A stretch of 64,000 nucleotides of DNA from Pseudarthrobacter psychrotolerans (GTDB lineage: Bacteria > Actinomycetota > Actinomycetes > Actinomycetales > Micrococcaceae): positions 434,001 to 498,000 of the forward strand of contig NZ_CP047898.1 in the NCBI RefSeq assembly GCF_009911795.1. The letters are read 5' to 3'. How positions within the stretch are numbered: the stretch's first letter is position 1; each line of letters begins with the position of its first letter. Position numbers and translations under genes: made by a program. Under the pieces are notes generated by a model that did not search any database, was not told the DNA's origin, and saw only the letters and a list, made by a program, of their open reading frames with translations. This document shows positions 1 through 64,000 of the stretch, piece by piece.

Positions 1-1020
1 GTTGATCCCGGCGATGCTCCGGCGTCGCCGCCGGCCGGCCGCGGTGCCTCCGACTGGAAGCCCGCTGCCAGCGCCTCGGCGCGCAAGCCTGCCGCCCGCA
101 AGCCGGGCGCCAACAAGGCTCCCGGCACTCCGGGCGCACTCAAGCCCAAGCCACGCACCGGCAGGCCCGGAGCCGCGGCGTCACGCGCCTTCGGTAGCGA
201 ACGATTCGGCCAGAACCTTGGCCCCGTGCGCAAGCCTGCCCGCAAGCGCGGTCCCCGTGGTTCCGTTCCGCAGTCTGAGATGCACGACGCCGATGGCACC
301 CGCCTGCAGAAGGTCATGGCCCAGGCCGGCGTGGCTTCGCGCCGCGTCTGCGAAGAGATGATCTCCGAAGGCCGGGTAGAAGTCGACGGCCAGGTGGTCA
401 CTGAGCTTGGTGTCCGCGTGGACCCCAAGACAGCGGTCATCCACGTTGATGGCCTGCGCATCCAGCTGGATGAAAACCTCGTGTACATGGTCTTCAACAA
501 GCCCAACGGCGTGGTGTCCACCATGGAGGACCCCGATGGCCGTCCCTGCATCAGCGATTTTGTGCGGAAGACCCACCAGGGGGAACGCCTCTTCCACGTT
601 GGCCGGCTGGATGTCGCCACCGAGGGCCTGCTGCTGCTGACGAACGACGGCGAACTGGCCAACCGGCTGACCCACCCGTCCTACGAGGTTCCTAAGACCT
701 ACCTGGTCCAGGTCCGCGGCCCGTTCCCGCAGGGAGTCGGCGCCCAGCTCAAGGAAGGTGTGGAACTTGAGGATGGCTTTGCCTCCGTTGACTCCTTCAA
801 GCTGGTGGACTCCACCCCGGGCCACGTGCTGATCGAAGTAATCCTGCACTCGGGCAAGAACCGGATTGTCCGGCGTTTGTTCGACGCCGTCGGTTTCCCG
901 GTCCTGCGCCTGGTGCGCGTCAAGGTGGGTCCCATCGGACTGGGCGACCAGCGCCAGGGCAGCATCCGCAACCTTGGCAAGCAGGAAGTCGGCCACCTGC
1001 TGGCATCCGTAGGACTCTGA
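1..1020 (+). CDS. rluB: 23S rRNA pseudouridine synthase, RluB/RsuA family (5' end outside window)
   Basis: Converts a uridine in 23S rRNA to pseudouridine. The reading frame is open from base 1, so the true start lies upstream. The first 75 or so codons encode a low-complexity Ala/Pro/Lys/Arg-rich extension, common in actinobacterial members. The conserved part begins near base 295 with an S4 RNA-binding domain (TRLQKVMAQAGVASRR) and continues into the catalytic domain, whose motif GRLDVATEGLLLLTNDG contains the catalytic Asp. It ends 3 bp before tyrA and leads an operon with tyrA, cmk, plsC and der. In related genomes scpA and scpB normally lie just upstream, which cannot be checked here. 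Exact rRNA target is by family inference. Confidence 0.9.
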   Translation, partial: VDPGDAPASPPAGRGASDWKPAASASARKPAARKPGANKAPGTPGALKPKPRTGRPGAAASRAFGSERFGQNLGPVRKPARKRGPRGSVPQSEMHDADGTRLQKVMAQAGVASRRVCEEMISEGRVEVDGQVVTELGVRVDPKTAVIHVDGLRIQLDENLVYMVFNKPNGVVSTMEDPDGRPCISDFVRKTHQGERLFHVGRLDVATEGLLLLTNDGELANRLTHPSYEVPKTYLVQVRGPFPQGVGAQLKEGVELEDGFASVDSFKLVDSTPGHVLIEVILHSGKNRIVRRLFDAVGFPVLRLVRVKVGPIGLGDQRQGSIRNLGKQEVGHLLASVGL

Positions 1021-1023
1021 GGA

Positions 1024-2133
1024 ATGTCCGCATTTCGCTCCCACGGGCGGGGACACCTCAACGGACCGGTCGTGGTGATTGGCACCGGCCTGCTCGGTGC
1101 CAGCATCGGGCTGGGCCTGCGTGGACGCGGCGTGCCCGTATTCCTGTCTGACCCGTCGCCTACCAACCAGGCAGTAGCCGTGGACATCGGCGCCGGCCAG
1201 CCCCTTGACCAGCTCGGGGACGAGGCGCCGGAGCTTGTGGTGGTGGCGGCACCGCCGGACGTGACCGCCGACGTCGTGGCCCGTGCGCTTGCCGACTACC
1301 CGGATTCCGTGGTGGTTGACATCGCCAGTGTCAAAGCCGCCATCCTGGCGGAGTTGAGCGGCCGCGGCGCGGACCTCACCCGTTATGTGGGTACCCATCC
1401 GATGGCAGGGCGCGAAAAGTCAGGGCCGGTTGCGGCCCGCGGGGAGCTGTTCACGTCCATGCCGTGGGTGGTTTGTCCAGGCCCGGAGTCATCCGCGGCT
1501 GCCGTGCAGTCTGCGCGGTCCCTGGCCACGGACCTGGGTGCCGTGGTCTCCCAGTTCACTGCCGACGAACACGACGAAGCCGTGGCCTTGGTCTCACACC
1601 TGCCCCAGATCATGTCCTCCCTGCTGGCCAGCCGGCTGCAAGGGACGCCGCTTCACGCGCTGTCCCTCGCCGGCAACGGGCTGCGGGACGTGACCCGGAT
1701 CGCCGCCAGCGATCCCACGCTGTGGGTCCAGATCCTGGGCGGCAACGCGGGGAAAGTCGTGGAGATCCTTTACGGGGTCCGTGAGGACCTGAACCGGCTC
1801 ATCGGCACGCTGGAGGAGCCCCTTGCACCCGGCGCCAGGCTTGACCTGGCCCAGCTGATCAGCGAAGGCAACGCCGGGCAGGCCCGTATTCCGGGCAAGC
1901 ACGGTGGCCCGCCGCAGGCCTACTCCTGGCTGACAGTCCTCGTGGATGACCGGCCGGGCCAGATAGCGCAGCTCCTTACCGAAATCGGTGAGATCGGCGT
2001 GAACGTGGAGGACCTGCGGCTGGACCATTCCTCGGGCCAGAACGTGGGCATGGTGGAACTGTCCGTGCTGCCGAACAAGCATGACCACCTGATCGAAGCA
2101 CTCAACGACCGCGGATGGCGGGTATTGCAGTAA
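1024..2133 (+). CDS. tyrA: prephenate dehydrogenase with C-terminal ACT domain
   Basis: Oxidatively decarboxylates prephenate to 4-hydroxyphenylpyruvate in tyrosine synthesis. The 369-residue protein opens with a Rossmann dinucleotide-binding motif (IGTGLLGASIGLGL, about residues 19-32). It carries the conserved active-site segment THPMAGREKSGP and ends with an ACT-type regulatory domain (SWLTVLVDDRPGQIAQLLTEIGEIGVNVEDLRLDH), which suggests feedback control by an aromatic amino acid. The ATG at 1024 follows rluB by 3 bp. The stop overlaps the cmk start (TAATG), so the genes are translationally coupled. Confidence 0.93.
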   Translation: MSAFRSHGRGHLNGPVVVIGTGLLGASIGLGLRGRGVPVFLSDPSPTNQAVAVDIGAGQPLDQLGDEAPELVVVAAPPDVTADVVARALADYPDSVVVDIASVKAAILAELSGRGADLTRYVGTHPMAGREKSGPVAARGELFTSMPWVVCPGPESSAAAVQSARSLATDLGAVVSQFTADEHDEAVALVSHLPQIMSSLLASRLQGTPLHALSLAGNGLRDVTRIAASDPTLWVQILGGNAGKVVEILYGVREDLNRLIGTLEEPLAPGARLDLAQLISEGNAGQARIPGKHGGPPQAYSWLTVLVDDRPGQIAQLLTEIGEIGVNVEDLRLDHSSGQNVGMVELSVLPNKHDHLIEALNDRGWRVLQ

Positions 2134-2846
2134 TGACACAAGAACTTCTTGACACCCTTCCGGCCTTGCGCGTCGGCAGGCCCCTGGTGGTTGCCATTGA
2201 CGGACCGTCAGGCTCCGGCAAGTCCAGCGTGAGCAAGGAAGTGGCCCGCCGGCTGCACCTTGCCTACCTGGACACCGGCGCCATGTACCGGGCCCTGACC
2301 TGGTTCTGCGTCACCACCGGAATCGACCTCAGCGACGCCGCCGCCGTGGAGCAGGCTTCCCGGGACCTGGTCCTTGAACTGAGCACCACAGCGCGGGAGG
2401 ATTACGTCCGCGTGGACGGGGCCGATGTCACGGACGCCATCCGCGAACCGGCAATTTCTTCGGCGGTCAGTACGGTGGCCACCACCCTCGGTGCCCGGAC
2501 CGAACTGATCCGCCGGCAGCGTGAGCTCATTGAAAAGCACCACCGCCGCATCGTGGTGGAGGGCCGGGACATTACCACCGTCGTCGCGCCGGGCGCTGAA
2601 GTCCGCATGCTGCTGACAGCCAGTGAGGAAGCCCGGCTTCGCCGCCGCGGCATCCAGCTGGGCGGCACGCAGAATGCGGAGCAACTCGCCGCCCAGGTCA
2701 CCCTGCGCGACGCCAAGGATTCCACGGTGGTGAACTTCACCCAGGCCGCCGACGGTGTTGTCACCCTGGATTCGTCCGACCTGGACTTCGCCGAAACCGT
2801 GGACGCGGCGCTCGTGATCGTCACGAAGGTGCTTAACCGTGACTGA
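2133..2846 (+). CDS. cmk: cytidylate kinase
   Basis: Phosphorylates CMP and dCMP to the diphosphates with ATP. The P-loop is visible as GPSGSGKSS, followed by the typical LDTGAMYRALTW segment and the GRDITTVV(A)P motif of bacterial Cmk. The frame could begin 18 bp upstream at 2115, but the ATG at 2133 overlaps the tyrA stop and gives a protein of 237 residues, near the family length. Its end overlaps plsC by 8 bp. The tyrA-cmk-plsC-der order is a familiar actinobacterial operon. Confidence 0.95.
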   Translation: MTQELLDTLPALRVGRPLVVAIDGPSGSGKSSVSKEVARRLHLAYLDTGAMYRALTWFCVTTGIDLSDAAAVEQASRDLVLELSTTAREDYVRVDGADVTDAIREPAISSAVSTVATTLGARTELIRRQRELIEKHHRRIVVEGRDITTVVAPGAEVRMLLTASEEARLRRRGIQLGGTQNAEQLAAQVTLRDAKDSTVVNFTQAADGVVTLDSSDLDFAETVDAALVIVTKVLNRD

Positions 2847-3558
2847 CGGCGGCGTGCGCCTCCCCTCCGGCTGGACCATGACCTGGAGCCGGCCGGTCGG
2901 CTGGCTCCTGGACCATGCGGTGTACCGGACGTCCGTCACTGGCCGGGACAACGTGCCCACAGGAGGGCCGGTGATCTTCGCCGGCAACCACATCAGTTTC
3001 CTGGACGGGCCGGTGATGTTCGGCGCCTCGCCGCGTCCCATGCACATCCTGGTCAAGAAGGAGATGTTCAAGGGCATGCTGGGACGGGTCCTTCGGGCCT
3101 CGGGCCAGCTGCCGGTGGACCGCTCCGGGGACCGGGCAGCGCTGCTGCTGGGCAAAAACATGCTCGACGCCGGCCGTTGCATCGGGATTCTTCCGGAAGG
3201 TACGCGGGGGAGCGGCCAGGCAACGGACATCAACAACGGGGTGGCCTGGCTGGCGCTGAACTCCGGCGCTCCTGTGGTTCCCGTGGCGATCCTCGGCACC
3301 CGGACAGGCAACGAACACCTCGACACAGTTCCCAGGCCGGGGCGGCGGTTCCACGTCAGCTTCGGCAACGCACTGACCCTCAGCCGCAACCCCGGCGAAA
3401 CGGGCCGTGCTTCAATGGACAGGGCGGGAATGGAAATCCGCGCTGCGCTTGCGGGGCACGTCCAGGAGACCATCCAACACAGTGGGCAGCCTTTGCCCCA
3501 CGCGGATTTCCGCACGAACTTCACAGCAGTAGCCGGGACGCCGGCAGATGACCACTAA
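2839..3558 (+). CDS. plsC: 1-acyl-sn-glycerol-3-phosphate acyltransferase (PlsC family, first copy)
   Basis: Transfers an acyl chain to lysophosphatidate to make phosphatidate at the membrane. The HX4D catalytic motif is NHISFLDG and the substrate-binding motif is PEGTRG. Length is 239 residues with a GTG start overlapping the cmk stop. It sits between cmk and der in the operon. A second PlsC-type gene lies at 20280, so the exact acyl acceptor of each copy is not settled by sequence. Confidence 0.88.
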
Positions 3559-3568
3559 GGAAAGTGCA

Positions 3569-5119
3569 ATGAGCGATACGACTCAAACCTCCGGCCACTC
3601 CGGCGCCGGCGAAGACGAATACACGCCCACCGGCACGGACCAGGTGGCCGAGCGGCTGGCCGCCATGGACGACGACGAAGCGGAGATGCGCGCAGCGTCG
3701 CTCCGCGCCGGCCTGGCCGACTACGAACTCGACGAGGAAGACGCCGCCCTCCTGAGCGGGGAGTACGACGACGAGGACTTTGACGGTCCCGTCAAGCTCG
3801 ATCCCGTGCTTGCCATCATCGGCCGTCCCAACGTGGGCAAATCCACCCTGGTGAACCGTATCCTGGGCCGCCGCGAAGCCGTGGTCGAGGATACCCCCGG
3901 CGTAACGCGGGACCGGGTGATGTACTCGGCACACTGGAACGGGCGCAACTTCACCGTGGTGGACACCGGCGGCTGGGAGCACGATGCCCGCGGCATCCAC
4001 GCGCGTGTGGCCGAACAGGCCGAAATGGCCGTGGAGCTGGCCGACGCCGTGCTCTTTGTCGTCGACTCCGCGGTGGGCGCCACCGCAACGGACGAGGGCG
4101 TTATGAAGATGCTACGCCGCAGCAAGAAGCCGGTCATCATGGTGGCCAACAAGGTGGACGACTTCGCCCAGGAAGCGGACTCCGCCAGCCTGTGGGGCCT
4201 CGGCTTCGGTGAGCCTTACCCCGTCTCGGCCCTGCACGGACGCGGCGTGGCGGACCTCCTGGACCACGTGATGGACACCCTGCCGGAGTTCTCCACGATT
4301 GAGGGCATGGAACGCTCCGGCGGCCCGCGCCGCATCGCACTGATCGGCCGCCCTAACGTGGGCAAGTCATCGCTGCTGAACAAGCTGGCAGGGTCCGAGC
4401 GTGTAGTAGTGGACAACACCGCCGGTACCACGCGTGATCCGGTGGATGAGTTCATTGAACTCGGCGACCGCACCTGGCGCTTTGTGGACACGGCGGGCAT
4501 CCGCCGCCGCCAGCACATGGCGCAGGGCGCTGACTACTACGCCTCCCTCCGGACGCAGGCCGCGCTGGAGAAGGCGGAGGTCGCCGTCGTTCTTCTCGCC
4601 GTTGATGAAGTCCTCAGCGAGCAGGACGTCCGCATCCTGCAGCTTGCCATCGAGTCGGGCCGCGCCCTGGTGCTGGCCTTCAACAAATGGGACCTGCTCG
4701 ACGACGAACGCCGCACCTACCTGGAGCGCGAAATCGAACAGGACCTTGCCCACGTGGCCTGGGCGCCCCGGGTCAACATTTCCGCGCTGACCGGCTGGCA
4801 CAAGGACCGCCTGGTTCCCGCCCTGGACCTGGCCCTGGAGAACTGGGACAGGCGCATCCCCACCGGCAAGCTCAACGCCTTCCTTGGCGAGCTCGTCGCG
4901 GCGCACCCGCACCCGGTCCGCGGCGGAAAGCAGCCGCGCATCCTGTACGGTACGCAGGCGTCCAGCCGGCCGCCGAAGTTTGTGCTGTTCACCACCGGGT
5001 TCCTGGACCCGGGCTACCGCCGCTTCATCACCCGCAGGCTCCGCGAAACGTTCGGTTTCGAGGGCACGCCCATCGAGGTCAACATGCGCGTCCGGGAAAA
5101 GCGCGGCAAGAAGCGTTAA
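3569..5119 (+). CDS. der: ribosome-associated GTPase Der (EngA)
   Basis: Tandem-domain GTPase needed for 50S subunit assembly. Two G domains are seen: the first with [13 protein letters not shown] and NKVD, the second with [13 protein letters not shown] and NKWD, followed by a C-terminal KH-like domain ending in a Lys/Arg tail. The acidic N-terminal extension of roughly 80 residues is usual in actinobacteria. I choose ATG 3569 over ATG 3548 because AAGGAA at 3557-3562 is correctly spaced 6 nt before it and 3548 lies inside plsC. Last gene of the operon. Confidence 0.95.
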
Positions 5120-5266
5120 TTCCGACACACCGGGGGCGTGCAGGCGGCAAAGTGTCACTTGCACCCTCCGGAATCGTGTAAGCTTTTCAAGGTGGTTCGG
5201 CCGGACTGCTGAGTTGAAATCCTGGCTAACATCAGGAGTAAACGCAGCGGAGAACGGCGGAACTAA

Positions 5267-5342
<76 letters not shown>

Positions 5343-5343
<1 letters not shown>

Positions 5344-5388
5344 AAACAGAAGCGTCCCGGAGAATTTTCTCCGGGACGCTTCTGTTTT
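5343..5388. terminator. bidirectional terminator between tRNA-Pro and the Fpg/Nei gene
   Basis: Perfect inverted repeat with 22-bp arms (5343-5364 and 5367-5388) and only TT between them. The arms start with AAAACAGAAGCG and end with CTTCTGTTTT, so each strand has an A tract before and a T tract after the GC-rich stem. It lies between the tRNA (+) and the converging glycosylase gene (-), serving both. Confidence 0.9.
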
Positions 5389-5420
5389 GTGCCGTCCTTT
5401 TTGGATGTTCGCGGGCTGGA

Positions 5421-6290
5421 TTATTTCAGGAACTTTGATGTCCTGCGGTCCGCCAGGATCTTTCCTTTGGTCTGGCACGTGGGACAGTACTGCAGGGACG
5501 TATCGGCGAAGGACACCTCCCGGACTGTGTCGCCACACACCGGGCAAGCCTCGCCGGCGCGGGCGTGGACCCGCATGTGGCTGCGTTTGACGTCCTTGAG
5601 CTCGCTGGGTGGCTTGCCCTCGGCCTCAGCCAGGGCAGTTCCGAGCACGCTGTGGATGGCGTCATACAGCACCTGCACTGTGCCGCGGTCCAAGGACTTG
5701 GCGGTGGCAAAGGGAGAGATCCTGGCAGCATGCAGAATCTCGTCGCTGTAAGCGTTCCCGATCCCCGCGATCACGCCCTGGCTCCGCAGGACGCCCTTGA
5801 TCTGCTGCGACGTGGAGCCGAGAATTTCGGCGAGCATGTCGGCGTCGAAGGATGCGCTGAACGGGTCCGGCCCGAGGGCCGCGATGCCCGGCACATCCTG
5901 GGGATCGCGCACCACGTACACGGCCAGGCTCTTTTTGGTCCCCGCCTCGGTGAGATCCATGCCATGGGCGCCGTCCGGCCCGCTGAACGCCAGCCGTGCG
6001 GCGATGTAGCCCTTTCCCAGCCGGAGCTGGGTGTCTGCGGGGGAGTCGGTGAAGCGGACCCACCCCGCCCGGGCGAGGTGGAAGACCAATGACGGACCGC
6101 CGGTGTCAATGCTGACAAACTTTCCGAACCGCCGTACGCCCGTGACGGTGCAGTTCTCCAGCTCAGTGAACGGCGGATCCGCTGTCTTCAGCACCGCAAA
6201 GGAAACGATCTGGATCTTCCGCACCACCGCTCCGCGCAGGTGCTCGTCCAGGAAACCGGCCAGGCCTGCAACCTCGGGTAGCTCCGGCAT
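5421..6290 (-). CDS. divergent Fpg/Nei-family DNA glycosylase
   Basis: Base-excision repair glycosylase/AP lyase family for oxidised bases. I chose the start that gives the N-terminal MPELPEV with the catalytic Pro2 and Glu3; the frame extends 25 codons further upstream. Lys57 (GVRRFGKF) matches the conserved Fpg lysine. The H2TH region contains GIGNAYSDEIL (about residues 176-186). A C-terminal zinc finger has Cys249, Cys252, Cys269 and Cys272. Several canonical DNA-contacting residues are absent: HLGMSG reads HLARAG, DPRRFG reads DPQDVP, and the zinc-finger Arg is Thr264. Length 289 residues. Family assignment is firm, substrate preference is not. Confidence 0.88.
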   Translation of the reverse strand: MPELPEVAGLAGFLDEHLRGAVVRKIQIVSFAVLKTADPPFTELENCTVTGVRRFGKFVSIDTGGPSLVFHLARAGWVRFTDSPADTQLRLGKGYIAARLAFSGPDGAHGMDLTEAGTKKSLAVYVVRDPQDVPGIAALGPDPFSASFDADMLAEILGSTSQQIKGVLRSQGVIAGIGNAYSDEILHAARISPFATAKSLDRGTVQVLYDAIHSVLGTALAEAEGKPPSELKDVKRSHMRVHARAGEACPVCGDTVREVSFADTSLQYCPTCQTKGKILADRRTSKFLK

Positions 6291-6294
6291 GGTT

Positions 6295-6924
6295 CTACGT
6301 GCGGTCAGCCTGGTTGTCGGTTGCGGCCGGCGCCTCAGGAATAGTTGAGCTGGCGGCGGAGTCATTGGCCGCCTTTGCGGCCAGGGAGCGCTCTGCGTCG
6401 GCCTTCTTAAGTGCCTTCATCTTCTTGCCGCGCCGCCGCCAGATCCTCCACAGGATCAGGCCAACCACAAAGATGACGGCAGCAGCGATGGCTGAGATCT
6501 GCGTCCACAGCGGGAACCAGGTGGCCTCGGTGCCCAGGATCCGCTGGCCGTTGTGGGCCGCTTCGGAGCTGCCGAACATAATCCCCGCGGTCAGGAGGTT
6601 GGGTGTCGCGAGGGCAACAGCAGCGATGAGGATGGCCAGCTTCCAAGGCCAGCTAACCGCTTTTCGGGTTGCCTGCCAGGCCACCAGAAGGGGGACGAAC
6701 GTAAAAATGAACCCGTAGAACATCCCCACCAGGATGCCGGCCCCAAGATTGCCCTGGACCTGGTTGCGGATAACGTTCGCCCACCAGACCGGGAGGATCG
6801 CCGCAAAGGCAAAATACGAGATGCCGAGGACCGCCAGCGCCACCACAACTAGGATGATCCGCGCAGCCCAGTTTGCCTTTTTCGCGGGCGTTTCCTGTGC
6901 ATCTGTTCTCATGCGTCTCATCAT
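6295..6924 (-). CDS. four-TM integral membrane protein of unknown function
   Basis: No family recognised. The 209-residue protein shows four hydrophobic segments (about residues 22-46, 62-84, 95-117, 138-160), then a basic stretch (RIWRRRGKKMKALKK) and an Ala/Ser-rich cytoplasmic tail. The frame runs to 7041 but would overlap gcvH. The start at 6924 (ATGATG) has GGAGG eight bases upstream. It is 4 bp upstream of the Fpg/Nei gene on the same strand, so the two are probably co-transcribed, and it diverges from gcvH. Confidence 0.75.
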   Translation of the reverse strand: MMRRMRTDAQETPAKKANWAARIILVVVALAVLGISYFAFAAILPVWWANVIRNQVQGNLGAGILVGMFYGFIFTFVPLLVAWQATRKAVSWPWKLAILIAAVALATPNLLTAGIMFGSSEAAHNGQRILGTEATWFPLWTQISAIAAAVIFVVGLILWRIWRRRGKKMKALKKADAERSLAAKAANDSAASSTIPEAPAATDNQADRT

Positions 6925-7030
6925 CTCAGAATCCTCCTCGAACGCCCGGGGAGTTGTGCCTATACTTTCAGCGGCGGCTTGTTTTCCTGGCCCCGTTGAC
7001 ATTGGTGATTGACCCGATGAAAGGCCCCTG

Positions 7031-7417
7031 ATGAGCAACATTCCCGAAGACCTGTCCTACACCGCCGAGCACGAGTGGGTATCCGCACCGGGCGCCGACG
7101 GCGTGGTAAGGGTGGGCATCACCGACTTCGCGCAGGACGCACTCGGAGATGTTGTCTACGCCCAGCTGCCGGACGCCGGCACTAAAGTCGCCGCAAACGA
7201 AGTCGTTGGCGAAGTCGAATCCACCAAGAGCGTCAGCGATATCTATGCTCCCGTCAGCGGCGAAGTCGTCTCACGTAACGAATCCCTCGATACCGATTCG
7301 GCCTTGATCAACTCCGATCCGTACGGCGACGGCTGGCTGATCGAGATCCGGCTTGCCGAAGCTGACGCTGTGGAGTCCTTGCTCAGTGCATCCGAGTACG
7401 AACAACAGGTAGGCTGA
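7031..7417 (+). CDS. gcvH: glycine cleavage system H protein
   Basis: Lipoyl carrier of the glycine cleavage complex. The lipoylation motif is VGEVESTKSVSDIYAP with Lys66 as the modified residue, in a 128-residue protein of normal length. gcvP and gcvT are not in the window; gcvH instead precedes the garA-ftsR group, as in mycobacteria (Rv1826-Rv1827-Rv1828). The 106-bp upstream spacer divides it from the divergent membrane gene. I could not recognise a glycine riboswitch there. Confidence 0.94.
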   Translation: MSNIPEDLSYTAEHEWVSAPGADGVVRVGITDFAQDALGDVVYAQLPDAGTKVAANEVVGEVESTKSVSDIYAPVSGEVVSRNESLDTDSALINSDPYGDGWLIEIRLAEADAVESLLSASEYEQQVG

Positions 7418-7487
7418 AGCTAACGGGTTCATCCGGTCCGGCCAACGGGCGTCTTCGCACGTCAGTGGCTGGATCGGGGCCCGGCAG

Positions 7488-7508
7488 CGGATCCGCGAGG
7501 CGGATCCG
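7488..7508 (+). terminator. hairpin after gcvH, possible weak terminator
   Basis: Arms CGGATCCGC (7488-7496) and GCGGATCCG (7500-7508) with a GAG loop. There is no T tract, so it may be an attenuating or RNA-stabilising hairpin rather than a terminator. It lies in the 145-bp spacer between gcvH and the garA start. Confidence 0.4.
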
Positions 7509-7562
7509 TCAGGGCACATGTTGATTGCAGGCGTGAGAGCTGCAGCGAAAGAGGAGGAATCC

Positions 7563-8038
7563 ATGGTTGGCCACGAACAGGAACCTGCCGAAGGCGACTA
7601 CGGCACAGGGCGGCCAGGGCTTCGGAGACCACCTCGATCCATCTCACCCCCGTCACCGACGAGCCCACCATCGCCCCGAAGCTGTCCACGGAAGAGCGTT
7701 CGTCCGTAGAGGCGTTGCCGGCCGGTTCTGCGCTCCTCGTTGCCCATAGCGGCCCGAACGCGGGCGCCCGCTTCCTCCTGGACACGGACACCACCACGGC
7801 CGGACGCCATCCTGACGCCGACATCTTCCTTGACGACGTCACCGTGTCGCGCCGCCACGTCGAGTTCCGACGCACTGCGAGGAGCTTTGAAGTGGTTGAT
7901 ACAGGCAGCCTCAACGGCACGTACGTCAACCACGACCGCGTGGACAGCGTTGAACTAAGGTCCGGGAACGAAGTCCAGATCGGCAAGTTCCGACTCACCT
8001 TCTACCTGAGCCCTGCCCGCGCAGCAGGCCGCGCCTGA
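7563..8038 (+). CDS. garA: GarA/OdhI FHA-domain regulator (reading frame broken by an apparent 1-base deletion)
   Basis: Small FHA protein that in mycobacteria and corynebacteria binds 2-oxoglutarate dehydrogenase and glutamate-metabolising enzymes until phosphorylated by PknB/PknG. The FHA domain (AGRHPDADIFLDDV, SRRHVEF, GSLNGTYVN, EVQIGKFRL) is intact from 7715. Upstream in that frame the sequence reads ASETTSIHLTP, containing the ETTS phosphorylation motif, but has no start codon. ATG 7563 with GAGGAGG seven bases before it opens a different frame (MVGHEQEPAEGDYGTGRPG). One extra base between about 7608 and 7621 would join the two. Otherwise only a TTG at 7715 would be available, losing the ETTS motif. 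Probably a sequence error. Confidence 0.8.
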
Positions 8039-8049
8039 TACCGGGACAC

Positions 8050-8778
8050 TTGCCTGTGGCAATGGCACAACCGGAACGCCGGGGGCCCCAAGTTCTGAAC
8101 ATCGGGGAAGTCCTCGCGCAGCTCAGCGGCGACTTTCCGGGTATGACTGCGTCGAAAATCAGGTTCCTGGAGGAAAAGGGACTGATTAATCCGCGCCGTA
8201 CGCCGGCCGGATACCGGCAGTACTCGGACGGTGACGTCGAACGTCTCCGTTTTGTGCTGGCGCTGCAGCGGGACCAGTACCTCCCGCTGAAAGTCATCAA
8301 GGACTACCTTGATGCGATTGACAGGGGGGAGCGGCCGGAGAACCTGCCGCCCGGCGTCGTAGTTTCGCCGCGGATCGTTTCGGATGAACTGGCCATGGAG
8401 CTTCAGAACCGCGGACGGAAATTCACCGAGGAACAGCTGCGGACTGAATCCGGCGCCAGCATTCCGTTGCTCCAATCCCTGCTGAGCTTCGGGCTGATCA
8501 GCCACAGCAACGGTAAGTTCGACGAGCACGCCCTCCAGGTTGCCCGTGCCTGCGTGCAGCTGGAGAGCCACGGCCTTGAACCGCGCCACCTGCGTCCGTT
8601 CCAGGCCGCCGCGGAACGTGAATTCGGGCTCGTGGAGCGGGTAGTCGCGCCGCTCGCGTCCCGGCGCGATTCCGCGTCACAGGCGCGGGCTGCGGAAGCG
8701 GCCCGCGAGATCAGCGACCTCTGCCTGGTCCTGCACCGGGCACTGGTCCAGGACCGTATCTCACGTATGGACATCTGA
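8050..8778 (+). CDS. ftsR: MerR-family regulator, FtsR/Rv1828 type
   Basis: MerR-type winged-helix regulator. The N-terminal HTH region reads NIGEVLAQLSGDFPGMTASKIRFLEEKGLINPRRTPAGYRQYS, shortened here to its start and end features: GMTASKIRFLEEKGL and RRTPAGYRQYSDGDVERL. In Corynebacterium the orthologue FtsR activates ftsZ. The position after gcvH-garA matches Rv1828. The start is uncertain among TTG 8050, GTG 8056 and ATG 8062, with only a weak GGGA upstream. The stop overlaps the next start (ATGA). Possible operators are described at 9291 and 45784. Confidence 0.85.
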   Translation: MPVAMAQPERRGPQVLNIGEVLAQLSGDFPGMTASKIRFLEEKGLINPRRTPAGYRQYSDGDVERLRFVLALQRDQYLPLKVIKDYLDAIDRGERPENLPPGVVVSPRIVSDELAMELQNRGRKFTEEQLRTESGASIPLLQSLLSFGLISHSNGKFDEHALQVARACVQLESHGLEPRHLRPFQAAAEREFGLVERVVAPLASRRDSASQARAAEAAREISDLCLVLHRALVQDRISRMDI

Positions 8779-9281
8779 TGATCGAAGTGGAGATCGTCGG
8801 CGTTCGCATCGAACTGCCGTCCAACCAGCCGCTCGTCCTGCTGCGCGAGATCCACGGCGAACGCCACGTGCCCATCTGGATCGGGACGCCGGAGGCAAGT
8901 GCCATCGCCCTGGCCCAGCAAGGGGTAGTGCCTCCACGCCCGATGACGCACGACCTCCTGGTGGACGTGGTGGAATCCCTGGGCCACTCGGTTGTCAGCG
9001 TCAACATTGTGGCCGTTGAGGACAACATTTTTTATGGCCAGCTCCAGTTCGAGAACGGCACCACGGTCAGCTCACGTGCATCGGATGCCCTCGCGATCGC
9101 ACTGCGGGCCAAGTGCCGCATCTGGTGTGCCGACTCCGTGATGGATGAAGCCGGAGTCCGCATCACCGAGCATGACGAGGGCGAGGACACCGACCCCGGC
9201 CCCACCGTGGATGAGGAACGCGAACTGCGGCGGTTCCGTGAGTTCCTGGACGATGTCGAGCCGGAAGACTTCGACGGCTGA
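8778..9281 (+). CDS. bifunctional nuclease family protein (DUF151, Rv1829-like)
   Basis: The 167-residue protein begins MIEVEIVGVRIELPSNQPL and has the family segments VLLREIHGERHVPIWIG and ARASDALAIALR-like VSSRASDALAIALRAK. Its C-terminus is acidic. Plant members have been reported as nucleases, but the bacterial role is not established. The gene overlaps ftsR by 1 bp and holds the position of Rv1829 between the two MerR genes, so it is likely co-transcribed with ftsR. Confidence 0.85.
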   Translation: MIEVEIVGVRIELPSNQPLVLLREIHGERHVPIWIGTPEASAIALAQQGVVPPRPMTHDLLVDVVESLGHSVVSVNIVAVEDNIFYGQLQFENGTTVSSRASDALAIALRAKCRIWCADSVMDEAGVRITEHDEGEDTDPGPTVDEERELRRFREFLDDVEPEDFDG

Positions 9282-9290
9282 GGTCACGCT

Positions 9291-9315
9291 AAGGTTAAAG
9301 TTGAGCCTGAAAGTT
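9291..9315. promoter_or_regulatory. AAGGTTAA-containing repeat, candidate MerR (FtsR-type) site
   Basis: In the 239-bp spacer before the second MerR gene, AAGGTTAAAGTT (9291-9302) is followed by AAAGTT at 9310-9315. The core AAGGTTAA also occurs in the ftsZ promoter at 45810-45817, where it belongs to an inverted repeat. Binding by FtsR is inference from the shared core and the adjacent ftsR gene. The rest of the spacer has no gene. Confidence 0.35.
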
Positions 9316-9520
9316 CCGACACGCCTGCACCAAGGAGCCTAGATCTTTGACCTTGGGGCGCGGCGGGCCTAACGTCGAAGGTATCAAGCTCCCATTGCTT
9401 ACAGCAGCCGCGCAAGTCACACTGTAAAAGTACGACCCCCGCGAAATTACATGCATGGACTTCATGCGTGCACCGGCTGATGCAGTGGTCCCCCGGGAGC
9501 TTATAAGAAGGAGGATCCAG

Positions 9521-10117
9521 GTGAGTCCCAAAGGCGAAGCAGGCGGGCTGAAGCAGCCCACAACGGCTGGTGTGGCTGTGCCCGCGAGCGGTGCCCAGGG
9601 CCTCCTGTTTACCGAAGACCTTCCCGTCCTGGACGAGGATGCCGGATACCGCGGCCCCACGGCCTGCAAGGCCGCCGGCATCACGTACCGCCAACTGGAC
9701 TACTGGGCACGGACCGGGCTGGTTGAGCCCGCAGTCCGCGGCGCCGCAGGTTCCGGCTCGCAGCGGCTCTATGGCTTCCGTGACATTCTCGTCCTCAAGG
9801 TCGTCAAGCGGCTCCTGGACACCGGCGTTTCCCTTCAGCAGATCCGCACGGCGGTGGAACACCTGCGCGAACGCGGTGTGGAGGATCTGGCACAGATCAC
9901 GCTCATGAGCGACGGCGCGAGCGTCTACGAATGTACGTCCGCTGATGAGGTCATCGATCTTGTCCAAGGCGGCCAAGGCGTTTTCGGCATCGCGGTGGGC
10001 AGGGTCTGGCGCGAAGTCGAAGGCAGCCTGGCATCCCTGCCGAGCGAGCACGCCGCCGAACAGTCCTTTCCCGACGACGAGCTGAGCAAGCGGCGCGCTT
10101 CCCGCAAGATCGGCTGA
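9521..10117 (+). CDS. second MerR-family regulator (Rv1830-like)
   Basis: 198-residue MerR regulator. The HTH core is visible in ACKAAGITYRQLDYWARTGL and GSQRLYGFRDILVLKVVKRL, followed by LDTGVSLQQIRTAVEHLRERG. Its C-terminal part is unlike FtsR. I chose GTG 9521 because AAGGAGG at 9508-9514 precedes it by 6 bases; the frame could extend to 9455. Rv1830 in mycobacteria has the same neighbours. Its targets cannot be read from the sequence. A strong terminator follows. Confidence 0.85.
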   Translation: MSPKGEAGGLKQPTTAGVAVPASGAQGLLFTEDLPVLDEDAGYRGPTACKAAGITYRQLDYWARTGLVEPAVRGAAGSGSQRLYGFRDILVLKVVKRLLDTGVSLQQIRTAVEHLRERGVEDLAQITLMSDGASVYECTSADEVIDLVQGGQGVFGIAVGRVWREVEGSLASLPSEHAAEQSFPDDELSKRRASRKIG

Positions 10118-10141
10118 CACGCCAGGCTGACCAACGCTAAC

Positions 10142-10179
10142 AGAAGAGGCCACCTCCGGCAGCGGGGGTGGCCTCTTCT
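10142..10179 (+). terminator. terminator after the second MerR gene
   Basis: Arms AGAAGAGGCCACC (10142-10154) and GGTGGCCTCTTCT (10167-10179), 13 bp, with a 12-base loop and a short pyrimidine run after it. It closes the gcvH to MerR group and faces the convergent ParA gene. Confidence 0.8.
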
Positions 10180-10193
10180 TCTTGTCCGCGGAA

Positions 10194-10226
10194 CCCACGG
10201 CTGCAGCGGAGCGCTGCAGCCGTGGG
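10194..10226. terminator. 15-bp hairpin downstream of the ParA-like gene
   Basis: Perfect arms CCCACGGCTGCAGCG (10194-10208) and CGCTGCAGCCGTGGG (10212-10226) with a GAG loop, ending 2 bp from the ParA stop on the minus strand. There is no T tract. Together with the hairpin at 10142 it separates the convergent genes. Confidence 0.6.
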
Positions 10227-10227
10227 A

Positions 10228-11061
10228 TTACCGCTGGGTACGGTTTCGCAGGCCGCTTCCGGTCGCCAGGAGGTTGACCAGGAGGGCGTCGAACAACGCG
10301 GCGGATGACTTCGCGGATTCCCCAGGCCAGTGGTGCACCGGATGGGCCGCGCCCTGGATCTGCTGCCAGTTCGCCTGTTCAGGGATGCGCGGGCTCAATA
10401 GGAGGTCACCGAACATCGATTCCATTTCCGCGAGCCGGTACGTGTGTTCGGAGGAGCCCGTGCGCACGCGGTTGGCCACAATGCCTGCAGGGGATAGGTT
10501 GGGCGCGAATTCCTGCTTGAACAGCTGGATGGCGCGCATGGTCCGTTCCGTTCCCGCTACGGAGAAAAGTCCCGGCTCGGCCACGAGGGCCACCTTGTCA
10601 CTCGCGGACCAGGCCATCCGGGTCAGCCCGTTCAGCGACGGCGGGCAGTCAATGAGGACCAGCTCGTAGCGGTCGGCGCCGGCCAGGACTGCGGAAAGCC
10701 TGCGGAGATCCCGACGGCCAAGGTCGGGGCGGTCATAGATGCCGGTGTAGGCCGAACCCACCGCGACGTCCAGTACGGCCGGTCCGGATCCGTTTGTATG
10801 CGCCCGTGCCGTCCAGGAGCTGCCAGCGACATTGTCCGCCAGTTTGGCGCGGCGGGGGCTCTTGAGCATCCTGCCGATGTCCAGCTGGTCGCCGACCTGG
10901 ACCCCCAGTGCAGTGGTCGCATCCGCATGGGGATCGAGGTCCACCACCAGTGTGGGGATGCCCGCGGCAAGCGCCGCAGACGCCAATCCTGTGGTGACGG
11001 ACGTCTTGCCGACTCCGCCCTTGAGGCTGCTGATGCTGACTACTTGCACTTGTGAGACCAA
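10228..11061 (-). CDS. orphan ParA-like ATPase
   Basis: Deviant Walker A ATPase of the ParA/MinD/Soj superfamily. The motif KGGVGKTSVTTGLA is near residue 14, followed by LVVDLDPHADAT (Walker A' region) and VLIDCPPSL (Walker B). 277 residues. No parB or parS site is adjacent, so it is not the standard chromosomal parA of a parAB operon; it could position other cargo or act in division. The start is TTG 11061 or GTG 11049; neither has a strong ribosome-binding site. Confidence 0.8.
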   Translation of the reverse strand: MVSQVQVVSISSLKGGVGKTSVTTGLASAALAAGIPTLVVDLDPHADATTALGVQVGDQLDIGRMLKSPRRAKLADNVAGSSWTARAHTNGSGPAVLDVAVGSAYTGIYDRPDLGRRDLRRLSAVLAGADRYELVLIDCPPSLNGLTRMAWSASDKVALVAEPGLFSVAGTERTMRAIQLFKQEFAPNLSPAGIVANRVRTGSSEHTYRLAEMESMFGDLLLSPRIPEQANWQQIQGAAHPVHHWPGESAKSSAALFDALLVNLLATGSGLRNRTQR

Positions 11062-11350
11062 AACCTAACGCCGGCTGCCGTGTTGGGGGTAATGTTTGCT
11101 CCGGCACTGCCGAAGCCGGCGGCTCGAGCCGCCTCACTCATCATATGTGGCTGCGCCGGTGAATCCCGCCTAATGGGGACACGGCATGGCACGGCGATGG
11201 TATGGGTGGCCGGTTCTGCCAGCCTCCGTTGATGCACGCGGGACATGACGGAAGTTTCTGTGACCGTGGCCACAATGATTTGTATTTCTAAGCGCGGGTC
11301 TTAGACACTGTGACCACTTACCGATACACCCGCAATGATGCAGGAGAATT
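11062..11350. other. intergenic region between ParA-like gene and pyc
   Basis: 289 bp holding the divergent promoters of the ParA-like gene and pyc. AGGAGA at 11341-11346 is the pyc ribosome-binding site. I see no RNA gene, clear hairpin or confident promoter hexamers here. Confidence 0.5.
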
Positions 11351-14300
11351 ATGTTTTCCAAGATTCTGGTGGCCAACCGCGGCGAAATCGCGATCAGGGC
11401 CTTCCGTGCCAGCTATGAGCTGGGCGCCAAGACCGTTGCTGTCTTCCCCAATGAGGACCGAAATTCGATCCACCGCCAGAAAGCCGACGAGGCATATCTG
11501 ATCGGCGAAGTGGGGCATCCCGTCCGGGCCTACCTCGATGTTGCCGAAGTGGTCCGCGTCGCCAAGGAGTCCGGCGCCGACGCCATTTACCCCGGCTACG
11601 GCTTCCTGTCGGAAAACCCCGACCTGGCCCGCGCAGCAAAGGAAGCGGGTATCACCTTTGTTGGCCCGCCAGCTGAGGTGCTTGAGCTGGCCGGCAACAA
11701 GGTGGCAGCGCTGAAGGCTGCCCGCGCGGCCGGTGTTCCGGTCCTGAAATCGAGTGAACCCTCGAAGGACATGGATGAGCTGATCGCTGCAGCCGACGAG
11801 ATCGGTTTCCCCATCTTCGCCAAGGCCGTCGCCGGCGGCGGCGGCCGTGGCATGCGCCGCGTCGAGACGAGGGAAGCCCTTCCCGAGGCGCTGCTGGCCG
11901 CCATGCGCGAAGCCGATGCGGCATTCGGTGACCCCACGATGTTCCTGGAGCAGGCAGTGCTCCGCCCGCGCCACATCGAGGTGCAGATCCTCGCCGATGC
12001 CGAGGGCAATGTCATCCACCTCTTCGAACGTGACTGCTCCATCCAGCGCCGTCACCAGAAGGTCATCGAGATCGCTCCCGCACCCAACCTGGACGAAGGC
12101 ATCCGCCAGGCCCTCTACCGTGACGCGGTGAAGTTCGCCAAGGCCCTGAACTACGTCAACGCCGGAACCGTGGAGTTCCTGGTGGACACCGTCGGCGAAC
12201 GCGCCGGACAGCACGTTTTCATCGAAATGAACCCCCGCATCCAGGTCGAACACACCGTCACTGAGGAAGTGACTGATGTCGACCTGGTCCAGGCACAGCT
12301 TCGGATCGCTTCCGGCGAGACGCTCGCGGACCTCGGCCTCTCCCAGGAGACGGTCCAGCTAAAGGGCGCAGCCCTGCAGTGCCGCATCACCACCGAGGAC
12401 CCGGCCAACGGGTTCCGGCCCGACGTCGGGAAGATCACCGGCTACCGCTCCGCCGGCGGCGCCGGTGTAAGGCTCGACGGCGGCACTGTGTACTCGGGTG
12501 CCGAAATCAGCCCGCACTTCGACTCCATGCTCGTGAAGCTGAGCTGCCGCGGCCGCGACTACCCGGCCGCCGTGGCCCGCGCGCGCCGGGCACTCGCGGA
12601 GTTCCGCATCCGTGGTGTGTCCACCAACATTTCCTTCCTGCAGGCCGTACTCGACGACGCCGACTTCATTGCCGGCAACGTTGCCACGAACTTCATCGAC
12701 GAGCGTCCCCAGCTGCTGAAGGCCCGGGTCTCCGCCGACCGCGGCACCAAGCTCCTGACCTGGCTGGCCGAAGTCACGGTCAACAAGCCCAACGGCGAGC
12801 TGAAAGTGCACTCTGATCCGGCTGCCAAACTCCCCGCCGTGGGGGATCGGCAGGCGGCACCAGGATCGCGCCAGCGCCTCCTGGAGCTTGGCCCCGAAGG
12901 TTTCGCCAAGGCCCTGCGTGAGCAGACAGCCGTGGCCGTCACCGACACCACCTTCCGGGACGCCCACCAGTCCCTGCTGGCCACCCGCGTACGGACCCGC
13001 GATCTCGTGGCCGCCGGCCCCGCGGTCACCGCCCTCCTGCCGGAACTCCTGTCCGTTGAGGCCTGGGGCGGCGCAACCTACGATGTGGCGCTGCGCTTCC
13101 TTGGCGAGGACCCCTGGGACCGCCTCGCGGCCCTGCGGAAGGCGCTGCCAAACGTCTGCCTGCAGATGCTGCTGCGCGGCCGGAACACGGTGGGCTACAC
13201 GCCGTACCCGGAAGAGGTGACCGTGGCTTTCGTCAACGAGGCCGCCGCCACCGGGATCGACATTTTCCGCATCTTCGATGCCCTGAACGACGTGAACCAG
13301 ATGGCACCTGCCATCCGCGCAGTCCGGGCCACCGGCACAGCCATAGCCGAAGTGGCACTGTGCTACACCGGCGACATGCTCAACCCGGACGAGAAGCTGT
13401 ACACGCTGGACTACTACCTGGAGCTGGCGCAGCGGATTGTGGACTCCGGCGCCCACATCCTGGCCATCAAGGACATGGCCGGGCTGCTCCGCCCGGCAGC
13501 GGCCGCCAAGCTGGTGGCTGCACTGCGTGAACGCTTCGACCTCCCGGTCCACCTCCACACGCATGACACGGCAGGCGGCCAGCTGGCCACCCTGATGGCG
13601 GCAGTTGACGCCGGCGTGGACGCTGTTGACGTTGCCTCCGCCTCGCTGGCCGGGACCACCAGCCAGCCGTCAGCCTCCGCCCTTGTGGCGGCGCTGGCGC
13701 ACACCCGCGGGACACCGGCTTGAGCCTTGACGCCGTCAGCTCCCTTGAGCCGTACTGGGAAGCTGTGCGCCGCGTATACGCGCCGTTCGAATCAGGTCTT
13801 CCGGGCCCTACCGGCCGTGTCTACCAGCACGAAATCCCGGGCGGCCAGCTGTCCAACCTGCGTCAGCAGGCCATGGCGCTGGGCCTGGGGGAGCGCTTCG
13901 AGGCGATCGAGGACATGTACACCGCGGCGGACCGGATCCTGGGCCGCCTGGTGAAGGTCACGCCGTCGTCCAAGGTGGTGGGCGACCTCGCCCTGCACCT
14001 CGTGGGCCTCAACGCAGATCCCGCGGACTTCAACGAAAACCCGCAGAACTACGACATCCCCGACTCCGTGATCGGCTTCCTGTCCGGCGAACTTGGCGAC
14101 CCGCCCGGAGGATGGCCGGAGCCTTTCCGCACCAAGGCGCTTCAGGGCCGCAGCATCAAGGTCCGTGACGTTGACCTCAGCCCCGAGGACAGCGCCGCGC
14201 TCAAGGGTGATTCCAAAACCCGACAGAGCACGCTGAACCGCCTGCTGTTCGAGGGTCCCACCAAGGACTACCTCAAGAGCGTGGAGACGTACGGCAACAT

Positions 14301-14751
14301 TTCCGTGCTCGACACCCGCGACTACCTCTACGGCCTTCAGCGCGGGGCCGAGCACGAGATCCAGTTGGAGAAGGGTGTCCGGCTGATCGCCTCGCTGGAA
14401 GCCGTTTCCGAGCCCGACGAGAAGGGCATGCGCACGGTGATGTGCACCCTGAACGGCCAGTCCCGCCCCGTTGTGGTCCGTGACCGCTCCGTGGTGAGCA
14501 ACGTCAAGGCCGCCGAGAAGGCAGACCCGGCCCAGCCCGGCCACGTTGCCGCGCCGTTCGCCGGCGCCGTCACCGTGACCGTCAAGGCCGGCGACACCGT
14601 CAACGCCGGTGACACGGTGGCCACCATCGAGGCGATGAAGATGGAAGCGTCCATTACGACGCCGGTGGCAGGCAAGGTCTCGCGGCTCGCCATCTCAGCG
14701 GTGGAGCAGGTCCAGGGCGGGGACCTCCTCCTGGTCGTAGAGCAGGGCTAG
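11351..14751 (+). CDS. pyc: pyruvate carboxylase (interrupted by an apparent 1-base deletion near 13704-13711)
   Basis: Biotin-dependent anaplerotic enzyme making oxaloacetate from pyruvate. The frame from ATG 11351 gives 790 residues: biotin carboxylase domain (KILVANRGEIAIRAFRA, GGGGRGMR, EMNPRIQVEHTVTE) and most of the carboxyltransferase domain (TDTTFRDAHQSLLATRVR). It stops at TGA 13721-13723. Another frame continues at once with LSLDAVSSLEPYWEAVRRVY through the conserved C-terminal region and the biotinyl domain IEAMKMEA (biotin Lys codon 14638-14640). Together about 1,134 residues, the normal length. One added C in the CCC at 13704-13706 restores AHTPRDTGLSLDAV. Almost certainly one gene. 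Confidence 0.92.
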
Positions 14752-14769
14752 GCAGTCCAGGCATAAAAT

Positions 14770-14817
14770 GAAGGGCCCTCCCGGCCTGGAAGATTACTTC
14801 CGCCGGGAGGGCCCTTC
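14770..14817. terminator. bidirectional terminator between pyc and acyl-CoA synthetase
   Basis: Arms GAAGGGCCCTCCCGGC (14770-14785) and GCCGGGAGGGCCCTTC (14802-14817), with an inner GGAAG/CTTCC stem around an ATTA loop. AAAA precedes and GTTTT follows, so it can stop transcription from both convergent genes. Confidence 0.92.
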
Positions 14818-14833
14818 GTTTTGCGTAGCCGCT

Positions 14834-16642
14834 TTAGCCGCGCGGTGCGCCGTACATTTCCTCGATGACTGTTTCGAAGTCCTTCATCACCTGGGCCCGC
14901 TTAACCTTCATGGATGGCGTCAGGTGGCCGGACGCCTCCGTGAAGTCGGAAGCGACGATCCGGAATGACTTGATGGCCTCAGCCTGCGACACCGAGGCGT
15001 TGGCCTGCGTGATGAGATCCTGCACGGCGGCCTTGACCACCGGGTTCTCGACCGCCTCGTCGAGCGTGGTGGCGGCTGGCAGCCCGTGCCGCTGGAGCCA
15101 GCCCGGAAGGGCCTCCTGGTCCAGGGTCACCAGTGCGCCGATGAACGGCCGGTTGTCGCCCACCACCAGGACCTGGGAAACCAGTGCATCTGCCCGGATC
15201 TGGTCCTCCAGCAGGGCCGGGACCACGTTCTTGCCGCCGGCCGTGACAATAATTTCCTTCTTGCGGCCGGTGATCCACAGGAAGCCGTTGTCGTCGAGCC
15301 GTCCGATGTCGCCGGTGCGGAACCAGCCGTCGGCAAACGTATCCGCCATCAGGTCATCGCGCTGGTAGTAGCCGCGCATCACACAAACACCCTTGGCAAG
15401 GATCTCGCCGTCTTCGGCGATCTTGACAGAGTTGCCCGGCAGGGGCTTCCCTACGGAACCGATCTTGATCAGGGCAGGCGTGTTCACGGAAATCGGGGCG
15501 GTGGTCTCAGTGAGGCCATACCCTTCAAGGATCTGCAGGCCGATGCCCTGGAAGAAGTGGCCCAGCCGTTCGCCGAGCGGGCCGCCGCCGGACACGGCAT
15601 GGGCCACGTTGCCGCCCATGGCAGCGCGCAGCTTTCCGTAGACGAGTTTGTCGAATACCGTGTGCTTGAGTTTCAGCCCCAGGCCAACGTGCCCGGTCTC
15701 CCGGGCCTTGGAGTACGCGATGGCGGTCTCTGCGGCCCTGTGGAAAATGGCACCCTTGCCGCCGTCTTCGGCCTTTGTCAGGGCCGAGTTGTACACCTTT
15801 TCAAAGACTCGCGGGACGGCCAGGATGAACGTGGGCTGATAGCTCTGCAGGTCCGCCAGCAGGTTTTTGATGTCGGGCGTGTGCGCCACGGTGGCCCCGG
15901 CGGCCACGGCCAGCACCGAAATGAACCGGGCAAATACGTGGGCCAAAGGCAGGAACATGATGGTCTTGGCCTGCTCGTTGACGACGTCGCCGAGCAGTGC
16001 AAGTGCGTTGTCGGACAGCTCAACGAAGTTGCCGTGGGTCAGTTCGCAGCCCTTGGGCCGGCCGGTGGTGCCGGAGGTGTAGATGAGGGTGGCAACGTCG
16101 CTGAGCCCCGCCGATGAGCGGCGGGCCTCAAGGTCGGCGTCGCTGACGTCCCGTCCGGCCTCACGGACGGCGTCCAGTCCGCCGCCTTCGAGCTGCCAGA
16201 CGTGCTTGAGGGCGGTGAGGCCTTCGGAGGTGGCGGCCTGCCGGATGATGTCCTCATGGTGGGCGGCCTCGCCGAACGCGGCCACTGCCCCGGAATCGCC
16301 GAGGTTCCAGGCAACCTGCGATGGAGATGAGGTCTCGTAGATGGGCACTGAGACGGCGCCGGCGAACCAGATGGCGAAGTCGATGAGCGCCCACTCGTAG
16401 CGTGTGCGGGACATGATGCCCACCCGGTCGCCGGCTCCCACGCCGCTGGCCATCAGGCCCTTCGCAAGGGCTGAGACATCCGCCAGGAACTCTGTGGCGG
16501 AGACGTCCCGCCAGGAGCCTGCGGAGTCCAGCCGCGAGAAGAGCGCCGGGTTGCTGCGCTTGGCTGCCTGCCGAAGCACCAGATCGGTGATGTTGGTTTC
16601 CGGTGGGACAACAACCAGGGGCGGAACACTGAATTCGCGCAC
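14834..16642 (-). CDS. long-chain acyl-CoA synthetase (AMP-forming)
   Basis: Activates fatty acids to acyl-CoA through an acyl-adenylate. The AMP-binding P-loop is LIYTSGTTGRPKGCELTHGN; later motifs are EGYGLTETTAPIS and WFRTGDIGRLDDNGFLWITGRKKEI, all typical of FadD15-like ligases. About 602 residues from GTG 16642, which I prefer to ATG 16663 because AAAGGAG lies just before it. It converges on pyc and diverges from the ROK glucokinase. Substrate chain length is not visible. Confidence 0.9.
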   Translation of the reverse strand: MREFSVPPLVVVPPETNITDLVLRQAAKRSNPALFSRLDSAGSWRDVSATEFLADVSALAKGLMASGVGAGDRVGIMSRTRYEWALIDFAIWFAGAVSVPIYETSSPSQVAWNLGDSGAVAAFGEAAHHEDIIRQAATSEGLTALKHVWQLEGGGLDAVREAGRDVSDADLEARRSSAGLSDVATLIYTSGTTGRPKGCELTHGNFVELSDNALALLGDVVNEQAKTIMFLPLAHVFARFISVLAVAAGATVAHTPDIKNLLADLQSYQPTFILAVPRVFEKVYNSALTKAEDGGKGAIFHRAAETAIAYSKARETGHVGLGLKLKHTVFDKLVYGKLRAAMGGNVAHAVSGGGPLGERLGHFFQGIGLQILEGYGLTETTAPISVNTPALIKIGSVGKPLPGNSVKIAEDGEILAKGVCVMRGYYQRDDLMADTFADGWFRTGDIGRLDDNGFLWITGRKKEIIVTAGGKNVVPALLEDQIRADALVSQVLVVGDNRPFIGALVTLDQEALPGWLQRHGLPAATTLDEAVENPVVKAAVQDLITQANASVSQAEAIKSFRIVASDFTEASGHLTPSMKVKRAQVMKDFETVIEEMYGAPRG

Positions 16643-16808
16643 TATAGCTCCTTTGATATCCATAGACCCGCACAGGGGTATGCCTAAAGACTAATACGCC
16701 TGTAACTTTGGCCGTGCAGAAACAAACCTACTGGCCAGTAACATGTGAGTCAAAGGGGAGTGGGGTGGCCGTAGGCCCGGCCTCCGGCGCTCCCCGCCCG
16801 CCGCGCCC

Positions 16809-16814
16809 TAGAAT
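16809..16814 (+). promoter_or_regulatory. -10 hexamer TAGAAT for a leaderless glk transcript
   Basis: TAGAAT ends 8 nt before ATG 16823, so a transcript starting at the usual distance would begin at or next to the start codon. No ribosome-binding site is visible. The 180-bp divergent spacer (16643-16822) holds nothing else I can support. Confidence 0.5.
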
Positions 16815-16822
16815 GAAGCACT

Positions 16823-17911
16823 ATGTACGTAACGCCCCCCGGCGAGCCAGCCGCTCCGCTTCGACGTCCAGCCCCCTGGCGGCGGCGGCCGCTGGCGCTG
16901 AAGGCCCGGCCCAGGCAGGCGGATACATTCCGCGAGCACCTGCGGCTCGGGCGCAAGGGGCTGGCAATCGGCATTGATATCGGCGGCACCAAGGTCGCCG
17001 CGGGCGTAGTGGATGCCGACGGAAGGATCCTGAGCGAGGCCCGGCGGTCCACCCCCGGCAGCGACCCGCGAGCGGTGGAGCAGGTCATCGTAGAGCTCGT
17101 GGACGAACTCGGGGCCGGCCACAGGGTTTGGTCAGTAGGCATCGGTGCGGCCGGGTGGATGGATCTGGACGGCGGAACGGTGCTTTTCAGTCCGCACCTC
17201 GCCTGGCGCAACGAGCCGTTGCGGGAAAACCTGCAGCGCCTGCTGCGCCGGCCTGTCCTGCTGACGAACGACGCCGACGCCGCAGCCTGGGCGGAATGGC
17301 GCTTTGGCGCGGGGCAGGGCGAGGACAGGCTGGTGTGCATCACCCTCGGTACCGGGATCGGCGGTGCCATGGTGATGGACGGGCGGGTGGAGCGCGGCCG
17401 GTTTGGTGTAGCCGGCGAATTCGGCCACCAGATCATCATGCCCGGCGGGCAGCGTTGCGAGTGCGGCAACCGGGGCTGCTGGGAGCAGTACGCCTCCGGC
17501 AACGCCCTGGGCCGGGAAGCGAGGATTTTGGCGCGCGCCAATTCGCCCGTTGCCCAGGAACTGCTGGCCACCGTCGGCGGTGACGCGGAGCAGATCACCG
17601 GGGCGATTGTTACTGATCTGGCACTCGCCGGTGACGCGGCCTGCCGCGAACTCCTGGATGAAGTGGGCGAATGGCTGGGCCTGGGATTGGCAAACCTTGC
17701 GGCAGCTTTGGATCCGGGGCTGTTTGTGATCGGCGGGGGACTATGTTCGGCAGGGGACCTGCTGGTAGAGCCCGCGCGCAAGGCGTTCGGCCGGAACCTT
17801 ACGGGCCGTGGCTTCCGTCCGGCGGCCGGCATCGAGCTGGCAGCGCTCGGACCAAACGCGGGACTCATCGGTGCGGCCGATCTGTCCCGCGTCAGCAGCC
17901 GCATGCGGTGA
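16823..17911 (+). CDS. glk: ROK-family glucokinase with basic N-terminal extension
   Basis: ATP-dependent glucokinase-type ROK kinase. The phosphate-1 motif [13 protein letters not shown] starts near residue 49; the sugar/catalytic region has LTNDADAAAWAEW and LGTGIGGAMV. The ROK zinc motif is CECGNRGCWEQYASG. The first 46 or so residues form an unusual Arg/Pro-rich extension, and no internal start codon lies between it and the domain. A second glucose kinase of polyphosphate type is at 58966. Glucose as substrate is inferred from family resemblance. Confidence 0.85.
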   Translation: MYVTPPGEPAAPLRRPAPWRRRPLALKARPRQADTFREHLRLGRKGLAIGIDIGGTKVAAGVVDADGRILSEARRSTPGSDPRAVEQVIVELVDELGAGHRVWSVGIGAAGWMDLDGGTVLFSPHLAWRNEPLRENLQRLLRRPVLLTNDADAAAWAEWRFGAGQGEDRLVCITLGTGIGGAMVMDGRVERGRFGVAGEFGHQIIMPGGQRCECGNRGCWEQYASGNALGREARILARANSPVAQELLATVGGDAEQITGAIVTDLALAGDAACRELLDEVGEWLGLGLANLAAALDPGLFVIGGGLCSAGDLLVEPARKAFGRNLTGRGFRPAAGIELAALGPNAGLIGAADLSRVSSRMR

Positions 17912-17921
17912 CGGACGCACC

Positions 17922-18563
17922 TTAGACGCGGGCGCCGTCGTCGTTCTCGTCTTTTTCCTGGGGCAGTTTCATGATCAGGTAAACCACGGCAAGGATGAAC
18001 GCTGCCACCATGCCCACTATCGCCAGCAGCGGCGCTGACCGCCAGAACATCACGGTCAGGAGCAAGGCGAGAGGCGCGCCAATTGCGCCGAGCCACGCAA
18101 GCATGGTCAGGGGATCCGTCCCGGCAAGGCTTGGCGGTTCTTCGGGAACGAAGTCCCCGGCGTCGTCCTCCACGGCATAGTCACGCGGGCCCAATTCAGC
18201 AGCGCCGCCCTGGCCGCCGTCGCCCGCGCCGGTCATCGCGGCCTGCCGTTCGGCTGCGGACAGTTCGGTGGGGGCTGTTCCGGCCAGTCCCAGCGGATCA
18301 AAGTCGCGGAACGTCGCGGACCTTCCGGACCTGGCCACGGCGTCCGGGCCCGCTGGATCGGTAGTCTTGGCGCCAGGACCTTTAAGGTTACTGCCCGTGG
18401 CATCGTGGCCAGTGGCGTCCGGACCGGCGGAGCTGGCACTGCCCGGGTCCGCTGTGCCGGTATCGTCTCCAGGCTTTTCTTCGAGCCGGGCCACCAGGTC
18501 CAGCCACACAGCATCGTCCTGGTTTGCGCTCTGGTCCGGTGAGCCGGAGTCGGGCCTATTCAT
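17922..18563 (-). CDS. membrane protein with long polar N-terminus, unknown function
   Basis: No family recognised. From ATG 18563 the 213-residue protein has a Gly/Asp/Ser/Pro-rich soluble half, then two hydrophobic segments near the C-terminus (LTMLAWLGAIGAPLALLLTV and LLAIVGMVAAFILAVVYLIM) and an acidic tail. The frame extends to 18662, but ATG 18563 overlaps the stop of the hydrolase at 18556 by 8 bp, as expected for a coupled operon gene. Confidence 0.7.
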   Translation of the reverse strand: MNRPDSGSPDQSANQDDAVWLDLVARLEEKPGDDTGTADPGSASSAGPDATGHDATGSNLKGPGAKTTDPAGPDAVARSGRSATFRDFDPLGLAGTAPTELSAAERQAAMTGAGDGGQGGAAELGPRDYAVEDDAGDFVPEEPPSLAGTDPLTMLAWLGAIGAPLALLLTVMFWRSAPLLAIVGMVAAFILAVVYLIMKLPQEKDENDDGARV

Positions 18564-19350
18564 GGCCGGTACCCTCCTGGACCTGGGCTGCTGCCGTGCC
18601 GGCAACAACCGCCCGGATGAAGTCGGCGGACCCGCGGAAGATCTCCTCGGCGTCGTTATCAAGTGTCGCCACGTGATAGCTGTTCTCCAGGGTGGTCAAT
18701 GTCAGCGGTGCGTTGGTCAGGCCGCGGCGCAGCGCCGCCACGCTCGTGTCCGAGACCACATGGTCCACGGTGGAGCGGAAGACCCGTACGGGCGCGGTGA
18801 TGCGGGGGAGTATCCGGATGGTGTCCTTGAACATCTTGTTCAGCTCGTGGGCTGCGGCTACGGGCGTTCGCGGGTAGGCGCCCTCGTCCATCCCGGGTTT
18901 GAGGATGTCGTTGGCAATGGCCGGGGTGCTCTTCAGGACCAGTTTCAGGATGCCGGCCAAGGGTGCGCGGGGATCGTCGATGACGAGGCCAGGGTTCACC
19001 GCGATCACCCCGGCTACGGGCCGGGTGGCGGCAATTCTCAGGGCCAGGGCACCGCCCATGCTCAACCCGGCGACGAAGACGTGGTCACAGTCGGATTCCA
19101 GGTCCAGGTATGCGTCGTCCAGGGCGCCATGCCACTGCGGCCAGCGCGTGCGCGCAAGCTCCTGCCAGCTGGTGCCGTGCCCTGGCAGCAGCGGCATGCG
19201 TACAGCGAAACCGGCGTCGGCGAGCGACCGGGCCCACGCGCGCAGCCCGTGCGGACTGCCGGTGAACCCGTGTGAGAGGACCACTCCGATCCGGGCTCCG
19301 TCGCCGTTGAAGGGGCTGCTGAAAGGGCTGTGGTCCGGTAGGCCGGTCAT
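18556..19350 (-). CDS. alpha/beta hydrolase (carboxylesterase/monoacylglycerol lipase type), copy 2 of tandem pair
   Basis: 264-residue serine hydrolase. The oxyanion region is LSHGFTGSP, the nucleophile elbow GLSMGG, the acid likely Asp in RSTVDHVV, and the base His in SYHVATLD, an arrangement like Bacillus Est30-type carboxylesterases. It overlaps the upstream hydrolase by 4 bp and shares most motifs with it, indicating tandem duplication. No signal peptide, so it acts in the cytoplasm. Natural substrate unknown. Confidence 0.85.
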   Translation of the reverse strand: MTGLPDHSPFSSPFNGDGARIGVVLSHGFTGSPHGLRAWARSLADAGFAVRMPLLPGHGTSWQELARTRWPQWHGALDDAYLDLESDCDHVFVAGLSMGGALALRIAATRPVAGVIAVNPGLVIDDPRAPLAGILKLVLKSTPAIANDILKPGMDEGAYPRTPVAAAHELNKMFKDTIRILPRITAPVRVFRSTVDHVVSDTSVAALRRGLTNAPLTLTTLENSYHVATLDNDAEEIFRGSADFIRAVVAGTAAAQVQEGTGHE

Positions 19351-20168
19351 GAAGTCTCCGAAGTGGTGTGAGGTGTGGCCGCGGTTCGGGCTGACGACTC
19401 AGGGCGGGGTGTATGGGCGAGGAAGAATGCGCTGGAACAGGCAAAAATCTCGGGCGCATCAATATCCAGGGTGGCCACATGTCCGCTGTGGTGCAGGTCC
19501 ACTATTTCCATCAGCCGCGGGCCCAAACGCTGCCGCAGCGTCAGGAGTGAGGTGGCCGGCACAACGGCGTCCGACCGGGACTTGAAGACCTGCACCGGGG
19601 CGGTGACCTGGTGCAGGCCCCGCGTGGCTGTGCCGAAAAGCTTCTTGAGCTCATGCACGGCTGCCAGCGGAGTCCGCGAGTAGTCGCCGTCATTGGTGAC
19701 TCCCGCCGTTGGCTGTTCCTCCTGGATGGGCAACGTAGTGCGCTGGAAGTACTTGAGCACTCCGATGACCCGCACGCGGCGGTCGTAGAAGCTGAGGCCG
19801 GGATTCACCAAAGAGACGCCAGCCACGGGGTGCCTGGCAGCCGTCAGCAACGCAATGGCGCCGCCCATCGAGAGGCCGGCCACAAAACACTGCTCCGTCC
19901 GGGCGTTCAGCTCCAGGTACGCCGATTCGAAAGTCCCGTACCAGTCGTGCCAGTTTGAGCGCGCGAGCTGCCGCCAATCCGTCCCGTGGCCGGGCAGGAG
20001 CGGTACCGACACCGCAAATCCCTGGGCGGCGAGGTGTTCTGCCCAAGGCAGGACGCTCAGCGGGCTGCCGGTGAAGCCATGGCAGATGGCAATCCCGGTG
20101 GTGGCATTGGGTCCGTGGCCGGGGTAGCTGAAAGCGGCAGGCCGGGGCGCGATGCTGCTTTCTGTCAT
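19347..20168 (-). CDS. alpha/beta hydrolase (carboxylesterase/monoacylglycerol lipase type), copy 1 of tandem pair
   Basis: 273-residue paralogue of the next gene. Motifs: CHGFTGSPLSVLPWAEHLA, PLLPGHGTDW, nucleophile GLSMGG, acid Asp in KSRSDAVV and His in HSGHVATLD. It heads a three-gene minus-strand operon with overlapping ends. An inverted repeat covers its start codon (20167-20184), which may be an operator. Lipid or ester substrates are suggested by family only. Confidence 0.85.
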   Translation of the reverse strand: MTESSIAPRPAAFSYPGHGPNATTGIAICHGFTGSPLSVLPWAEHLAAQGFAVSVPLLPGHGTDWRQLARSNWHDWYGTFESAYLELNARTEQCFVAGLSMGGAIALLTAARHPVAGVSLVNPGLSFYDRRVRVIGVLKYFQRTTLPIQEEQPTAGVTNDGDYSRTPLAAVHELKKLFGTATRGLHQVTAPVQVFKSRSDAVVPATSLLTLRQRLGPRLMEIVDLHHSGHVATLDIDAPEIFACSSAFFLAHTPRPESSARTAATPHTTSETS

Positions 20169-20184
20169 GACACCATCGTGTCAT
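20167..20184. promoter_or_regulatory. inverted repeat over the hydrolase start codon
   Basis: ATGACAC (20167-20173), spacer CATC, GTGTCAT (20178-20184): perfect 7-bp arms, 18 bp in total. It overlaps the start codon of the minus-strand hydrolase operon, a place where a repressor would block expression. No regulator gene is adjacent. Confidence 0.35.
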
Positions 20185-20279
20185 TGTTCGGGACAAATCT
20201 CACTAGAGTAGGGTTGCATTGAAGTGCCCGCCCGGCCCGACGAAGGGCCGGCCGGCCGGTTTCCGGAGAGGTTCGTCAC

Positions 20280-21059
20280 GTGTTCTATTTGGTCATGAAG
20301 AGGATCTTCCTGGGGCCGGTGCTACGGCTTCTTTTCCGCCCCTGGGTCAAGGGCCTGGACAATGTTCCGGCGCAGGGGGCGGCCATTATCGCCTCGAACC
20401 ACCTGTCTTTCTCCGACTCCATCTTTATGCCGCTGATGGTTCGCAGGCCGGTTGTTTTCCTGGCCAAGTCCGAGTACTTCACCGGCACAGGCCTCAAGGG
20501 CAGGCTGACGGCCCTGTTCTTCAGGCTCACCAACCAGCTGCCCATGGACAGGTCCGGCGGCGCGGCATCGGCCGTATCGCTCAACGCCGGCATGGATGTC
20601 CTCACCGGCGGTGGACTGCTGGGCATCTACCCGGAAGGGACCCGCAGCCCGGACGCACGGCTGTATCGGGGAAAGGTGGGAGTCGCCAGGCTGGCCCTGG
20701 AGGCTGGTGTGCCCGTGATTCCCGTGGCAATGATCGGCACGGACAAGGTTCAGCCCATCGGCAAACGGATGCCGAATATCCGGCGGATCGGCATGATTTT
20801 CGGTGCTCCGCTGGATTTCAGCCGGTACGCAGACCAGGCGGAGGACCGGCTGGTACAGCGGAAGGTCACCGACGAGATCATGTTCGAGCTGATGCGGCTC
20901 TCCGGCCAGGAGTACGTGGACGAGTACGCTGCCGTGGTGAAGCTCCGCCTTGCGGGAGCAGCGGCCACCGCGGCCGGTGGTGCCTCCGCGAAACGCGCCG
21001 AAACTGACGGCGGCGCTGCCGGCACTGGTACCGATGGCAAGGACCCGGCCGCCGGCTGA
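20280..21059 (+). CDS. 1-acylglycerol-3-phosphate acyltransferase family (second PlsC copy)
   Basis: 259-residue acyltransferase with HX4D motif NHLSFSDS, the block PMDRSGG, and PEGTRSPDARLYRGK. The C-terminal 25 residues are Ala/Gly-rich and variable. GTG start at 20280. It precedes the class II DAHP synthase gene, which has its own candidate promoter. The protein is clearly distinct from the copy at 2839, so it may use another acceptor or act in a different lipid pathway. Confidence 0.85.
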   Translation: MFYLVMKRIFLGPVLRLLFRPWVKGLDNVPAQGAAIIASNHLSFSDSIFMPLMVRRPVVFLAKSEYFTGTGLKGRLTALFFRLTNQLPMDRSGGAASAVSLNAGMDVLTGGGLLGIYPEGTRSPDARLYRGKVGVARLALEAGVPVIPVAMIGTDKVQPIGKRMPNIRRIGMIFGAPLDFSRYADQAEDRLVQRKVTDEIMFELMRLSGQEYVDEYAAVVKLRLAGAAATAAGGASAKRAETDGGAAGTGTDGKDPAAG

Positions 21060-21130
21060 CTGTGACGCGGCTCTCGGTACGCGTGACGGTCAGGTGTCCT
21101 GAAGCCAGCCGCGCACATTAGTCTTAGATA

Positions 21131-22522
21131 GTGACTGAGCTATCTGCAAAACCTGCCTTTTCGCTGTCCAGCACCGCCCAGAGCGGAGCAGCCAATTATC
21201 CTGGCCTTGATGATTGGCGTGACCTTCCCGTTTCCCAGCAGCCCAGCTGGCAGGACAAGGACGTTTTCACCGCATCTGTCGGGGAACTTTCCGTGCTCCC
21301 GCCGCTGGTTTTCGCCGGCGAAGTCGACGTTCTCCGTGAACGCCTGGCAGCTGCGGCAGAGGGCAAAGCTTTCCTCCTGCAGGGTGGCGACTGTGCCGAG
21401 ACCTTTGAAGCCGCAACTGCGGATAAGATCAGCGCCCGGGTCAAGACCATCCTCCAGATGGCAGTGGTGCTCACCTATGGCGCAGCGATGCCGGTCATCA
21501 AGATGGGCCGGATGGCCGGCCAGTTCGCCAAGCCCCGCTCCTCCAACGACGAGACCCGCGACGGCGTGACCCTGCCGGCGTACCGCGGCGACATCGTCAA
21601 CGGCTACGAATTCACTCCGGAGTCCCGTGGCCATGACGCCGCCCGGATGCTCAAGGCATACCACACGTCCGCCTCCACGCTGAACCTCATCAGGGCCTTT
21701 ACGCAGGGCGGCTTCGCGGACCTGCGCTCCGTGCATCAGTGGAACAAGGGTTTCACCGAGAACCCCGCTCACGCCCGCTACGAGTCGCTTGCCCGTGACA
21801 TCGACCGCGCCATCAAGTTCATGGCCTCCTGCGGTGCTGATTTCGAGGCACTCAAGCGGGTGGAATTCTTCGCCAGTCACGAGGCCCTGCTGCTGGACTA
21901 CGAGCGTGCATTGACCCGCATCGATTCGCGGACAGGTTTCCCGTATGACACCTCGGCGCACTTCCTGTGGATCGGGGAGCGTACGCGCGAACTTGACCAC
22001 GCGCACGTTGACTTCCTCTCACGCGTCCGGAATCCCATTGGCGTGAAGCTGGGCCCGTCGACAACCGGCGACGACGCCCTCCGCCTCATCGATAAGCTGG
22101 ACCCCGAGCGGGAGCCGGGCAGGCTGACCTTCATCACTCGCATGGGCGCCGGCAATATCCGCGAGAAGCTTCCGGCCATCGTGGAGAAGGTGACTGCCTC
22201 CGGCGCCAAGGTCCTTTGGGTCACCGATCCGATGCACGGCAACACCGTCACGTCCCCCAACGGCTACAAGACCCGCAACTTCGACGACGTCATTGACGAA
22301 GTGCGCGGGTTCTTCGAAGTCCACCAGGCCCTGGGCACGGTTCCCGGTGGCCTTCACGTGGAGATGACCGGTGACGACGTCGCAGAGTGCCTGGGCGGTG
22401 CCGACCCTGTGGACCAGGAAGCGTTCCTCGACAAGTACGAGTCGGTCTGCGATCCGCGCCTGAACCACATGCAGTCCCTCGAAATGGCGTTCCTGGTGGC
22501 TGGGGCACTGGCCAAGCACTGA
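21131..22522 (+). CDS. aroG: class II 3-deoxy-7-phosphoheptulonate (DAHP) synthase
   Basis: First step of the shikimate pathway, joining phosphoenolpyruvate and erythrose 4-phosphate. 463 residues with class II signatures: FLLQGGDCAETF (metal-binding Cys), KMGRMAGQFAKPRS, WIGERTRELDHAH, WVTDPMHGNT and GGLHVEMTGDDVAECLGG. The orthologue in M. tuberculosis (Rv2178c) also lies near pknL and Rv2175c. The GTG start has no ribosome-binding site, but TAGTCT sits exactly 6 nt upstream, suggesting a leaderless mRNA. Confidence 0.94.
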   Translation: MTELSAKPAFSLSSTAQSGAANYPGLDDWRDLPVSQQPSWQDKDVFTASVGELSVLPPLVFAGEVDVLRERLAAAAEGKAFLLQGGDCAETFEAATADKISARVKTILQMAVVLTYGAAMPVIKMGRMAGQFAKPRSSNDETRDGVTLPAYRGDIVNGYEFTPESRGHDAARMLKAYHTSASTLNLIRAFTQGGFADLRSVHQWNKGFTENPAHARYESLARDIDRAIKFMASCGADFEALKRVEFFASHEALLLDYERALTRIDSRTGFPYDTSAHFLWIGERTRELDHAHVDFLSRVRNPIGVKLGPSTTGDDALRLIDKLDPEREPGRLTFITRMGAGNIREKLPAIVEKVTASGAKVLWVTDPMHGNTVTSPNGYKTRNFDDVIDEVRGFFEVHQALGTVPGGLHVEMTGDDVAECLGGADPVDQEAFLDKYESVCDPRLNHMQSLEMAFLVAGALAKH

Positions 22523-22574
22523 CCGCCTGGCGCGGAGTCAAGCTTCCGCGGTGGTGTGGCAGGCGGCCCGCCGG

Positions 22575-24665
22575 CTACACCACCGTGAGGGTCACGACGG
22601 AGCCTTCAGGCACTTTCTTCTTCACCGGGTCCTGATCCCGTACCGTGCCGAAGAAGCCGCCGAGGATATTGTGCACCCGCACCTCGAAGCCCAACGCGCG
22701 CAGGGCTTCTTCGGCTTCCTTGGCTTGTTTACCGATGAAGCTGGGGACGTCCACGAGCTTGGGGCCGTCGGAAATGGTCAGCGTCACTGTCCCGCCCTTG
22801 GTCAGGGTGCCGGTCGCGGGCGACTGCACGGCCACCGACCCCTTGGGCACTTTAGGATCGTTGACCTCGTCCTTCGTGACATCGGCCTTGAGGCCGGCTG
22901 CCTCTATGGCGTCGACGGCGGCGTTTTCCTCCAGTCCGACGACTGACGGAACGGGGATCGGCTGCGGCCCCTTGGACACCAGCAGATTTACCGGCGTGCC
23001 GTGGCGCGCGGGAGCCGCGGCGGCCGGATCCTGGGCCAGCACGACGCCAACTGCAACGGCGTCATCAAATTGTTCAGTGACGGCACCCAGGGCCATCCCG
23101 GCTTTGTTCAGGGCGTTTTTCGCGTCGTTCAGCGTTCCGCCGGTCAGTTTCGGGAGTTCAAACAGTTGCGGGCCCTTGGAAACAAACAGGGACACAGGCT
23201 GGAACTTCCTGGTCTCGGTGCCGGCGGTCGGGTCGGAGCCTACAACGAGTCCGGAGGGAACGGCGTCGTCGAAGACATCGTTGGTGCGTGACTGGAATCC
23301 CGCCTCGCTTAGCAGTTGTTGGGCCTGGGCCACTGACTTGTTGGCGACCGCTGGAATGGTGGCCGGTGACCCGGGACCCATGCCGAAGAACCAGCCGGCG
23401 CCCGTGGCAAGCAACGCGATGATGACCAGAACCACCACCCAGAGGACGCCGCGGCGCCGCGGGTTGCCTTCCCGCAGGCTCCGGACCGGGGTCGCCGCAG
23501 CGCGGGACCTTGCCTTCTCGTCCTCCTTGTCGAGCCGGCGCTGGGCGCGTTTGCTGAGGGGTACCGCAGCCGGGGCCGCGTCCTGATCATCGGGCCCATA
23601 CTGCGTTTGCGGCCTGTACTGCAGTTCCGGCCGGTACTGTTCGCCGGGCCGGTAGTCGGCGTCGGGCGGATACAGGGCATGCGGAGCCTGCGGAGATTGC
23701 TGTGGCTGCGGCCGGGAGAAGGACGACATCACGGCGGTGGGGTTGTTGGTGCGGGCGATGATCTCGGTAGGGTTCTGCTGCCCGCCCGGGGCCGCGGCAG
23801 GCGCAATGAGGTCCAGTTCGGCGTCCGTGAGGTTGGTCCGGATGTGGCGCAGTTCCTGCAGCAGGGCGTTGCCGTCCACCGGGCGGTTCTCGGGATCGTT
23901 TGCGGTGCACCACTGGACAAGTTCATCCACCTCGGTGGCGAGGCCAGGCACCAGCGCCGACGGCGGACCGACCGTTTCATTCACGTGCTTGTACGCAACC
24001 TGGATGGGGACCTCGCCGTCGTACGGCTGCTGGCCGGTCAGCATTTCATAGAGCATGATGCCCACGGAGTAGATGTCGCTCCGGGTGTCAGCCTGCTTTC
24101 CCAGTACAAGCTCGGGGGAGAGGTATCCCACGGTACCGATCAGTGTCCCGGTGCTTGTGGACGTCGTTACCGCACGGGCCAGTCCGAAATCGCCGATCTT
24201 GATACGGCCGTCGTCGGCGATCAGGACGTTTTCCGGTTTTACGTCCCGGTGGATCAGCCCCGCGGCGTGGGCCGCGCCGAGGCCCTGCACAACAGGATCA
24301 ATCAAGGCAAGGGCCAGTCGGGGAGGCAGTGCGCCTTTGGACCTGATGACGTCCCGGAGGGTGTGGCCCTTGATGTGTTCCATCACCAGATAGGCCGTCT
24401 GGCCGTCGTTGCCCTGGTCCAGGACGCCCACCACATGGGCATGGGACAGCTTCGCGGCGGCTTTTGCCTCGCGGCCCAGCCGGTCCAGGAATGTCTCGTC
24501 GGTGGCGAGATGGGGATGGAGGACTTTGAGGGCAACATCGCGCTCAAGCCGGAGATCCGTGGCCAGATATACGGTGGACATGCCGCCGCGCGCGAGTTTG
24601 GAGCGGACGGCGTAGCGGTTGTCCACCAGCGTTCCAACGAGACGGTCTGACACTTGTTCCTGCAC
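22575..24665 (-). CDS. pknL: serine/threonine protein kinase with four PASTA repeats (PknL type)
   Basis: Transmembrane kinase. The kinase domain (about residues 15-280) has GGMSTVYLA, the lysine in VALKVL, HRDVKPENVL and DFGLA. A Pro/Gln/Tyr-rich linker follows, then one membrane helix (VLWVVVLVIIALLATGAGW) and four extracellular PASTA domains, each about 65 residues, which bind peptidoglycan fragments or lipid II in relatives. The neighbours (DAHP synthase, Rv2175c-like protein, prenyl synthase) match the pknL locus of mycobacteria and corynebacteria. GTG 24665 has TAGGAT 6 nt upstream (leaderless); GTG 24653 with AGGA is an alternative. Confidence 0.9.
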   Translation of the reverse strand: MQEQVSDRLVGTLVDNRYAVRSKLARGGMSTVYLATDLRLERDVALKVLHPHLATDETFLDRLGREAKAAAKLSHAHVVGVLDQGNDGQTAYLVMEHIKGHTLRDVIRSKGALPPRLALALIDPVVQGLGAAHAAGLIHRDVKPENVLIADDGRIKIGDFGLARAVTTSTSTGTLIGTVGYLSPELVLGKQADTRSDIYSVGIMLYEMLTGQQPYDGEVPIQVAYKHVNETVGPPSALVPGLATEVDELVQWCTANDPENRPVDGNALLQELRHIRTNLTDAELDLIAPAAAPGGQQNPTEIIARTNNPTAVMSSFSRPQPQQSPQAPHALYPPDADYRPGEQYRPELQYRPQTQYGPDDQDAAPAAVPLSKRAQRRLDKEDEKARSRAAATPVRSLREGNPRRRGVLWVVVLVIIALLATGAGWFFGMGPGSPATIPAVANKSVAQAQQLLSEAGFQSRTNDVFDDAVPSGLVVGSDPTAGTETRKFQPVSLFVSKGPQLFELPKLTGGTLNDAKNALNKAGMALGAVTEQFDDAVAVGVVLAQDPAAAAPARHGTPVNLLVSKGPQPIPVPSVVGLEENAAVDAIEAAGLKADVTKDEVNDPKVPKGSVAVQSPATGTLTKGGTVTLTISDGPKLVDVPSFIGKQAKEAEEALRALGFEVRVHNILGGFFGTVRDQDPVKKKVPEGSVVTLTVV

Positions 24666-24776
24666 CCTACGATCCTAAGCCCGCATGGAAAGGGTCCGAA
24701 CCGACGTGCGGTCCGGACCCTTAACGTTATCCCCAGGGCTGGCTTCAGCAGGCCCCGGGCACATTGCTGCGGTGGC

Positions 24777-26198
24777 TTAGCGGAAGTTCTGCTGGTGCGC
24801 CTTGATGGCAGCTACGTAAACCTTGGTGTCGTCGTACATGCCGTATTTGCTGACCGAGTACTGGCCCTGGTAGTACCCGGCAATTGCCGTGTCCTGGTCC
24901 TTGCTGGTGTCGATAAGCCGCTTGATGATTGCCACGCCGGCCGTTGCGTTGTCGTAGGGGTCCAGCAGGTTCAGCTTCCGCCCTACGAGGTCTGAGGCCC
25001 ACTGCCCGGAGGACGGGATGACCTGCATGGTGCCGATCGCGTTGGCCGGTGACACCGCACGCTGGTTAAAGCCTGACTCCTGGTACGCGAAGGCCAGTGC
25101 CAGTGAGGGGTCCACTCCCATTTGGCGGGCCGTGTCGGCCACAATTGCCTGCATTTCGGCCCGGGACGGGACAGGAGAGGCGTTCAGCAGGGCCTTGTTC
25201 TCGTTGGCAGAGCTCACAACGGCCGCGGGGTAGGTAAAGCCCAGGAAAGTGCTCGGTACCAGCGGTGCGGCGGGGGCTGCCGGGGTAGCCGGGGCTGCCG
25301 GGGCGGAGGAGGAAGCGGGCTGAATGGAGGCGCCCGGAATGACCAGCTTGTTGCCCGGGTAGATGACAGTAGTCATGCTCAGCTGGTTGGCGGCCAGGAT
25401 GTCCGAGAGCTTCACACCGTGCCTGGAGGCGATCGCTGACAGGGTGTCCCCGGCCTTGATTGTGTATGAACCGCCGGGAGCGGGAGCGGGAGCGGGCGCT
25501 GCAGGAGCCGCCGGCGCCGCGGGAGCGGACAAAGGCTGGACGGCCGTAGCCGGCGCGGCCGGGGCTGCGGGAGCACCTGCGCCGACGTTGATCTTCTGGC
25601 CCGGGTAGATGATGGAGCGCATGTTCAGGCCGTTCCAGCTGAAGACATCGGCCAGGCTGACGTTGTGCCGGGCTGCGATGGCGCCGAGCGTATCGCCGGC
25701 CTTTACGGTGTAGCTGCCTCCGGCGTTGGCCGGAGCGGCCGCGGCGGGGGCCACCGGTGCCGGAGCTGGCGCAGCGGCGGAAGCCGAGCCGGACAGTTTG
25801 ATCTTCTGGCCGGGGTAAATGATGGTGTTCGGCTGGAGGTTATTGAGTTTGAGGACCTCGTAGGTGTTCAGCCCGAATTTGCCGGCAATTCCGCTGATCG
25901 TGTCGCCACGGGCGATGGTGTACTCCGCGGGTGCCGCGTCCTGCATGGGCTGGAAGGCAGCCGGAATAGTAATGGAAACAGAAGCCGCCGGGATCAGGGC
26001 AGTTTTTGCTTCGGCGGCCTGGGCCTTCATCGCGGCGGCAAGGGTTGCCGGGATGGCGCGGGCAGGTGCCTCTGCCGCAGCAGCAGGCTGGGCGAGGGCC
26101 AACGACGACAAGACAACCGCAGGAAGCGCCGCTGTGGTGACAGCAATCATGGGCAGGCTCTGCCTGAGGGGCTGTTTTGGCGAGCGGGACGTCGTCAT
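24777..26198 (-). CDS. secreted LysM peptidoglycan hydrolase with lytic transglycosylase domain
   Basis: 473 residues from ATG 26198 (AGAGGA upstream). An N-terminal signal peptide ends near ALAQPAAAAE. Three LysM repeats follow, recognisable by YTIARGDTISGIAGKFG, YTVKAGDTLGAIAARHN and YTIKAGDTLSAIASRHG, separated by Ala/Pro linkers. The C-terminal SLT-like domain has the catalytic Glu in AYQESGFN, then GTMQVIPSSG. It should bind and cleave cell-wall glycan outside the cell. It lies beside the PASTA kinase gene, so both sense or act on peptidoglycan. Direct repeats upstream may bind an OmpR-type regulator. Confidence 0.9.
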   Translation of the reverse strand: MTTSRSPKQPLRQSLPMIAVTTAALPAVVLSSLALAQPAAAAEAPARAIPATLAAAMKAQAAEAKTALIPAASVSITIPAAFQPMQDAAPAEYTIARGDTISGIAGKFGLNTYEVLKLNNLQPNTIIYPGQKIKLSGSASAAAPAPAPVAPAAAAPANAGGSYTVKAGDTLGAIAARHNVSLADVFSWNGLNMRSIIYPGQKINVGAGAPAAPAAPATAVQPLSAPAAPAAPAAPAPAPAPGGSYTIKAGDTLSAIASRHGVKLSDILAANQLSMTTVIYPGNKLVIPGASIQPASSSAPAAPATPAAPAAPLVPSTFLGFTYPAAVVSSANENKALLNASPVPSRAEMQAIVADTARQMGVDPSLALAFAYQESGFNQRAVSPANAIGTMQVIPSSGQWASDLVGRKLNLLDPYDNATAGVAIIKRLIDTSKDQDTAIAGYYQGQYSVSKYGMYDDTKVYVAAIKAHQQNFR

Positions 26199-26260
26199 GG
26201 AAGGAATCCTCTTCTTCAACTGCCGGGGACGGGAGATGCTGTGTGACTATTGATACTAGT

Positions 26261-26283
26261 GTTACTTAAGTTATTGCTGTTAC
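26261..26283 (-). promoter_or_regulatory. triple GTTAC-type direct repeat upstream of the LysM gene (MtrA-like site)
   Basis: On the plus strand GTTAC (26261-26265), GTTAT (26270-26274) and GTTAC (26279-26283) repeat every 9 bp, about 60-85 nt before the LysM start. OmpR-family regulators such as MtrA bind direct GTTAC/GTAAC repeats before cell-wall hydrolase genes in other actinobacteria. Regulator identity is inferred. Confidence 0.4.
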
Positions 26284-26334
26284 AAATGTGATCTATGTGA
26301 ATCTCTCACGAAATTTCGCCTAGCACAAGAATTC

Positions 26335-26348
26335 TGCCGCATGCGGCA
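26335..26348. promoter_or_regulatory. 14-bp palindrome in the divergent LysM/Rv2175c-like promoter region
   Basis: TGCCGCATGCGGCA is fully self-complementary. It lies in the 240-bp divergent spacer (26199-26438), between the GTTAC repeats and the second palindrome at 26382. Possible operator; no regulator assigned. Confidence 0.35.
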
Positions 26349-26381
26349 TAAAGAGTTTTGTGGAGTGTCGTGTGATTCACA

Positions 26382-26398
26382 GCAATGGCCGCCATTGC
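26382..26398. promoter_or_regulatory. 17-bp palindrome upstream of the Rv2175c-like gene
   Basis: GCAATGGC (26382-26389), one central C, GCCATTGC (26391-26398): perfect 8-bp arms, 40 bp before GTG 26439. The placement suits an operator, possibly for the small DNA-binding protein it precedes. Confidence 0.4.
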
Positions 26399-26438
26399 CG
26401 ACTAGGCGGCAGGGCTCCGGCCGTGGCAATCTTGATCC

Positions 26439-26792
26439 GTGAGTAACGTAGAAAGCCTTGTGGGCGAGTGGCTGCCCCTGCCGGATGTCGCGCAGTTGTT
26501 GGACGTTTCGATTACGAGAGTCCACGGCCTTATTGATGAACGCGCGCTGGCGGCCCTGCGGGTCGGGGAACGGCGGATACGCTCAGTTCCAGCCGCGTTT
26601 TTCCTGGACGGCCAGGTTGTTGACAGCCTTAAGGGGACCATTGTGGTCCTGGCGGACGCCGGCTATTCCGACGAGGACTTGATCGGCTGGCTGTTTACCC
26701 CCGACGAGTCGCTCCGCGGCCGGCCGATTGATGCCTTGCGGGAAGGCCGCAAGACGGAAATCAGGCGCCGGGCCCAGACCCTGGCCTGGTAA
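26439..26792 (+). CDS. small winged-helix DNA-binding protein (Rv2175c family)
   Basis: 117 residues. The N-terminal half resembles a helix-turn-helix excisionase/MerR-like fold: WLPLPDVAQLLDVSITRVHGLI. The middle holds VPAAFFLDGQVVDSLKGTIVVLADAGYSDEDLIGWLFTPDESL, given here only as its key words: DGQVV, LKGT, WLFTPDESL, which mark the Rv2175c family. In M. tuberculosis Rv2175c is a PknL substrate whose phosphorylation reduces DNA binding; here too it lies close to a PknL-type kinase. GTG start at 26439. Confidence 0.85.
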   Translation: MSNVESLVGEWLPLPDVAQLLDVSITRVHGLIDERALAALRVGERRIRSVPAAFFLDGQVVDSLKGTIVVLADAGYSDEDLIGWLFTPDESLRGRPIDALREGRKTEIRRRAQTLAW

Positions 26793-26852
26793 GGCACCCA
26801 AAGGGCCCGGACAACGCCGGGCCCGCGGGGGTGGCCAAGACCAAGGCCAACG

Positions 26853-27947
26853 TCAGGACGCGCGGCTGACCGTGGCTTCCGCCAGTTTCCGCAGTGCAGT
26901 TTTGGGCAGTTCGTCCAGCGGCAGCTGTTCCAGCGCGTCATACGCCGCGGCGCCGAATTCGGTGATCAGCACTTCAGTCGCCTGAAGCGCCCCCGACTCT
27001 TCGATGATCCGGCGGATCTCGGCCACATCGGCGTCGCCCAGGTCAGGGCTGCCCAGCTTCGCATCGATAAATGCCGATTCTGCGGTTGATGCCTGGCCCA
27101 GCGCGAGGGCAATGAGTACGGTCCGCTTGCCTTCGCGGAGATCGTCACCTGCCGGCTTGCCTGTAGTGACAGGGTCCCCAAAGACGCCCAGGACGTCGTC
27201 GCGCAGTTGGAACGCTTCGCCCAGCGGCAGCGCGAAGGCCGAGTAGCCCCGGAGCAACTCGTCCGGAGCGCCTGCCAGGGCGCCGCCAAGCGCCAGCGGG
27301 TGCTCAGTGGAATATTTGGCGGACTTGAACCTGATGATGGACTGTGCCCTTGTCACTGCTCCGGCCCGGTCCCGGACAGGGCCAGCCACTTCCTCCAGGA
27401 TGTCAAGGTACTGCCCCGCCATGACCTCGGCACGCATGAGGTTGAAGATCAGGCGCGCCCTGCTGCCCGCGCCCGCCTGTTCGCCGATGTCCGTGAAGGC
27501 CTCTTCGCTGAAGGAGAGGCACAGATCCCCGGTCAGGATCGCGGCTGCATGCCCAAACCGCTCGCTGTCCAGCGCCCAGCCTTGCGCTTGGTGCAGCTGG
27601 CTGAAGCGGCGATGCACGCTGGGCCCGCCGCGCCGCGTGTCCGAGCGGTCAATGATGTCGTCGTGGATCAGGGCAGCTGCCTGGAAAAGCTCCAGGGCCG
27701 ATCCCGCCGTCACGATTTCCTCGGCCTCCTGCTCGCCGCCCGCGCCGCGCCACCCCCAGTAACACATCAGGGCACGGAGCCGTTTGCCGCCGGTCACCAG
27801 GTTGGAAATGGAACCCATGATGGGATCGATATCGGGTGAAATGGCAGCCATGAGCGATTGCCGTGTGGTGAGGAAGTCTGTCAGCTCACCGGCAACAGCG
27901 GCAACGAATGCAGTCTGCTCAATCCTCAACTGCTCCGAAATGCTCAC
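26853..27947 (-). CDS. polyprenyl (geranylgeranyl-type) diphosphate synthase
   Basis: Trans-isoprenyl diphosphate synthase of 364 residues. The first aspartate-rich motif is LIHDDIIDRSDTRRGGPSVH, the second LRDDVLGVFGDP, with GKRLRAL and the FxxS region upstream. Product chain length (C15-C20 or longer) cannot be fixed from this reading. The orthologue position in mycobacteria (idsA2/idsB beside Rv2175c) supports the assignment. GTG start overlaps the stop of the upstream lipoprotein gene by 4 bp. Confidence 0.9.
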   Translation of the reverse strand: MSISEQLRIEQTAFVAAVAGELTDFLTTRQSLMAAISPDIDPIMGSISNLVTGGKRLRALMCYWGWRGAGGEQEAEEIVTAGSALELFQAAALIHDDIIDRSDTRRGGPSVHRRFSQLHQAQGWALDSERFGHAAAILTGDLCLSFSEEAFTDIGEQAGAGSRARLIFNLMRAEVMAGQYLDILEEVAGPVRDRAGAVTRAQSIIRFKSAKYSTEHPLALGGALAGAPDELLRGYSAFALPLGEAFQLRDDVLGVFGDPVTTGKPAGDDLREGKRTVLIALALGQASTAESAFIDAKLGSPDLGDADVAEIRRIIEESGALQATEVLITEFGAAAYDALEQLPLDELPKTALRKLAEATVSRAS

Positions 27948-28471
27948 TTGGCTGACTCAGCAGCCACGTTGGCGCCGATGGTGAACGTGGAGACACCGGC
28001 CGCTTCGACGGCCGCGATGTTGACCGTCTCGGAGTCGTTCCGGACGAAATCCTTGGACGCGACGGCGCCCACAGCGTCGCCGGGGACAGCTTTGAATCCC
28101 TGCGCCTCCAGGTGCTTTGTGTAGAAATCCACGACGGCGGCCGTCGGGGCGTTGATGCTGGCCACGAGTGCCGCCGTGGCGGGCGATGACGTCTTGTCAA
28201 AGCTGCTCGAAATCACCGTGGCGCCGGGCATCAGGGGGAGCAGCGCTTCCGGGAACCCTGCCACGATTGTGCCAACGGTGGCGGAAGTCCCCGGCGACGC
28301 CGTCGGGCTGGCGGACGCGGTAATGCTGGCGCTGCCGGATGCTGGTGAGGATGCAACTGAGGAGGATGATGTCACTCCGGGCTCCGCGGGGCTGCAGGCA
28401 GCTAGGGCCAGTATTGCGCCCGCGGCAAGAGCCGCTAATCCTGTTGGCTTAAGACTTCTCATGACGGTCAC
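27944..28471 (-). CDS. putative lipoprotein of unknown function
   Basis: From GTG 28471 (AGGAGG nine bases upstream) the 175-residue product has a lipoprotein signal: MRSLKPTGLAALAAGAILAL followed by lipobox AAC, with the Cys as the expected lipidation site. A Ser/Thr/Ala-rich linker follows and then a compact domain (VVDFYTKHLEAQGF) with no assigned function. Coupled to the prenyl synthase by a GTGA overlap. Confidence 0.75.
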   Translation of the reverse strand: MTVMRSLKPTGLAALAAGAILALAACSPAEPGVTSSSSVASSPASGSASITASASPTASPGTSATVGTIVAGFPEALLPLMPGATVISSSFDKTSSPATAALVASINAPTAAVVDFYTKHLEAQGFKAVPGDAVGAVASKDFVRNDSETVNIAAVEAAGVSTFTIGANVAAESAK

Positions 28472-28545
28472 GGGGACTGTCCTCCTGGTGTTGATGCCGG
28501 ATTCAGCCTCCAGTTTAGTCAGTACCAACCGATACAATTGCCGGT

Positions 28546-29769
28546 GTGGGGCCTGAGCGGAACAACCAGTACACCGAAGCGGGTCTTCGTGAGCTCCGGC
28601 GTAACTGCATCATGCACGTGGACATGGATGCATTCTTCGTCGCAGTGGAGCTTCGCACCCGGCCGGAACTCCGGGGCAAGCCGGTGATCGTCGGATTTCC
28701 TGCGGACCGCTCGGTAGTACTCTCGGCTTCGTATGAGGCCCGCGCCTTCGGAGTTAAGTCCGCCATGCCCATGGTGGTCGCAGCCAGGATGTGCCCCAAG
28801 GCAGTCATCATTGAACCGCGCCACAAGCTGTACTACGAGGTTTCCGCCCAGCTGATGGAAATCTTCGGGTCCATCACCGATCTGGTGGAGCCGCTGAGCG
28901 TCGACGAAGCCTTCCTGGACGTCGGCGGCGCCATCCGGCGGTTGGGGCCCCCGCGCGAAATCGGTGAACTGATCCGACGCCGGGTGGCCGCGGAACTGGG
29001 CATTACAGCCTCCGTGGGCATAGCCGCCAGTAAGTTCGTCGCCAAAATTGCTTCCACACGTTGCAAACCTGACGGCCTGTTGCTGATCGGACCCGACGAG
29101 ACCGTGCCCTACCTCCACAGTCTGCCCGTCGGGGCGTTGTGGGGCATCGGCGCCAAGACCGCGGACGTCCTTGCCCGGATGGGCATCAGGACGGTGGCAG
29201 ACGTGGCTGCCACGCCGGTGTCGTCCCTTAAGAAAATGCTGGGTGCCACCGGTGAGCACGTCTACCGCCTGTCGTGGGGGATCGATCCGCGGCCCGTGAC
29301 CCCCGTGCGGCAGGAGAAGAGCATCGGGGCCGAAGAGACCTTCGCCGTGGATACCGGCGATGACGCCCTGATCGCCCGGGAGCTGCTGCGGCTTTGCCAC
29401 CGGACGGCAGGACGGCTGCGGAGTTCGGGGATGGTGGCAAGAACGGTGGCGTTGAAACTCCGCTATGCCGATTTTTCCACCATCACCAGGAGCCGTACTG
29501 TCCACACACCCGTGGACAGCGCCCAACTGCTGTATGCCGTGGCCATCCAGCTCCTGGAATCATTGGGGAGCCGACCCATGACCGTGCGGCTTGTCGGCAT
29601 CCGGGCGGAGCAGCTCGAAGACACCGCCCACACCTCCCTCCAGCTGAGCTTTGACCGGCGGGATGACAACTGGCGGGCGGCAGAACAGGTACTGGATGAG
29701 GTAAGTCGAAAGTTCGGGAGCAAATCTGTCCTCCCCGCCAGTTTGCTGGATTCCGGAAACGGGTCCTAA
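28546..29769 (+). CDS. dinB: DNA polymerase IV (Y family)
   Basis: Translesion polymerase, 407 residues. Catalytic acidic motifs are HVDMDAFFVAVE and PLSVDEAFLDV; the palm/finger motif SYEARAFGVKSAMPM is intact, and the helix-hairpin-helix region LWGIGAKTADVLARMG follows. The C-terminal little-finger domain is present, but no beta-clamp motif could be confidently named. GTG 28546 is preceded by TACAAT at 28533-28538, 7 nt away, suggesting a leaderless transcript, and diverges from the lipoprotein gene. Confidence 0.92.
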   Translation: MGPERNNQYTEAGLRELRRNCIMHVDMDAFFVAVELRTRPELRGKPVIVGFPADRSVVLSASYEARAFGVKSAMPMVVAARMCPKAVIIEPRHKLYYEVSAQLMEIFGSITDLVEPLSVDEAFLDVGGAIRRLGPPREIGELIRRRVAAELGITASVGIAASKFVAKIASTRCKPDGLLLIGPDETVPYLHSLPVGALWGIGAKTADVLARMGIRTVADVAATPVSSLKKMLGATGEHVYRLSWGIDPRPVTPVRQEKSIGAEETFAVDTGDDALIARELLRLCHRTAGRLRSSGMVARTVALKLRYADFSTITRSRTVHTPVDSAQLLYAVAIQLLESLGSRPMTVRLVGIRAEQLEDTAHTSLQLSFDRRDDNWRAAEQVLDEVSRKFGSKSVLPASLLDSGNGS

Positions 29770-30032
29770 GAGGGCGCCGGCAGGTTGCGTGCCTGGTTCA
29801 GGGAGGTGATGGCCGTCTTTCAGAACGGCCCCCGACAAACTATCCTTATATGTACATAGTTTTCAGTTATTGCCGGACTTCTTGGATATGCTGCAGTTCC
29901 AAGGCTCGCACGCCGGTGTTCGCATCCTGCCATCGTCGGCGGGGCGGGAACCTCCCGGGCATGCCGGCCGTTATTGGAGCAGTAGTACGGGATGGGACCA
30001 GCCCGGACGTTGGCCTACTTAAGGAGGTCGTG

Positions 30033-30407
30033 ATGCCGCTGTCGGAGCACGAACAGAAGCTGCTGGAGCAGCTGGAGAAGCAGCTGCACGAGGACGATCC
30101 GAAATTCGCGAATTCCATGGGTTCGGATCCTGGACGAACATGGTCCACCCGTCACATCGTGATTGGTGTCCTCTGCACCCTCGCGGGGATCGCCCTGCTC
30201 CTGGTCGGCGTGACGGTCCAGAACATCTTCGTCGGTGTCTTGGGCTTTGTGGTGATGGGCGGCGGTGTGTACTTCGCCACAATGCGCAACTCTGCCGGCG
30301 GCAAGCAGCGCTCCGGATCTGGCACAAGTAAATCCGGAAAGCCCCGTAGTTCATTTATGTCCAGCCTGGAAGAGCGCTGGGACGAGCGTCGCCGCGACGA
30401 ATCCTAG
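30033..30407 (+). CDS. DUF3040 small membrane protein
   Basis: 124 residues beginning MPLSEHEQKLLEQLEKQL, the hallmark of the DUF3040 family, followed by two adjacent hydrophobic segments (IVIGVLCTLAGIALLLVGVT and IFVGVLGFVVMGGGVYFA) and a basic tail. ATG 30033 has AAGGAGG just upstream, so the longer frame from 29850 is not used. DUF3040 genes commonly precede mraZ in actinobacteria. Function unknown. The 263 bp before it hold its promoter region only. Confidence 0.85.
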   Translation: MPLSEHEQKLLEQLEKQLHEDDPKFANSMGSDPGRTWSTRHIVIGVLCTLAGIALLLVGVTVQNIFVGVLGFVVMGGGVYFATMRNSAGGKQRSGSGTSKSGKPRSSFMSSLEERWDERRRDES

Positions 30408-30488
30408 TGCAGCGCCTGTAGGTCCGGTTCCGCGGCCTTTCGCGCCGTGCTGTCCTCCACTTCGCTCCCCTCGGTCAGGATGACCGCA

Positions 30489-30518
30489 GCAGAAGACCCG
30501 CCACGGCGGGTCTTCTGC
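30489..30518 (+). terminator. terminator between the DUF3040 gene and mraZ
   Basis: Arms GCAGAAGACCCGCC (30489-30502) and GGCGGGTCTTCTGC (30505-30518), a perfect 14-bp stem with an AC loop, followed by ATTTAA. It isolates the dcw cluster from upstream transcription. The rest of 30519-30800 contains nothing I can assign. Confidence 0.8.
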
Positions 30519-30799
30519 ATTTAACCGCCTTCAACCGCACGAACTCTCCCCAGGCAGGTCGCAGTGGGTGTCCTTTTGCCACGCCCATAACGACCGTACT
30601 GCCGCCTGATTGCGGGAGCCGGGCGCCCGCTGAAACGCCGCCGGCATCAGATGAGGATGTGACGGGGGCGTGTCCCCGCCGTCGGGCACTTATGGTTCGG
30701 CCGAAACGGCAACGGGACCCTCCACTTCCATCCACCTCCTACTCCCGCGCCATATGGGGGACAAAGGTTTGAAAGGGGGAATATTGGGCCTGATTCGCG

Positions 30800-30830
30800 T
30801 TGACTGTGGTGGAAAGTGGAGTAATGTGGA
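30800..30830 (+). promoter_or_regulatory. MraZ operator (three GTGG repeats, 10-bp period) with -35 TTGACT
   Basis: GTGG starts at 30806, 30816 and 30826, exactly one helical turn apart, directly behind TTGACT (30800-30805), a -35-like hexamer. MraZ binds three direct TGG-containing repeats with 10-bp spacing before its own gene in other bacteria. The mraZ start is 68 bp downstream. Autorepression of the dcw cluster is inferred. Confidence 0.65.
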
Positions 30831-30897
30831 GGACATAAGAGGGTAGTTGCAACACAGGGGATATTGCAGTTCCTGACGGCAGACAGGCGGTGGGCCA

Positions 30898-31326
30898 GTG
30901 TTTCTGGGCACACACCAGCCACGTCTCGACGAAAAGGGCCGTATTATCCTCCCCGCGAAGTTCCGCGAGGAGCTTGCCAGCGGACTTGTTCTCACCAGGG
31001 GACAGGAACGTTGCATCTACGTCTTCAGTGAGCAGGAATTTGCACGTGTCCACGAGCAAATGCGGGAGGCGCCCATTTCCTCCAAGCAGGCCCGGGACTA
31101 CATCCGCGTCTTTCTCTCTGGAGCCTCCGACGAGGTACCTGACAAGCAGGGGCGCGTAACCATTCCGGCCGCGCTCCGGGAGTACGCAGGCCTCGGCAGG
31201 GAACTGGCCGTCATCGGCGCAGGAACCCGAGCCGAGATCTGGGATGCCCAGGCCTGGAACGAGTACCTCGCGGAGAAGGAAACCGCCTTCTCCGAAACCG
31301 ACGATGCCATTCCGGGGATTCTGTGA
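30898..31326 (+). CDS. mraZ: transcriptional regulator MraZ
   Basis: First gene of the division and cell-wall cluster. The 142-residue protein has the two SpoVT/AbrB-like halves typical of Mra[20 protein letters not shown] near the start and [19 protein letters not shown] in the middle. Forms ring oligomers that bind the repeats upstream of mraZ in relatives. GTG start without a strong ribosome-binding site. rsmH follows after a 170-bp spacer. Confidence 0.94.
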
Positions 31327-31496
31327 TCACCTGAACGGCCCGGCGGAACCGCTTCTTGAACGAGATCTCCAGCCGCCCATCGGACAGTCAACCTGGCCTC
31401 ACTTCCCCGGAGCCAGGCCGGCAGGATGATAGGCGCGGATGGGGATCTGGCTCAAGAAGCAGTACACCAGCACCCACGGCAGGAAAGGACGAAGGC

Positions 31497-32489
31497 ATGA
31501 ACGATGACCCGAAGCCAACGTCCGAACGCCATGTGCCGGTCCTCAAGGACCGGTGCATTAATTTGTTGGCCCCCGGATTTGAAGCGGCCCGCCTCCGCGG
31601 CGAAACCCCCATCGCCATTGATGCGACGCTCGGCATGGGCGGCCACTCCGAAGCCATGCTGGAACGTTTCCCTGACCTGCATCTGATCGGCATCGATCGT
31701 GACGAGGAAGCCCTGGCACTGGCAGGGGAGCGGCTGGCACCCTTCGTTTCCCGGACGGACCTGGTCCACGCCGTCTACGACGAAATCGCCGAGGTCCTCG
31801 AGGACCTGGGCGTAGCCCACGTTCATGGCATCCTGATGGACCTGGGCGTGTCATCCCTGCAGCTGGACGAACGTCAGCGGGGCTTCGCCTACTCTTTTGA
31901 CGCTCCGCTGGATATGCGGATGGACACCAGCCGCGGGCAGACTGCAGCAGACGTGGTCAACAACTACAGCGAAGAGGACCTCGTCCGGATCATCCGGAAG
32001 TGGGGCGAGGAGAAGTTCGCCGGCCGTATCGCCAACAGGATTGTCGCGGCGAGGAGTGTCAAGCCTTTCGCCACCACGGGGGAACTGGTGGAACAGATCC
32101 GTTCCGTGGTTCCGGCGGCAGCCGCCAAATCGGGCGGCCACCCTGCCAAGCGGACGTTCCAGGCACTGCGCATCGAAGTGAATGAGGAACTGGACGTGCT
32201 GGAGCGCGCTGTTCCGGCAGCCGTGGCAGCAACGGCCCTGGGCGGACGCATCGTGGTGATGTCGTACCACTCCCTCGAGGACAAAATCGTCAAATCCGTT
32301 TTCCAGGCTGGCTCCAAATCCTCCGCGCCGCTCGGATTTCCGGTGGAACTTGAGGAACACAAGGCTTTCCTCAAAACCCTGACCAAGGGCACCGAGGTAC
32401 CCACCGCCGTCGAGATTTCAGAAAATCCGCGCGCAGCCTCTGCAAGGCTGCGGGCCGTAGAACGTATCAGAGCCAGGAGAGACGCATGA
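31497..32489 (+). CDS. rsmH: 16S rRNA (cytosine-1402 N4) methyltransferase
   Basis: SAM-dependent RsmH (MraW). Motifs: [27 protein letters not shown] (SAM-binding), [18 protein letters not shown], and [15 protein letters not shown] choose ATG 31497 with AGGAAAGGACGAAGG upstream; the open frame continues to 31356, but that part is not conserved. 330 residues, the family norm. Its stop overlaps the ftsL-like start. Confidence 0.95.
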
Positions 32490-33151
32490 GCACTGCCGCC
32501 GTCAAGAACTTTCCGGTCGTCTCCGGCAGCAGCGCCCCGGCGATCAGGACCCTTCCCTCTGGCGCCGGCCGCAGGGAACGCACACCCCTGTCGGTGGTGC
32601 GTTCCGCTCCCAAGAAACGCCGCGCGCCGTTTGTGGTGATGTGTTTCGCCCTGCTCGCCGTTGCGCTCGTCGCCGTGCTGGTCCTGAACATCTCAGTCTC
32701 TACCTCCCAGTACCAGTTGGTGGAACTGAGGAGCAAGCAGAGCACCCTGACGAAGCAGAACCAGGACCTGACACAGCAGGTCCAAAACTTCGAGGCTCCC
32801 CAGAACCTGGCAGCCAAGGCCTCAGACCTGGGAATGGTAGCGTCCACCGTCAAAGGCCAGATCGACCTCTCCACTCTTGCAGTCACGGGCAAGGCAACTC
32901 CGGCCGTGAAGGGTGGCGCGCCTGGATCGGTTATCCCTGCTCCCGCCGTCGAGGGAATGCTCACAGTGGTACCGCCGGTAACGAAGGGGGAGCCGCTGGC
33001 GAACCGGAAACCGGCTGCCGAGGAGCCTGCCCCCGCAGCGGCACCGGCCGCTGCAGCACCGCCGGCTGCAGCGCCCGCACCACCGGTACCTGCCGTGGAG
33101 CTGCACGGCGGTTCGGTTCCGGCGCCCGAACAGAAGGTTCCCGGGCTCTGA
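32486..33151 (+). CDS. ftsL: FtsL-like septum protein
   Basis: Bitopic membrane protein in the FtsL position. Layout: about 50 cytoplasmic residues, one helix ([20 protein letters not shown], about 49-68), a leucine-zipper-like coiled coil (about 75-110: [18 protein letters not shown]), then a Pro/Ala-rich extracellular tail. At 221 residues it is longer than enteric FtsL. FtsL, with DivIC and FtsQ, activates the FtsW-FtsI synthase. Sequence similarity is low by nature, so the call rests on topology and position. Confidence 0.85.
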
Positions 33152-33220
33152 CCGGTAGCCGCTTAAGGACAGCCAGTCAGACACTAAACAGGCAACAAGG
33201 CGAGCAGCAAGGAAATCACG

Positions 33221-35023
33221 GTGGCGCAGAGGACCGGCAAGGCAAAAAGCGGCAAGGCCCCTAACGCCACCAAGCGGCTGCGCCTTGGTCTGGGCATCAT
33301 GCTGACGCTGCTGTTGGTGGTTGGCGGCAAGCTCTTCTTTGTTCAGGGGCTCGACATTGGCGGGTTGGCCGCCGCTGCGCTCGATTACCGGATGCGCGAG
33401 ACCTCCCTGCCCGCTGAACGCGGAAGCATCCTGGACGCCAATGGGACAGTCCTGGCAAACAGTGTGATTCGCTACAACGTGGTGGTGGACCAAACGGTCA
33501 ACACCAAAACCGACACCTTCAAACGCCTCGCCAAGGTCGATGGCAAGGACAAGTTCGTGGACATCTCACGGGACCAGGGACTTCGCGAGCTTGCCGCCGC
33601 CCTGGGCATGGACCTGGACGCGGTCCGCGCAGCCGTCACCGGCAAACAGCGCTACTACATCGTGGCCAAGGACCTGAAGCCGGACATCGAGGATAAGGTT
33701 TCTAACCTCCAGATCCCCGGCATCGTCACCGAGGGTGTCAGCAAGCGGGTCTACCCCAACGGATCCGTCGCCGGCGGGATCATCGGCTTCCTGCAGGACG
33801 GCACCACGGGCCAGGCAGGTATTGAACAGACCCAGGATGGGCTGCTGCGCGGCAAGGATGGTAAACGCCTCTTCGAGATCGGGGCCGACGGCCTCAGGAT
33901 TCCCGTCGGCGTGGATGAGCTGACGCCGCCGGAGAACGGTAAGGACGTCAAGCTCACTCTCAATTCCGACATCCAGTATTTCGCCCAGCAGGCCATCCAG
34001 AGCCAGACGGACAAGTTCGGCGCCGAGTGGGGCGTCATCATCGTCTCGGACGCCAAGACAGGCAACATCATCGCCATGGCCGATACCAACGCTCCAGATC
34101 CCAATGATCCCGGCAAAGTGGCCGCCAAGGACCGCGGCGTGCGCGCCGTGACGGCCGCCTATGAGCCGGGATCTGTGCAGAAAATGATGACCGCCGCCGC
34201 CCTCATCGAGGAAGGCAAGTCCAGCCCGCTGGACACGTTCACCATCCCGCCGTCGTACACGGTTGATAACCAGACCTTCACGGACGCCTTTACCCACGGT
34301 ACTGAGGAACGGACCCTGGCCGGCATCCTGGGCTGGTCCATGAACACCGGCACGGTCATGGCAGGCCAACGGCTGACCAAGGACCAACGCCACGACTGGC
34401 TGAAGAAATTCGGCATCGGTGAAGCCCCGGACATTGGGCTTCCCGCCGAAGCCTCAGGCATCCTGACGCCGGCAGACCAGTGGGACAGTCGTCAGCAGTA
34501 CACGGTCCTCTTCGGCCAGGGCGTCTCGCAGTCCACGCTGCAGACGGTGCGCGCCTACCAGAGCATTGCCAATAACGGCGTGATGCTGCAGCCGCGACTT
34601 ATTGACTCCTTCGTCTCAGCGGACGGAAAAGAGGAGAAGGTCGCACCCCAGCCTTCCCGCCAGGTGGTCTCGCAGGATACTGCCCAGCAGGTCAAGGACA
34701 TTCTGGAAAGCGCCGTCACGGAAGGCCAGATCAAGGAAGCCGGCATCGACGGCTACCGCGTTGGCGCCAAGACGGGAACGTCAGAGTCGCCCTGCGACGA
34801 CGGCAAACCCGGGTACTGCGGCTTGACAGCTTCCATGGTCGGAATGGCGCCGATGGACGATCCGCGGTTTATTGTTGAGGTGGTCCTGCAACGGCCCAAG
34901 GGTGATATTCACGGCGTCTCGAACGGGCCGGTGTTCCGTTCGGTCATGAGCCAGGCCCTGCGCACCTACAACGTCCAGCCGTCCACGGGTGAACCGGCCA
35001 GGCTGCCGCAGTACGCCAAGTAG
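33221..35023 (+). CDS. ftsI: septal penicillin-binding protein 3 (class B transpeptidase)
   Basis: Monofunctional transpeptidase for division peptidoglycan. 600 residues: an N-terminal membrane helix (LGLGIMLTLLLVVGGKLFF), a dimerisation domain beginning RGSILDANG, and a transpeptidase domain with active-site Ser318 in PGSVQK, SMN at 373-375 and KTGT at 517-520. The SxxK middle residues are Val-Gln, which is slightly unusual but acceptable. GTG start. FtsW, its partner glycosyltransferase, is encoded downstream. Confidence 0.94.
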   Translation: MAQRTGKAKSGKAPNATKRLRLGLGIMLTLLLVVGGKLFFVQGLDIGGLAAAALDYRMRETSLPAERGSILDANGTVLANSVIRYNVVVDQTVNTKTDTFKRLAKVDGKDKFVDISRDQGLRELAAALGMDLDAVRAAVTGKQRYYIVAKDLKPDIEDKVSNLQIPGIVTEGVSKRVYPNGSVAGGIIGFLQDGTTGQAGIEQTQDGLLRGKDGKRLFEIGADGLRIPVGVDELTPPENGKDVKLTLNSDIQYFAQQAIQSQTDKFGAEWGVIIVSDAKTGNIIAMADTNAPDPNDPGKVAAKDRGVRAVTAAYEPGSVQKMMTAAALIEEGKSSPLDTFTIPPSYTVDNQTFTDAFTHGTEERTLAGILGWSMNTGTVMAGQRLTKDQRHDWLKKFGIGEAPDIGLPAEASGILTPADQWDSRQQYTVLFGQGVSQSTLQTVRAYQSIANNGVMLQPRLIDSFVSADGKEEKVAPQPSRQVVSQDTAQQVKDILESAVTEGQIKEAGIDGYRVGAKTGTSESPCDDGKPGYCGLTASMVGMAPMDDPRFIVEVVLQRPKGDIHGVSNGPVFRSVMSQALRTYNVQPSTGEPARLPQYAK

Positions 35024-35112
35024 CATCAAGCCAGGCAGCATTTCCCCCAACGCCCGCAGCGGAAGCAGTCTCCCGCGGGCATGATCCACTAGCACCACCA
35101 TCGGAGATTCCC

Positions 35113-36750
35113 TTGTCAGAGCAGAACGCATCAGCGAGCACCACGGGGCCGGCAGGGGAACCGGCCTCCGCGCGGTTCAGGCCTACGGCCGTTGCTGCGG
35201 TCCGCCTGGACGCGATCGGAGACGCGATCGGTGTGCAGGTCCCGGGTGCCTCCGCTGCCGTCAGCGTCACGGGAATTTCACTGAACTCGCGAACCGTGGA
35301 ACCGGGAGACCTCTACGTGGCGCTGCCCGGTGCCTCCCGCCATGGCGCCGACTTTGTGCCGCAGGCGGTCGCCAGGGGTGCGGTGGCAGTCCTGACCGAC
35401 GACGCCGGTGCACGCCTTCTCGCGTTGTCTGCGGACACCGCCGTGCCCGTCCTGGTGGTGGACGGGCCGCGCAACGTGGTGGGGCCGCTGTCCGCCATGA
35501 TCTTCCAGAGCCAGCCAACAGCGGGGCGGACGCCGCGCTTGTATGGTGTGACGGGAACCAACGGTAAGACCACCACCACATACTTCATCAACGCCCTGCT
35601 CCGTGCGCTCGGACAGCAGACCGGCCTGATCGGAACCATCGAAATCCTGGCCGGCGGGGAACCGGTTCCCAGCCTCCTGACCACACCTGAGTCGCCGGAT
35701 GTCCACGGCTTGCTCGCCCTCATGCGGGAACGCGGACTGGACGCGGCGTCCATGGAAGTCTCCTCCCACGCCGTTTCGTTCCAGCGGGTTGACGGCGTGC
35801 TCTTCGACGTGGCCGGCTTTACGAACCTGACGCAGGACCATCTGGACCTGCACGGCACCATGGAGGACTACTTCGCCACGAAGGCGGAACTGTTCACGCC
35901 TGGCCGCGCCCGCAGGGCAGTGGTGACGGTCGACGACGAATGGGGCCGCAGGCTTGCTGCCACGGCACAGATCCCGGTCACCACCCTCTCGATGACCCCC
36001 GGCGGAGCCGCGGACTGGACCGTCACGGCTACCGCCGCGCGTGGGCTGGGAACCGACTTCAGCCTGCAGGGCCCCGACGGCGTCAACCTCAACGTCCACA
36101 CCGGCCTGCCGGGCGCTTTCAATGTCGCCAACGCGGCGCTGGCCATGGTTATGGTCTTGGCCGGCGGAATGGAGGCCGCCACCGTACAGGCAGGCCTCGA
36201 CCACCACGACCCCTTCACCGTGGCCGTACCGGGACGCATGCAGCTCGTCTCCGAGGAACCGGCGGCTGTGGTGGACTTCGCCCACAACACTGATGCACTG
36301 GCACGGGCACTGGAAGCGGTCAGGTCACCGCTGCCCGGCTCCCGGGTGATTGTGGTTTTCGGAGCCACCGGACAGCGCGACCAAGGCAAGCGGCCCGCCA
36401 TGGGTGCGGTCGCCGCAAAGCTGGCCGACATTGTCATCGTCACGGATGACGACCCCCACGATGAGGACCCTGCGGCCATCAGGGCAGATGTGCTGGCGGG
36501 CGCACGGTCAGCGCGCGAACAGGAATCGCCGGGGTGTGTCATCGAAGAGGTGTACCCCCGCGATGCCGCCATCCGACGGGCTGTTGAACTGGCCGGTCCG
36601 CGGGACACCATCCTGGTCGCCGGCCGGGGCCATGAGGTGTGGCAGGAAGTCAAGGGCGTCAATCTTGCACTGGACGATCGCGTGGAACTGCGGAACGCCT
36701 TGACAGCCAGGGGATTCACCGTTCTCCGAGACGACCGGATAGAGTCCTAG
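35113..36750 (+). CDS. murE: UDP-MurNAc-tripeptide synthetase, probably lysine-adding
   Basis: Adds the third residue to the UDP-MurNAc-dipeptide. ATP-binding P-loop [12 protein letters not shown], and ASMEVSSHAV follow the Mur ligase pattern. The amino-acid selectivity motif, DNPR in diaminopimelate enzymes, reads DDPH (Asp446-His449), without the Arg that contacts diaminopimelate. This fits an L-lysine-adding enzyme, as expected for Arthrobacter-type walls, but is inference. TTG start at 35113; 545 residues. murF starts 6 bp after. Confidence 0.92.
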   Translation: MSEQNASASTTGPAGEPASARFRPTAVAAVRLDAIGDAIGVQVPGASAAVSVTGISLNSRTVEPGDLYVALPGASRHGADFVPQAVARGAVAVLTDDAGARLLALSADTAVPVLVVDGPRNVVGPLSAMIFQSQPTAGRTPRLYGVTGTNGKTTTTYFINALLRALGQQTGLIGTIEILAGGEPVPSLLTTPESPDVHGLLALMRERGLDAASMEVSSHAVSFQRVDGVLFDVAGFTNLTQDHLDLHGTMEDYFATKAELFTPGRARRAVVTVDDEWGRRLAATAQIPVTTLSMTPGGAADWTVTATAARGLGTDFSLQGPDGVNLNVHTGLPGAFNVANAALAMVMVLAGGMEAATVQAGLDHHDPFTVAVPGRMQLVSEEPAAVVDFAHNTDALARALEAVRSPLPGSRVIVVFGATGQRDQGKRPAMGAVAAKLADIVIVTDDDPHDEDPAAIRADVLAGARSAREQESPGCVIEEVYPRDAAIRRAVELAGPRDTILVAGRGHEVWQEVKGVNLALDDRVELRNALTARGFTVLRDDRIES

Positions 36751-36756
36751 ACCGAG

Positions 36757-38223
36757 ATGATTGCACTTACTGCGGCGGAAATCGCCGATATCACACACGG
36801 CCGCCTTGACGCCGATCCGGGGATCACACCCCTGTCGGTGGTCACTGATTCGCGGGAGGCTGCCGCCGGGTCCTTGTACGTGGCGAAACCTGGCGAGCAC
36901 GCCGACGGCCACGACTTCGTTGCTGCGGCCTTCGGCCGCGGCGCGGTGCTGGTTCTCGCTGAGCGCCCCGTGACGGGGCCGGACGGCGCTAACTATCCGG
37001 CGGTCCTGGTCGAGGATGCCGTGCTGGCCATGGGCGCGCTGGCGGCCGAAGCAGTGCGTCGGATCCGGCTGGCCCGGTCTGCTGCAGGTGATGCCCTGAC
37101 CGTCATCGGGATCACCGGTTCCGCCGGAAAGACCACCACCAAGGACCTCCTCGCCGGCATCCTCACCGAGCAGGGCGCCACGGTTGCCCCGCAAGGGTCC
37201 TACAACGGCGAGGTGGGCGTGCCGCTCACGGTCTTCCGCGCCGACACCCAAACGCGGTATCTGGTGATCGAGATGGGCGCCACGGGCATCGGGCACATCC
37301 GCTACTTGGCCGACATGGTGAAGCCTGACATCGGCGTCGTCCTCGGCATCGGCACTGCCCACGCCGGGGAGTTCGGCGGCGTGGACAACATTGCCCGGGC
37401 CAAGGGCGAACTGGTGGAGGCTCTCGCCGCCGGCGGCACTGCCGTTATCAACCTCGACGACGACCGCGTAGCTGCCATGCGCAGCCGCACCGGCGCCACC
37501 GTGGTGGGCTTCTCGGCCGAAGGACGCCCTGACGCGACCGTCCGGGCCGTGAATCCGGACACAAACACTGAGGGCAACCCGGAATTCGAGCTCGTCCTGC
37601 CCGGCGGCGAAGCGGGCCTGCACGTCAGCAGCCGCCTCATCGGTGCCCACCACACCGGCAACCTCCTCGCCGCAGCAGCGGCCGCGAACGCAGCCGGCGT
37701 ATCCGGCAAGGACATCGCCGCATCGCTGAGCACACAGTCAGCAGCAAGCCGGTGGCGGATGGAACGCACCGAACGTGCTGACGGCGTGACCGTCATCAAC
37801 GACGCCTACAACGCCAACCCGGAGTCCATGCGGGCGGCCCTGCGTACGCTGGCGGACCTGGGCCGTGGACGGCGCACCTGGGCCGTCCTGGGCGCCATGC
37901 TGGAACTGGGACCTGATTCAATCCGTGAACACACCGTTGTGGGCACCCAGGTGGTCCGCCTGAACATTTCCCGGCTGGTCGTCGTCGGCCGCGAAGCCCG
38001 CGCACTTTACGTTTCCGCCGTCCAGGAGGGTTCCTGGGGCGACGAATGCGTATTTGCCGAAACCGCCGAGGACGCTTATTCGCTCCTGAACGCCGAGCTT
38101 GAGCCCGGCGACCTTGTGCTTTTCAAGTCGTCCAACAGCGTTGGACTGCGCCACCTGGGCGATCGGATAGCATTACCCCCACAATCCACGGAACCCGCCC
38201 ATGAAGGGAGCGAGCTGCTGTGA
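36757..38223 (+). CDS. murF: UDP-MurNAc-tripeptide D-alanyl-D-alanine ligase
   Basis: Adds D-Ala-D-Ala to complete the UDP-MurNAc-pentapeptide. P-loop GITGSAGKTTTKDLLAGIL, GSYNGEVGVPLTV and the motif NDAYNANPESMRAAL are typical. 488 residues. ATG at 36757, 6 bp after murE; its end overlaps the mraY start by 4 bp. Confidence 0.95.
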   Translation: MIALTAAEIADITHGRLDADPGITPLSVVTDSREAAAGSLYVAKPGEHADGHDFVAAAFGRGAVLVLAERPVTGPDGANYPAVLVEDAVLAMGALAAEAVRRIRLARSAAGDALTVIGITGSAGKTTTKDLLAGILTEQGATVAPQGSYNGEVGVPLTVFRADTQTRYLVIEMGATGIGHIRYLADMVKPDIGVVLGIGTAHAGEFGGVDNIARAKGELVEALAAGGTAVINLDDDRVAAMRSRTGATVVGFSAEGRPDATVRAVNPDTNTEGNPEFELVLPGGEAGLHVSSRLIGAHHTGNLLAAAAAANAAGVSGKDIAASLSTQSAASRWRMERTERADGVTVINDAYNANPESMRAALRTLADLGRGRRTWAVLGAMLELGPDSIREHTVVGTQVVRLNISRLVVVGREARALYVSAVQEGSWGDECVFAETAEDAYSLLNAELEPGDLVLFKSSNSVGLRHLGDRIALPPQSTEPAHEGSELL

Positions 38224-39328
38224 TTGCACTACTGATCGGCGCAGGACTTGCCCTGCTGTTTGCCTTGGTGGGAACGCCGCTGTTTATCCGCTTGCTTGTC
38301 CGCAAGAGCTACGGACAGTTCATCCGTGATGACGGACCCACCTCGCACCACACCAAACGCGGTACGCCCACCATGGGGGGCACCGTGGTGGTGGGAGCGG
38401 TCCTGCTCAGCTACGGACTGACCCACCTGATTATGTGGATGATGAACCCGGATTCGGCAGGCCCCTCCGCTTCGGCCCTGATCCTGCTCTTCCTGATGGT
38501 CGGTATGGGGCTGGTGGGCTTCCTGGACGATTTCATCAAGATCTCCCGGCAACGGAGCCTTGGCCTCGATGCGAAGGCCAAGCTCATCCTCCAGGCAGCC
38601 GTGGGCATAGCCTTCGCCATCCTGGCACTGAACTTTCCCGACCCGGACGGCCTGACGCCGGCCTCGACAAAAATCTCGCTGGTCCGTGACATTCCCTGGC
38701 TGGACCTGGCCTTCGCCGGCACGGTGGTCGGCGCAATCCTCTTTGTACTGTGGTCCAACCTGATCGTCACGGCAGCAACCAATGGCGTGAATCTCACGGA
38801 CGGCCTGGACGGGCTGGCGGCCGGCGCGTCGGTCATGGTGTTCGGTGCCTACACGCTGATGGGAATCTGGCAGAACAACCAGGCCTGCGGGTCGCCGCGC
38901 GAGGCCGGCAGCGGCTGCTACTCGGTCCGTGACCCCTGGACCTGGCGCTCCTGGCGGCCATCCTGAGCGCCGCTCTGGTGGGTTTCCTGTGGTGGAATAC
39001 CTCCCCGGCCAAGATTTTTATGGGCGACACAGGGTCGCTGGCCATCGGCGGCGCGATCGCCGGCTTCGCCATCCTGTCGCGCACGGAACTGCTTCTGGGA
39101 ATCGTCGGCGGCCTGTTCGTCCTGATTACCCTCTCCGTGATCATCCAGGTGGGCTACTTCAAGGCCACCGGCGGTAAACGCGTCTTCAAGATGGCGCCGC
39201 TGCAGCATCATTTCGAACTCAAGGGCTGGGCAGAGGTTACGGTGGTGGTCCGGTTCTGGATCCTGGGCGGGCTCTTCGTGGCCGTGGGCCTGGGTGTCTT
39301 CTACGCTGAATGGGTCGTGCTCCTGTGA
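38220..39328 (+). CDS. mraY: phospho-MurNAc-pentapeptide translocase (frame interrupted by an apparent 1-base deletion near 38933)
   Basis: Membrane enzyme making lipid I. Frame one (38220-38966) carries [25 protein letters not shown] and the catalytic [10 protein letters not shown], then ends abnormally in [12 protein letters not shown]. The remaining conserved part, [21 protein letters not shown] and [12 protein letters not shown], continues in another frame to 39328. Changing CCCC at 38933-38936 to five C restores [23 protein letters not shown], exactly the expected sequence, in a protein of about 369 residues. Because mraY is essential, a sequencing error is the likely cause. Confidence 0.93.
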
Positions 39329-40887
39329 CTGTTTCTCCCCGCCTGCAAAGCCTGGTCAGCTGGGACTCTGATTGGGCGGGGCTGCGCGTTGCAGTCACCG
39401 GCATCGGAGTGTCCGGATTCGCCGCGGCAGATACCCTCATCGAACTCGGTGCCCGGGTGGTGGTGGTTGACGCCGCCACCAGCGATACAGCCAAAGCACA
39501 GGCCGACACCCTGAAGATCGTCGGCGCCGTGGACGTGCTCCTGGGCGAGGAAGCCGTCAACAGGATCCCCAAGATCGATGGCCGCTTCCCCGAACTCATC
39601 GTGACCTCCCCGGGTTGGCGGCCTGACCAGGCGCTCCTGGCGGCCGCTGCTCGCGCCCACATTCCGGTCTGGGGTGACGTCGAGCTTGCCTGGCGCCTGC
39701 GCGTCCGGGCCGGGCACAAGACCGCTGACTGGCTGACCATCACCGGCACCAACGGCAAGACCACCACGGTGGGCCTGACCGCGTCGATGCTGCAGGCCGC
39801 CGGACTCAAAGCCATCGCGGTCGGCAACGTGGGCACCCCCATCCTGGACGCTCTCCGCGACTCCGTGGAGTACGACGTCTTCGCGGTTGAACTTTCCAGC
39901 TTCCAGCTGCACTGGGCCGAATCGCTGTCGCCGGTGGCCAGTGTCTGCCTGAACGTGGCTGAGGACCACGTTGACTGGCATGGTTCCTACAATTCCTACC
40001 TCGCGGACAAAGCGAAGGTCTACGCGCGGACCCAGAAGGCCTGCATCTTCAACGCAGAACAGATCGAGACCGAACGGATGGTTGAGGACGCCGACGTCGT
40101 GGACGGCTGCCGTGCTGTCGGCTTCACCACGCTCACCCCGGCCGTCAGCATGCTCGGCGTGGTGGAGGGCCTGCTGGTGGACCGTGCGTTCATCGAGGAA
40201 CGCAAGGACAGCGCCGCCGAACTGGCCTCGATGACCGACCTGGGGCAGTTTGCGCCCCGGCACACGGTAGCCAACGCCCTTGCGGCCGCTGCCCTGGTCC
40301 GGGCCTACGGTGTGGATGCGAAGGCGGTGCGCCAGGGAATCCAGGATTACGTGCCCGGCAACCATCGCATCCAGCCGGTCGCCAAGGAGAACGGCGTGCT
40401 CTGGGTCAACGATTCCAAGGCCACCAACCCGCACGCGGCAGCCGCCTCGCTGGCCACCTTTGCGAACGTCATCTGGATCGCGGGCGGCCTGTCCAAGGGC
40501 GTCAGCTACGACCACCTGGTCCGGGACCACGCTGCCCGGCTCAAGGCTGTGGTGCTCATCGGTACGGACACCACCGCGCTGGCGGACGCCTTGCAGCGAC
40601 ACGCGCCGGATGTCCCCGTGATCACGACGCCGGCGGGCGACACTGAAAATATGCAGACTGCCGTAACGGGCGGAGCCAGCACGGGCAGCTCGCCGGATTC
40701 CGGTGCGGCCGTGATGTCCCGGGCCGTTGCGTCAGCGGCGCAGCTGGCGGCATCAGGGGACACCGTCCTGATGGCCCCGGCAGCTGCTTCCATGGATCAG
40801 TTCTCTTCCTATGCTCACCGCGGCAACGCCTTTATTGAAGCTGTCCGCGAGCTGGTGGAAGGGCAGGCCCAGACCGGCGAGGAGTAA
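39325..40887 (+). CDS. murD: UDP-MurNAc-L-alanine:D-glutamate ligase
   Basis: Adds D-Glu. P-loop [31 protein letters not shown] and NHRIQPV are conserved Mur ligase and MurD features. I prefer GTG 39325, overlapping the mraY stop by 4 bp, to ATG 39310; it gives 520 residues, long for MurD because of an insertion near the C-terminus ([10 protein letters not shown] region). Confidence 0.94.
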
Positions 40888-40889
40888 CA

Positions 40890-42293
40890 ATGGTCAGCAC
40901 GCCCACCCGGTCGCCGGCCTCACGGCCGCGCGCCGGAAAACCCGCTTCGCCCGTAAAATCCACCATCACCCTGCCGGACCGGATCCGGGGCTGGTACCAG
41001 GCCTTCTGGTCCACGCTGGAAGGCACCGGCACTTCCAAGAACGGCTCAACGTATTACCTGATCCTTGGTTCCACGCTGGCCCTGACCGCCATCGGCATCA
41101 TGATGGTGCTGTCGGCCTCGAGCGTCGAATCCATCGCTGCCGGAAAATCGCCCTACGGCGACGCCCTGAAGCAGGGCATGTTCGCCGCCATTGGCATCTT
41201 CACCATGTTTGTCCTCTCACGCATCAACGTGGTCTGGCTGAAGCGCCTGGCCTGGCCGGGGCTGGGCGGCGCCCTTGTCCTCCTGGTGCTCGTGCAGCTG
41301 ATCGGTGACGAAGTCAACGGCAACAAGAACTGGATCGACCTGGGCGGCATCACGTTCCAGCCGTCCGAGGCGTCCAAACTGACGCTGGCGCTCTGGATGG
41401 CCACCGTCCTGGCCAGGAAAGGGAAGCTGCTGCACCGCTGGCCCCACGTGCTGATCCCGGCCGTGCCGCTGGCGGGCGGGGTCATCGGCCTGGTCCTGTT
41501 GGGCAATGACCTTGGCACGGCCATGATCATCATGATGATCACTGCTGCCGCCCTCTTCTTCGCCGGAGTACCGCTGTACCTGTTCGGGTTCGCCGCCCTG
41601 GCGGCCGCGGCCGGCACAGCAGTCATGGCCATCACCAGCTCAAACCGCATGTGCCGCATCACCTCCTGGTGGACAGGCCAGTCCTGTGCCGACGGCATCG
41701 ACGCCAACTACCAGGCCACCAACGGGCTCTACGGGCTCGCGTCCGGAGGTTGGTTCGGCGTCGGCCTCGGCCAAAGCCGGCAGAAGTACAGCTGGATCCC
41801 GGAAGCCCATAACGACTTCATTTTCGCCATCATCGGCGAGGAACTCGGCCTCGTGGGCACCGTCGTCGTGCTTGTCCTCTTTGCCATCCTCGGGGCCGCC
41901 ATCTACCGCGTAGTAGTGGCGCAGGAAGATATGTTCCACCGGGTGCTGGCAGGCACCATCATGGTGTGGCTGCTGGGGCAGGCCACGGTCAACATGGCCG
42001 TTGTAACAGGGCTGATGCCTGTGATCGGCGTGCCGCTCCCGTTCATTTCCTACGGCGGTTCGGCACTTCTGATGTCGCTCTGCGCCGTGGGGGTGGTGCT
42101 GTCGCTCGCCCGCGAACAGATGGCGCCGGCCCTCAGGCCGAAGAAACTGCTGAAATTCGGCACAAAGAAGGCCGGGGGATCCACCGGCAGCACAGCTGCC
42201 GACCGCAAAACCGCCGGCCCCAAAACAACCGGCGCCAAAACAACCGGTCCCAAAACAACCGGTCCCAAAACAACCGCAAGAAAGCGTACGTAG
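40890..42293 (+). CDS. ftsW: septal peptidoglycan glycosyltransferase FtsW
   Basis: SEDS-family polymerase working with FtsI. Multiple membrane helices, with family signatures GGITFQPSEASKLTLALWMA, HNDFIFAIIGEELGLVGT and GVPLPFISYGGSALL. 467 residues. The cytoplasmic C-terminal tail is basic and holds four pentapeptide repeats of the form GPKTT, encoded by 15-bp tandem repeats. ATG 40890 follows murD by 2 bp. Confidence 0.93.
   Translation: MVSTPTRSPASRPRAGKPASPVKSTITLPDRIRGWYQAFWSTLEGTGTSKNGSTYYLILGSTLALTAIGIMMVLSASSVESIAAGKSPYGDALKQGMFAAIGIFTMFVLSRINVVWLKRLAWPGLGGALVLLVLVQLIGDEVNGNKNWIDLGGITFQPSEASKLTLALWMATVLARKGKLLHRWPHVLIPAVPLAGGVIGLVLLGNDLGTAMIIMMITAAALFFAGVPLYLFGFAALAAAAGTAVMAITSSNRMCRITSWWTGQSCADGIDANYQATNGLYGLASGGWFGVGLGQSRQKYSWIPEAHNDFIFAIIGEELGLVGTVVVLVLFAILGAAIYRVVVAQEDMFHRVLAGTIMVWLLGQATVNMAVVTGLMPVIGVPLPFISYGGSALLMSLCAVGVVLSLAREQMAPALRPKKLLKFGTKKAGGSTGSTAADRKTAGPKTTGAKTTGPKTTGPKTTARKRT
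42216..42275 (+). repeat. 15-bp tandem repeat in the 3' end of ftsW
   Basis: Four consecutive 15-bp units (42216, 42231, 42246, 42261), each containing CCAAAACAACC and differing only in the first 4-5 bases. They encode GPKTT, GAKTT, GPKTT, GPKTT. Units three and four are identical, indicating recent duplication. Confidence 0.9.
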
Positions 42294-42299
42294 CTCCAG

Positions 42300-43400
42300 A
42301 TGACTTCCCAGAACCTGTCCATTGTCCTGGCGGGCGGCGGAACCGCCGGCCACATCAGCCCCCTGCTGGCCATCGCGGCGGCCCTGCGGGTGGCCGCGCC
42401 CGGTGCCAGGCTGCTCGCCGTGGGCACGCCCGCCGGCATGGAAACCCGGCTGGTGCCCGCCGCCGGCCTGGAACTGACCACCATCGACCGCGTGCCGTTT
42501 CCGCGGAAACCCTCCGTGGACCTGCTCAGGCTGCCCGCACGGCTGGCCGGAGCGATCAGGCAGGCCGGACGCATCCTCGACGAAGCCTCGGCCGACGTCC
42601 TTGTCGGTGTCGGCGGCTACGTCTGCACACCCCTTTACCTCGCCGCCCGGCGCCGGGGAATCCCCATCGTCATCCATGAGGCCAATACCAGGCCTGGCTT
42701 GGCCAACCGTGTGGGATCGTTCCTGACCCGTCACGTGGCTACCGCCTTCGACACCACGCGCCTGCGTCACGCCCGCCATGTCGGCATGCCCATGCGGACC
42801 GAAATCTCCGGCCTGGACCGGGACGCTGCCCGTGCCGCTGCCCGCGAATCCCTGGGCCTGGATCCCACCACGCCCACGCTGATTGTGACCGGCGGTTCCT
42901 CCGGGGCCCAGAGCATCAACCGCGCGGTGGCCGCCGCGGTGCAGGACCTTGGTGCGGCGGGAATCCAGACGCTCCACATCACCGGCCGCGGCAAAAAGGT
43001 TCTGGGGCCCGACGGCGGCCCCCTCGCCGCACCGGGCTACCGGCAGGTGGAGTACGTGGACGGCATGGAACAGGTGTACGCCGCCGCGGACGTGCTGCTC
43101 GCGCGGTCCGGCGCGGCCACGGTCTGCGAAGTGGCCGCCGTGGGAGTGCCGGCAGTGTTTGTCCCGCTGCCCATCGGGAACGGCGAGCAGGCGCTCAACG
43201 CGGCGGGCCTCGTGAACGCCGGCGGCGCACTCCTGGTCCCGGATAAGGACTTCACCGCGCAGTGGGTGGCGGGCCAGCTCATCCCCCTCGTCACCGACCC
43301 CGGCCGACTGGCCACCATGGCCGCCAGTTCACGCCGCCTTGGCATAAGAAACGCCGATCAGCGCATGGCTGATCTTGTCCTGGAAGCGGTATCCGCATGA
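42300..43400 (+). CDS. murG: UDP-GlcNAc:undecaprenyl-PP-MurNAc-pentapeptide GlcNAc transferase
   Basis: Makes lipid II from lipid I on the cytoplasmic membrane face. GT28 signatures: [17 protein letters not shown] at the N-terminus, [25 protein letters not shown], and the UDP-GlcNAc-binding segment [24 protein letters not shown]. 366 residues. ATG 42300, just after ftsW; ends overlapping murC by 4 bp. Confidence 0.95.
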
Positions 43401-44773
43401 CCCCCGCAAGCATCCGCAGCCAGGAGTCCCTGGGCCGCGTCCATTTCATCGGCATCGGCGGGGTGGGAATGTCCGCCGTGGCCCGCATCATGGTGGCCCG
43501 CGGCGTCGCCGTCAGCGGATCGGATGCCAAGGACCTTCCGGTGATGGCGGAGCTGGCAGCCGCCGGTGCGAGGATCGCCGTGGGCTACGCCGCATCCAAC
43601 GTGGGCGATGCCCAGACCGTGGTGGCCGGATCGGCGATCCGTGCGGACAACCCTGAACTGGTGGCTGCGCGCGCGGCCGGCCTGCCCGTGCTGCACCGCT
43701 CGGAGGCACTGGCGGCCACCATGGGGGACGATCTCGTGGTGACCGTGGCAGGCACCCACGGCAAGTCCACCACCACCTCCATGATCACCGTCCTGCTCCA
43801 GGGAGCCGGGCTGGACCCCTCGTTTGCGATCGGTGCCAACGTGCCTGCGCTCGGCGTCAATGCCGCCCACGGCACGTCAGGCATTTTTGTGGCCGAAGCG
43901 GATGAATCCGACGGGTCCTTCCTGAACTACCGGCCCAGGATTGCCGTGGTCACCAATGTGGAAGCCGATCACCTGGACCACTACGGCACCGCCGAGGCCG
44001 TCTACGAGTCCTTCGACCGCTTTACGGAACTGCTTCCGGCCGACGGCGTCCTGATTGCCTGCGCCGACGACGCCGGCGCGGCTGCCCTTGCAGAGCGCAC
44101 ACTCGCGCGCGGCAACACCCGGGTGGTGCTGTACGGCACCGCTGAGGGGTCGGACGTGGTACTGCACGACGGCGGCCCGGGGGACGTGGCGGTCTCCGCA
44201 CCCGCCGGACGGTTCGCCCTGGAGCTGCAGGTCCCGGGCCGGCACAACGCGCTGAACGCCGCCGCCGCCGTCGCCGTCGCGCTGGAACTGGGGGTCGACG
44301 CTGAAACTGCCGCGCGTGCCCTGGCACACTTCTCGGGCGCTTCCCGGCGCTTTGAACTGAAGGGCGAGGCACGCGGCGTGCGCGTCTATGACGACTACGC
44401 CCACCACCCCACCGAGGTACGGGCCGCCCTGACGGCTGCGCGATCCGTGGCGGGCGGGCACCGCGTCCACGTCCTGTTCCAGCCGCACCTCTTCTCCCGC
44501 ACCCGGGAGTTTGCCAAGGAGTTCGCAGCAGCGCTGAACCTTGCAGACACCGCACTGGTACTGGACATCTACCCCGCGCGCGAAGACCCCATCCCAGGGG
44601 TCAGCAGCCAGCTCATCGCCGAGCACCTGGCTCCCGGCGGACGCCTGGTGGAGTCGAGCGGGGCAGTGGCTGCCCTCACGGACGCCGCCCGGCCCGGCGA
44701 CATCATCCTGACCGTCGGGGCAGGGGATGTCACGGCCTTCGGACCGCAGATCGTGCAGGCTCTCGATGGGTAG
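43397..44773 (+). CDS. murC: UDP-MurNAc:L-alanine ligase
   Basis: First amino-acid-adding step. N-terminal [17 protein letters not shown]-loop [21 protein letters not shown] and [12 protein letters not shown] are classic MurC motifs. 458 residues. Overlaps murG by 4 bp and ftsQ by 8 bp. No murB or ddl follows in this cluster. Confidence 0.95.
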
Positions 44774-45695
44774 TCCGCGCCGGCCCACGTACGCCTCACC
44801 GGGCAGGCGGCAGCCAGCCTCGCCGGCGCAACCGGAGGTCATCTCGGCCTCCAAGAGCGCCCCGGAAACGGATACCCCGCCTTTGCCGGGGCGAAAAAAG
44901 GCCAAGGACGCCGACCGCAAGCGGGCGGAGGACAAGACACCAGCAGGCACGGACAAGGCAGCTGCAGGCACTGACAACGTGCTGGCCTTCCCGGAGCCGC
45001 CTGGAAAGCGCCGCAAACGCAACTTCCTGGTGACTCTCGGCGCTGTCCTGGCACTGGTCTGCGCACTGCTTGCCGCCGCAATCTTTTCGCCGGTCCTGGC
45101 TGTGCGCACCGTATCGGTGTCCGGGACCCGGCTCGTCACCACAGGACAGGTCCAGGCCGCACTGGAACCCCTGAAGGGCAAACCCCTGCCCCAGATCAGC
45201 GATGAGGAGGTCAGCCGCCTCCTGGCGCCCCTGGTCCAGATCAAGTCCGTCTCGACCCAGGCACGGCCGCCTTCCGGGTTAGTCGTCCAGGTGCTGGAGC
45301 GCGTTCCAGTGGCCCTGGTGAAGCAGGGGGAGCAGTATCAGTTGGTTGATGTGGACGGCGTGGTGCTGGCCAGCCCCCCGGACCCGGCTGCGATTGCCCT
45401 GCCCGTGATCGACGGCGGCGCCGGAACCATCGGCAAGGACCTTTTCCAGGCGACTGCAGCGGTCCTGGGTGCACTCCCGCTGGACGTGCTGTCGAAGCTG
45501 TCCAACGCGTCCGCCCAGTCCGTGGACGCCGTGGAGCTCAAATTGGTGGACGGGCAGACCATCATTTGGGGGAATGCGGGGGAGAAGGAGCTCAAGGCCA
45601 AGGTACTTGAAGCATTGCTGAAGGTTCCCGCGGACCCGAAGAACCCCGTCCGTGTGTACGATGTGAGCGCGCCCCGGCATCCGGTGACGCGTTGA
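44766..45695 (+). CDS. ftsQ: cell division protein FtsQ
   Basis: Bitopic division protein. From ATG 44766 the 309-residue protein has a long polar, basic cytoplasmic part (1-86), a membrane helix (about 87-110), then a POTRA domain (RTVSVSGTRLVTTGQVQAAL) and the FtsQ beta domain (LVQIKSVSTQARPPSGLVVQ). The frame extends 13 codons further upstream within murC; ATG 44766, overlapping the murC stop, is more likely. Confidence 0.9.
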   Translation: MGSPRRPTYASPGRRQPASPAQPEVISASKSAPETDTPPLPGRKKAKDADRKRAEDKTPAGTDKAAAGTDNVLAFPEPPGKRRKRNFLVTLGAVLALVCALLAAAIFSPVLAVRTVSVSGTRLVTTGQVQAALEPLKGKPLPQISDEEVSRLLAPLVQIKSVSTQARPPSGLVVQVLERVPVALVKQGEQYQLVDVDGVVLASPPDPAAIALPVIDGGAGTIGKDLFQATAAVLGALPLDVLSKLSNASAQSVDAVELKLVDGQTIIWGNAGEKELKAKVLEALLKVPADPKNPVRVYDVSAPRHPVTR

Positions 45696-45783
45696 ACGCT
45701 TTATTTACCCGGTATTCCCGCGACACGCGGCTCCGGTTATTGAATGTCTGAACCATAGGAAATAGCGTTCCAACATGAGTTAC

Positions 45784-45821
45784 TTGACATAACTATAACC
45801 TTCAACTCGAAGGTTAAGGTT
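45784..45821 (+). promoter_or_regulatory. ftsZ promoter/operator with TAACCTT-N7-AAGGTTA inverted repeat
   Basis: In the 186-bp spacer before ftsZ, TTGACA (45784-45789) is a perfect -35 hexamer. Just behind it lie TAACCTT (45796-45802) and AAGGTTA (45810-45816), a perfect inverted repeat with a 7-bp spacer; the right arm continues as AAGGTTAAGGTT. MerR regulators bind such dyads inside promoter spacers. FtsR activates ftsZ in Corynebacterium and an ftsR gene is in this window, so this is its likely target. Confidence 0.55.
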
Positions 45822-45881
45822 CGAAGCTTCAAGCCCGACTCCACAGTTTTCGCAATAGGACACGAACAAGGGACACGTAAC

Positions 45882-47117
45882 GTGGCAGCTCCGCAGAATT
45901 ACTTGGCCGTCATCAAGGTCGTCGGCATCGGCGGCGGTGGCGTGAACGCAGTCAACCGCATGATCGAGGTCGGTCTTCGCGGCGTCGAATTTATCGCGGT
46001 GAACACCGATGCGCAGGCATTGTTGATGAGCGATGCAGACGTCAAGCTCGACATCGGGCGTGAGTTGACGCGCGGCCTGGGAGCCGGCGCGAACCCTGAG
46101 GTGGGCAAGCAGGCTGCGGAGGACCACGCCGAGGAAATCGAAGAGGTCATCCGCGGCGCCGACATGGTCTTTGTCACCGCTGGCGAAGGCGGCGGCACGG
46201 GCACCGGCGGCGCGCCCGTGGTAGCACGCATCGCCCGGTCGCTTGGTGCCCTGACCATCGGCGTGGTGACCCGTCCGTTCACGTTTGAGGGCCGCCGTCG
46301 TGCGGGTTCTGCAGAGGCGGGCATCGACGCCCTCCGCGACGAAGTGGACACGCTGATCGTGATCCCGAACGACCGGCTTTTGTCCATCAGCGACCGCAAC
46401 GTCTCCGTCCTGGACGCTTTCCGTTCCGCTGACCAGGTCCTGCTGTCCGGTGTCCAGGGCATCACGGACCTCATCACCACCCCGGGCCTGATCAACCTTG
46501 ACTTCGCGGACGTCAAGTCCGTGATGCAGGGCGCAGGGTCCGCACTGATGGGCATCGGCTCCGCCCGCGGTGAAGACCGTGCGGTGAAGGCTGCTGAGCT
46601 CGCCATTGCATCGCCGCTGCTGGAAGCCTCCATCGACGGCGCCCATGGTGTCCTGCTCTCCATCCAGGGCGGTTCCGATCTTGGCCTGTTCGAAATCAAT
46701 GAAGCTGCCCGTCTGGTCCAGGAAGTGGCCCACCCCGAAGCCAACATCATCTTCGGCGCCGTAATCGACGACGCACTCGGTGACGAGGCCCGCGTCACGG
46801 TCATTGCCGCCGGTTTCGACGACGTCAAGGCCACCTCTCCGTCCATGGACCAGTCCCAGCCCCACGTCGCACCCCAGCGGCCGGCAGCGGCGCCCGCGCC
46901 GGCTCAGGCCCCCACCTCGGGCGGCGGCAGCCACCAGCACAACGTCCAGCCGGTCCACGCCGGCGTCGGTGCGTCGGGCCTGAGCAACTGGGGCCAGCAG
47001 CGCCCGTCGGCGGTCCCCGCCGATTCAGGTTTCGACGTCGACCTCCCCTCAGTAGTGGAGCCGGACCTCTCGGGGAACCTTGCCGACGACCTGGATGTCC
47101 CCGACTTCCTGAAGTAG
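45882..47117 (+). CDS. ftsZ: tubulin-like division GTPase FtsZ
   Basis: Forms the Z ring. GTP-binding motifs are [14 protein letters not shown] near the start and the tubulin signature [15 protein letters not shown]. The core ends around residue 315, followed by a Pro/Ala/Gln/His-rich linker and the conserved C-terminal peptide [10 protein letters not shown] that binds SepF. 411 residues. GTG 45882 with AAGGGAC upstream. Confidence 0.97.
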
Positions 47118-47125
47118 GGCCCGGG

Positions 47126-47815
47126 TTGTTCTATTGGCGGGCTGAAGTGTCTGCCGGCGTGAGTGTGGCGTTCACAGACACCCAGGCCGGCAATCTTGCC
47201 CTGCACGTCGGGGACAATGCCGTTGACGTTCTCCAGCGCCGGGAGGCGCTGGAGAACGCTGCCGGAATGGCCCCTGGTTCCCTCCGGTTCATGGAGCAAG
47301 TCCACGGCACGGCCGTGGAAATGATGGAGCTGGCCACGCCTGCGCCGACCGCCGATGCCATGGTGTCCCGGGGACTGCCGCTTGCAGTGATGGTGGCCGA
47401 CTGCATCCCGGCAGTGCTCGTGGGGCAGGGAGCACACGGCCCGGTCTTCGCCGCCGTACACGCAGGCCGACCGGGGATAGAAAACGGCATTCTCCCGGCA
47501 GCGGTGGAGCGGATGCGCTCAGCCGGGGCGGCAGGCATCCGTGCCTGGCTCGGCCCGTCAATCTGCGGGCGATGCTATGAGGTGCCCGCTGACCTGCGCT
47601 CCCAAGTGGCAGCGCAGGTGCCGGCGACGTGGGCTGCGACGTCCTGGGGCACGCCCGCGCTGGATCTCCCGGCGGGAGCGAAAAGCCAACTTGCAGCTGT
47701 CGGCGTCGTCATTGAATATTCGGGCCCCTGCACGCTCGAGCACAACGAGCTTTTCTCTTACCGCAGGTCCAACACCACTGGGCGCTTCGCGGGACTGGTG
47801 TGGTCGCATGAATGA
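47126..47815 (+). CDS. pgeF: PgeF/YfiH-family (multicopper polyphenol oxidase-like) protein
   Basis: Laccase-domain protein, 229 residues; E. coli YfiH hydrolyses mis-incorporated UDP-MurNAc dipeptides, which suits its place after ftsZ. Conserved metal-site residues are His in MEQVHGTAV, Cys in MVADCIPAVL and His in AAVHAGRPG. TTG start at 47126, 8 bp after ftsZ. Overlaps yggS by 8 bp. Confidence 0.85.
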   Translation: MFYWRAEVSAGVSVAFTDTQAGNLALHVGDNAVDVLQRREALENAAGMAPGSLRFMEQVHGTAVEMMELATPAPTADAMVSRGLPLAVMVADCIPAVLVGQGAHGPVFAAVHAGRPGIENGILPAAVERMRSAGAAGIRAWLGPSICGRCYEVPADLRSQVAAQVPATWAATSWGTPALDLPAGAKSQLAAVGVVIEYSGPCTLEHNELFSYRRSNTTGRFAGLVWSHE

Positions 47816-48548
47816 GGGCATGGTGGAGGACAATCCGGCACGGATGGCTGAGCTCGCGGAACGACTCGCCGGCGTGCAGCGGCGCATTGAAGCCGCCGTC
47901 GAAAACTCAGGCCGGACGGGGCAGCTGCCCACGCTGATTGTGGTCACCAAATTCCATCCGGCCGCGGACATCAGGCGCCTGGCCGCGCTGGGCGTCCGCG
48001 ACGTCGGCGAGAATCGGGATCAGGAAGCGTCCTCGAAGGCGGCCGAACTGGCAGGCCTCGGACTCAACTGGCACTTCGTCGGGCAGCTGCAGAGCAAAAA
48101 AGCGAAATCCGTGGCCACGTATGCGCAGGCAATTCATTCCGTGGACCGGGTGGCCCTGGTGGACAGCCTGGCGCGCGCCATCGTGGCGGAACAGGACCGG
48201 ACGGGCCGGGGAGCCCTGGAATGCTTCATCCAGGTCAGCCTCGATGACGACGCCGGAGCCCACCGCGGCGGTGCAGCTCCGGTGGAGATTCCGCTCCTGG
48301 CCGAACGGCTGGCGGCTGCGGCAGGACTTGAACTGGCAGGCGTTATGGCTGTCGCCCCGTTGGGCGCGAGTCCGGAGGCGGCGTTCGAAAAACTGGCAGC
48401 CATCTCGGCGGACTTGGTAGCCGGGCATCCCGGCGCGACGGCCATCTCGGCGGGCATGAGCCAGGACCTGGAAGCGGCCATCCGTTTCGGAGCGACACAC
48501 CTGCGAATCGGTTCCGATATTCTCGGATCGCGTCCCGCCGTGGGGTAG
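47808..48548 (+). CDS. yggS: PLP-binding homeostasis protein YggS/YBL036C family
   Basis: Alanine racemase N-terminal-fold protein that binds pyridoxal phosphate and controls its homeostasis. The PLP lysine lies in LIVVTKFHPA; NRDQEASSKAAEL, WHFVGQLQSKKAKSV and MSQDLEAAIRFGATHLRIGS are family motifs. 246 residues from ATG 47808; ATG 47820 is an alternative. Part of the conserved ftsZ-pgeF-yggS-sepF series. Confidence 0.92.
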   Translation: MNEGMVEDNPARMAELAERLAGVQRRIEAAVENSGRTGQLPTLIVVTKFHPAADIRRLAALGVRDVGENRDQEASSKAAELAGLGLNWHFVGQLQSKKAKSVATYAQAIHSVDRVALVDSLARAIVAEQDRTGRGALECFIQVSLDDDAGAHRGGAAPVEIPLLAERLAAAAGLELAGVMAVAPLGASPEAAFEKLAAISADLVAGHPGATAISAGMSQDLEAAIRFGATHLRIGSDILGSRPAVG

Positions 48549-48636
48549 CGTCGAAACCATAGGAAGTGAGTGGCGGGGGATTCAAGGCTGTCAAGTCATT
48601 GGGCGGCCCGCCTACGGACACGATTAGGAGTCGACC

Positions 48637-49167
48637 ATGGCCGGCGCTCTGCGCAAGACAATGATCTATCTTGGGCTCGCCGACGGCGATGAACACTACG
48701 AGTCCGAGCACACCACAACACGTAAGGACGAGGACGATTCGATGGAAGTTGACCGCGAGGAACGCCGTGCACCGGCACCTGTCCGCGATGTCAGCCGCGA
48801 GTCATCTCACGCCCCCGAAGAGGAATACCGCGCACCAGTGACCCCCATCAAGCGTGCGGCCTCGAGCCGCGAAGAACCGTCCGGGCTTCGGCAGATCACC
48901 ACGATCCACCCGCGGTCCTACAACGACGCCAAGCTCATCGGTGAGAGTTTCCGGGACGGCATCCCCGTCATCATGAACGTGACCGACATGGGCGAAGCGG
49001 ACGCCAAGCGTCTCGTCGACTTCTCGGCGGGCCTGGTTTTCGGGCTCCGGGGCAGCATCGAACGGGTCACCAACAAGGTATTCCTGTTGTCGCCGTCGTA
49101 CATTGAGGTCATTGGCGATGACAAGAAGGTCAGCGAGACCCAGGCCAGCTTCTTCAATCAAAGTTAG
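48637..49167 (+). CDS. sepF: Z-ring membrane anchor SepF
   Basis: Links FtsZ to the membrane in actinobacteria, which lack FtsA. 176 residues: N-terminal amphipathic segment ([16 protein letters not shown]), acidic linker, and the SepF core ([57 protein letters not shown]). AGGAG lies just before ATG 48637. Confidence 0.95.
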
Positions 49168-49182
49168 CCCTGAGCTTATTCC

Positions 49183-49214
49183 AGATGCCAGACAGGTACA
49201 CCTGTCTGGCATCT
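49183..49214 (+). terminator. hairpin after sepF
   Basis: Perfect 15-bp arms AGATGCCAGACAGGT (49183-49197) and ACCTGTCTGGCATCT (49200-49214) with an AC loop. There is no T tract, so it could be an inefficient terminator or a processing hairpin between sepF and yggT. Confidence 0.6.
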
Positions 49215-49287
49215 GTGCTGAAATAGACAAGAAACATTGGCAGGGCACCGCGGTATCCGGAATGGACATGGAGATATGAGTTAAGTC

Positions 49288-49575
49288 ATGGGAATTGTTT
49301 TCGGACTTGTCTATATCGCCCTTTTGCTGTTCTTCGTGGCACTGATCATCCGGCTTGTCTTTGACTGGGTCCAGATGTTTGCCAGGGAATGGCGTCCGCG
49401 TGGTGTTGCCCTCGTGGCGGCCCACACGGTGTACTCGATCACCGATCCGCCGCTCAAGGGGCTCCGGAGGCTGATCCCGCCATTGAGGCTCGGAGGGGTC
49501 ACCTTGGACCTCGGGTTTCTGGTCCTGTTCATCGCCGTCAGCATCGCGATGGCGGTCACCAGGGGATTCGCGTAA
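49288..49575 (+). CDS. YggT-family membrane protein
   Basis: 95 residues with two membrane helices, VFGLVYIALLLFFVALIIRL and LDLGFLVLFIAVSIAMAV, flanking a polar loop containing SITDPPLKGLRRLIPPLRLGG, whose DPPL..LR.IPP pattern marks the YggT family. Regularly found between sepF and divIVA; exact role unknown. A 177-bp spacer with the divIVA promoter follows. Confidence 0.88.
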   Translation: MGIVFGLVYIALLLFFVALIIRLVFDWVQMFAREWRPRGVALVAAHTVYSITDPPLKGLRRLIPPLRLGGVTLDLGFLVLFIAVSIAMAVTRGFA

Positions 49576-49752
49576 TCTTCGACAAGACCTAGCGGCACAG
49601 GCGAAGTTCCTGGAATTGGAACTCCCCGCGTGTCGCGAAGAAATCTCCGGTTTGACACCCAGTGTTGAATTAGAGGAACCAGACAATATTTAGGTACCGT
49701 AGTTTTGACGGCCGGAAGGCCTACTGACTAACTAGACCAATGAGGTGACCAG

Positions 49753-50448
49753 ATGGCTTTGACGCCAGAAGACGTTGTCAACAAGCGCTTTCAGCCGACC
49801 AAGTTCCGCGAAGGCTACGACCAGGATGAAGTTGATGACTTCCTGGACGAGATCGTTGTGGAACTCAGGCGCCTGAACCAGGAGAACGACGAGCTCCGCA
49901 AGAAGCTTGCAGAATCAGGTTCCGGCGTGCCGGCCAGCTCCGCTGCGTCCGCCCCGGTGGTCGAGAAGGTTCCCGCGCCCGTCAAGGCTGAGAAGGTTGA
50001 GTCCCCGGCGAAGGCCGAGGTCGAGGCGAAAGCCCCCGAGGCCGCCAAGAAGAAGGAAGCCGAGCCTGCAGGGCCTGTTGCGGCTGTTCCGGCTGCTGCG
50101 CCCGCCGCATCCGCTGGAAGCACGGTTTCGGCCGAGTCCGCTGCCGGACTGCTCGCCATGGCGCAGCAGATGCACGACCGTCACGTCGCCGACGGTCAGT
50201 CCCAGAAGGACAAGATCATCGCCGAGGCCCAGATCGAGGCCAGCAGCCTGGTCAACGATGCCCAGGAGAAGTCCCGCAAGATCCTCGGTGCCCTTGAGCA
50301 GCAGCGCTCCGTCCTGGAACGCAAGGTCGAGCAGCTTCGCGGCTTCGAACGCGACTACCGTTCACGCCTGAAGGCCTACATCGAAGGCCAGTTGCGCGAC
50401 CTTGACGCCCGCGGTTCCGTGGCGGCGCCTGAGGTCGAAGCGAACTAG
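49753..50448 (+). CDS. divIVA: polar growth scaffold DivIVA/Wag31
   Basis: Coiled-coil protein that marks curved membrane and directs polar wall synthesis. N-terminal MALTPEDVVNKRF, FREGYDQDEVDDFLDEIV is the DivIVA membrane-binding domain with its coiled coil; a long Ala/Pro/Glu/Lys linker separates it from a second coiled coil (about residues 135-215). 231 residues. Ends the dcw region. Confidence 0.94.
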   Translation: MALTPEDVVNKRFQPTKFREGYDQDEVDDFLDEIVVELRRLNQENDELRKKLAESGSGVPASSAASAPVVEKVPAPVKAEKVESPAKAEVEAKAPEAAKKKEAEPAGPVAAVPAAAPAASAGSTVSAESAAGLLAMAQQMHDRHVADGQSQKDKIIAEAQIEASSLVNDAQEKSRKILGALEQQRSVLERKVEQLRGFERDYRSRLKAYIEGQLRDLDARGSVAAPEVEAN

Positions 50449-50539
50449 TCCTTCAAGCACGTATTCTGAGAGCCGGTGGCTGAGGATTCCTCGGCCGCCG
50501 GCTTTTGGGATTAACATCGGTTTCACAAATGAAAGCACC

Positions 50540-51129
50540 ATGACTGACCACCTCGCCGCTGACGCCGCAAACCCTCCTCCTTCATCGTCCCGCCCCCGCG
50601 GGCACTCCTGCTCTCGCTCTTCGCCGGTTTTGCGGCCTTTGCGTACGTCCTGGACCAGCTGACAAAACTGTGGGTGACGTCCTCGATGGTGGAGGGTGAA
50701 CGCATCCAGGCGCTGCCGCCGCTCCTGCACTGGTACTTCATCCGTAATTCCGGCGCCGCATTTTCGATCGGGGAGAACGTCACATGGGTGTTCTCCATCA
50801 TCATGGCCGGCGTCTCCATCGCCATCCTGTTCCAAGTGCGCAAGCTGGGCTCGGCCTGGTGGTCGCTGGCACTGGGCCTTCTCCTGGGCGGGGCCCTGGG
50901 CAACCTGACGGACAGGCTTTTCCGGGAGCCTTCCTTCGGGATGGGGCACGTGGTGGATTTCATCCAGCTGCCCAATTTTGCGATCTTCAACATCGCCGAT
51001 TCCGCGGTGGTCTCAGCAGTGGTCATCATCTGCATCCTGACGTTGCGGGGGATCGCCCTGGATGGCTCACGGCACGTCGCGGTGCCACGGAAAGAGGCGG
51101 CCCAGCCGAAAGACACCGACGATGCCTGA
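50540..51129 (+). CDS. lspA: lipoprotein signal peptidase (frame interrupted by an apparent 1-base deletion near 50593-50602)
   Basis: Membrane aspartyl protease that cleaves prolipoprotein signals. The frame from ATG 50540 ([20 protein letters not shown]) breaks off, while the frame from about 50600 reads [24 protein letters not shown] and on through [24 protein letters not shown] and [20 protein letters not shown], which contain the catalytic Asp residues. One extra base in CCCCC (50593-50597) or GGG (50600-50602) unites them into about 197 residues. Overlaps rluD by 8 bp. Confidence 0.9.
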
Positions 51130-52048
51130 GCGTGTGGTGGTCGCCGACGAATTCGGCGGAACGCGGGCTGACGCCGGGCTCGCCAAGCTGATGGGGATAT
51201 CCCGGTCAATGGCCGCGACCCTCATTGCCGAAGGCAACGTGCTCAGCCGCGGCAAGAAACTCGGTAAGTCCGCGCGGTTGGTTGCCGGCGATGTCCTGGA
51301 AGTGACGGTGCCTGAACGACGGGACCCGCTCGAAGTAGTGGAGGAAGTTGTGGAAGGCCTGAAAATCCTGCTGGACGACGACGAATTTGTCGTGGTGGAT
51401 AAGCCGGTGGGCGTTGCCGCACATCCTTCCCCCGGCTGGGTAGGGCCCACCGTGGTCGGCGGTCTCGCGGGAGCGGGATTCCGCATCTCGACGTCGGGCT
51501 CACCTGAGCGGGTGGGTATCGTGCACCGGCTCGACGTCGGCACGTCCGGGGTGATGGTGGTGGCCAAAACGGAACGCGCCTACACAGCCTTGAAGCGGGC
51601 CTTCAAGGAGCGCACTGTGGAGAAGGTCTACCACGCGGTGGTCCAGGGGCTCCCGGACCCCCTGGAGGGCACCATAGACGCACCAATCGGGCGCCACCCG
51701 GGACACGACTGGCGTTTTGCCGTGATCGAAGACGGCCGGCCGTCGATTACGCACTACGAAGTGCTGGAGGCTTTTGGCAAGGCCACACTTGTGGAGGTGC
51801 ACCTTGAGACAGGGCGAACTCACCAGATCCGTGTCCACTTTTCAGCGTTGCGGCACCCGTGCGCCGGAGATCTGACCTACGGGGCGGATCCCCGGCTCGC
51901 CGCCACCCTGGGCCTGACCCGGCAATGGCTCCATGCCCGGCAGCTCGGCTTCGACCACCCGGCAACGGGGGAGCGCGTGACCGTGACCAGCGAATACCCG
52001 CAGGACCTGGCCTTTGCCCTGGAAGTCCTGGCGTCGGGGGAGGCGTAG
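51122..52048 (+). CDS. rluD: 23S rRNA pseudouridine synthase, RluD family
   Basis: Pseudouridine synthase of the RluA/RluD type, 308 residues. An S4 domain ([20 protein letters not shown]) precedes the catalytic domain with the motif [17 protein letters not shown], whose Asp is the catalytic residue, and [17 protein letters not shown] 51122 overlaps the lspA stop; the frame extends 20 codons further inside lspA. lspA-rluD coupling is common. Confidence 0.93.
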
Positions 52049-52098
52049 CGGCTGGGTCGCTGGGCCGTTGGCGGTCCGCCAGCGCTTAGAATGGTGCG

Positions 52099-55000
52099 GT
52101 GACTTCCAGCAATGCCTCGTTCGTCCATCTCCATAACCACACCGAATACTCCATGTTGGACGGCGCAGCCCGCCTGGGTGAGCTCTTCAACGAGACTGAA
52201 CGCCTCGGGATGCCGGCCCTGGCCACCACCGACCACGGGTACCTGTTCGGAGCCTTCGATTTCTGGAAACGCGCCACGGACCAGGGGATCAAGCCGATTA
52301 TCGGCGTCGAGGCCTACGTCACCCCCGGCACCGCGCGGACGGACAAAAGCCGTGTGCGCTGGGGCGAGGAACACCAGCGCAAGGACGACATCTCCGGCGG
52401 CGGCTCCTACACCCATATGACGCTGTTGAGCTATAACAACGTCGGCATGCGCAACCTCTTCCGGGCCTCGTCCATTGGCTCGCTGGACGCAGTCTTCGGC
52501 AAATGGCCTCGTTTGGACCGTGAGCTGTTGAACACATACTCCGAAGGCCTGATCGCCACCACTGGCTGCCCTTCAGGCGAAGTGCAAACCCGCCTGCGGC
52601 TGGGCCAGTACCGCGAGGCCATGGAAGCTGCCTCGGAATTCCGTGACATTTTCGGTGCGGAGAACTACTTCTGCGAACTGATGGACCATGGCCTGGACAT
52701 CGAACGCCGGGTCACGGGCGACCTTCTGCGGCTGGCCAAGGATCTTAACCTGCCCCTGGTGGCCACCAACGATCTGCACTACACGCACGAACACGATGCC
52801 AAGGCACACGAGGCCCTGCTTGCCATCCAGTCAGGTTCCACGCTGCTGGAGCCATCGTATGACAACGGCGGCTCTCGCTTCGCGTTCTCCGGCAGCGGCT
52901 ACTACCTCAAGTCTCCGCAGGAGATGCGGGAGTTGTTCAGGGACCACCCGGAGGCTTGCGACAACACACTGCTGATCGCCGAGCGCTGCGATGTCTCGTT
53001 CAACACCGGCGCAAACTACATGCCGCGGTTCCCCTGCCCGCCGGGCGAGGACGAGACATCCTGGCTGGTTAAGGAAGTTGCCACCGGACTGGAATACCGG
53101 TACCCGGGCGGTGTTCCGGATAAAGTCCGCACGCAGGCTGACTACGAGCTCGAAGTCATCACCTCCATGGGGTTCCCGGGATACTTCCTGGTGGTGGCAG
53201 ACTTCATCAACTGGGCAAAGAAAAACGGCATCCGCGTCGGTCCGGGCCGTGGCTCCGGAGCCGGCTCCATGGTGGCGTACGCCATGCGCATCACGGACCT
53301 TGATCCGCTCCTGCATGGCCTGATCTTTGAACGGTTCCTCAACCCGGACCGTGTGTCCATGCCTGACTTCGACGTTGACTTCGATGACCGTCGCCGGTCA
53401 GAGGTCATCGACTATGTGACCCGGAAATACGGCGACGAGCGTGTGGCCATGATTGTCACGTACGGCACCATCAAGACCAAGCAGGCGCTGAAGGACTCCT
53501 CCCGTGTGCTGGGTTACCCGTTCAGCATGGGGGAGCAGCTGACCAAGGCACTCCCGCCGGCTGTGATGGCCAAGGACATTCCGCTCGCCGACATCCAGAA
53601 CAAGGACTCCAAGCGCTACAGCGAGGCCGGTGACTTCCGCCAGCTGATCGCTACGGATCCCGAGGCCGCCAAGGTCTTCGAGACGGCGCTCGGTATCGAA
53701 GGGCTGAAGCGCCAGTGGGGCGTGCACGCCGCCGGCGTCATTATGTCCTCGGACCCCATCATCGACGTCATCCCGGTCATGCGGCGCATCCAGGACGGCC
53801 AGGTGATCACGCAGTTCGACTACCCCACCTGCGAGGGCCTGGGCCTGATCAAGATGGACTTCCTCGGCCTGCGGAACCTGACGATCATTTCCGACGCTTT
53901 GGAGAACATCAAGCTCAACCGCGGCCTGGATCTGGACCTGGACAGCCTGGCCCTTGATGACGTGGCCTCGTACGAACTGCTGGCCCGGGGCGACACCCTG
54001 GGCGTGTTCCAGCTTGATGGCGGCCCCATGCGCTCCCTGCTTAAGCTGATGAAGCCTGACAACTTCGAAGATATCTCGGCCGTGCTGGCGCTTTACCGGC
54101 CCGGCCCAATGGGCGCCAACGCGCACACCGACTACGCGCTGCGCAAGAACGGGATCCAGGAAGTCATCCCGATCCACCCCGAACTCAAGGAACCTCTTGC
54201 TGAAATCCTTGGCGGGACCTACGGCCTGATCGTCTATCAGGAGCAGGTTATGGCCGTGGCGCAGAAACTCGCCGGCTATTCCCTCGGGCAGGCGGACATC
54301 CTGCGGCGCGCCATGGGTAAAAAGAAAAAATCCGAGCTGGACAAGCAGTTCGCAGGTTTCTCCCAGGGCATGCAGGACAACGGCTACTCCATGGCCGCCG
54401 TCAAGACCCTTTGGGACATCCTGCTGCCGTTCTCCGACTACGCATTCAACAAGGCCCACTCCGCCGCCTACGGTGTGATCTCCTACTGGACCGCCTACCT
54501 GAAGGCGCACTTTGCGCCGGAATACATGGCTGCCCTGCTGACGTCGGTCGGTGACGACAAGGACAAATCGGCAATCTACCTCAACGAATGCCGGCGCATG
54601 GGAATCACCGTGCTGCCGCCGGACGTGAACGAATCCGCGCTGAACTTCACCCCGGTAAGTACCGACATCCGCTTCGGCATGGGCGCCATCCGCAACGTGG
54701 GCGTCAACGCCGTCGAAGCCATGGTGGCCGCACGCGAAAAGGAAGGCGCCTACACGTCCTTCAAGGACTACCTCATGAAGGTTCCCGCCGTGGTCTGCAA
54801 CAAGCGGACCATTGAATCCCTGATCAAGGCCGGGGCCTTCGATTCCCTCAACCACCACCGGCGCGCTCTGGCGATGATCCATGAAGAGGCCATCGACTCC
54901 GTCATTACCCTCAAACGAAACGAAGCGATCGGCCAGTTCGATCTCTTCGCCGGTTTCGAGGAGGCCGAATCCGAAGCATCGCTGAGCATCGAGATTCCCG

Positions 55001-55656
55001 ACCTGCCGGAATGGGAGAAGAAGGACAAACTCTCGTTTGAGCGTGACATGCTTGGCCTGTACGTGTCAGACCACCCGCTGCAGGGCCTGGAAGGACTCCT
55101 CAGCCAGCACGCGGACCAGTCCATCACCTCGATCATCGGCGAGGACGGGCCGCACGACGGCGCCATCATCACCATCTCCGGCATGATCACCTCGCTCAGC
55201 CGAAGGATCGCCAAGGCCAGTGGCAACGCCTATGCCCGCGCCGAAATCGAAGACCTCGGCGGTTCGATGGAGGTGATGTTCTTCGGCCAGGTCTACGGCC
55301 CCATCGCGTCGGTCCTTGCCGAGGACCTGATCGTAGTGGTCAAGGGCCGCCTGCAGCGGCGGGACGACGGAGCCGTGGCGCTGAACTGCATGGAACTGTC
55401 CGTGCCGGACCTCAGTGAAGGAACCAACGGCCCCGTGCTCATTTCGATGCCCACCCACAAGGCCACCGAGGCTGTGGTCACCGAACTGGGCGACGTCCTT
55501 CGGAACCATCGGGGGAACTCGGAGGTCCGGCTGCACCTGCAGGGTGACACCCGAACGGAAGTCATGGGGCTGCCCGTCCATCTCAGGGTCAACCCCAGTC
55601 CTTCACTGTTCGGCGATCTGAAGGTGCTCCTGGGCCCAACCTGCCTGGATAACTAG
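52099..55656 (+). CDS. dnaE: DNA polymerase III alpha subunit
   Basis: Replicative polymerase, 1185 residues. N-terminal PHP domain (VHLHNHTEYSMLDG), the nucleotide-site motif RVGPGRGSGAGSMVAYA, catalytic acids in PDFDVDFDDRRR, and the later QLDGGPMRSLL and YQEQVMAVAQKLAGYSLGQAD segments; C-terminal OB fold (ITISGMITSLSRR). GTG 52099 lacks a ribosome-binding site but has TAGAAT at 52087-52092, 6 nt away, predicting a leaderless transcript. Confidence 0.96.
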   Translation: MTSSNASFVHLHNHTEYSMLDGAARLGELFNETERLGMPALATTDHGYLFGAFDFWKRATDQGIKPIIGVEAYVTPGTARTDKSRVRWGEEHQRKDDISGGGSYTHMTLLSYNNVGMRNLFRASSIGSLDAVFGKWPRLDRELLNTYSEGLIATTGCPSGEVQTRLRLGQYREAMEAASEFRDIFGAENYFCELMDHGLDIERRVTGDLLRLAKDLNLPLVATNDLHYTHEHDAKAHEALLAIQSGSTLLEPSYDNGGSRFAFSGSGYYLKSPQEMRELFRDHPEACDNTLLIAERCDVSFNTGANYMPRFPCPPGEDETSWLVKEVATGLEYRYPGGVPDKVRTQADYELEVITSMGFPGYFLVVADFINWAKKNGIRVGPGRGSGAGSMVAYAMRITDLDPLLHGLIFERFLNPDRVSMPDFDVDFDDRRRSEVIDYVTRKYGDERVAMIVTYGTIKTKQALKDSSRVLGYPFSMGEQLTKALPPAVMAKDIPLADIQNKDSKRYSEAGDFRQLIATDPEAAKVFETALGIEGLKRQWGVHAAGVIMSSDPIIDVIPVMRRIQDGQVITQFDYPTCEGLGLIKMDFLGLRNLTIISDALENIKLNRGLDLDLDSLALDDVASYELLARGDTLGVFQLDGGPMRSLLKLMKPDNFEDISAVLALYRPGPMGANAHTDYALRKNGIQEVIPIHPELKEPLAEILGGTYGLIVYQEQVMAVAQKLAGYSLGQADILRRAMGKKKKSELDKQFAGFSQGMQDNGYSMAAVKTLWDILLPFSDYAFNKAHSAAYGVISYWTAYLKAHFAPEYMAALLTSVGDDKDKSAIYLNECRRMGITVLPPDVNESALNFTPVSTDIRFGMGAIRNVGVNAVEAMVAAREKEGAYTSFKDYLMKVPAVVCNKRTIESLIKAGAFDSLNHHRRALAMIHEEAIDSVITLKRNEAIGQFDLFAGFEEAESEASLSIEIPDLPEWEKKDKLSFERDMLGLYVSDHPLQGLEGLLSQHADQSITSIIGEDGPHDGAIITISGMITSLSRRIAKASGNAYARAEIEDLGGSMEVMFFGQVYGPIASVLAEDLIVVVKGRLQRRDDGAVALNCMELSVPDLSEGTNGPVLISMPTHKATEAVVTELGDVLRNHRGNSEVRLHLQGDTRTEVMGLPVHLRVNPSPSLFGDLKVLLGPTCLDN

Positions 55657-55666
55657 GTTCCGGCAG

Positions 55667-56164
55667 TCAGATCTCGTAGTCCAGCGGGACCGGCTGGCCA
55701 TAGCCGCCGGCGTGGTATAGCAGCGGCGAACCGTCGTCGCCCACTTCGCCGTCCACAACTTCGACCACCACCACGGCGTTGTTCTCGAAGGAGAGCCGCA
55801 TCTGGATCTTGCCGATCAGCCAGCCCGCGACGTCTTTGAGGACCGGGACCTCGTGCGGGCCAAGTTCCCAGTGGTCCCCGCCGAACCTGTCCTTGGTACG
55901 CGCGAAACGGTCGGCCAGCGCCTGGTTTTCCAGACCCAGCATGTGGACGCCGAGGTGGGTGGCGTTGGCCACCGCCGGCCAGGAACTTGAACTGCGCGCC
56001 ATGTTGAAGGTGAACCGCGGCGGCTGTGCGGACAATGACGCCACGGACGTGGCGGTAAATCCGTAGGGTTCGCCCTGGTAGTTCACGGTGATGATGGCGA
56101 CCCCGGCCGCATGCCGCCGGAACATTTCCTTGAAGGTGCCCTCGAACGGCGTCTTGTCTGTCAT
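55667..56164 (-). CDS. flavin reductase-like domain protein
   Basis: 165-residue FMN-binding split-barrel protein of the HpaC/flavin reductase family. Typical segments are FRRHAAGVAIITVNYQGEPYGFTATSV, PPRFTFNMARSSSSWPAVANA and RFGGDHWELGPHEVPVLKDVAGWLIGK, cited here only by key words HAAGVAI, GFTATSV, SSSWP. It could supply reduced flavin to an oxygenase; no partner gene is adjacent. Converges on dnaE. Confidence 0.85.
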   Translation of the reverse strand: MTDKTPFEGTFKEMFRRHAAGVAIITVNYQGEPYGFTATSVASLSAQPPRFTFNMARSSSSWPAVANATHLGVHMLGLENQALADRFARTKDRFGGDHWELGPHEVPVLKDVAGWLIGKIQMRLSFENNAVVVVEVVDGEVGDDGSPLLYHAGGYGQPVPLDYEI

Positions 56165-56302
56165 CTTGAACGTGGCTCCCTGAAAAAGCAGGCTGAAATG
56201 GACTCTTCCTTAAGGGTATTAGTCCCCGCCGGACAGGGAGCAATCGCTGGACCCGGCACGTCATCTGATCAGCCACACCCGACATTTGTTAAGGTTTGTT
56301 TC

Positions 56303-56835
56303 ATGAGAGAACACATCAGCCGCCGGTCTTCCCGGCTGCCGTGGAAATGGTTTGCCGCTGCTGCCGCCGGTGGTGTTCCCGTCGGCCTGCTGTGGTGGCT
56401 GCTCGCCCCCGGGGGATGAACCTGATCACCCGCAACCCGGCCTTCGCGGACGGGACAAATCCGGAGGTATGGCTGCTCAGGGACCTCACCCTTGCTGGAC
56501 TGTGTGTCTTCGCAGGGTGCCTGGTGGCCGTCTTCCTGACCGACAAAAGCGGCCGCAATGCGCAGGCTGCCTTTCTCCTGGGTCTGGCCGGCGGAGTGGG
56601 CGGCGCCCTGATCGCGTGGCTGACTGGCGTGCTTGCGGGTCAGTTGTGGGGCGGACCCGCAGATACGTCGGTCAATGCCAGCGTCGCGTTCTCGCTCCGG
56701 TCCCTGCCCGTGCTTATCCTGTGGCCGGCCGCGACTGCCACGTCCGTGTTTGTCCTGAGCCTGATGAACCTGCTCAAGAACGGCCCAGAGGGTCCGGGCA
56801 TGCCGGTAGCCGAAGGCAGCACACCCGGCGAGTAA
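56303..56835 (+). CDS. small multi-pass membrane protein (frame interrupted by an apparent 1-base deletion near 56406-56415)
   Basis: The frame from ATG 56303 gives MREHISRRSSRLPWKWFAAA and a helix ending in GLLWWLLAPGG before TGA 56417. Adding one G to the GGGGG at 56411-56415 joins it to NLITRNPAFADGTNPEVWLL and three more hydrophobic segments (LAGLCVFAGCLVAVFL, LLGLAGGVGGALIAWLTGV, LPVLILWPAATATSVFVL). The joined protein has about 177 residues and four helices. A WWLLAP motif after helix one occurs in several small actinobacterial membrane proteins. No function assigned. Confidence 0.7.
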
Positions 56836-56844
56836 AATGGACCG

Positions 56845-58221
56845 GTGACCATTTCTCCTGATTCTCCAGCCACCCCTCCTGCCGCCGCTGTCAGCTTCCG
56901 GACAGTCGACCTTCGGGGCAGGGGCCTGACCCTCGCCGGGTTGCGTGCGGCTGTTCCCCGCGCCCGGCAGCACACCGTGGCGGATGCGGAACAAAAGGTA
57001 CTGGACATCATCAAAGCCGTCCGCGCGGACGGCTTCACCGCCCTCAGTGACCTGGCACTCCGTTTTGACGGAGTCCAGCAGGTCCACCCGCGCGTCCCGG
57101 CGGCCTCGTTGGCCCGGGCGCTGGCGGAACTGGTTCCGGCGGTGCGCGGCGCGCTGGAAGAATCCATCAGCCGGGCCCGGCGCTTCGCGGACGGGCAGCG
57201 GCCGCGCGATCTCGACGTCGAACTCGGCGACGGCGCGCTGGTGAGCCAGAACTGGGTGCCCGTATCGCGGGTCGGCTTGTACGTTCCCGGCGGCCTCGCC
57301 GTCTATCCGTCGTCGGTCATCATGAATGTTGTCCCGGCGCTTGCTGCGGGAGTGCAGTCCATCGCCCTGGCATCGCCGCCGCAGAAGGACTTCGGCGGCC
57401 TCCCGCACCCCACCATCCTCGCCGCAGCGGCCCTGCTCGGCATTGACGAGGTCTACGCCATCGGCGGTGCACAGGCCATAGCTGCCTTCGCCTACGGCGT
57501 GGAGGCAAACGACGCCGGGCCGGCGCTGGAGCCTGTTGACGTGGTCACGGGTCCGGGAAATATTTTTGTGGCAACGGCGAAGCGCCTGGTCAAGGGTGTG
57601 GTGGGAATCGATTCCGAGGCGGGGACCACCGAAATCGCCATCCTGGCTGATTCAACGGCGCAACCTGACCTGGTGGCAGCAGACCTGATCAGCCAGGCGG
57701 AGCACGACCCCCAGGCGGCTTCCGTGCTCATCACGGACTCGGAGGACCTGGCCGCGGCAGTCCGCGTCGAACTGGACCGGCAGGCGGCCGGCACCAAGCA
57801 CTCCGCACGCGTATGCGAGGCGCTGTCCGGCCCGCAGTCGGGAGTTGTCCTGGTGGAGGACCTGGAACAAGGCATCGCCGCCTGCGACGCCTACGCCGCT
57901 GAACACCTTGAAATCATGACCGCCGACGCGGCGGCGGTAGCTGCCCGGATCCGGAACGCGGGGGCGATCTTTGTGGGGGACTACAGTCCTGTCAGCCTGG
58001 GCGACTACTGCGCAGGCTCAAACCACGTCCTGCCCACCAGCGGGACCGCGGCCTTTTCCTCCGGACTGAATGTCACCACCTTCCTGCGCGCCATCCAGGT
58101 CATCAACTACAGCCGGGCTGCCTTGCAGGAAGTCAGCGGCCACATCGTGAGCCTGTCCGGCGCCGAAGACCTGCCGGCGCACGGTGAAGCTGTCACGGCA
58201 CGCTTCCGCCAGGCGCACTGA
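56845..58221 (+). CDS. hisD: histidinol dehydrogenase
   Basis: Last two oxidations of histidine synthesis, L-histidinol to L-histidine. 458 residues with [53 protein letters not shown] and the zinc-region motifs DLISQAEHD and [26 protein letters not shown] is also present. GTG 56845 has TAAAAT (56833-56838) exactly 6 nt upstream, so it may be leaderless. Other his genes are not in the window. Confidence 0.95.
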
Positions 58222-58251
58222 CGCAACCGGAATGCATCGCAGGCCGCAGGC

Positions 58252-58306
58252 ACCACAACATGTGGTAATTACAGGATTGTTATTCCGCAACATGTAGTCG
58301 TAAACT
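58252..58306 (+). promoter_or_regulatory. tandem NrdR boxes and promoter upstream of nrdR
   Basis: Box one is ACCACA-ACA-TGTGGT (58252-58266); box two, CCGCAACATGTAGT (58285-58298), matches it in register, 32 bp (three helical turns) downstream. Known NrdR operators are tandem boxes 31-32 bp apart. TTGTTA (58277-58282) and TAAACT (58301-58306), 18 bp apart, form a plausible promoter whose spacer holds box two. Autoregulation of nrdR is inferred. Confidence 0.7.
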
Positions 58307-58385
58307 GAGAGGCGGAGAGGTCCGCCGGGGCCGGAAACCGGGGCCGGAAACATCGGCGCCGGAAGACACCGAGGGAGGGGACACC

Positions 58386-58892
58386 ATGTACTGTCCATTT
58401 TGCCGCAATCCGGACTCCCGCGTTGTGGACAGCCGGATGGCCGATGACGGCTCGGCCATCCGCCGCCGCCGGCAGTGCCCGGAATGCGGCCGCAGGTTCA
58501 CCACCGTGGAAACCACCAGCCTTTCAGTGATCAAACGCTCCGGGGTGGGCGAACCCTTCAGCCGGAGCAAGGTCATCAACGGCGTGCGTAAAGCATGCCA
58601 GGGCCGGCCGGTCAGCGAAGATGACCTTGCGCTCCTTGCCCAGGAGGTGGAGGAACAGATCCGTGCCTCGGGCGCGGCCGAGATCGACGCCCACGAAGTT
58701 GGCCTGATCATCCTTGGTCCGCTGCAGAAGCTTGACCAGGTGGCCTACCTTCGCTTTGCCAGCGTGTACCAGGCCTTCGAATCCCTTGAGGACTTCGAGA
58801 CCGCCATTGCACTGCTCCGCCACGAGTCCGTGGAAGAAGGCACGCAACACGCGGCGGCGGCCGCCAAGAGCTCCGAAAAGAGCCCCCTGTAA
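58386..58892 (+). CDS. nrdR: transcriptional repressor NrdR
   Basis: Represses ribonucleotide reductase genes in response to dATP/ATP. 168 residues: zinc ribbon [17 protein letters not shown] with four Cys (second pair in [10 protein letters not shown]), then an ATP-cone domain ([40 protein letters not shown]). Start ATG 58386 has GGGAGGGG upstream. The C-terminal tail is longer than average. No nrd structural gene is in the window. Confidence 0.96.
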
Positions 58893-58965
58893 CTCCGGTG
58901 GTGGCCGCGGAGGGGAAGCCGCCACCACCGGCACCGGCTGCCTCTCGGCGCCGGTCAGTCACCGG

Positions 58966-59769
58966 TTATTTTGTGAGCTTGTGCTTCACTGCAATTTCGA
59001 CGGCGGCGCCGACGATCCCGGCCTCATTCTTGAGTTCGGCCGGCACGATCGGGGTCCGCAGTTTCAGGCGCGGCAGATACTCGTCGGCGCGCTTGGAGAT
59101 GCCACCGCCCACGATGAACAGCTCGGGTGAGAACAGGAATTCCACGTGGGAGAAGTACCGCTGCAGCAACACGCTGTATTCCTCCCAGGTCAGTCCGTCC
59201 CGTTCGCGGGCCACGGCTGAGGCCTTGCTTTCGGCGTCAAAGCCGTCGATCTCCAGGTGCCCCAGTTCTGCGTTGGGGACGAGGCGGCCATCGAAGATGA
59301 ATGCTGAGCCGATTCCGGTGCCGAGGGTGATCACCAGGACAGTCCCGTCCACACCTTTGCCCGCGCCAAAACGGGCTTCCGCCAGCCCGGCGGCGTCGGC
59401 GTCGTTGATGACCTCCACCGGGCGGCCAAGCCGTGCGGTGAGCAAAGCATCAATATCAGTGTTGAGCCAACTCTTGTCCACGTTGGCCGCAGAATGGACC
59501 ACGCCGTGCTGGATGATGCCGGGGAATGTGACGCCCACGGGCGAGTCCGCGGCCGGTGCCTCCGGGCGGCTTGAAAGCTCGGCAACCACCTGCGCTACGA
59601 CGTCGGCTACGGCGTCAGGGGTGGCGGGCTGGGGCGTAGGCACGCGGAACCGCTCACCCAGGAGCTTGCCTTTTTTCAGGTCGACGATGCCGCCCTTGAT
59701 TCCCGTACCGCCGATGTCAATGCCGATCAGCGGGGCGTTCTTGTGCGATTTCTCGTCCTTCTTGGCCAA
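58966..59769 (-). CDS. ppgK: polyphosphate glucokinase
   Basis: ROK-like kinase that phosphorylates glucose with inorganic polyphosphate or ATP. Motifs: [34 protein letters not shown] and [12 protein letters not shown] with ELGHLEIDG. It lacks the ROK CxCGxxGC zinc motif, as in known PPGKs such as the Arthrobacter glucomannokinase. 267 residues, TTG start at 59769, 57 bp after map on the same strand, so likely co-transcribed. Confidence 0.9.
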
Positions 59770-59826
59770 TGTTGTTCCGTTCGTGGCAGGGCGGGCAGGT
59801 CGGCCGGACGGCTGACCGGAAAATTT

Positions 59827-60705
59827 TCAGGGGAGCGTAAGGATTTCGGCGCCGGACTCTGTCACCAGCAGCGTGTGCTCAAACTGGGCGGTCCGCTTGT
59901 GGTCGCGGGTGACAACAGTCCAGTCGTCCTCCCACATGTCCCATTCGATGGTGCCGAGTGTCAGCATAGGTTCGATGGTGAACACCATGCCGGTCTCGAT
60001 CACCGTATTGTAGGCAGGCGCTGCATCGTAATGCGGGATGATCAGGCCTGTATGGAACGCTTCGCCGACGCCGTGGCCGGTGAAGTCCCGCACCACGCCG
60101 TAGCCGAAACGCTTGGCGTAGGACTGGATGGCGCGGCCGATCACGTTGATCTCCCGGCCGGGAGCTACGGCTTTGATGGCACGGTTGAGGGTTTCCCGGG
60201 TGCGCTCCACCAGGAGACGCGATTCGTCATCGACGTCGCCCACCAAAAACGTATGGTTCGTGTCGCCGTGGACTCCGTTGATAAAAGCAGTGATGTCGAT
60301 GTTGAGGATGTCGCCGTCCTGGACCACTGTGCTGTCCGGGATGCCGTGGCAGATCACTTCATTCAGCGACGAGCACAGGGACTTCGGGAACCCGCGGTAG
60401 CCAAGGGTGGATGGGTAGGCCTTGTGGTCCAGCAGGAATTCGTGACCCACCTTGTCCAACTGGTCCGTGGTCACGCCGGGCCTGATGTGGTTGCCCACCT
60501 CAACGATGGCCTGTGCGGCGATCCGGCTGGCGATCCGGATTTTCTCGAGGGTCCCGGCGGATTTGATCTCGGAGCCCGTGAACTTGGCCGGGCCGGGCTT
60601 GCCCACGTATTCCGGGCGCGGGATGGACGCCGGAACGGGAAGCTGCGGGCTGACGGTTCCGCGGGTAAGCGTGCCGGTGGGTGCAGTCGAGGCTAGGGAA
60701 GGCAT
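59827..60705 (-). CDS. map: type I methionine aminopeptidase (with N-terminal extension)
   Basis: Removes N-terminal Met from new proteins. Metal ligands: Asp in LNIDITAF, Asp in HGDTNHTF, His in [11 protein letters not shown], Glu in TIEPML and Glu in QFEHTLLV. An N-terminal extension of about 40 residues (Pro/Thr/Ser-rich, with [10 protein letters not shown]) is like the MtMetAP1c type. 292 residues. TATGAT lies exactly 6 nt before ATG 60705, suggesting a leaderless message. Confidence 0.94.
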
Positions 60706-60824
60706 AGATTGATCATATAAGGCACCGCATTAGGCCAAGTAACTGGATGCCCCAAGCTGTCCGCATCAGCGTTTAAGTTACGCGGATCACAGCCGGGCCC
60801 AGCCAGCCGGAACGAGGAGCATCG

Positions 60825-60992
60825 ATGACTGAGTACTGGTACAACGTGAACACCCACGAGGTGGAAGAAGACGCACTCTCGGACTGGAGCCAGCTGATCG
60901 GCCCCTACAAGACCCGCGAAGAGGCCGAGCATGCCCTCGAAAAGGTCAAGGCACGCAATGAGGCGTGGGACAAACAGGACGACCAAGACTGA
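60825..60992 (+). CDS. small SPOR-like protein, 55 residues
   Basis: ATG 60825 preceded by GAGGAG, stop at 60990-60992. The product (MTEYWYNVNTHEVEEDALSD, then IGPYKTREEAEHALEKVKAR, acidic tail) resembles one SPOR-type alpha/beta unit found as a stand-alone short actinobacterial protein. Function unknown. It lies between the divergent map and convergent panB genes. Confidence 0.75.
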   Translation: MTEYWYNVNTHEVEEDALSDWSQLIGPYKTREEAEHALEKVKARNEAWDKQDDQD

Positions 60993-61034
60993 CGTGCGAG
61001 GGGCCCCAGGCGAGCTTGGGGAGCGCGTCAGTCG

Positions 61035-61940
61035 CTAAAAGGAGTGCTCCGGGCCGGGGAACTGGCCTGAACGGACCTCGTCGCCGTACTCTTTGGCCGC
61101 GTCGCTGAGGGTAGTGCGCAGGTCAGCGTACTGTTTGACGAACTTCGCCATCCTGCCACCGCGCAACCCGGCCATGTCCTGCCACACCAGCACTTGCCCC
61201 GTGGTGGCGTTGCCGGCGCCGATCCCCACCGTCGGCACGCTGACCGCCGCGTCAACTGCGGCTGCCGTGTCGGCTGGAACCATTTCCATCAGGACGGCGA
61301 ACGCCCCCGCCTCAGCCAGCGCCACGGCGTCGTCAATCAGGCGCTGCGCGTCATCCCCGCGGCCCTGGACCCGGTAACCGCCCAGCGCATGTTCACTCTG
61401 GGGGGTGAAGCCGATGTGGGCCATGACCGGGACGCCGGCCTGGACCATGGCCCGGACGGTTTCCGCGTAGTATTTTCCGCCCTCGATCTTGACAGCGTGG
61501 GCCAGTCCTTCCTTGAGGAACCGGACGCCTGTTTCAACACCCTGCTGCGCCGAGACTTCATAACTGCCGAACGGCAGGTCTGCCACCACCAGGGCGCGCT
61601 TGGCGGACCGCGCCACAGCGCGGCAGAGCGGCAGGAGTTCATCCACCGTGACCGGCAGGCTGGTCTCGTTGCCGAACACATTGTTGGAGGCCGAATCGCC
61701 CACCAGGAGGACCTCGATGCCCGCCTGGTCGAAGATCTCCGCACTGTACTGCTCGTAGGCGGTCAGCATGGCGAAGCGTTTGCCGTCCCGCTTGGCCTGC
61801 TGCAGGTGGTGGATGCGCACCCTGGGTGCGGGCTTCGCGTTGGCTTCCGACGACGGCGCCTGCACCGGTGCAGGTCCGTTTCCGTAAGGTGCGTGTACTT
61901 CAGCGGACGCGCTTGACTCAGAGCTATTGGTTGAGGCCAT
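61035..61940 (-). CDS. panB: 3-methyl-2-oxobutanoate hydroxymethyltransferase
   Basis: First committed step of pantothenate synthesis. 301 residues, with a 40-residue unconserved N-terminus, then [51 protein letters not shown] and the catalytic Glu in AVLMEMVP, followed by [15 protein letters not shown] sits 6 nt before ATG 61940. panC and panD are not in the window. In M. tuberculosis panB also lies near glnA2. Confidence 0.94.
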
Positions 61941-62070
61941 GGCAAGAGCGTAATGCGGCAGCAGCGGTCCTAGCCACCGCGGACGGGCTGCCAGGCCGTG
62001 ATCCCCGTCATATTAGGCGGCTTTCCCCCGGAGATTTTTGCCACCGGGATGCCGCACCCACCATGGTTGC

Positions 62071-62090
62071 TGTGTTAACGCTGTGTTACG
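62071..62090 (+). promoter_or_regulatory. 11-bp-spaced TGTGTTA direct repeat upstream of glnA2
   Basis: TGTGTTA at 62071-62077 and again at 62082-62088. The GTTAA-N6-GTTAC form and 11-bp period resemble sites of OmpR-type regulators such as GlnR or PhoP. Located 116-135 bp before glnA2, in a 265-bp spacer that otherwise holds only promoters. Regulator identity is a guess. Confidence 0.3.
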
Positions 62091-62205
62091 TGCGGTGCCG
62101 TCTCCCGCATTGGAGCGGATTGCTTAGTAAAGTGATGGTGAACTGCTGCCGGCCGCCGCTTCCGCGGGCCCGGGGCATGAACGATTGACCGGAGAAGAGG
62201 CCATC

Positions 62206-63546
62206 ATGGACCGCCAGCAAGAGTTTGTCCTGCGCACCATCGAGGAACGCGACGTACGCTTTGTGCGCCTGTGGTTCACCGACGTCGTAGGTTCACTCAA
62301 ATCGGTGGCACTCGCGCCGGCCGAGGTTGAAGGTGCCTTTGAGGAAGGGCTCGGATTTGACGGGTCAGCCATCGAAGGCCTGGCGCGGGTCTTTGAAGCC
62401 GACATGCTGGCCCAGCCGGACCCGGCCACGTTCCAGATCCTGCCCTGGCGCGGCGAGACCGAGCAGACGGCCCGTATGTTCTGCGACATCCTCACCCCGG
62501 ACGGCGAACCGTCGGCCGCCGATCCCCGTAACGTCCTGAAGCGCACGCTGGCCAAAGCTGCGGACATGGGGTTCACGTGCTACACCCACCCCGAAATCGA
62601 GTTCTACCTCCTCAAGTCCCAGGAACCCGGCCCCGACGGCGCGCCTATCCCGGTGGACGAGGGCGGCTACTTCGATCACGTTCCCGGCGGCGTGGCGCAG
62701 GATTTCCGCCGCACGGCGGTGACCATGCTGGAAGCCGTGGGTATTTCGGTGGAGTTCAGCCACCATGAAGCCGGTCCCGGCCAGAACGAGATCGACCTGC
62801 GCTATGCGGACGCCCTTCAAACCGCGGACAACATCATGACGTTCCGGACAGTTATTAAGGAAGTGGCCCTCCAACAGGGAACCTACGCCACCTTTATGCC
62901 CAAGCCTTTCACTGCCCACCCCGGCTCCGGGATGCACACGCATTTCTCGCTGTTCGAGGGCGACACCAACGCTTTTTATGAGGCGGGCGCCGAATTCCAG
63001 CTCTCCAAGACGGCCCGTCAGTTCATCGCCGGCATCCTGAAGCACGCCCCGGAGTTCACGGCTGTGACCAACCAGTTCGTGAACTCCTACAAGCGGCTCT
63101 GGGGCGGCGGCGAAGCGCCGAGCTACCTCAGCTGGGGCCACAACAACCGTTCGGCCCTGGTCCGGGTCCCGCTGTACAAGCCGGGCAAGGGCCAGTCCGC
63201 ACGCATCGAATACCGGGGAATCGATTCTGCAGCGAACCCCTACCTTGCTTACGCCGTCCTGCTGGGGGCCGGGCTGAAGGGGATCGAAGAAGGCTACGAC
63301 CTGCCCGCCGCAGCCGAGGACGACGTCTGGTCACTGAGCTCGGCTGAGCGCCGGGCCATGGGCCACGACCCCCTGCCCGCCAGCCTTCACGATGCCATCC
63401 GGTCCATGGAGGACTCTGAACTGATGCCACAGATCCTCGGCGAACAGGTCTTTGAGCACTTCCTGCGCAACAAGCGTGCCGAATGGCAGGACTACCGGCT
63501 TCAGGTGACGCCCTACGAACTCCAGCGCAACCTCGGCATTCTCTAG
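62206..63546 (+). CDS. glnA2: glutamine synthetase-like protein GlnA2
   Basis: Class I glutamine synthetase family, 446 residues. Catalytic motifs: ARPSS-type GFDGSAIEGLARVFE, ATFMPKPFTAHPGSGMHTHFSL, and RSALVRVPLY. The order glnA2-glnE is conserved in actinobacteria. In Streptomyces, GlnA2 ligates glutamate to polyamines, so the substrate may not be ammonia. I chose ATG 62206 with AGAGG upstream over 62185. Not to be confused with the main glnA, which is outside the window. Confidence 0.88.
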   Translation: MDRQQEFVLRTIEERDVRFVRLWFTDVVGSLKSVALAPAEVEGAFEEGLGFDGSAIEGLARVFEADMLAQPDPATFQILPWRGETEQTARMFCDILTPDGEPSAADPRNVLKRTLAKAADMGFTCYTHPEIEFYLLKSQEPGPDGAPIPVDEGGYFDHVPGGVAQDFRRTAVTMLEAVGISVEFSHHEAGPGQNEIDLRYADALQTADNIMTFRTVIKEVALQQGTYATFMPKPFTAHPGSGMHTHFSLFEGDTNAFYEAGAEFQLSKTARQFIAGILKHAPEFTAVTNQFVNSYKRLWGGGEAPSYLSWGHNNRSALVRVPLYKPGKGQSARIEYRGIDSAANPYLAYAVLLGAGLKGIEEGYDLPAAAEDDVWSLSSAERRAMGHDPLPASLHDAIRSMEDSELMPQILGEQVFEHFLRNKRAEWQDYRLQVTPYELQRNLGIL

Positions 63547-63552
63547 GCGGCG

Positions 63553-64000
63553 GTGAGCCTCGCCCGCCGCCTCATCTCAGCCGGCTTCAGTGACCTGGAG
63601 AAGGGTGAGCGCTTCCTGGCTGCCCCGGAACTGGACGGCCTGGATACGGACAGGATTTTCGCCGGCCTGCAGATGGCTGCCAACCCCGATACCGCGCTCC
63701 AGTCACTGGTGCGGCTGATTGAAAAGCACCCCGGTCTCCGGGAACTGGCGGCGGCCGCTCCGGAGACCAGCGAGCCGCTCTACCGGGTGCTCGGGGCCTC
63801 CGAAGCGATCGGCGAGTTCCTCATCAGGCATCCGGAACACCTCACGGCTTTTGAGGTGACCGCCAGCCCCGAACCTCGCCAGGCAGATCCGGAGCAGCTC
63901 CGCTCTGTCCTCCTGAAATCTGTCCGCGCTGAACCCGGGTCAGCCCGGCCCGTGGCGGGAATGACCGGAACCGACGCCTATGCCGCGCTGCGGTCGGCCT
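63553..64000 (+). CDS. glnE: glutamine synthetase adenylyltransferase (partial, runs off window)
   Basis: Bifunctional (de)adenylylating enzyme that modifies glutamine synthetase. The frame opens at GTG 63553, 6 bp after glnA2, and stays open to base 64000. It reads VSLARRLISAGFSDLEKGER and continues with APETSEPLYRVLGASEAIGEFLIRHPEHL, matching GlnE N-termini in key words RLISAGF, RVLGAS and HPEHL. The nucleotidyltransferase motifs lie beyond the window. Confidence 0.88.
   Translation, partial: MSLARRLISAGFSDLEKGERFLAAPELDGLDTDRIFAGLQMAANPDTALQSLVRLIEKHPGLRELAAAAPETSEPLYRVLGASEAIGEFLIRHPEHLTAFEVTASPEPRQADPEQLRSVLLKSVRAEPGSARPVAGMTGTDAYAALRSA

Follow-up and report, generated by a model that had tools for sequence, protein, structure and literature searches.

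Introduction

The closest described cases are bacterial genome assemblies built from long reads, in which single bases were lost or gained at homopolymer runs. According to the cited part of its report, the Streptomyces albus SM254 genome still held 205 indels in 7.17 Mb after PacBio polishing, nearly all of them in G or C runs, and these were fixed with Illumina reads before release (PMC4832174). In nanopore assemblies, the section of the Kastor work used here describes most indel errors as false deletions, chiefly after runs of four to five, with a minority that delete a non-repeated base (PMC12007338), and an excerpt of a comparison of assembly strategies gives indels in 664 of 2116 genes for an unpolished nanopore assembly, a figure that fell to 278 when the same reads were used for polishing (PMC8306402). 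Moreover, Arthrobacter sp. Hiyo4 (AP014718) was assembled from PacBio RS II reads, and its authors, in the portion of the paper concerned, remarked that the number of CDSs was exceptionally large and described desA and desB, in the desferrioxamine cluster, as carrying nonsense mutations (PMC4712596).

Here, we describe a 64,000-nucleotide stretch of the Pseudarthrobacter psychrotolerans genome, hereafter the window (bases 434001-498000 of contig 1 in an assembly of 5.17 Mb and 3 contigs; GC content of 65%), in which five genes each lose the reading frame once. Like S. albus SM254, as the extract of that report presents it, the focal genome belongs to a high-GC actinomycete and seems to carry hundreds of one-base-scale errors at G/C runs; unlike in S. 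albus, these errors appear to remain and, by extrapolation, lie more densely. The sites also differ from those in the cited Kastor section, where A/T runs come foremost (PMC12007338), in that they stand at C/G runs.

Materials and methods

The comparison covered 364 kb surrounding the window plus five distant samples of 40 kb each, near 1.06, 1.26, 1.40, 1.50, and 4.25 Mb, in all about 0.56 Mb of the 5.17 Mb, and less where a relative had no counterpart. The window falls in the Arthrobacter/Pseudarthrobacter group: in the best segment, its DnaE shares 99% identity with that of Pseudarthrobacter sp. HLT1-5, and DNA identity to this strain reaches 94.3% across 13.5 kb around dnaE. HLT1-5, near enough for clean alignment of DNA, was compared over 183 kb of coding sequence. 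At the syntenic place, HLT1-5 lacks about 9.9 kb of contig 1 that lies just downstream of the window (approximately 501890-511826); the stretch searched there is overlapped by six ORFs of at least 200 codons. Among the records encountered, NZ_JADHDY010000001.1, titled Sporosarcina beigongshangi, encodes a DnaE that shares 82% identity with that of the window, equal to the value for Arthrobacter psychrochitiniphilus, and may be misnamed or contaminated.

A first ORF-based frameshift scan was rejected, since antisense ORFs and over-long starts produced numerous false junctions in it; for this reason, genes were chosen by conservation, an identity filter on both sides of the junction was used with relative-versus-relative controls, and the HLT1-5 comparison was made on DNA. 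A junction was called stringent when it had at least 75% identity on both sides and at least 15 residues. For sequence context, 40 sites were entered, comprising 36 stringent ones and four of lower identity, two of these in the window, that were included manually; 2 of the 40 lacked a clean gap; four doubtful sites were kept in the 40, two near 258.8 kb and two in the 1.26-Mb sample near 4.4 kb. Protein identity of broken and intact genes to HLT1-5 was compared for proteins of at least 120 residues and at least 70% identity, the broken set including the site at 60797 and leaving out lspA.

Results

The first-pass annotation had proposed that five genes of the window each lose frame once, always by minus one and in or beside C or G runs. 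The single frame losses were confirmed by tblastn, by DNA alignments to five genus-mates, and by HLT1-5, the breaks lie where that annotation had placed them, and all five are of the minus-one type. Indeed, in local DNA alignments the window was 1 base shorter than all five genus-mates at each of the five sites, and HLT1-5 revealed a one-base gap in the window at 5 of 5, so that the comparison with orthologues recommended there has been run and agrees. The sites do stand in or beside C/G runs, but these runs are short, and at one of them, in garA, the relatives have a T between the Gs.

The garA/odhI-like gene (7563..8035, plus strand) encodes a product with an FHA domain (PF00498), whose best NCBIfam match was OdhI with 179 bits, under the cut-off of 200. 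Its frame is lost once at about 7608-7613, at GGG, and tblastn placed the junction at 7610 against four of five relatives. The T between the Gs is found in all six relatives compared (the five genus-mates and HLT1-5), and the garA break counts as a run-shortening only if the strain carried G at that place, as is possible at a third codon position. In pyc (pyruvate carboxylase; 11351..14751, plus strand), the single loss falls at 13703-13706, where the window has CCC and HLT1-5 a run of four; the junction (13705) was detected against 5/5 relatives, and the two pieces align to positions 4-790 and 789-1146 of the NF009554 profile. The loss in mraY (38220..39325, plus strand) lies at 38932-38936, with CCCC in the window versus a run of five in HLT1-5, and its junction (38936) was seen against 4/5 relatives, the two pieces aligning to profile positions 2-112 and 113-159 of PF00953. 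In all of the 28 relatives compared, the mraY frame runs to 361 codons or more, versus 253 codons in the window.

The lipoprotein signal peptidase gene lspA (50540..51129, plus strand; NCBIfam match NF011354) loses frame once at 50593-50605, in CCCCCGCGGG, with the tblastn junction at 50593-50599 against four of the five relatives. There, HLT1-5 has GG versus G in the window, adjoining C5, and between near-identical flanks HLT1-5 is one base longer. The fifth break, at 56407-56417 in CCCCCGGGGGA, affects a small gene (56303..56835, plus strand) that had been called a membrane gene; its junction (56407-56416) was found against 3/5 relatives, and no Pfam or NCBIfam match was obtained at E 0.001. 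This gene is conserved, with 177-190 codons in three relatives. For pyruvate carboxylase, MraY, and lipoprotein signal peptidase, the intact proteins of relatives exceed the NCBIfam cut-offs.

The presence of mraY and lspA among the broken genes, pointed out in the first-pass annotation, held, and each was found once in the genome: the MraY query matches one place in the focal genome and gave no second mraY, and a single PF01252 (LspA) match left no second lspA. A further PF00953 family member lies at 1500137, where the MraY query gave no match.

Other junctions in the window, at 9428, 28518, 30004, 31461, 31492, 59778, 60771, and 60806, were left uncounted, all but 31492 because the same query gave a junction against another relative too; the one at 31492, with an N-terminal piece of 18 residues, was put down to a differing start codon. 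The junction at 38923-38929, obtained with an ORF of relative G002, falls at the mraY break and was excluded from its support. At window position 60797, a C run shortened relative to HLT1-5 turned out on inspection to be intergenic, upstream of a small plus-strand gene.

Single-base losses recurred well beyond the window. When the focal genome was compared with relative G015, 17 of 33 junctions were stringent, 16 of them minus one (166 genes, 188.8 kb), and with relative G016 the figures were 18 of 32, with 17 minus one (178 genes, 189.6 kb). The five distant regions, aligned to G016, gave 17 stringent junctions out of 29, of which 15 were minus one (132 genes, 148.0 kb), and stringent minus-one junctions were present in every one of them. 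As a control, G015 and G016 were compared with each other both ways; 2 of 11 and 1 of 13 junctions were stringent (175 and 166 genes), all three being plus one, with zero stringent minus-one junctions in about 180 kb. Below the filter, the controls show minus-one junctions too (8 of 21), so that weak junctions prove nothing and were kept out of the rates. Furthermore, in all seven stringent plus-one junctions (four in the focal genome, three in the controls) the N-terminal piece is 16-64 residues long, the pattern expected from a misassigned start codon.

Within genes, the DNA comparison with HLT1-5 disclosed 31 isolated gaps that change the frame: in the focal genome, one base was lost at 24 and gained at 3, two bases were lost at 3, and seven bases were lost at 1. 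When backing by G015 or G016 was required, 22 one-base losses, 1 two-base loss, and 1 one-base gain were left, so that supported one-base losses stood to gains as 22 to 1 (p = 6e-6). In the final 22 losses, 60797 was removed as intergenic and lspA was put in, since the gene choice had picked an antisense ORF there; two unsupported one-base losses (196051 and 223863) were left uncounted, and the loss at 189385 is backed by G015 and HLT1-5, not by G016. The single gain (279087), right at an ATG near the start of gltB, probably lies outside the gene.

These 22 losses amount to one per 8.3 kb of coding sequence, versus 15 in 148 kb, or one per 9.9 kb, in the distant samples, and, in the window, 5 breaks over some 55-57 kb of coding sequence aligned to G015, G013, and G016. 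Since breaks outside the window have about the same density, the five genes are not a local cluster, and extrapolation would give about 400-550 false frameshifts genome-wide. In non-coding sequence, frame-type gaps numbered 49 in the focal genome versus 60 in HLT1-5, with no excess of losses; about 2 errors would be expected in about 18 kb of non-coding sequence and would be swamped by natural indels, so that this count neither supports nor refutes the error reading.

Regarding sequence context, 28 of 38 sites adjoin a C/G run of at least 3, as compared with 14.3% of random positions (p = 2e-16), and the other 10 have no adjoining run of that length. Among the 22 accepted sites, the extra HLT1-5 base lies inside a run of at least 2 at 15 and of at least 4 at 13, and it stands single at 7, garA included; these seven, like the 10 sites with no adjoining run, weigh against the error reading. 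Six of these seven are third codon positions (the exception being 265420), at which the strain could have had the run base instead. Wholesale collapse of long runs was considered and rejected: C/G runs of exactly seven number 20 in the focal genome versus 5-56 in 18 genus-mates and are thus not depleted, which speaks against a simple loss of long runs, and runs of six are mildly fewer, at 0.094 per kb versus 0.175 and 0.149 in two relatives.

Conservation is no lower in the broken genes than in the intact ones. Median protein identity to HLT1-5 was 95.8 for broken genes (n=21) versus 96.0 for intact ones (n=137; p = 0.97). This unrelaxed constraint argues against pseudogenes, and very recent breaks would be compatible with the result. 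Dispensable function or a second copy, as expected of pseudogenes, was not found for mraY and lspA. Also broken are homologues of glnE, hisF, gltB, peptide deformylase, ribD, and HelD/HelR, the last with matches below the cut-offs. Against the error reading, the completeness of the focal assembly, at 99.11%, shows no obvious damage.

A comparable pattern was observed in the Hiyo4 assembly. Over 13.5 kb compared with HLT1-5, it is short of a base at 16 places and has an extra one at two; four of the 16 losses, and zero gains, fall within dnaE. These losses are roughly ten times denser than those of the focal genome, a figure that still includes natural and non-coding indels. In Hiyo4, lspA likewise lacks one base, and the gap lies no more than about 10 bases from the site in the window. 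In addition, Hiyo4 desB matches PF13434 in two pieces, is split where a G run is one base short versus the focal genome, and lacks a second base further along the same reading frame.

Discussion

On the strength of these sequence comparisons, we hold it to be nearly certain that the five frameshifts are errors of the assembled sequence and did not arise by mutation in the cell. In this context, an incompletely corrected long-read consensus would drop one base at a short C/G run or cluster of runs, where the count of bases is uncertain, and the error recurs throughout the sampled parts of the genome, with coding sequence affected about once per 8-10 kb. Taken together, the single sign of the losses, their spread, their run context, the essential genes among their targets, and the unaltered constraint agree with residual error in a long-read consensus. 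Likewise, as would be expected of long-read deletion errors, losses are far above gains, sites are run-adjacent, and they are spread regardless of gene function. The first-pass annotation had favored a homopolymer error in the assembly as the simpler reading, and this is supported by losses that are one-signed, run-associated, present genome-wide in the samples, and unaccompanied by relaxed conservation; only its scale was understated, considering that breaks are similarly dense outside the window.

The cause of the breaks would lie in the sequencing step, and we infer that the assembly was built from long reads (PacBio CLR or nanopore) and received insufficient short-read correction or none, to which 3 contigs for 5.17 Mb would correspond. 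A variant of the assembly-error reading holds that modified C/G-rich motifs were misread by nanopore basecalling, and that run length as such was not the trigger. Some sites do lack a long run, and by eye CCWGG, which we take to be a methylation motif, occurs at garA and mraY, and CCCGCGGG at pyc and lspA; however, the 38 sites, also judged by eye, share only short C/G runs, and we regard this variant as unlikely.

Genuine frameshift mutations, either in pseudogenes or in a mutator strain with slippage in runs, would agree with the sequence as assembled, which does show the breaks, and one-base changes do arise naturally by slippage in runs. Nevertheless, slippage should also produce gains, whereas 22 losses were observed to 1 gain, and the conservation of the broken genes is unrelaxed. 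The breaks also hit mraY, an essential gene, as well as lspA, each found once, and by extrapolation several hundred fresh breaks would be needed per genome, which leaves genuine mutation a very improbable account.

Still less credible is that the bases are truly absent and the frame is restored at C/G runs, either through programmed minus-one ribosomal frameshifting or because the polymerase slips. The sites are run-rich and on either side of them the reading frames continue in register, as such restoration would require; against this, the runs in the focal genome are short, and different genes are affected at unrelated positions. A programmed shift would be expected to have a conserved shift site, but the compared relatives are intact and in frame at the five sites, mraY being intact in 28/28, and G015 and G016 are without a stringent minus-one junction in about 180 kb. 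It would be just as far-fetched to suppose that this lineage tolerates hundreds of minus-one frameshifts, in essential genes too, through slippage of the ribosome or RNA polymerase at short C/G runs.

Under assembly error, the reading that we prefer, the apparent gene breaks are most likely not a real feature of the organism. By extrapolation, annotation of this assembly would create several hundred false pseudogenes or split genes, including mraY, lspA, pyc, and the peptide deformylase gene. A similar artefact could possibly be behind a published biological claim, the loss of desferrioxamine genes in Hiyo4: because desB is split there at a missing base in a G run, its published loss is possibly an artefact, and the nonsense mutations that the Hiyo4 authors described in desA and desB, of which desB alone was compared here, may be assembly artefacts.
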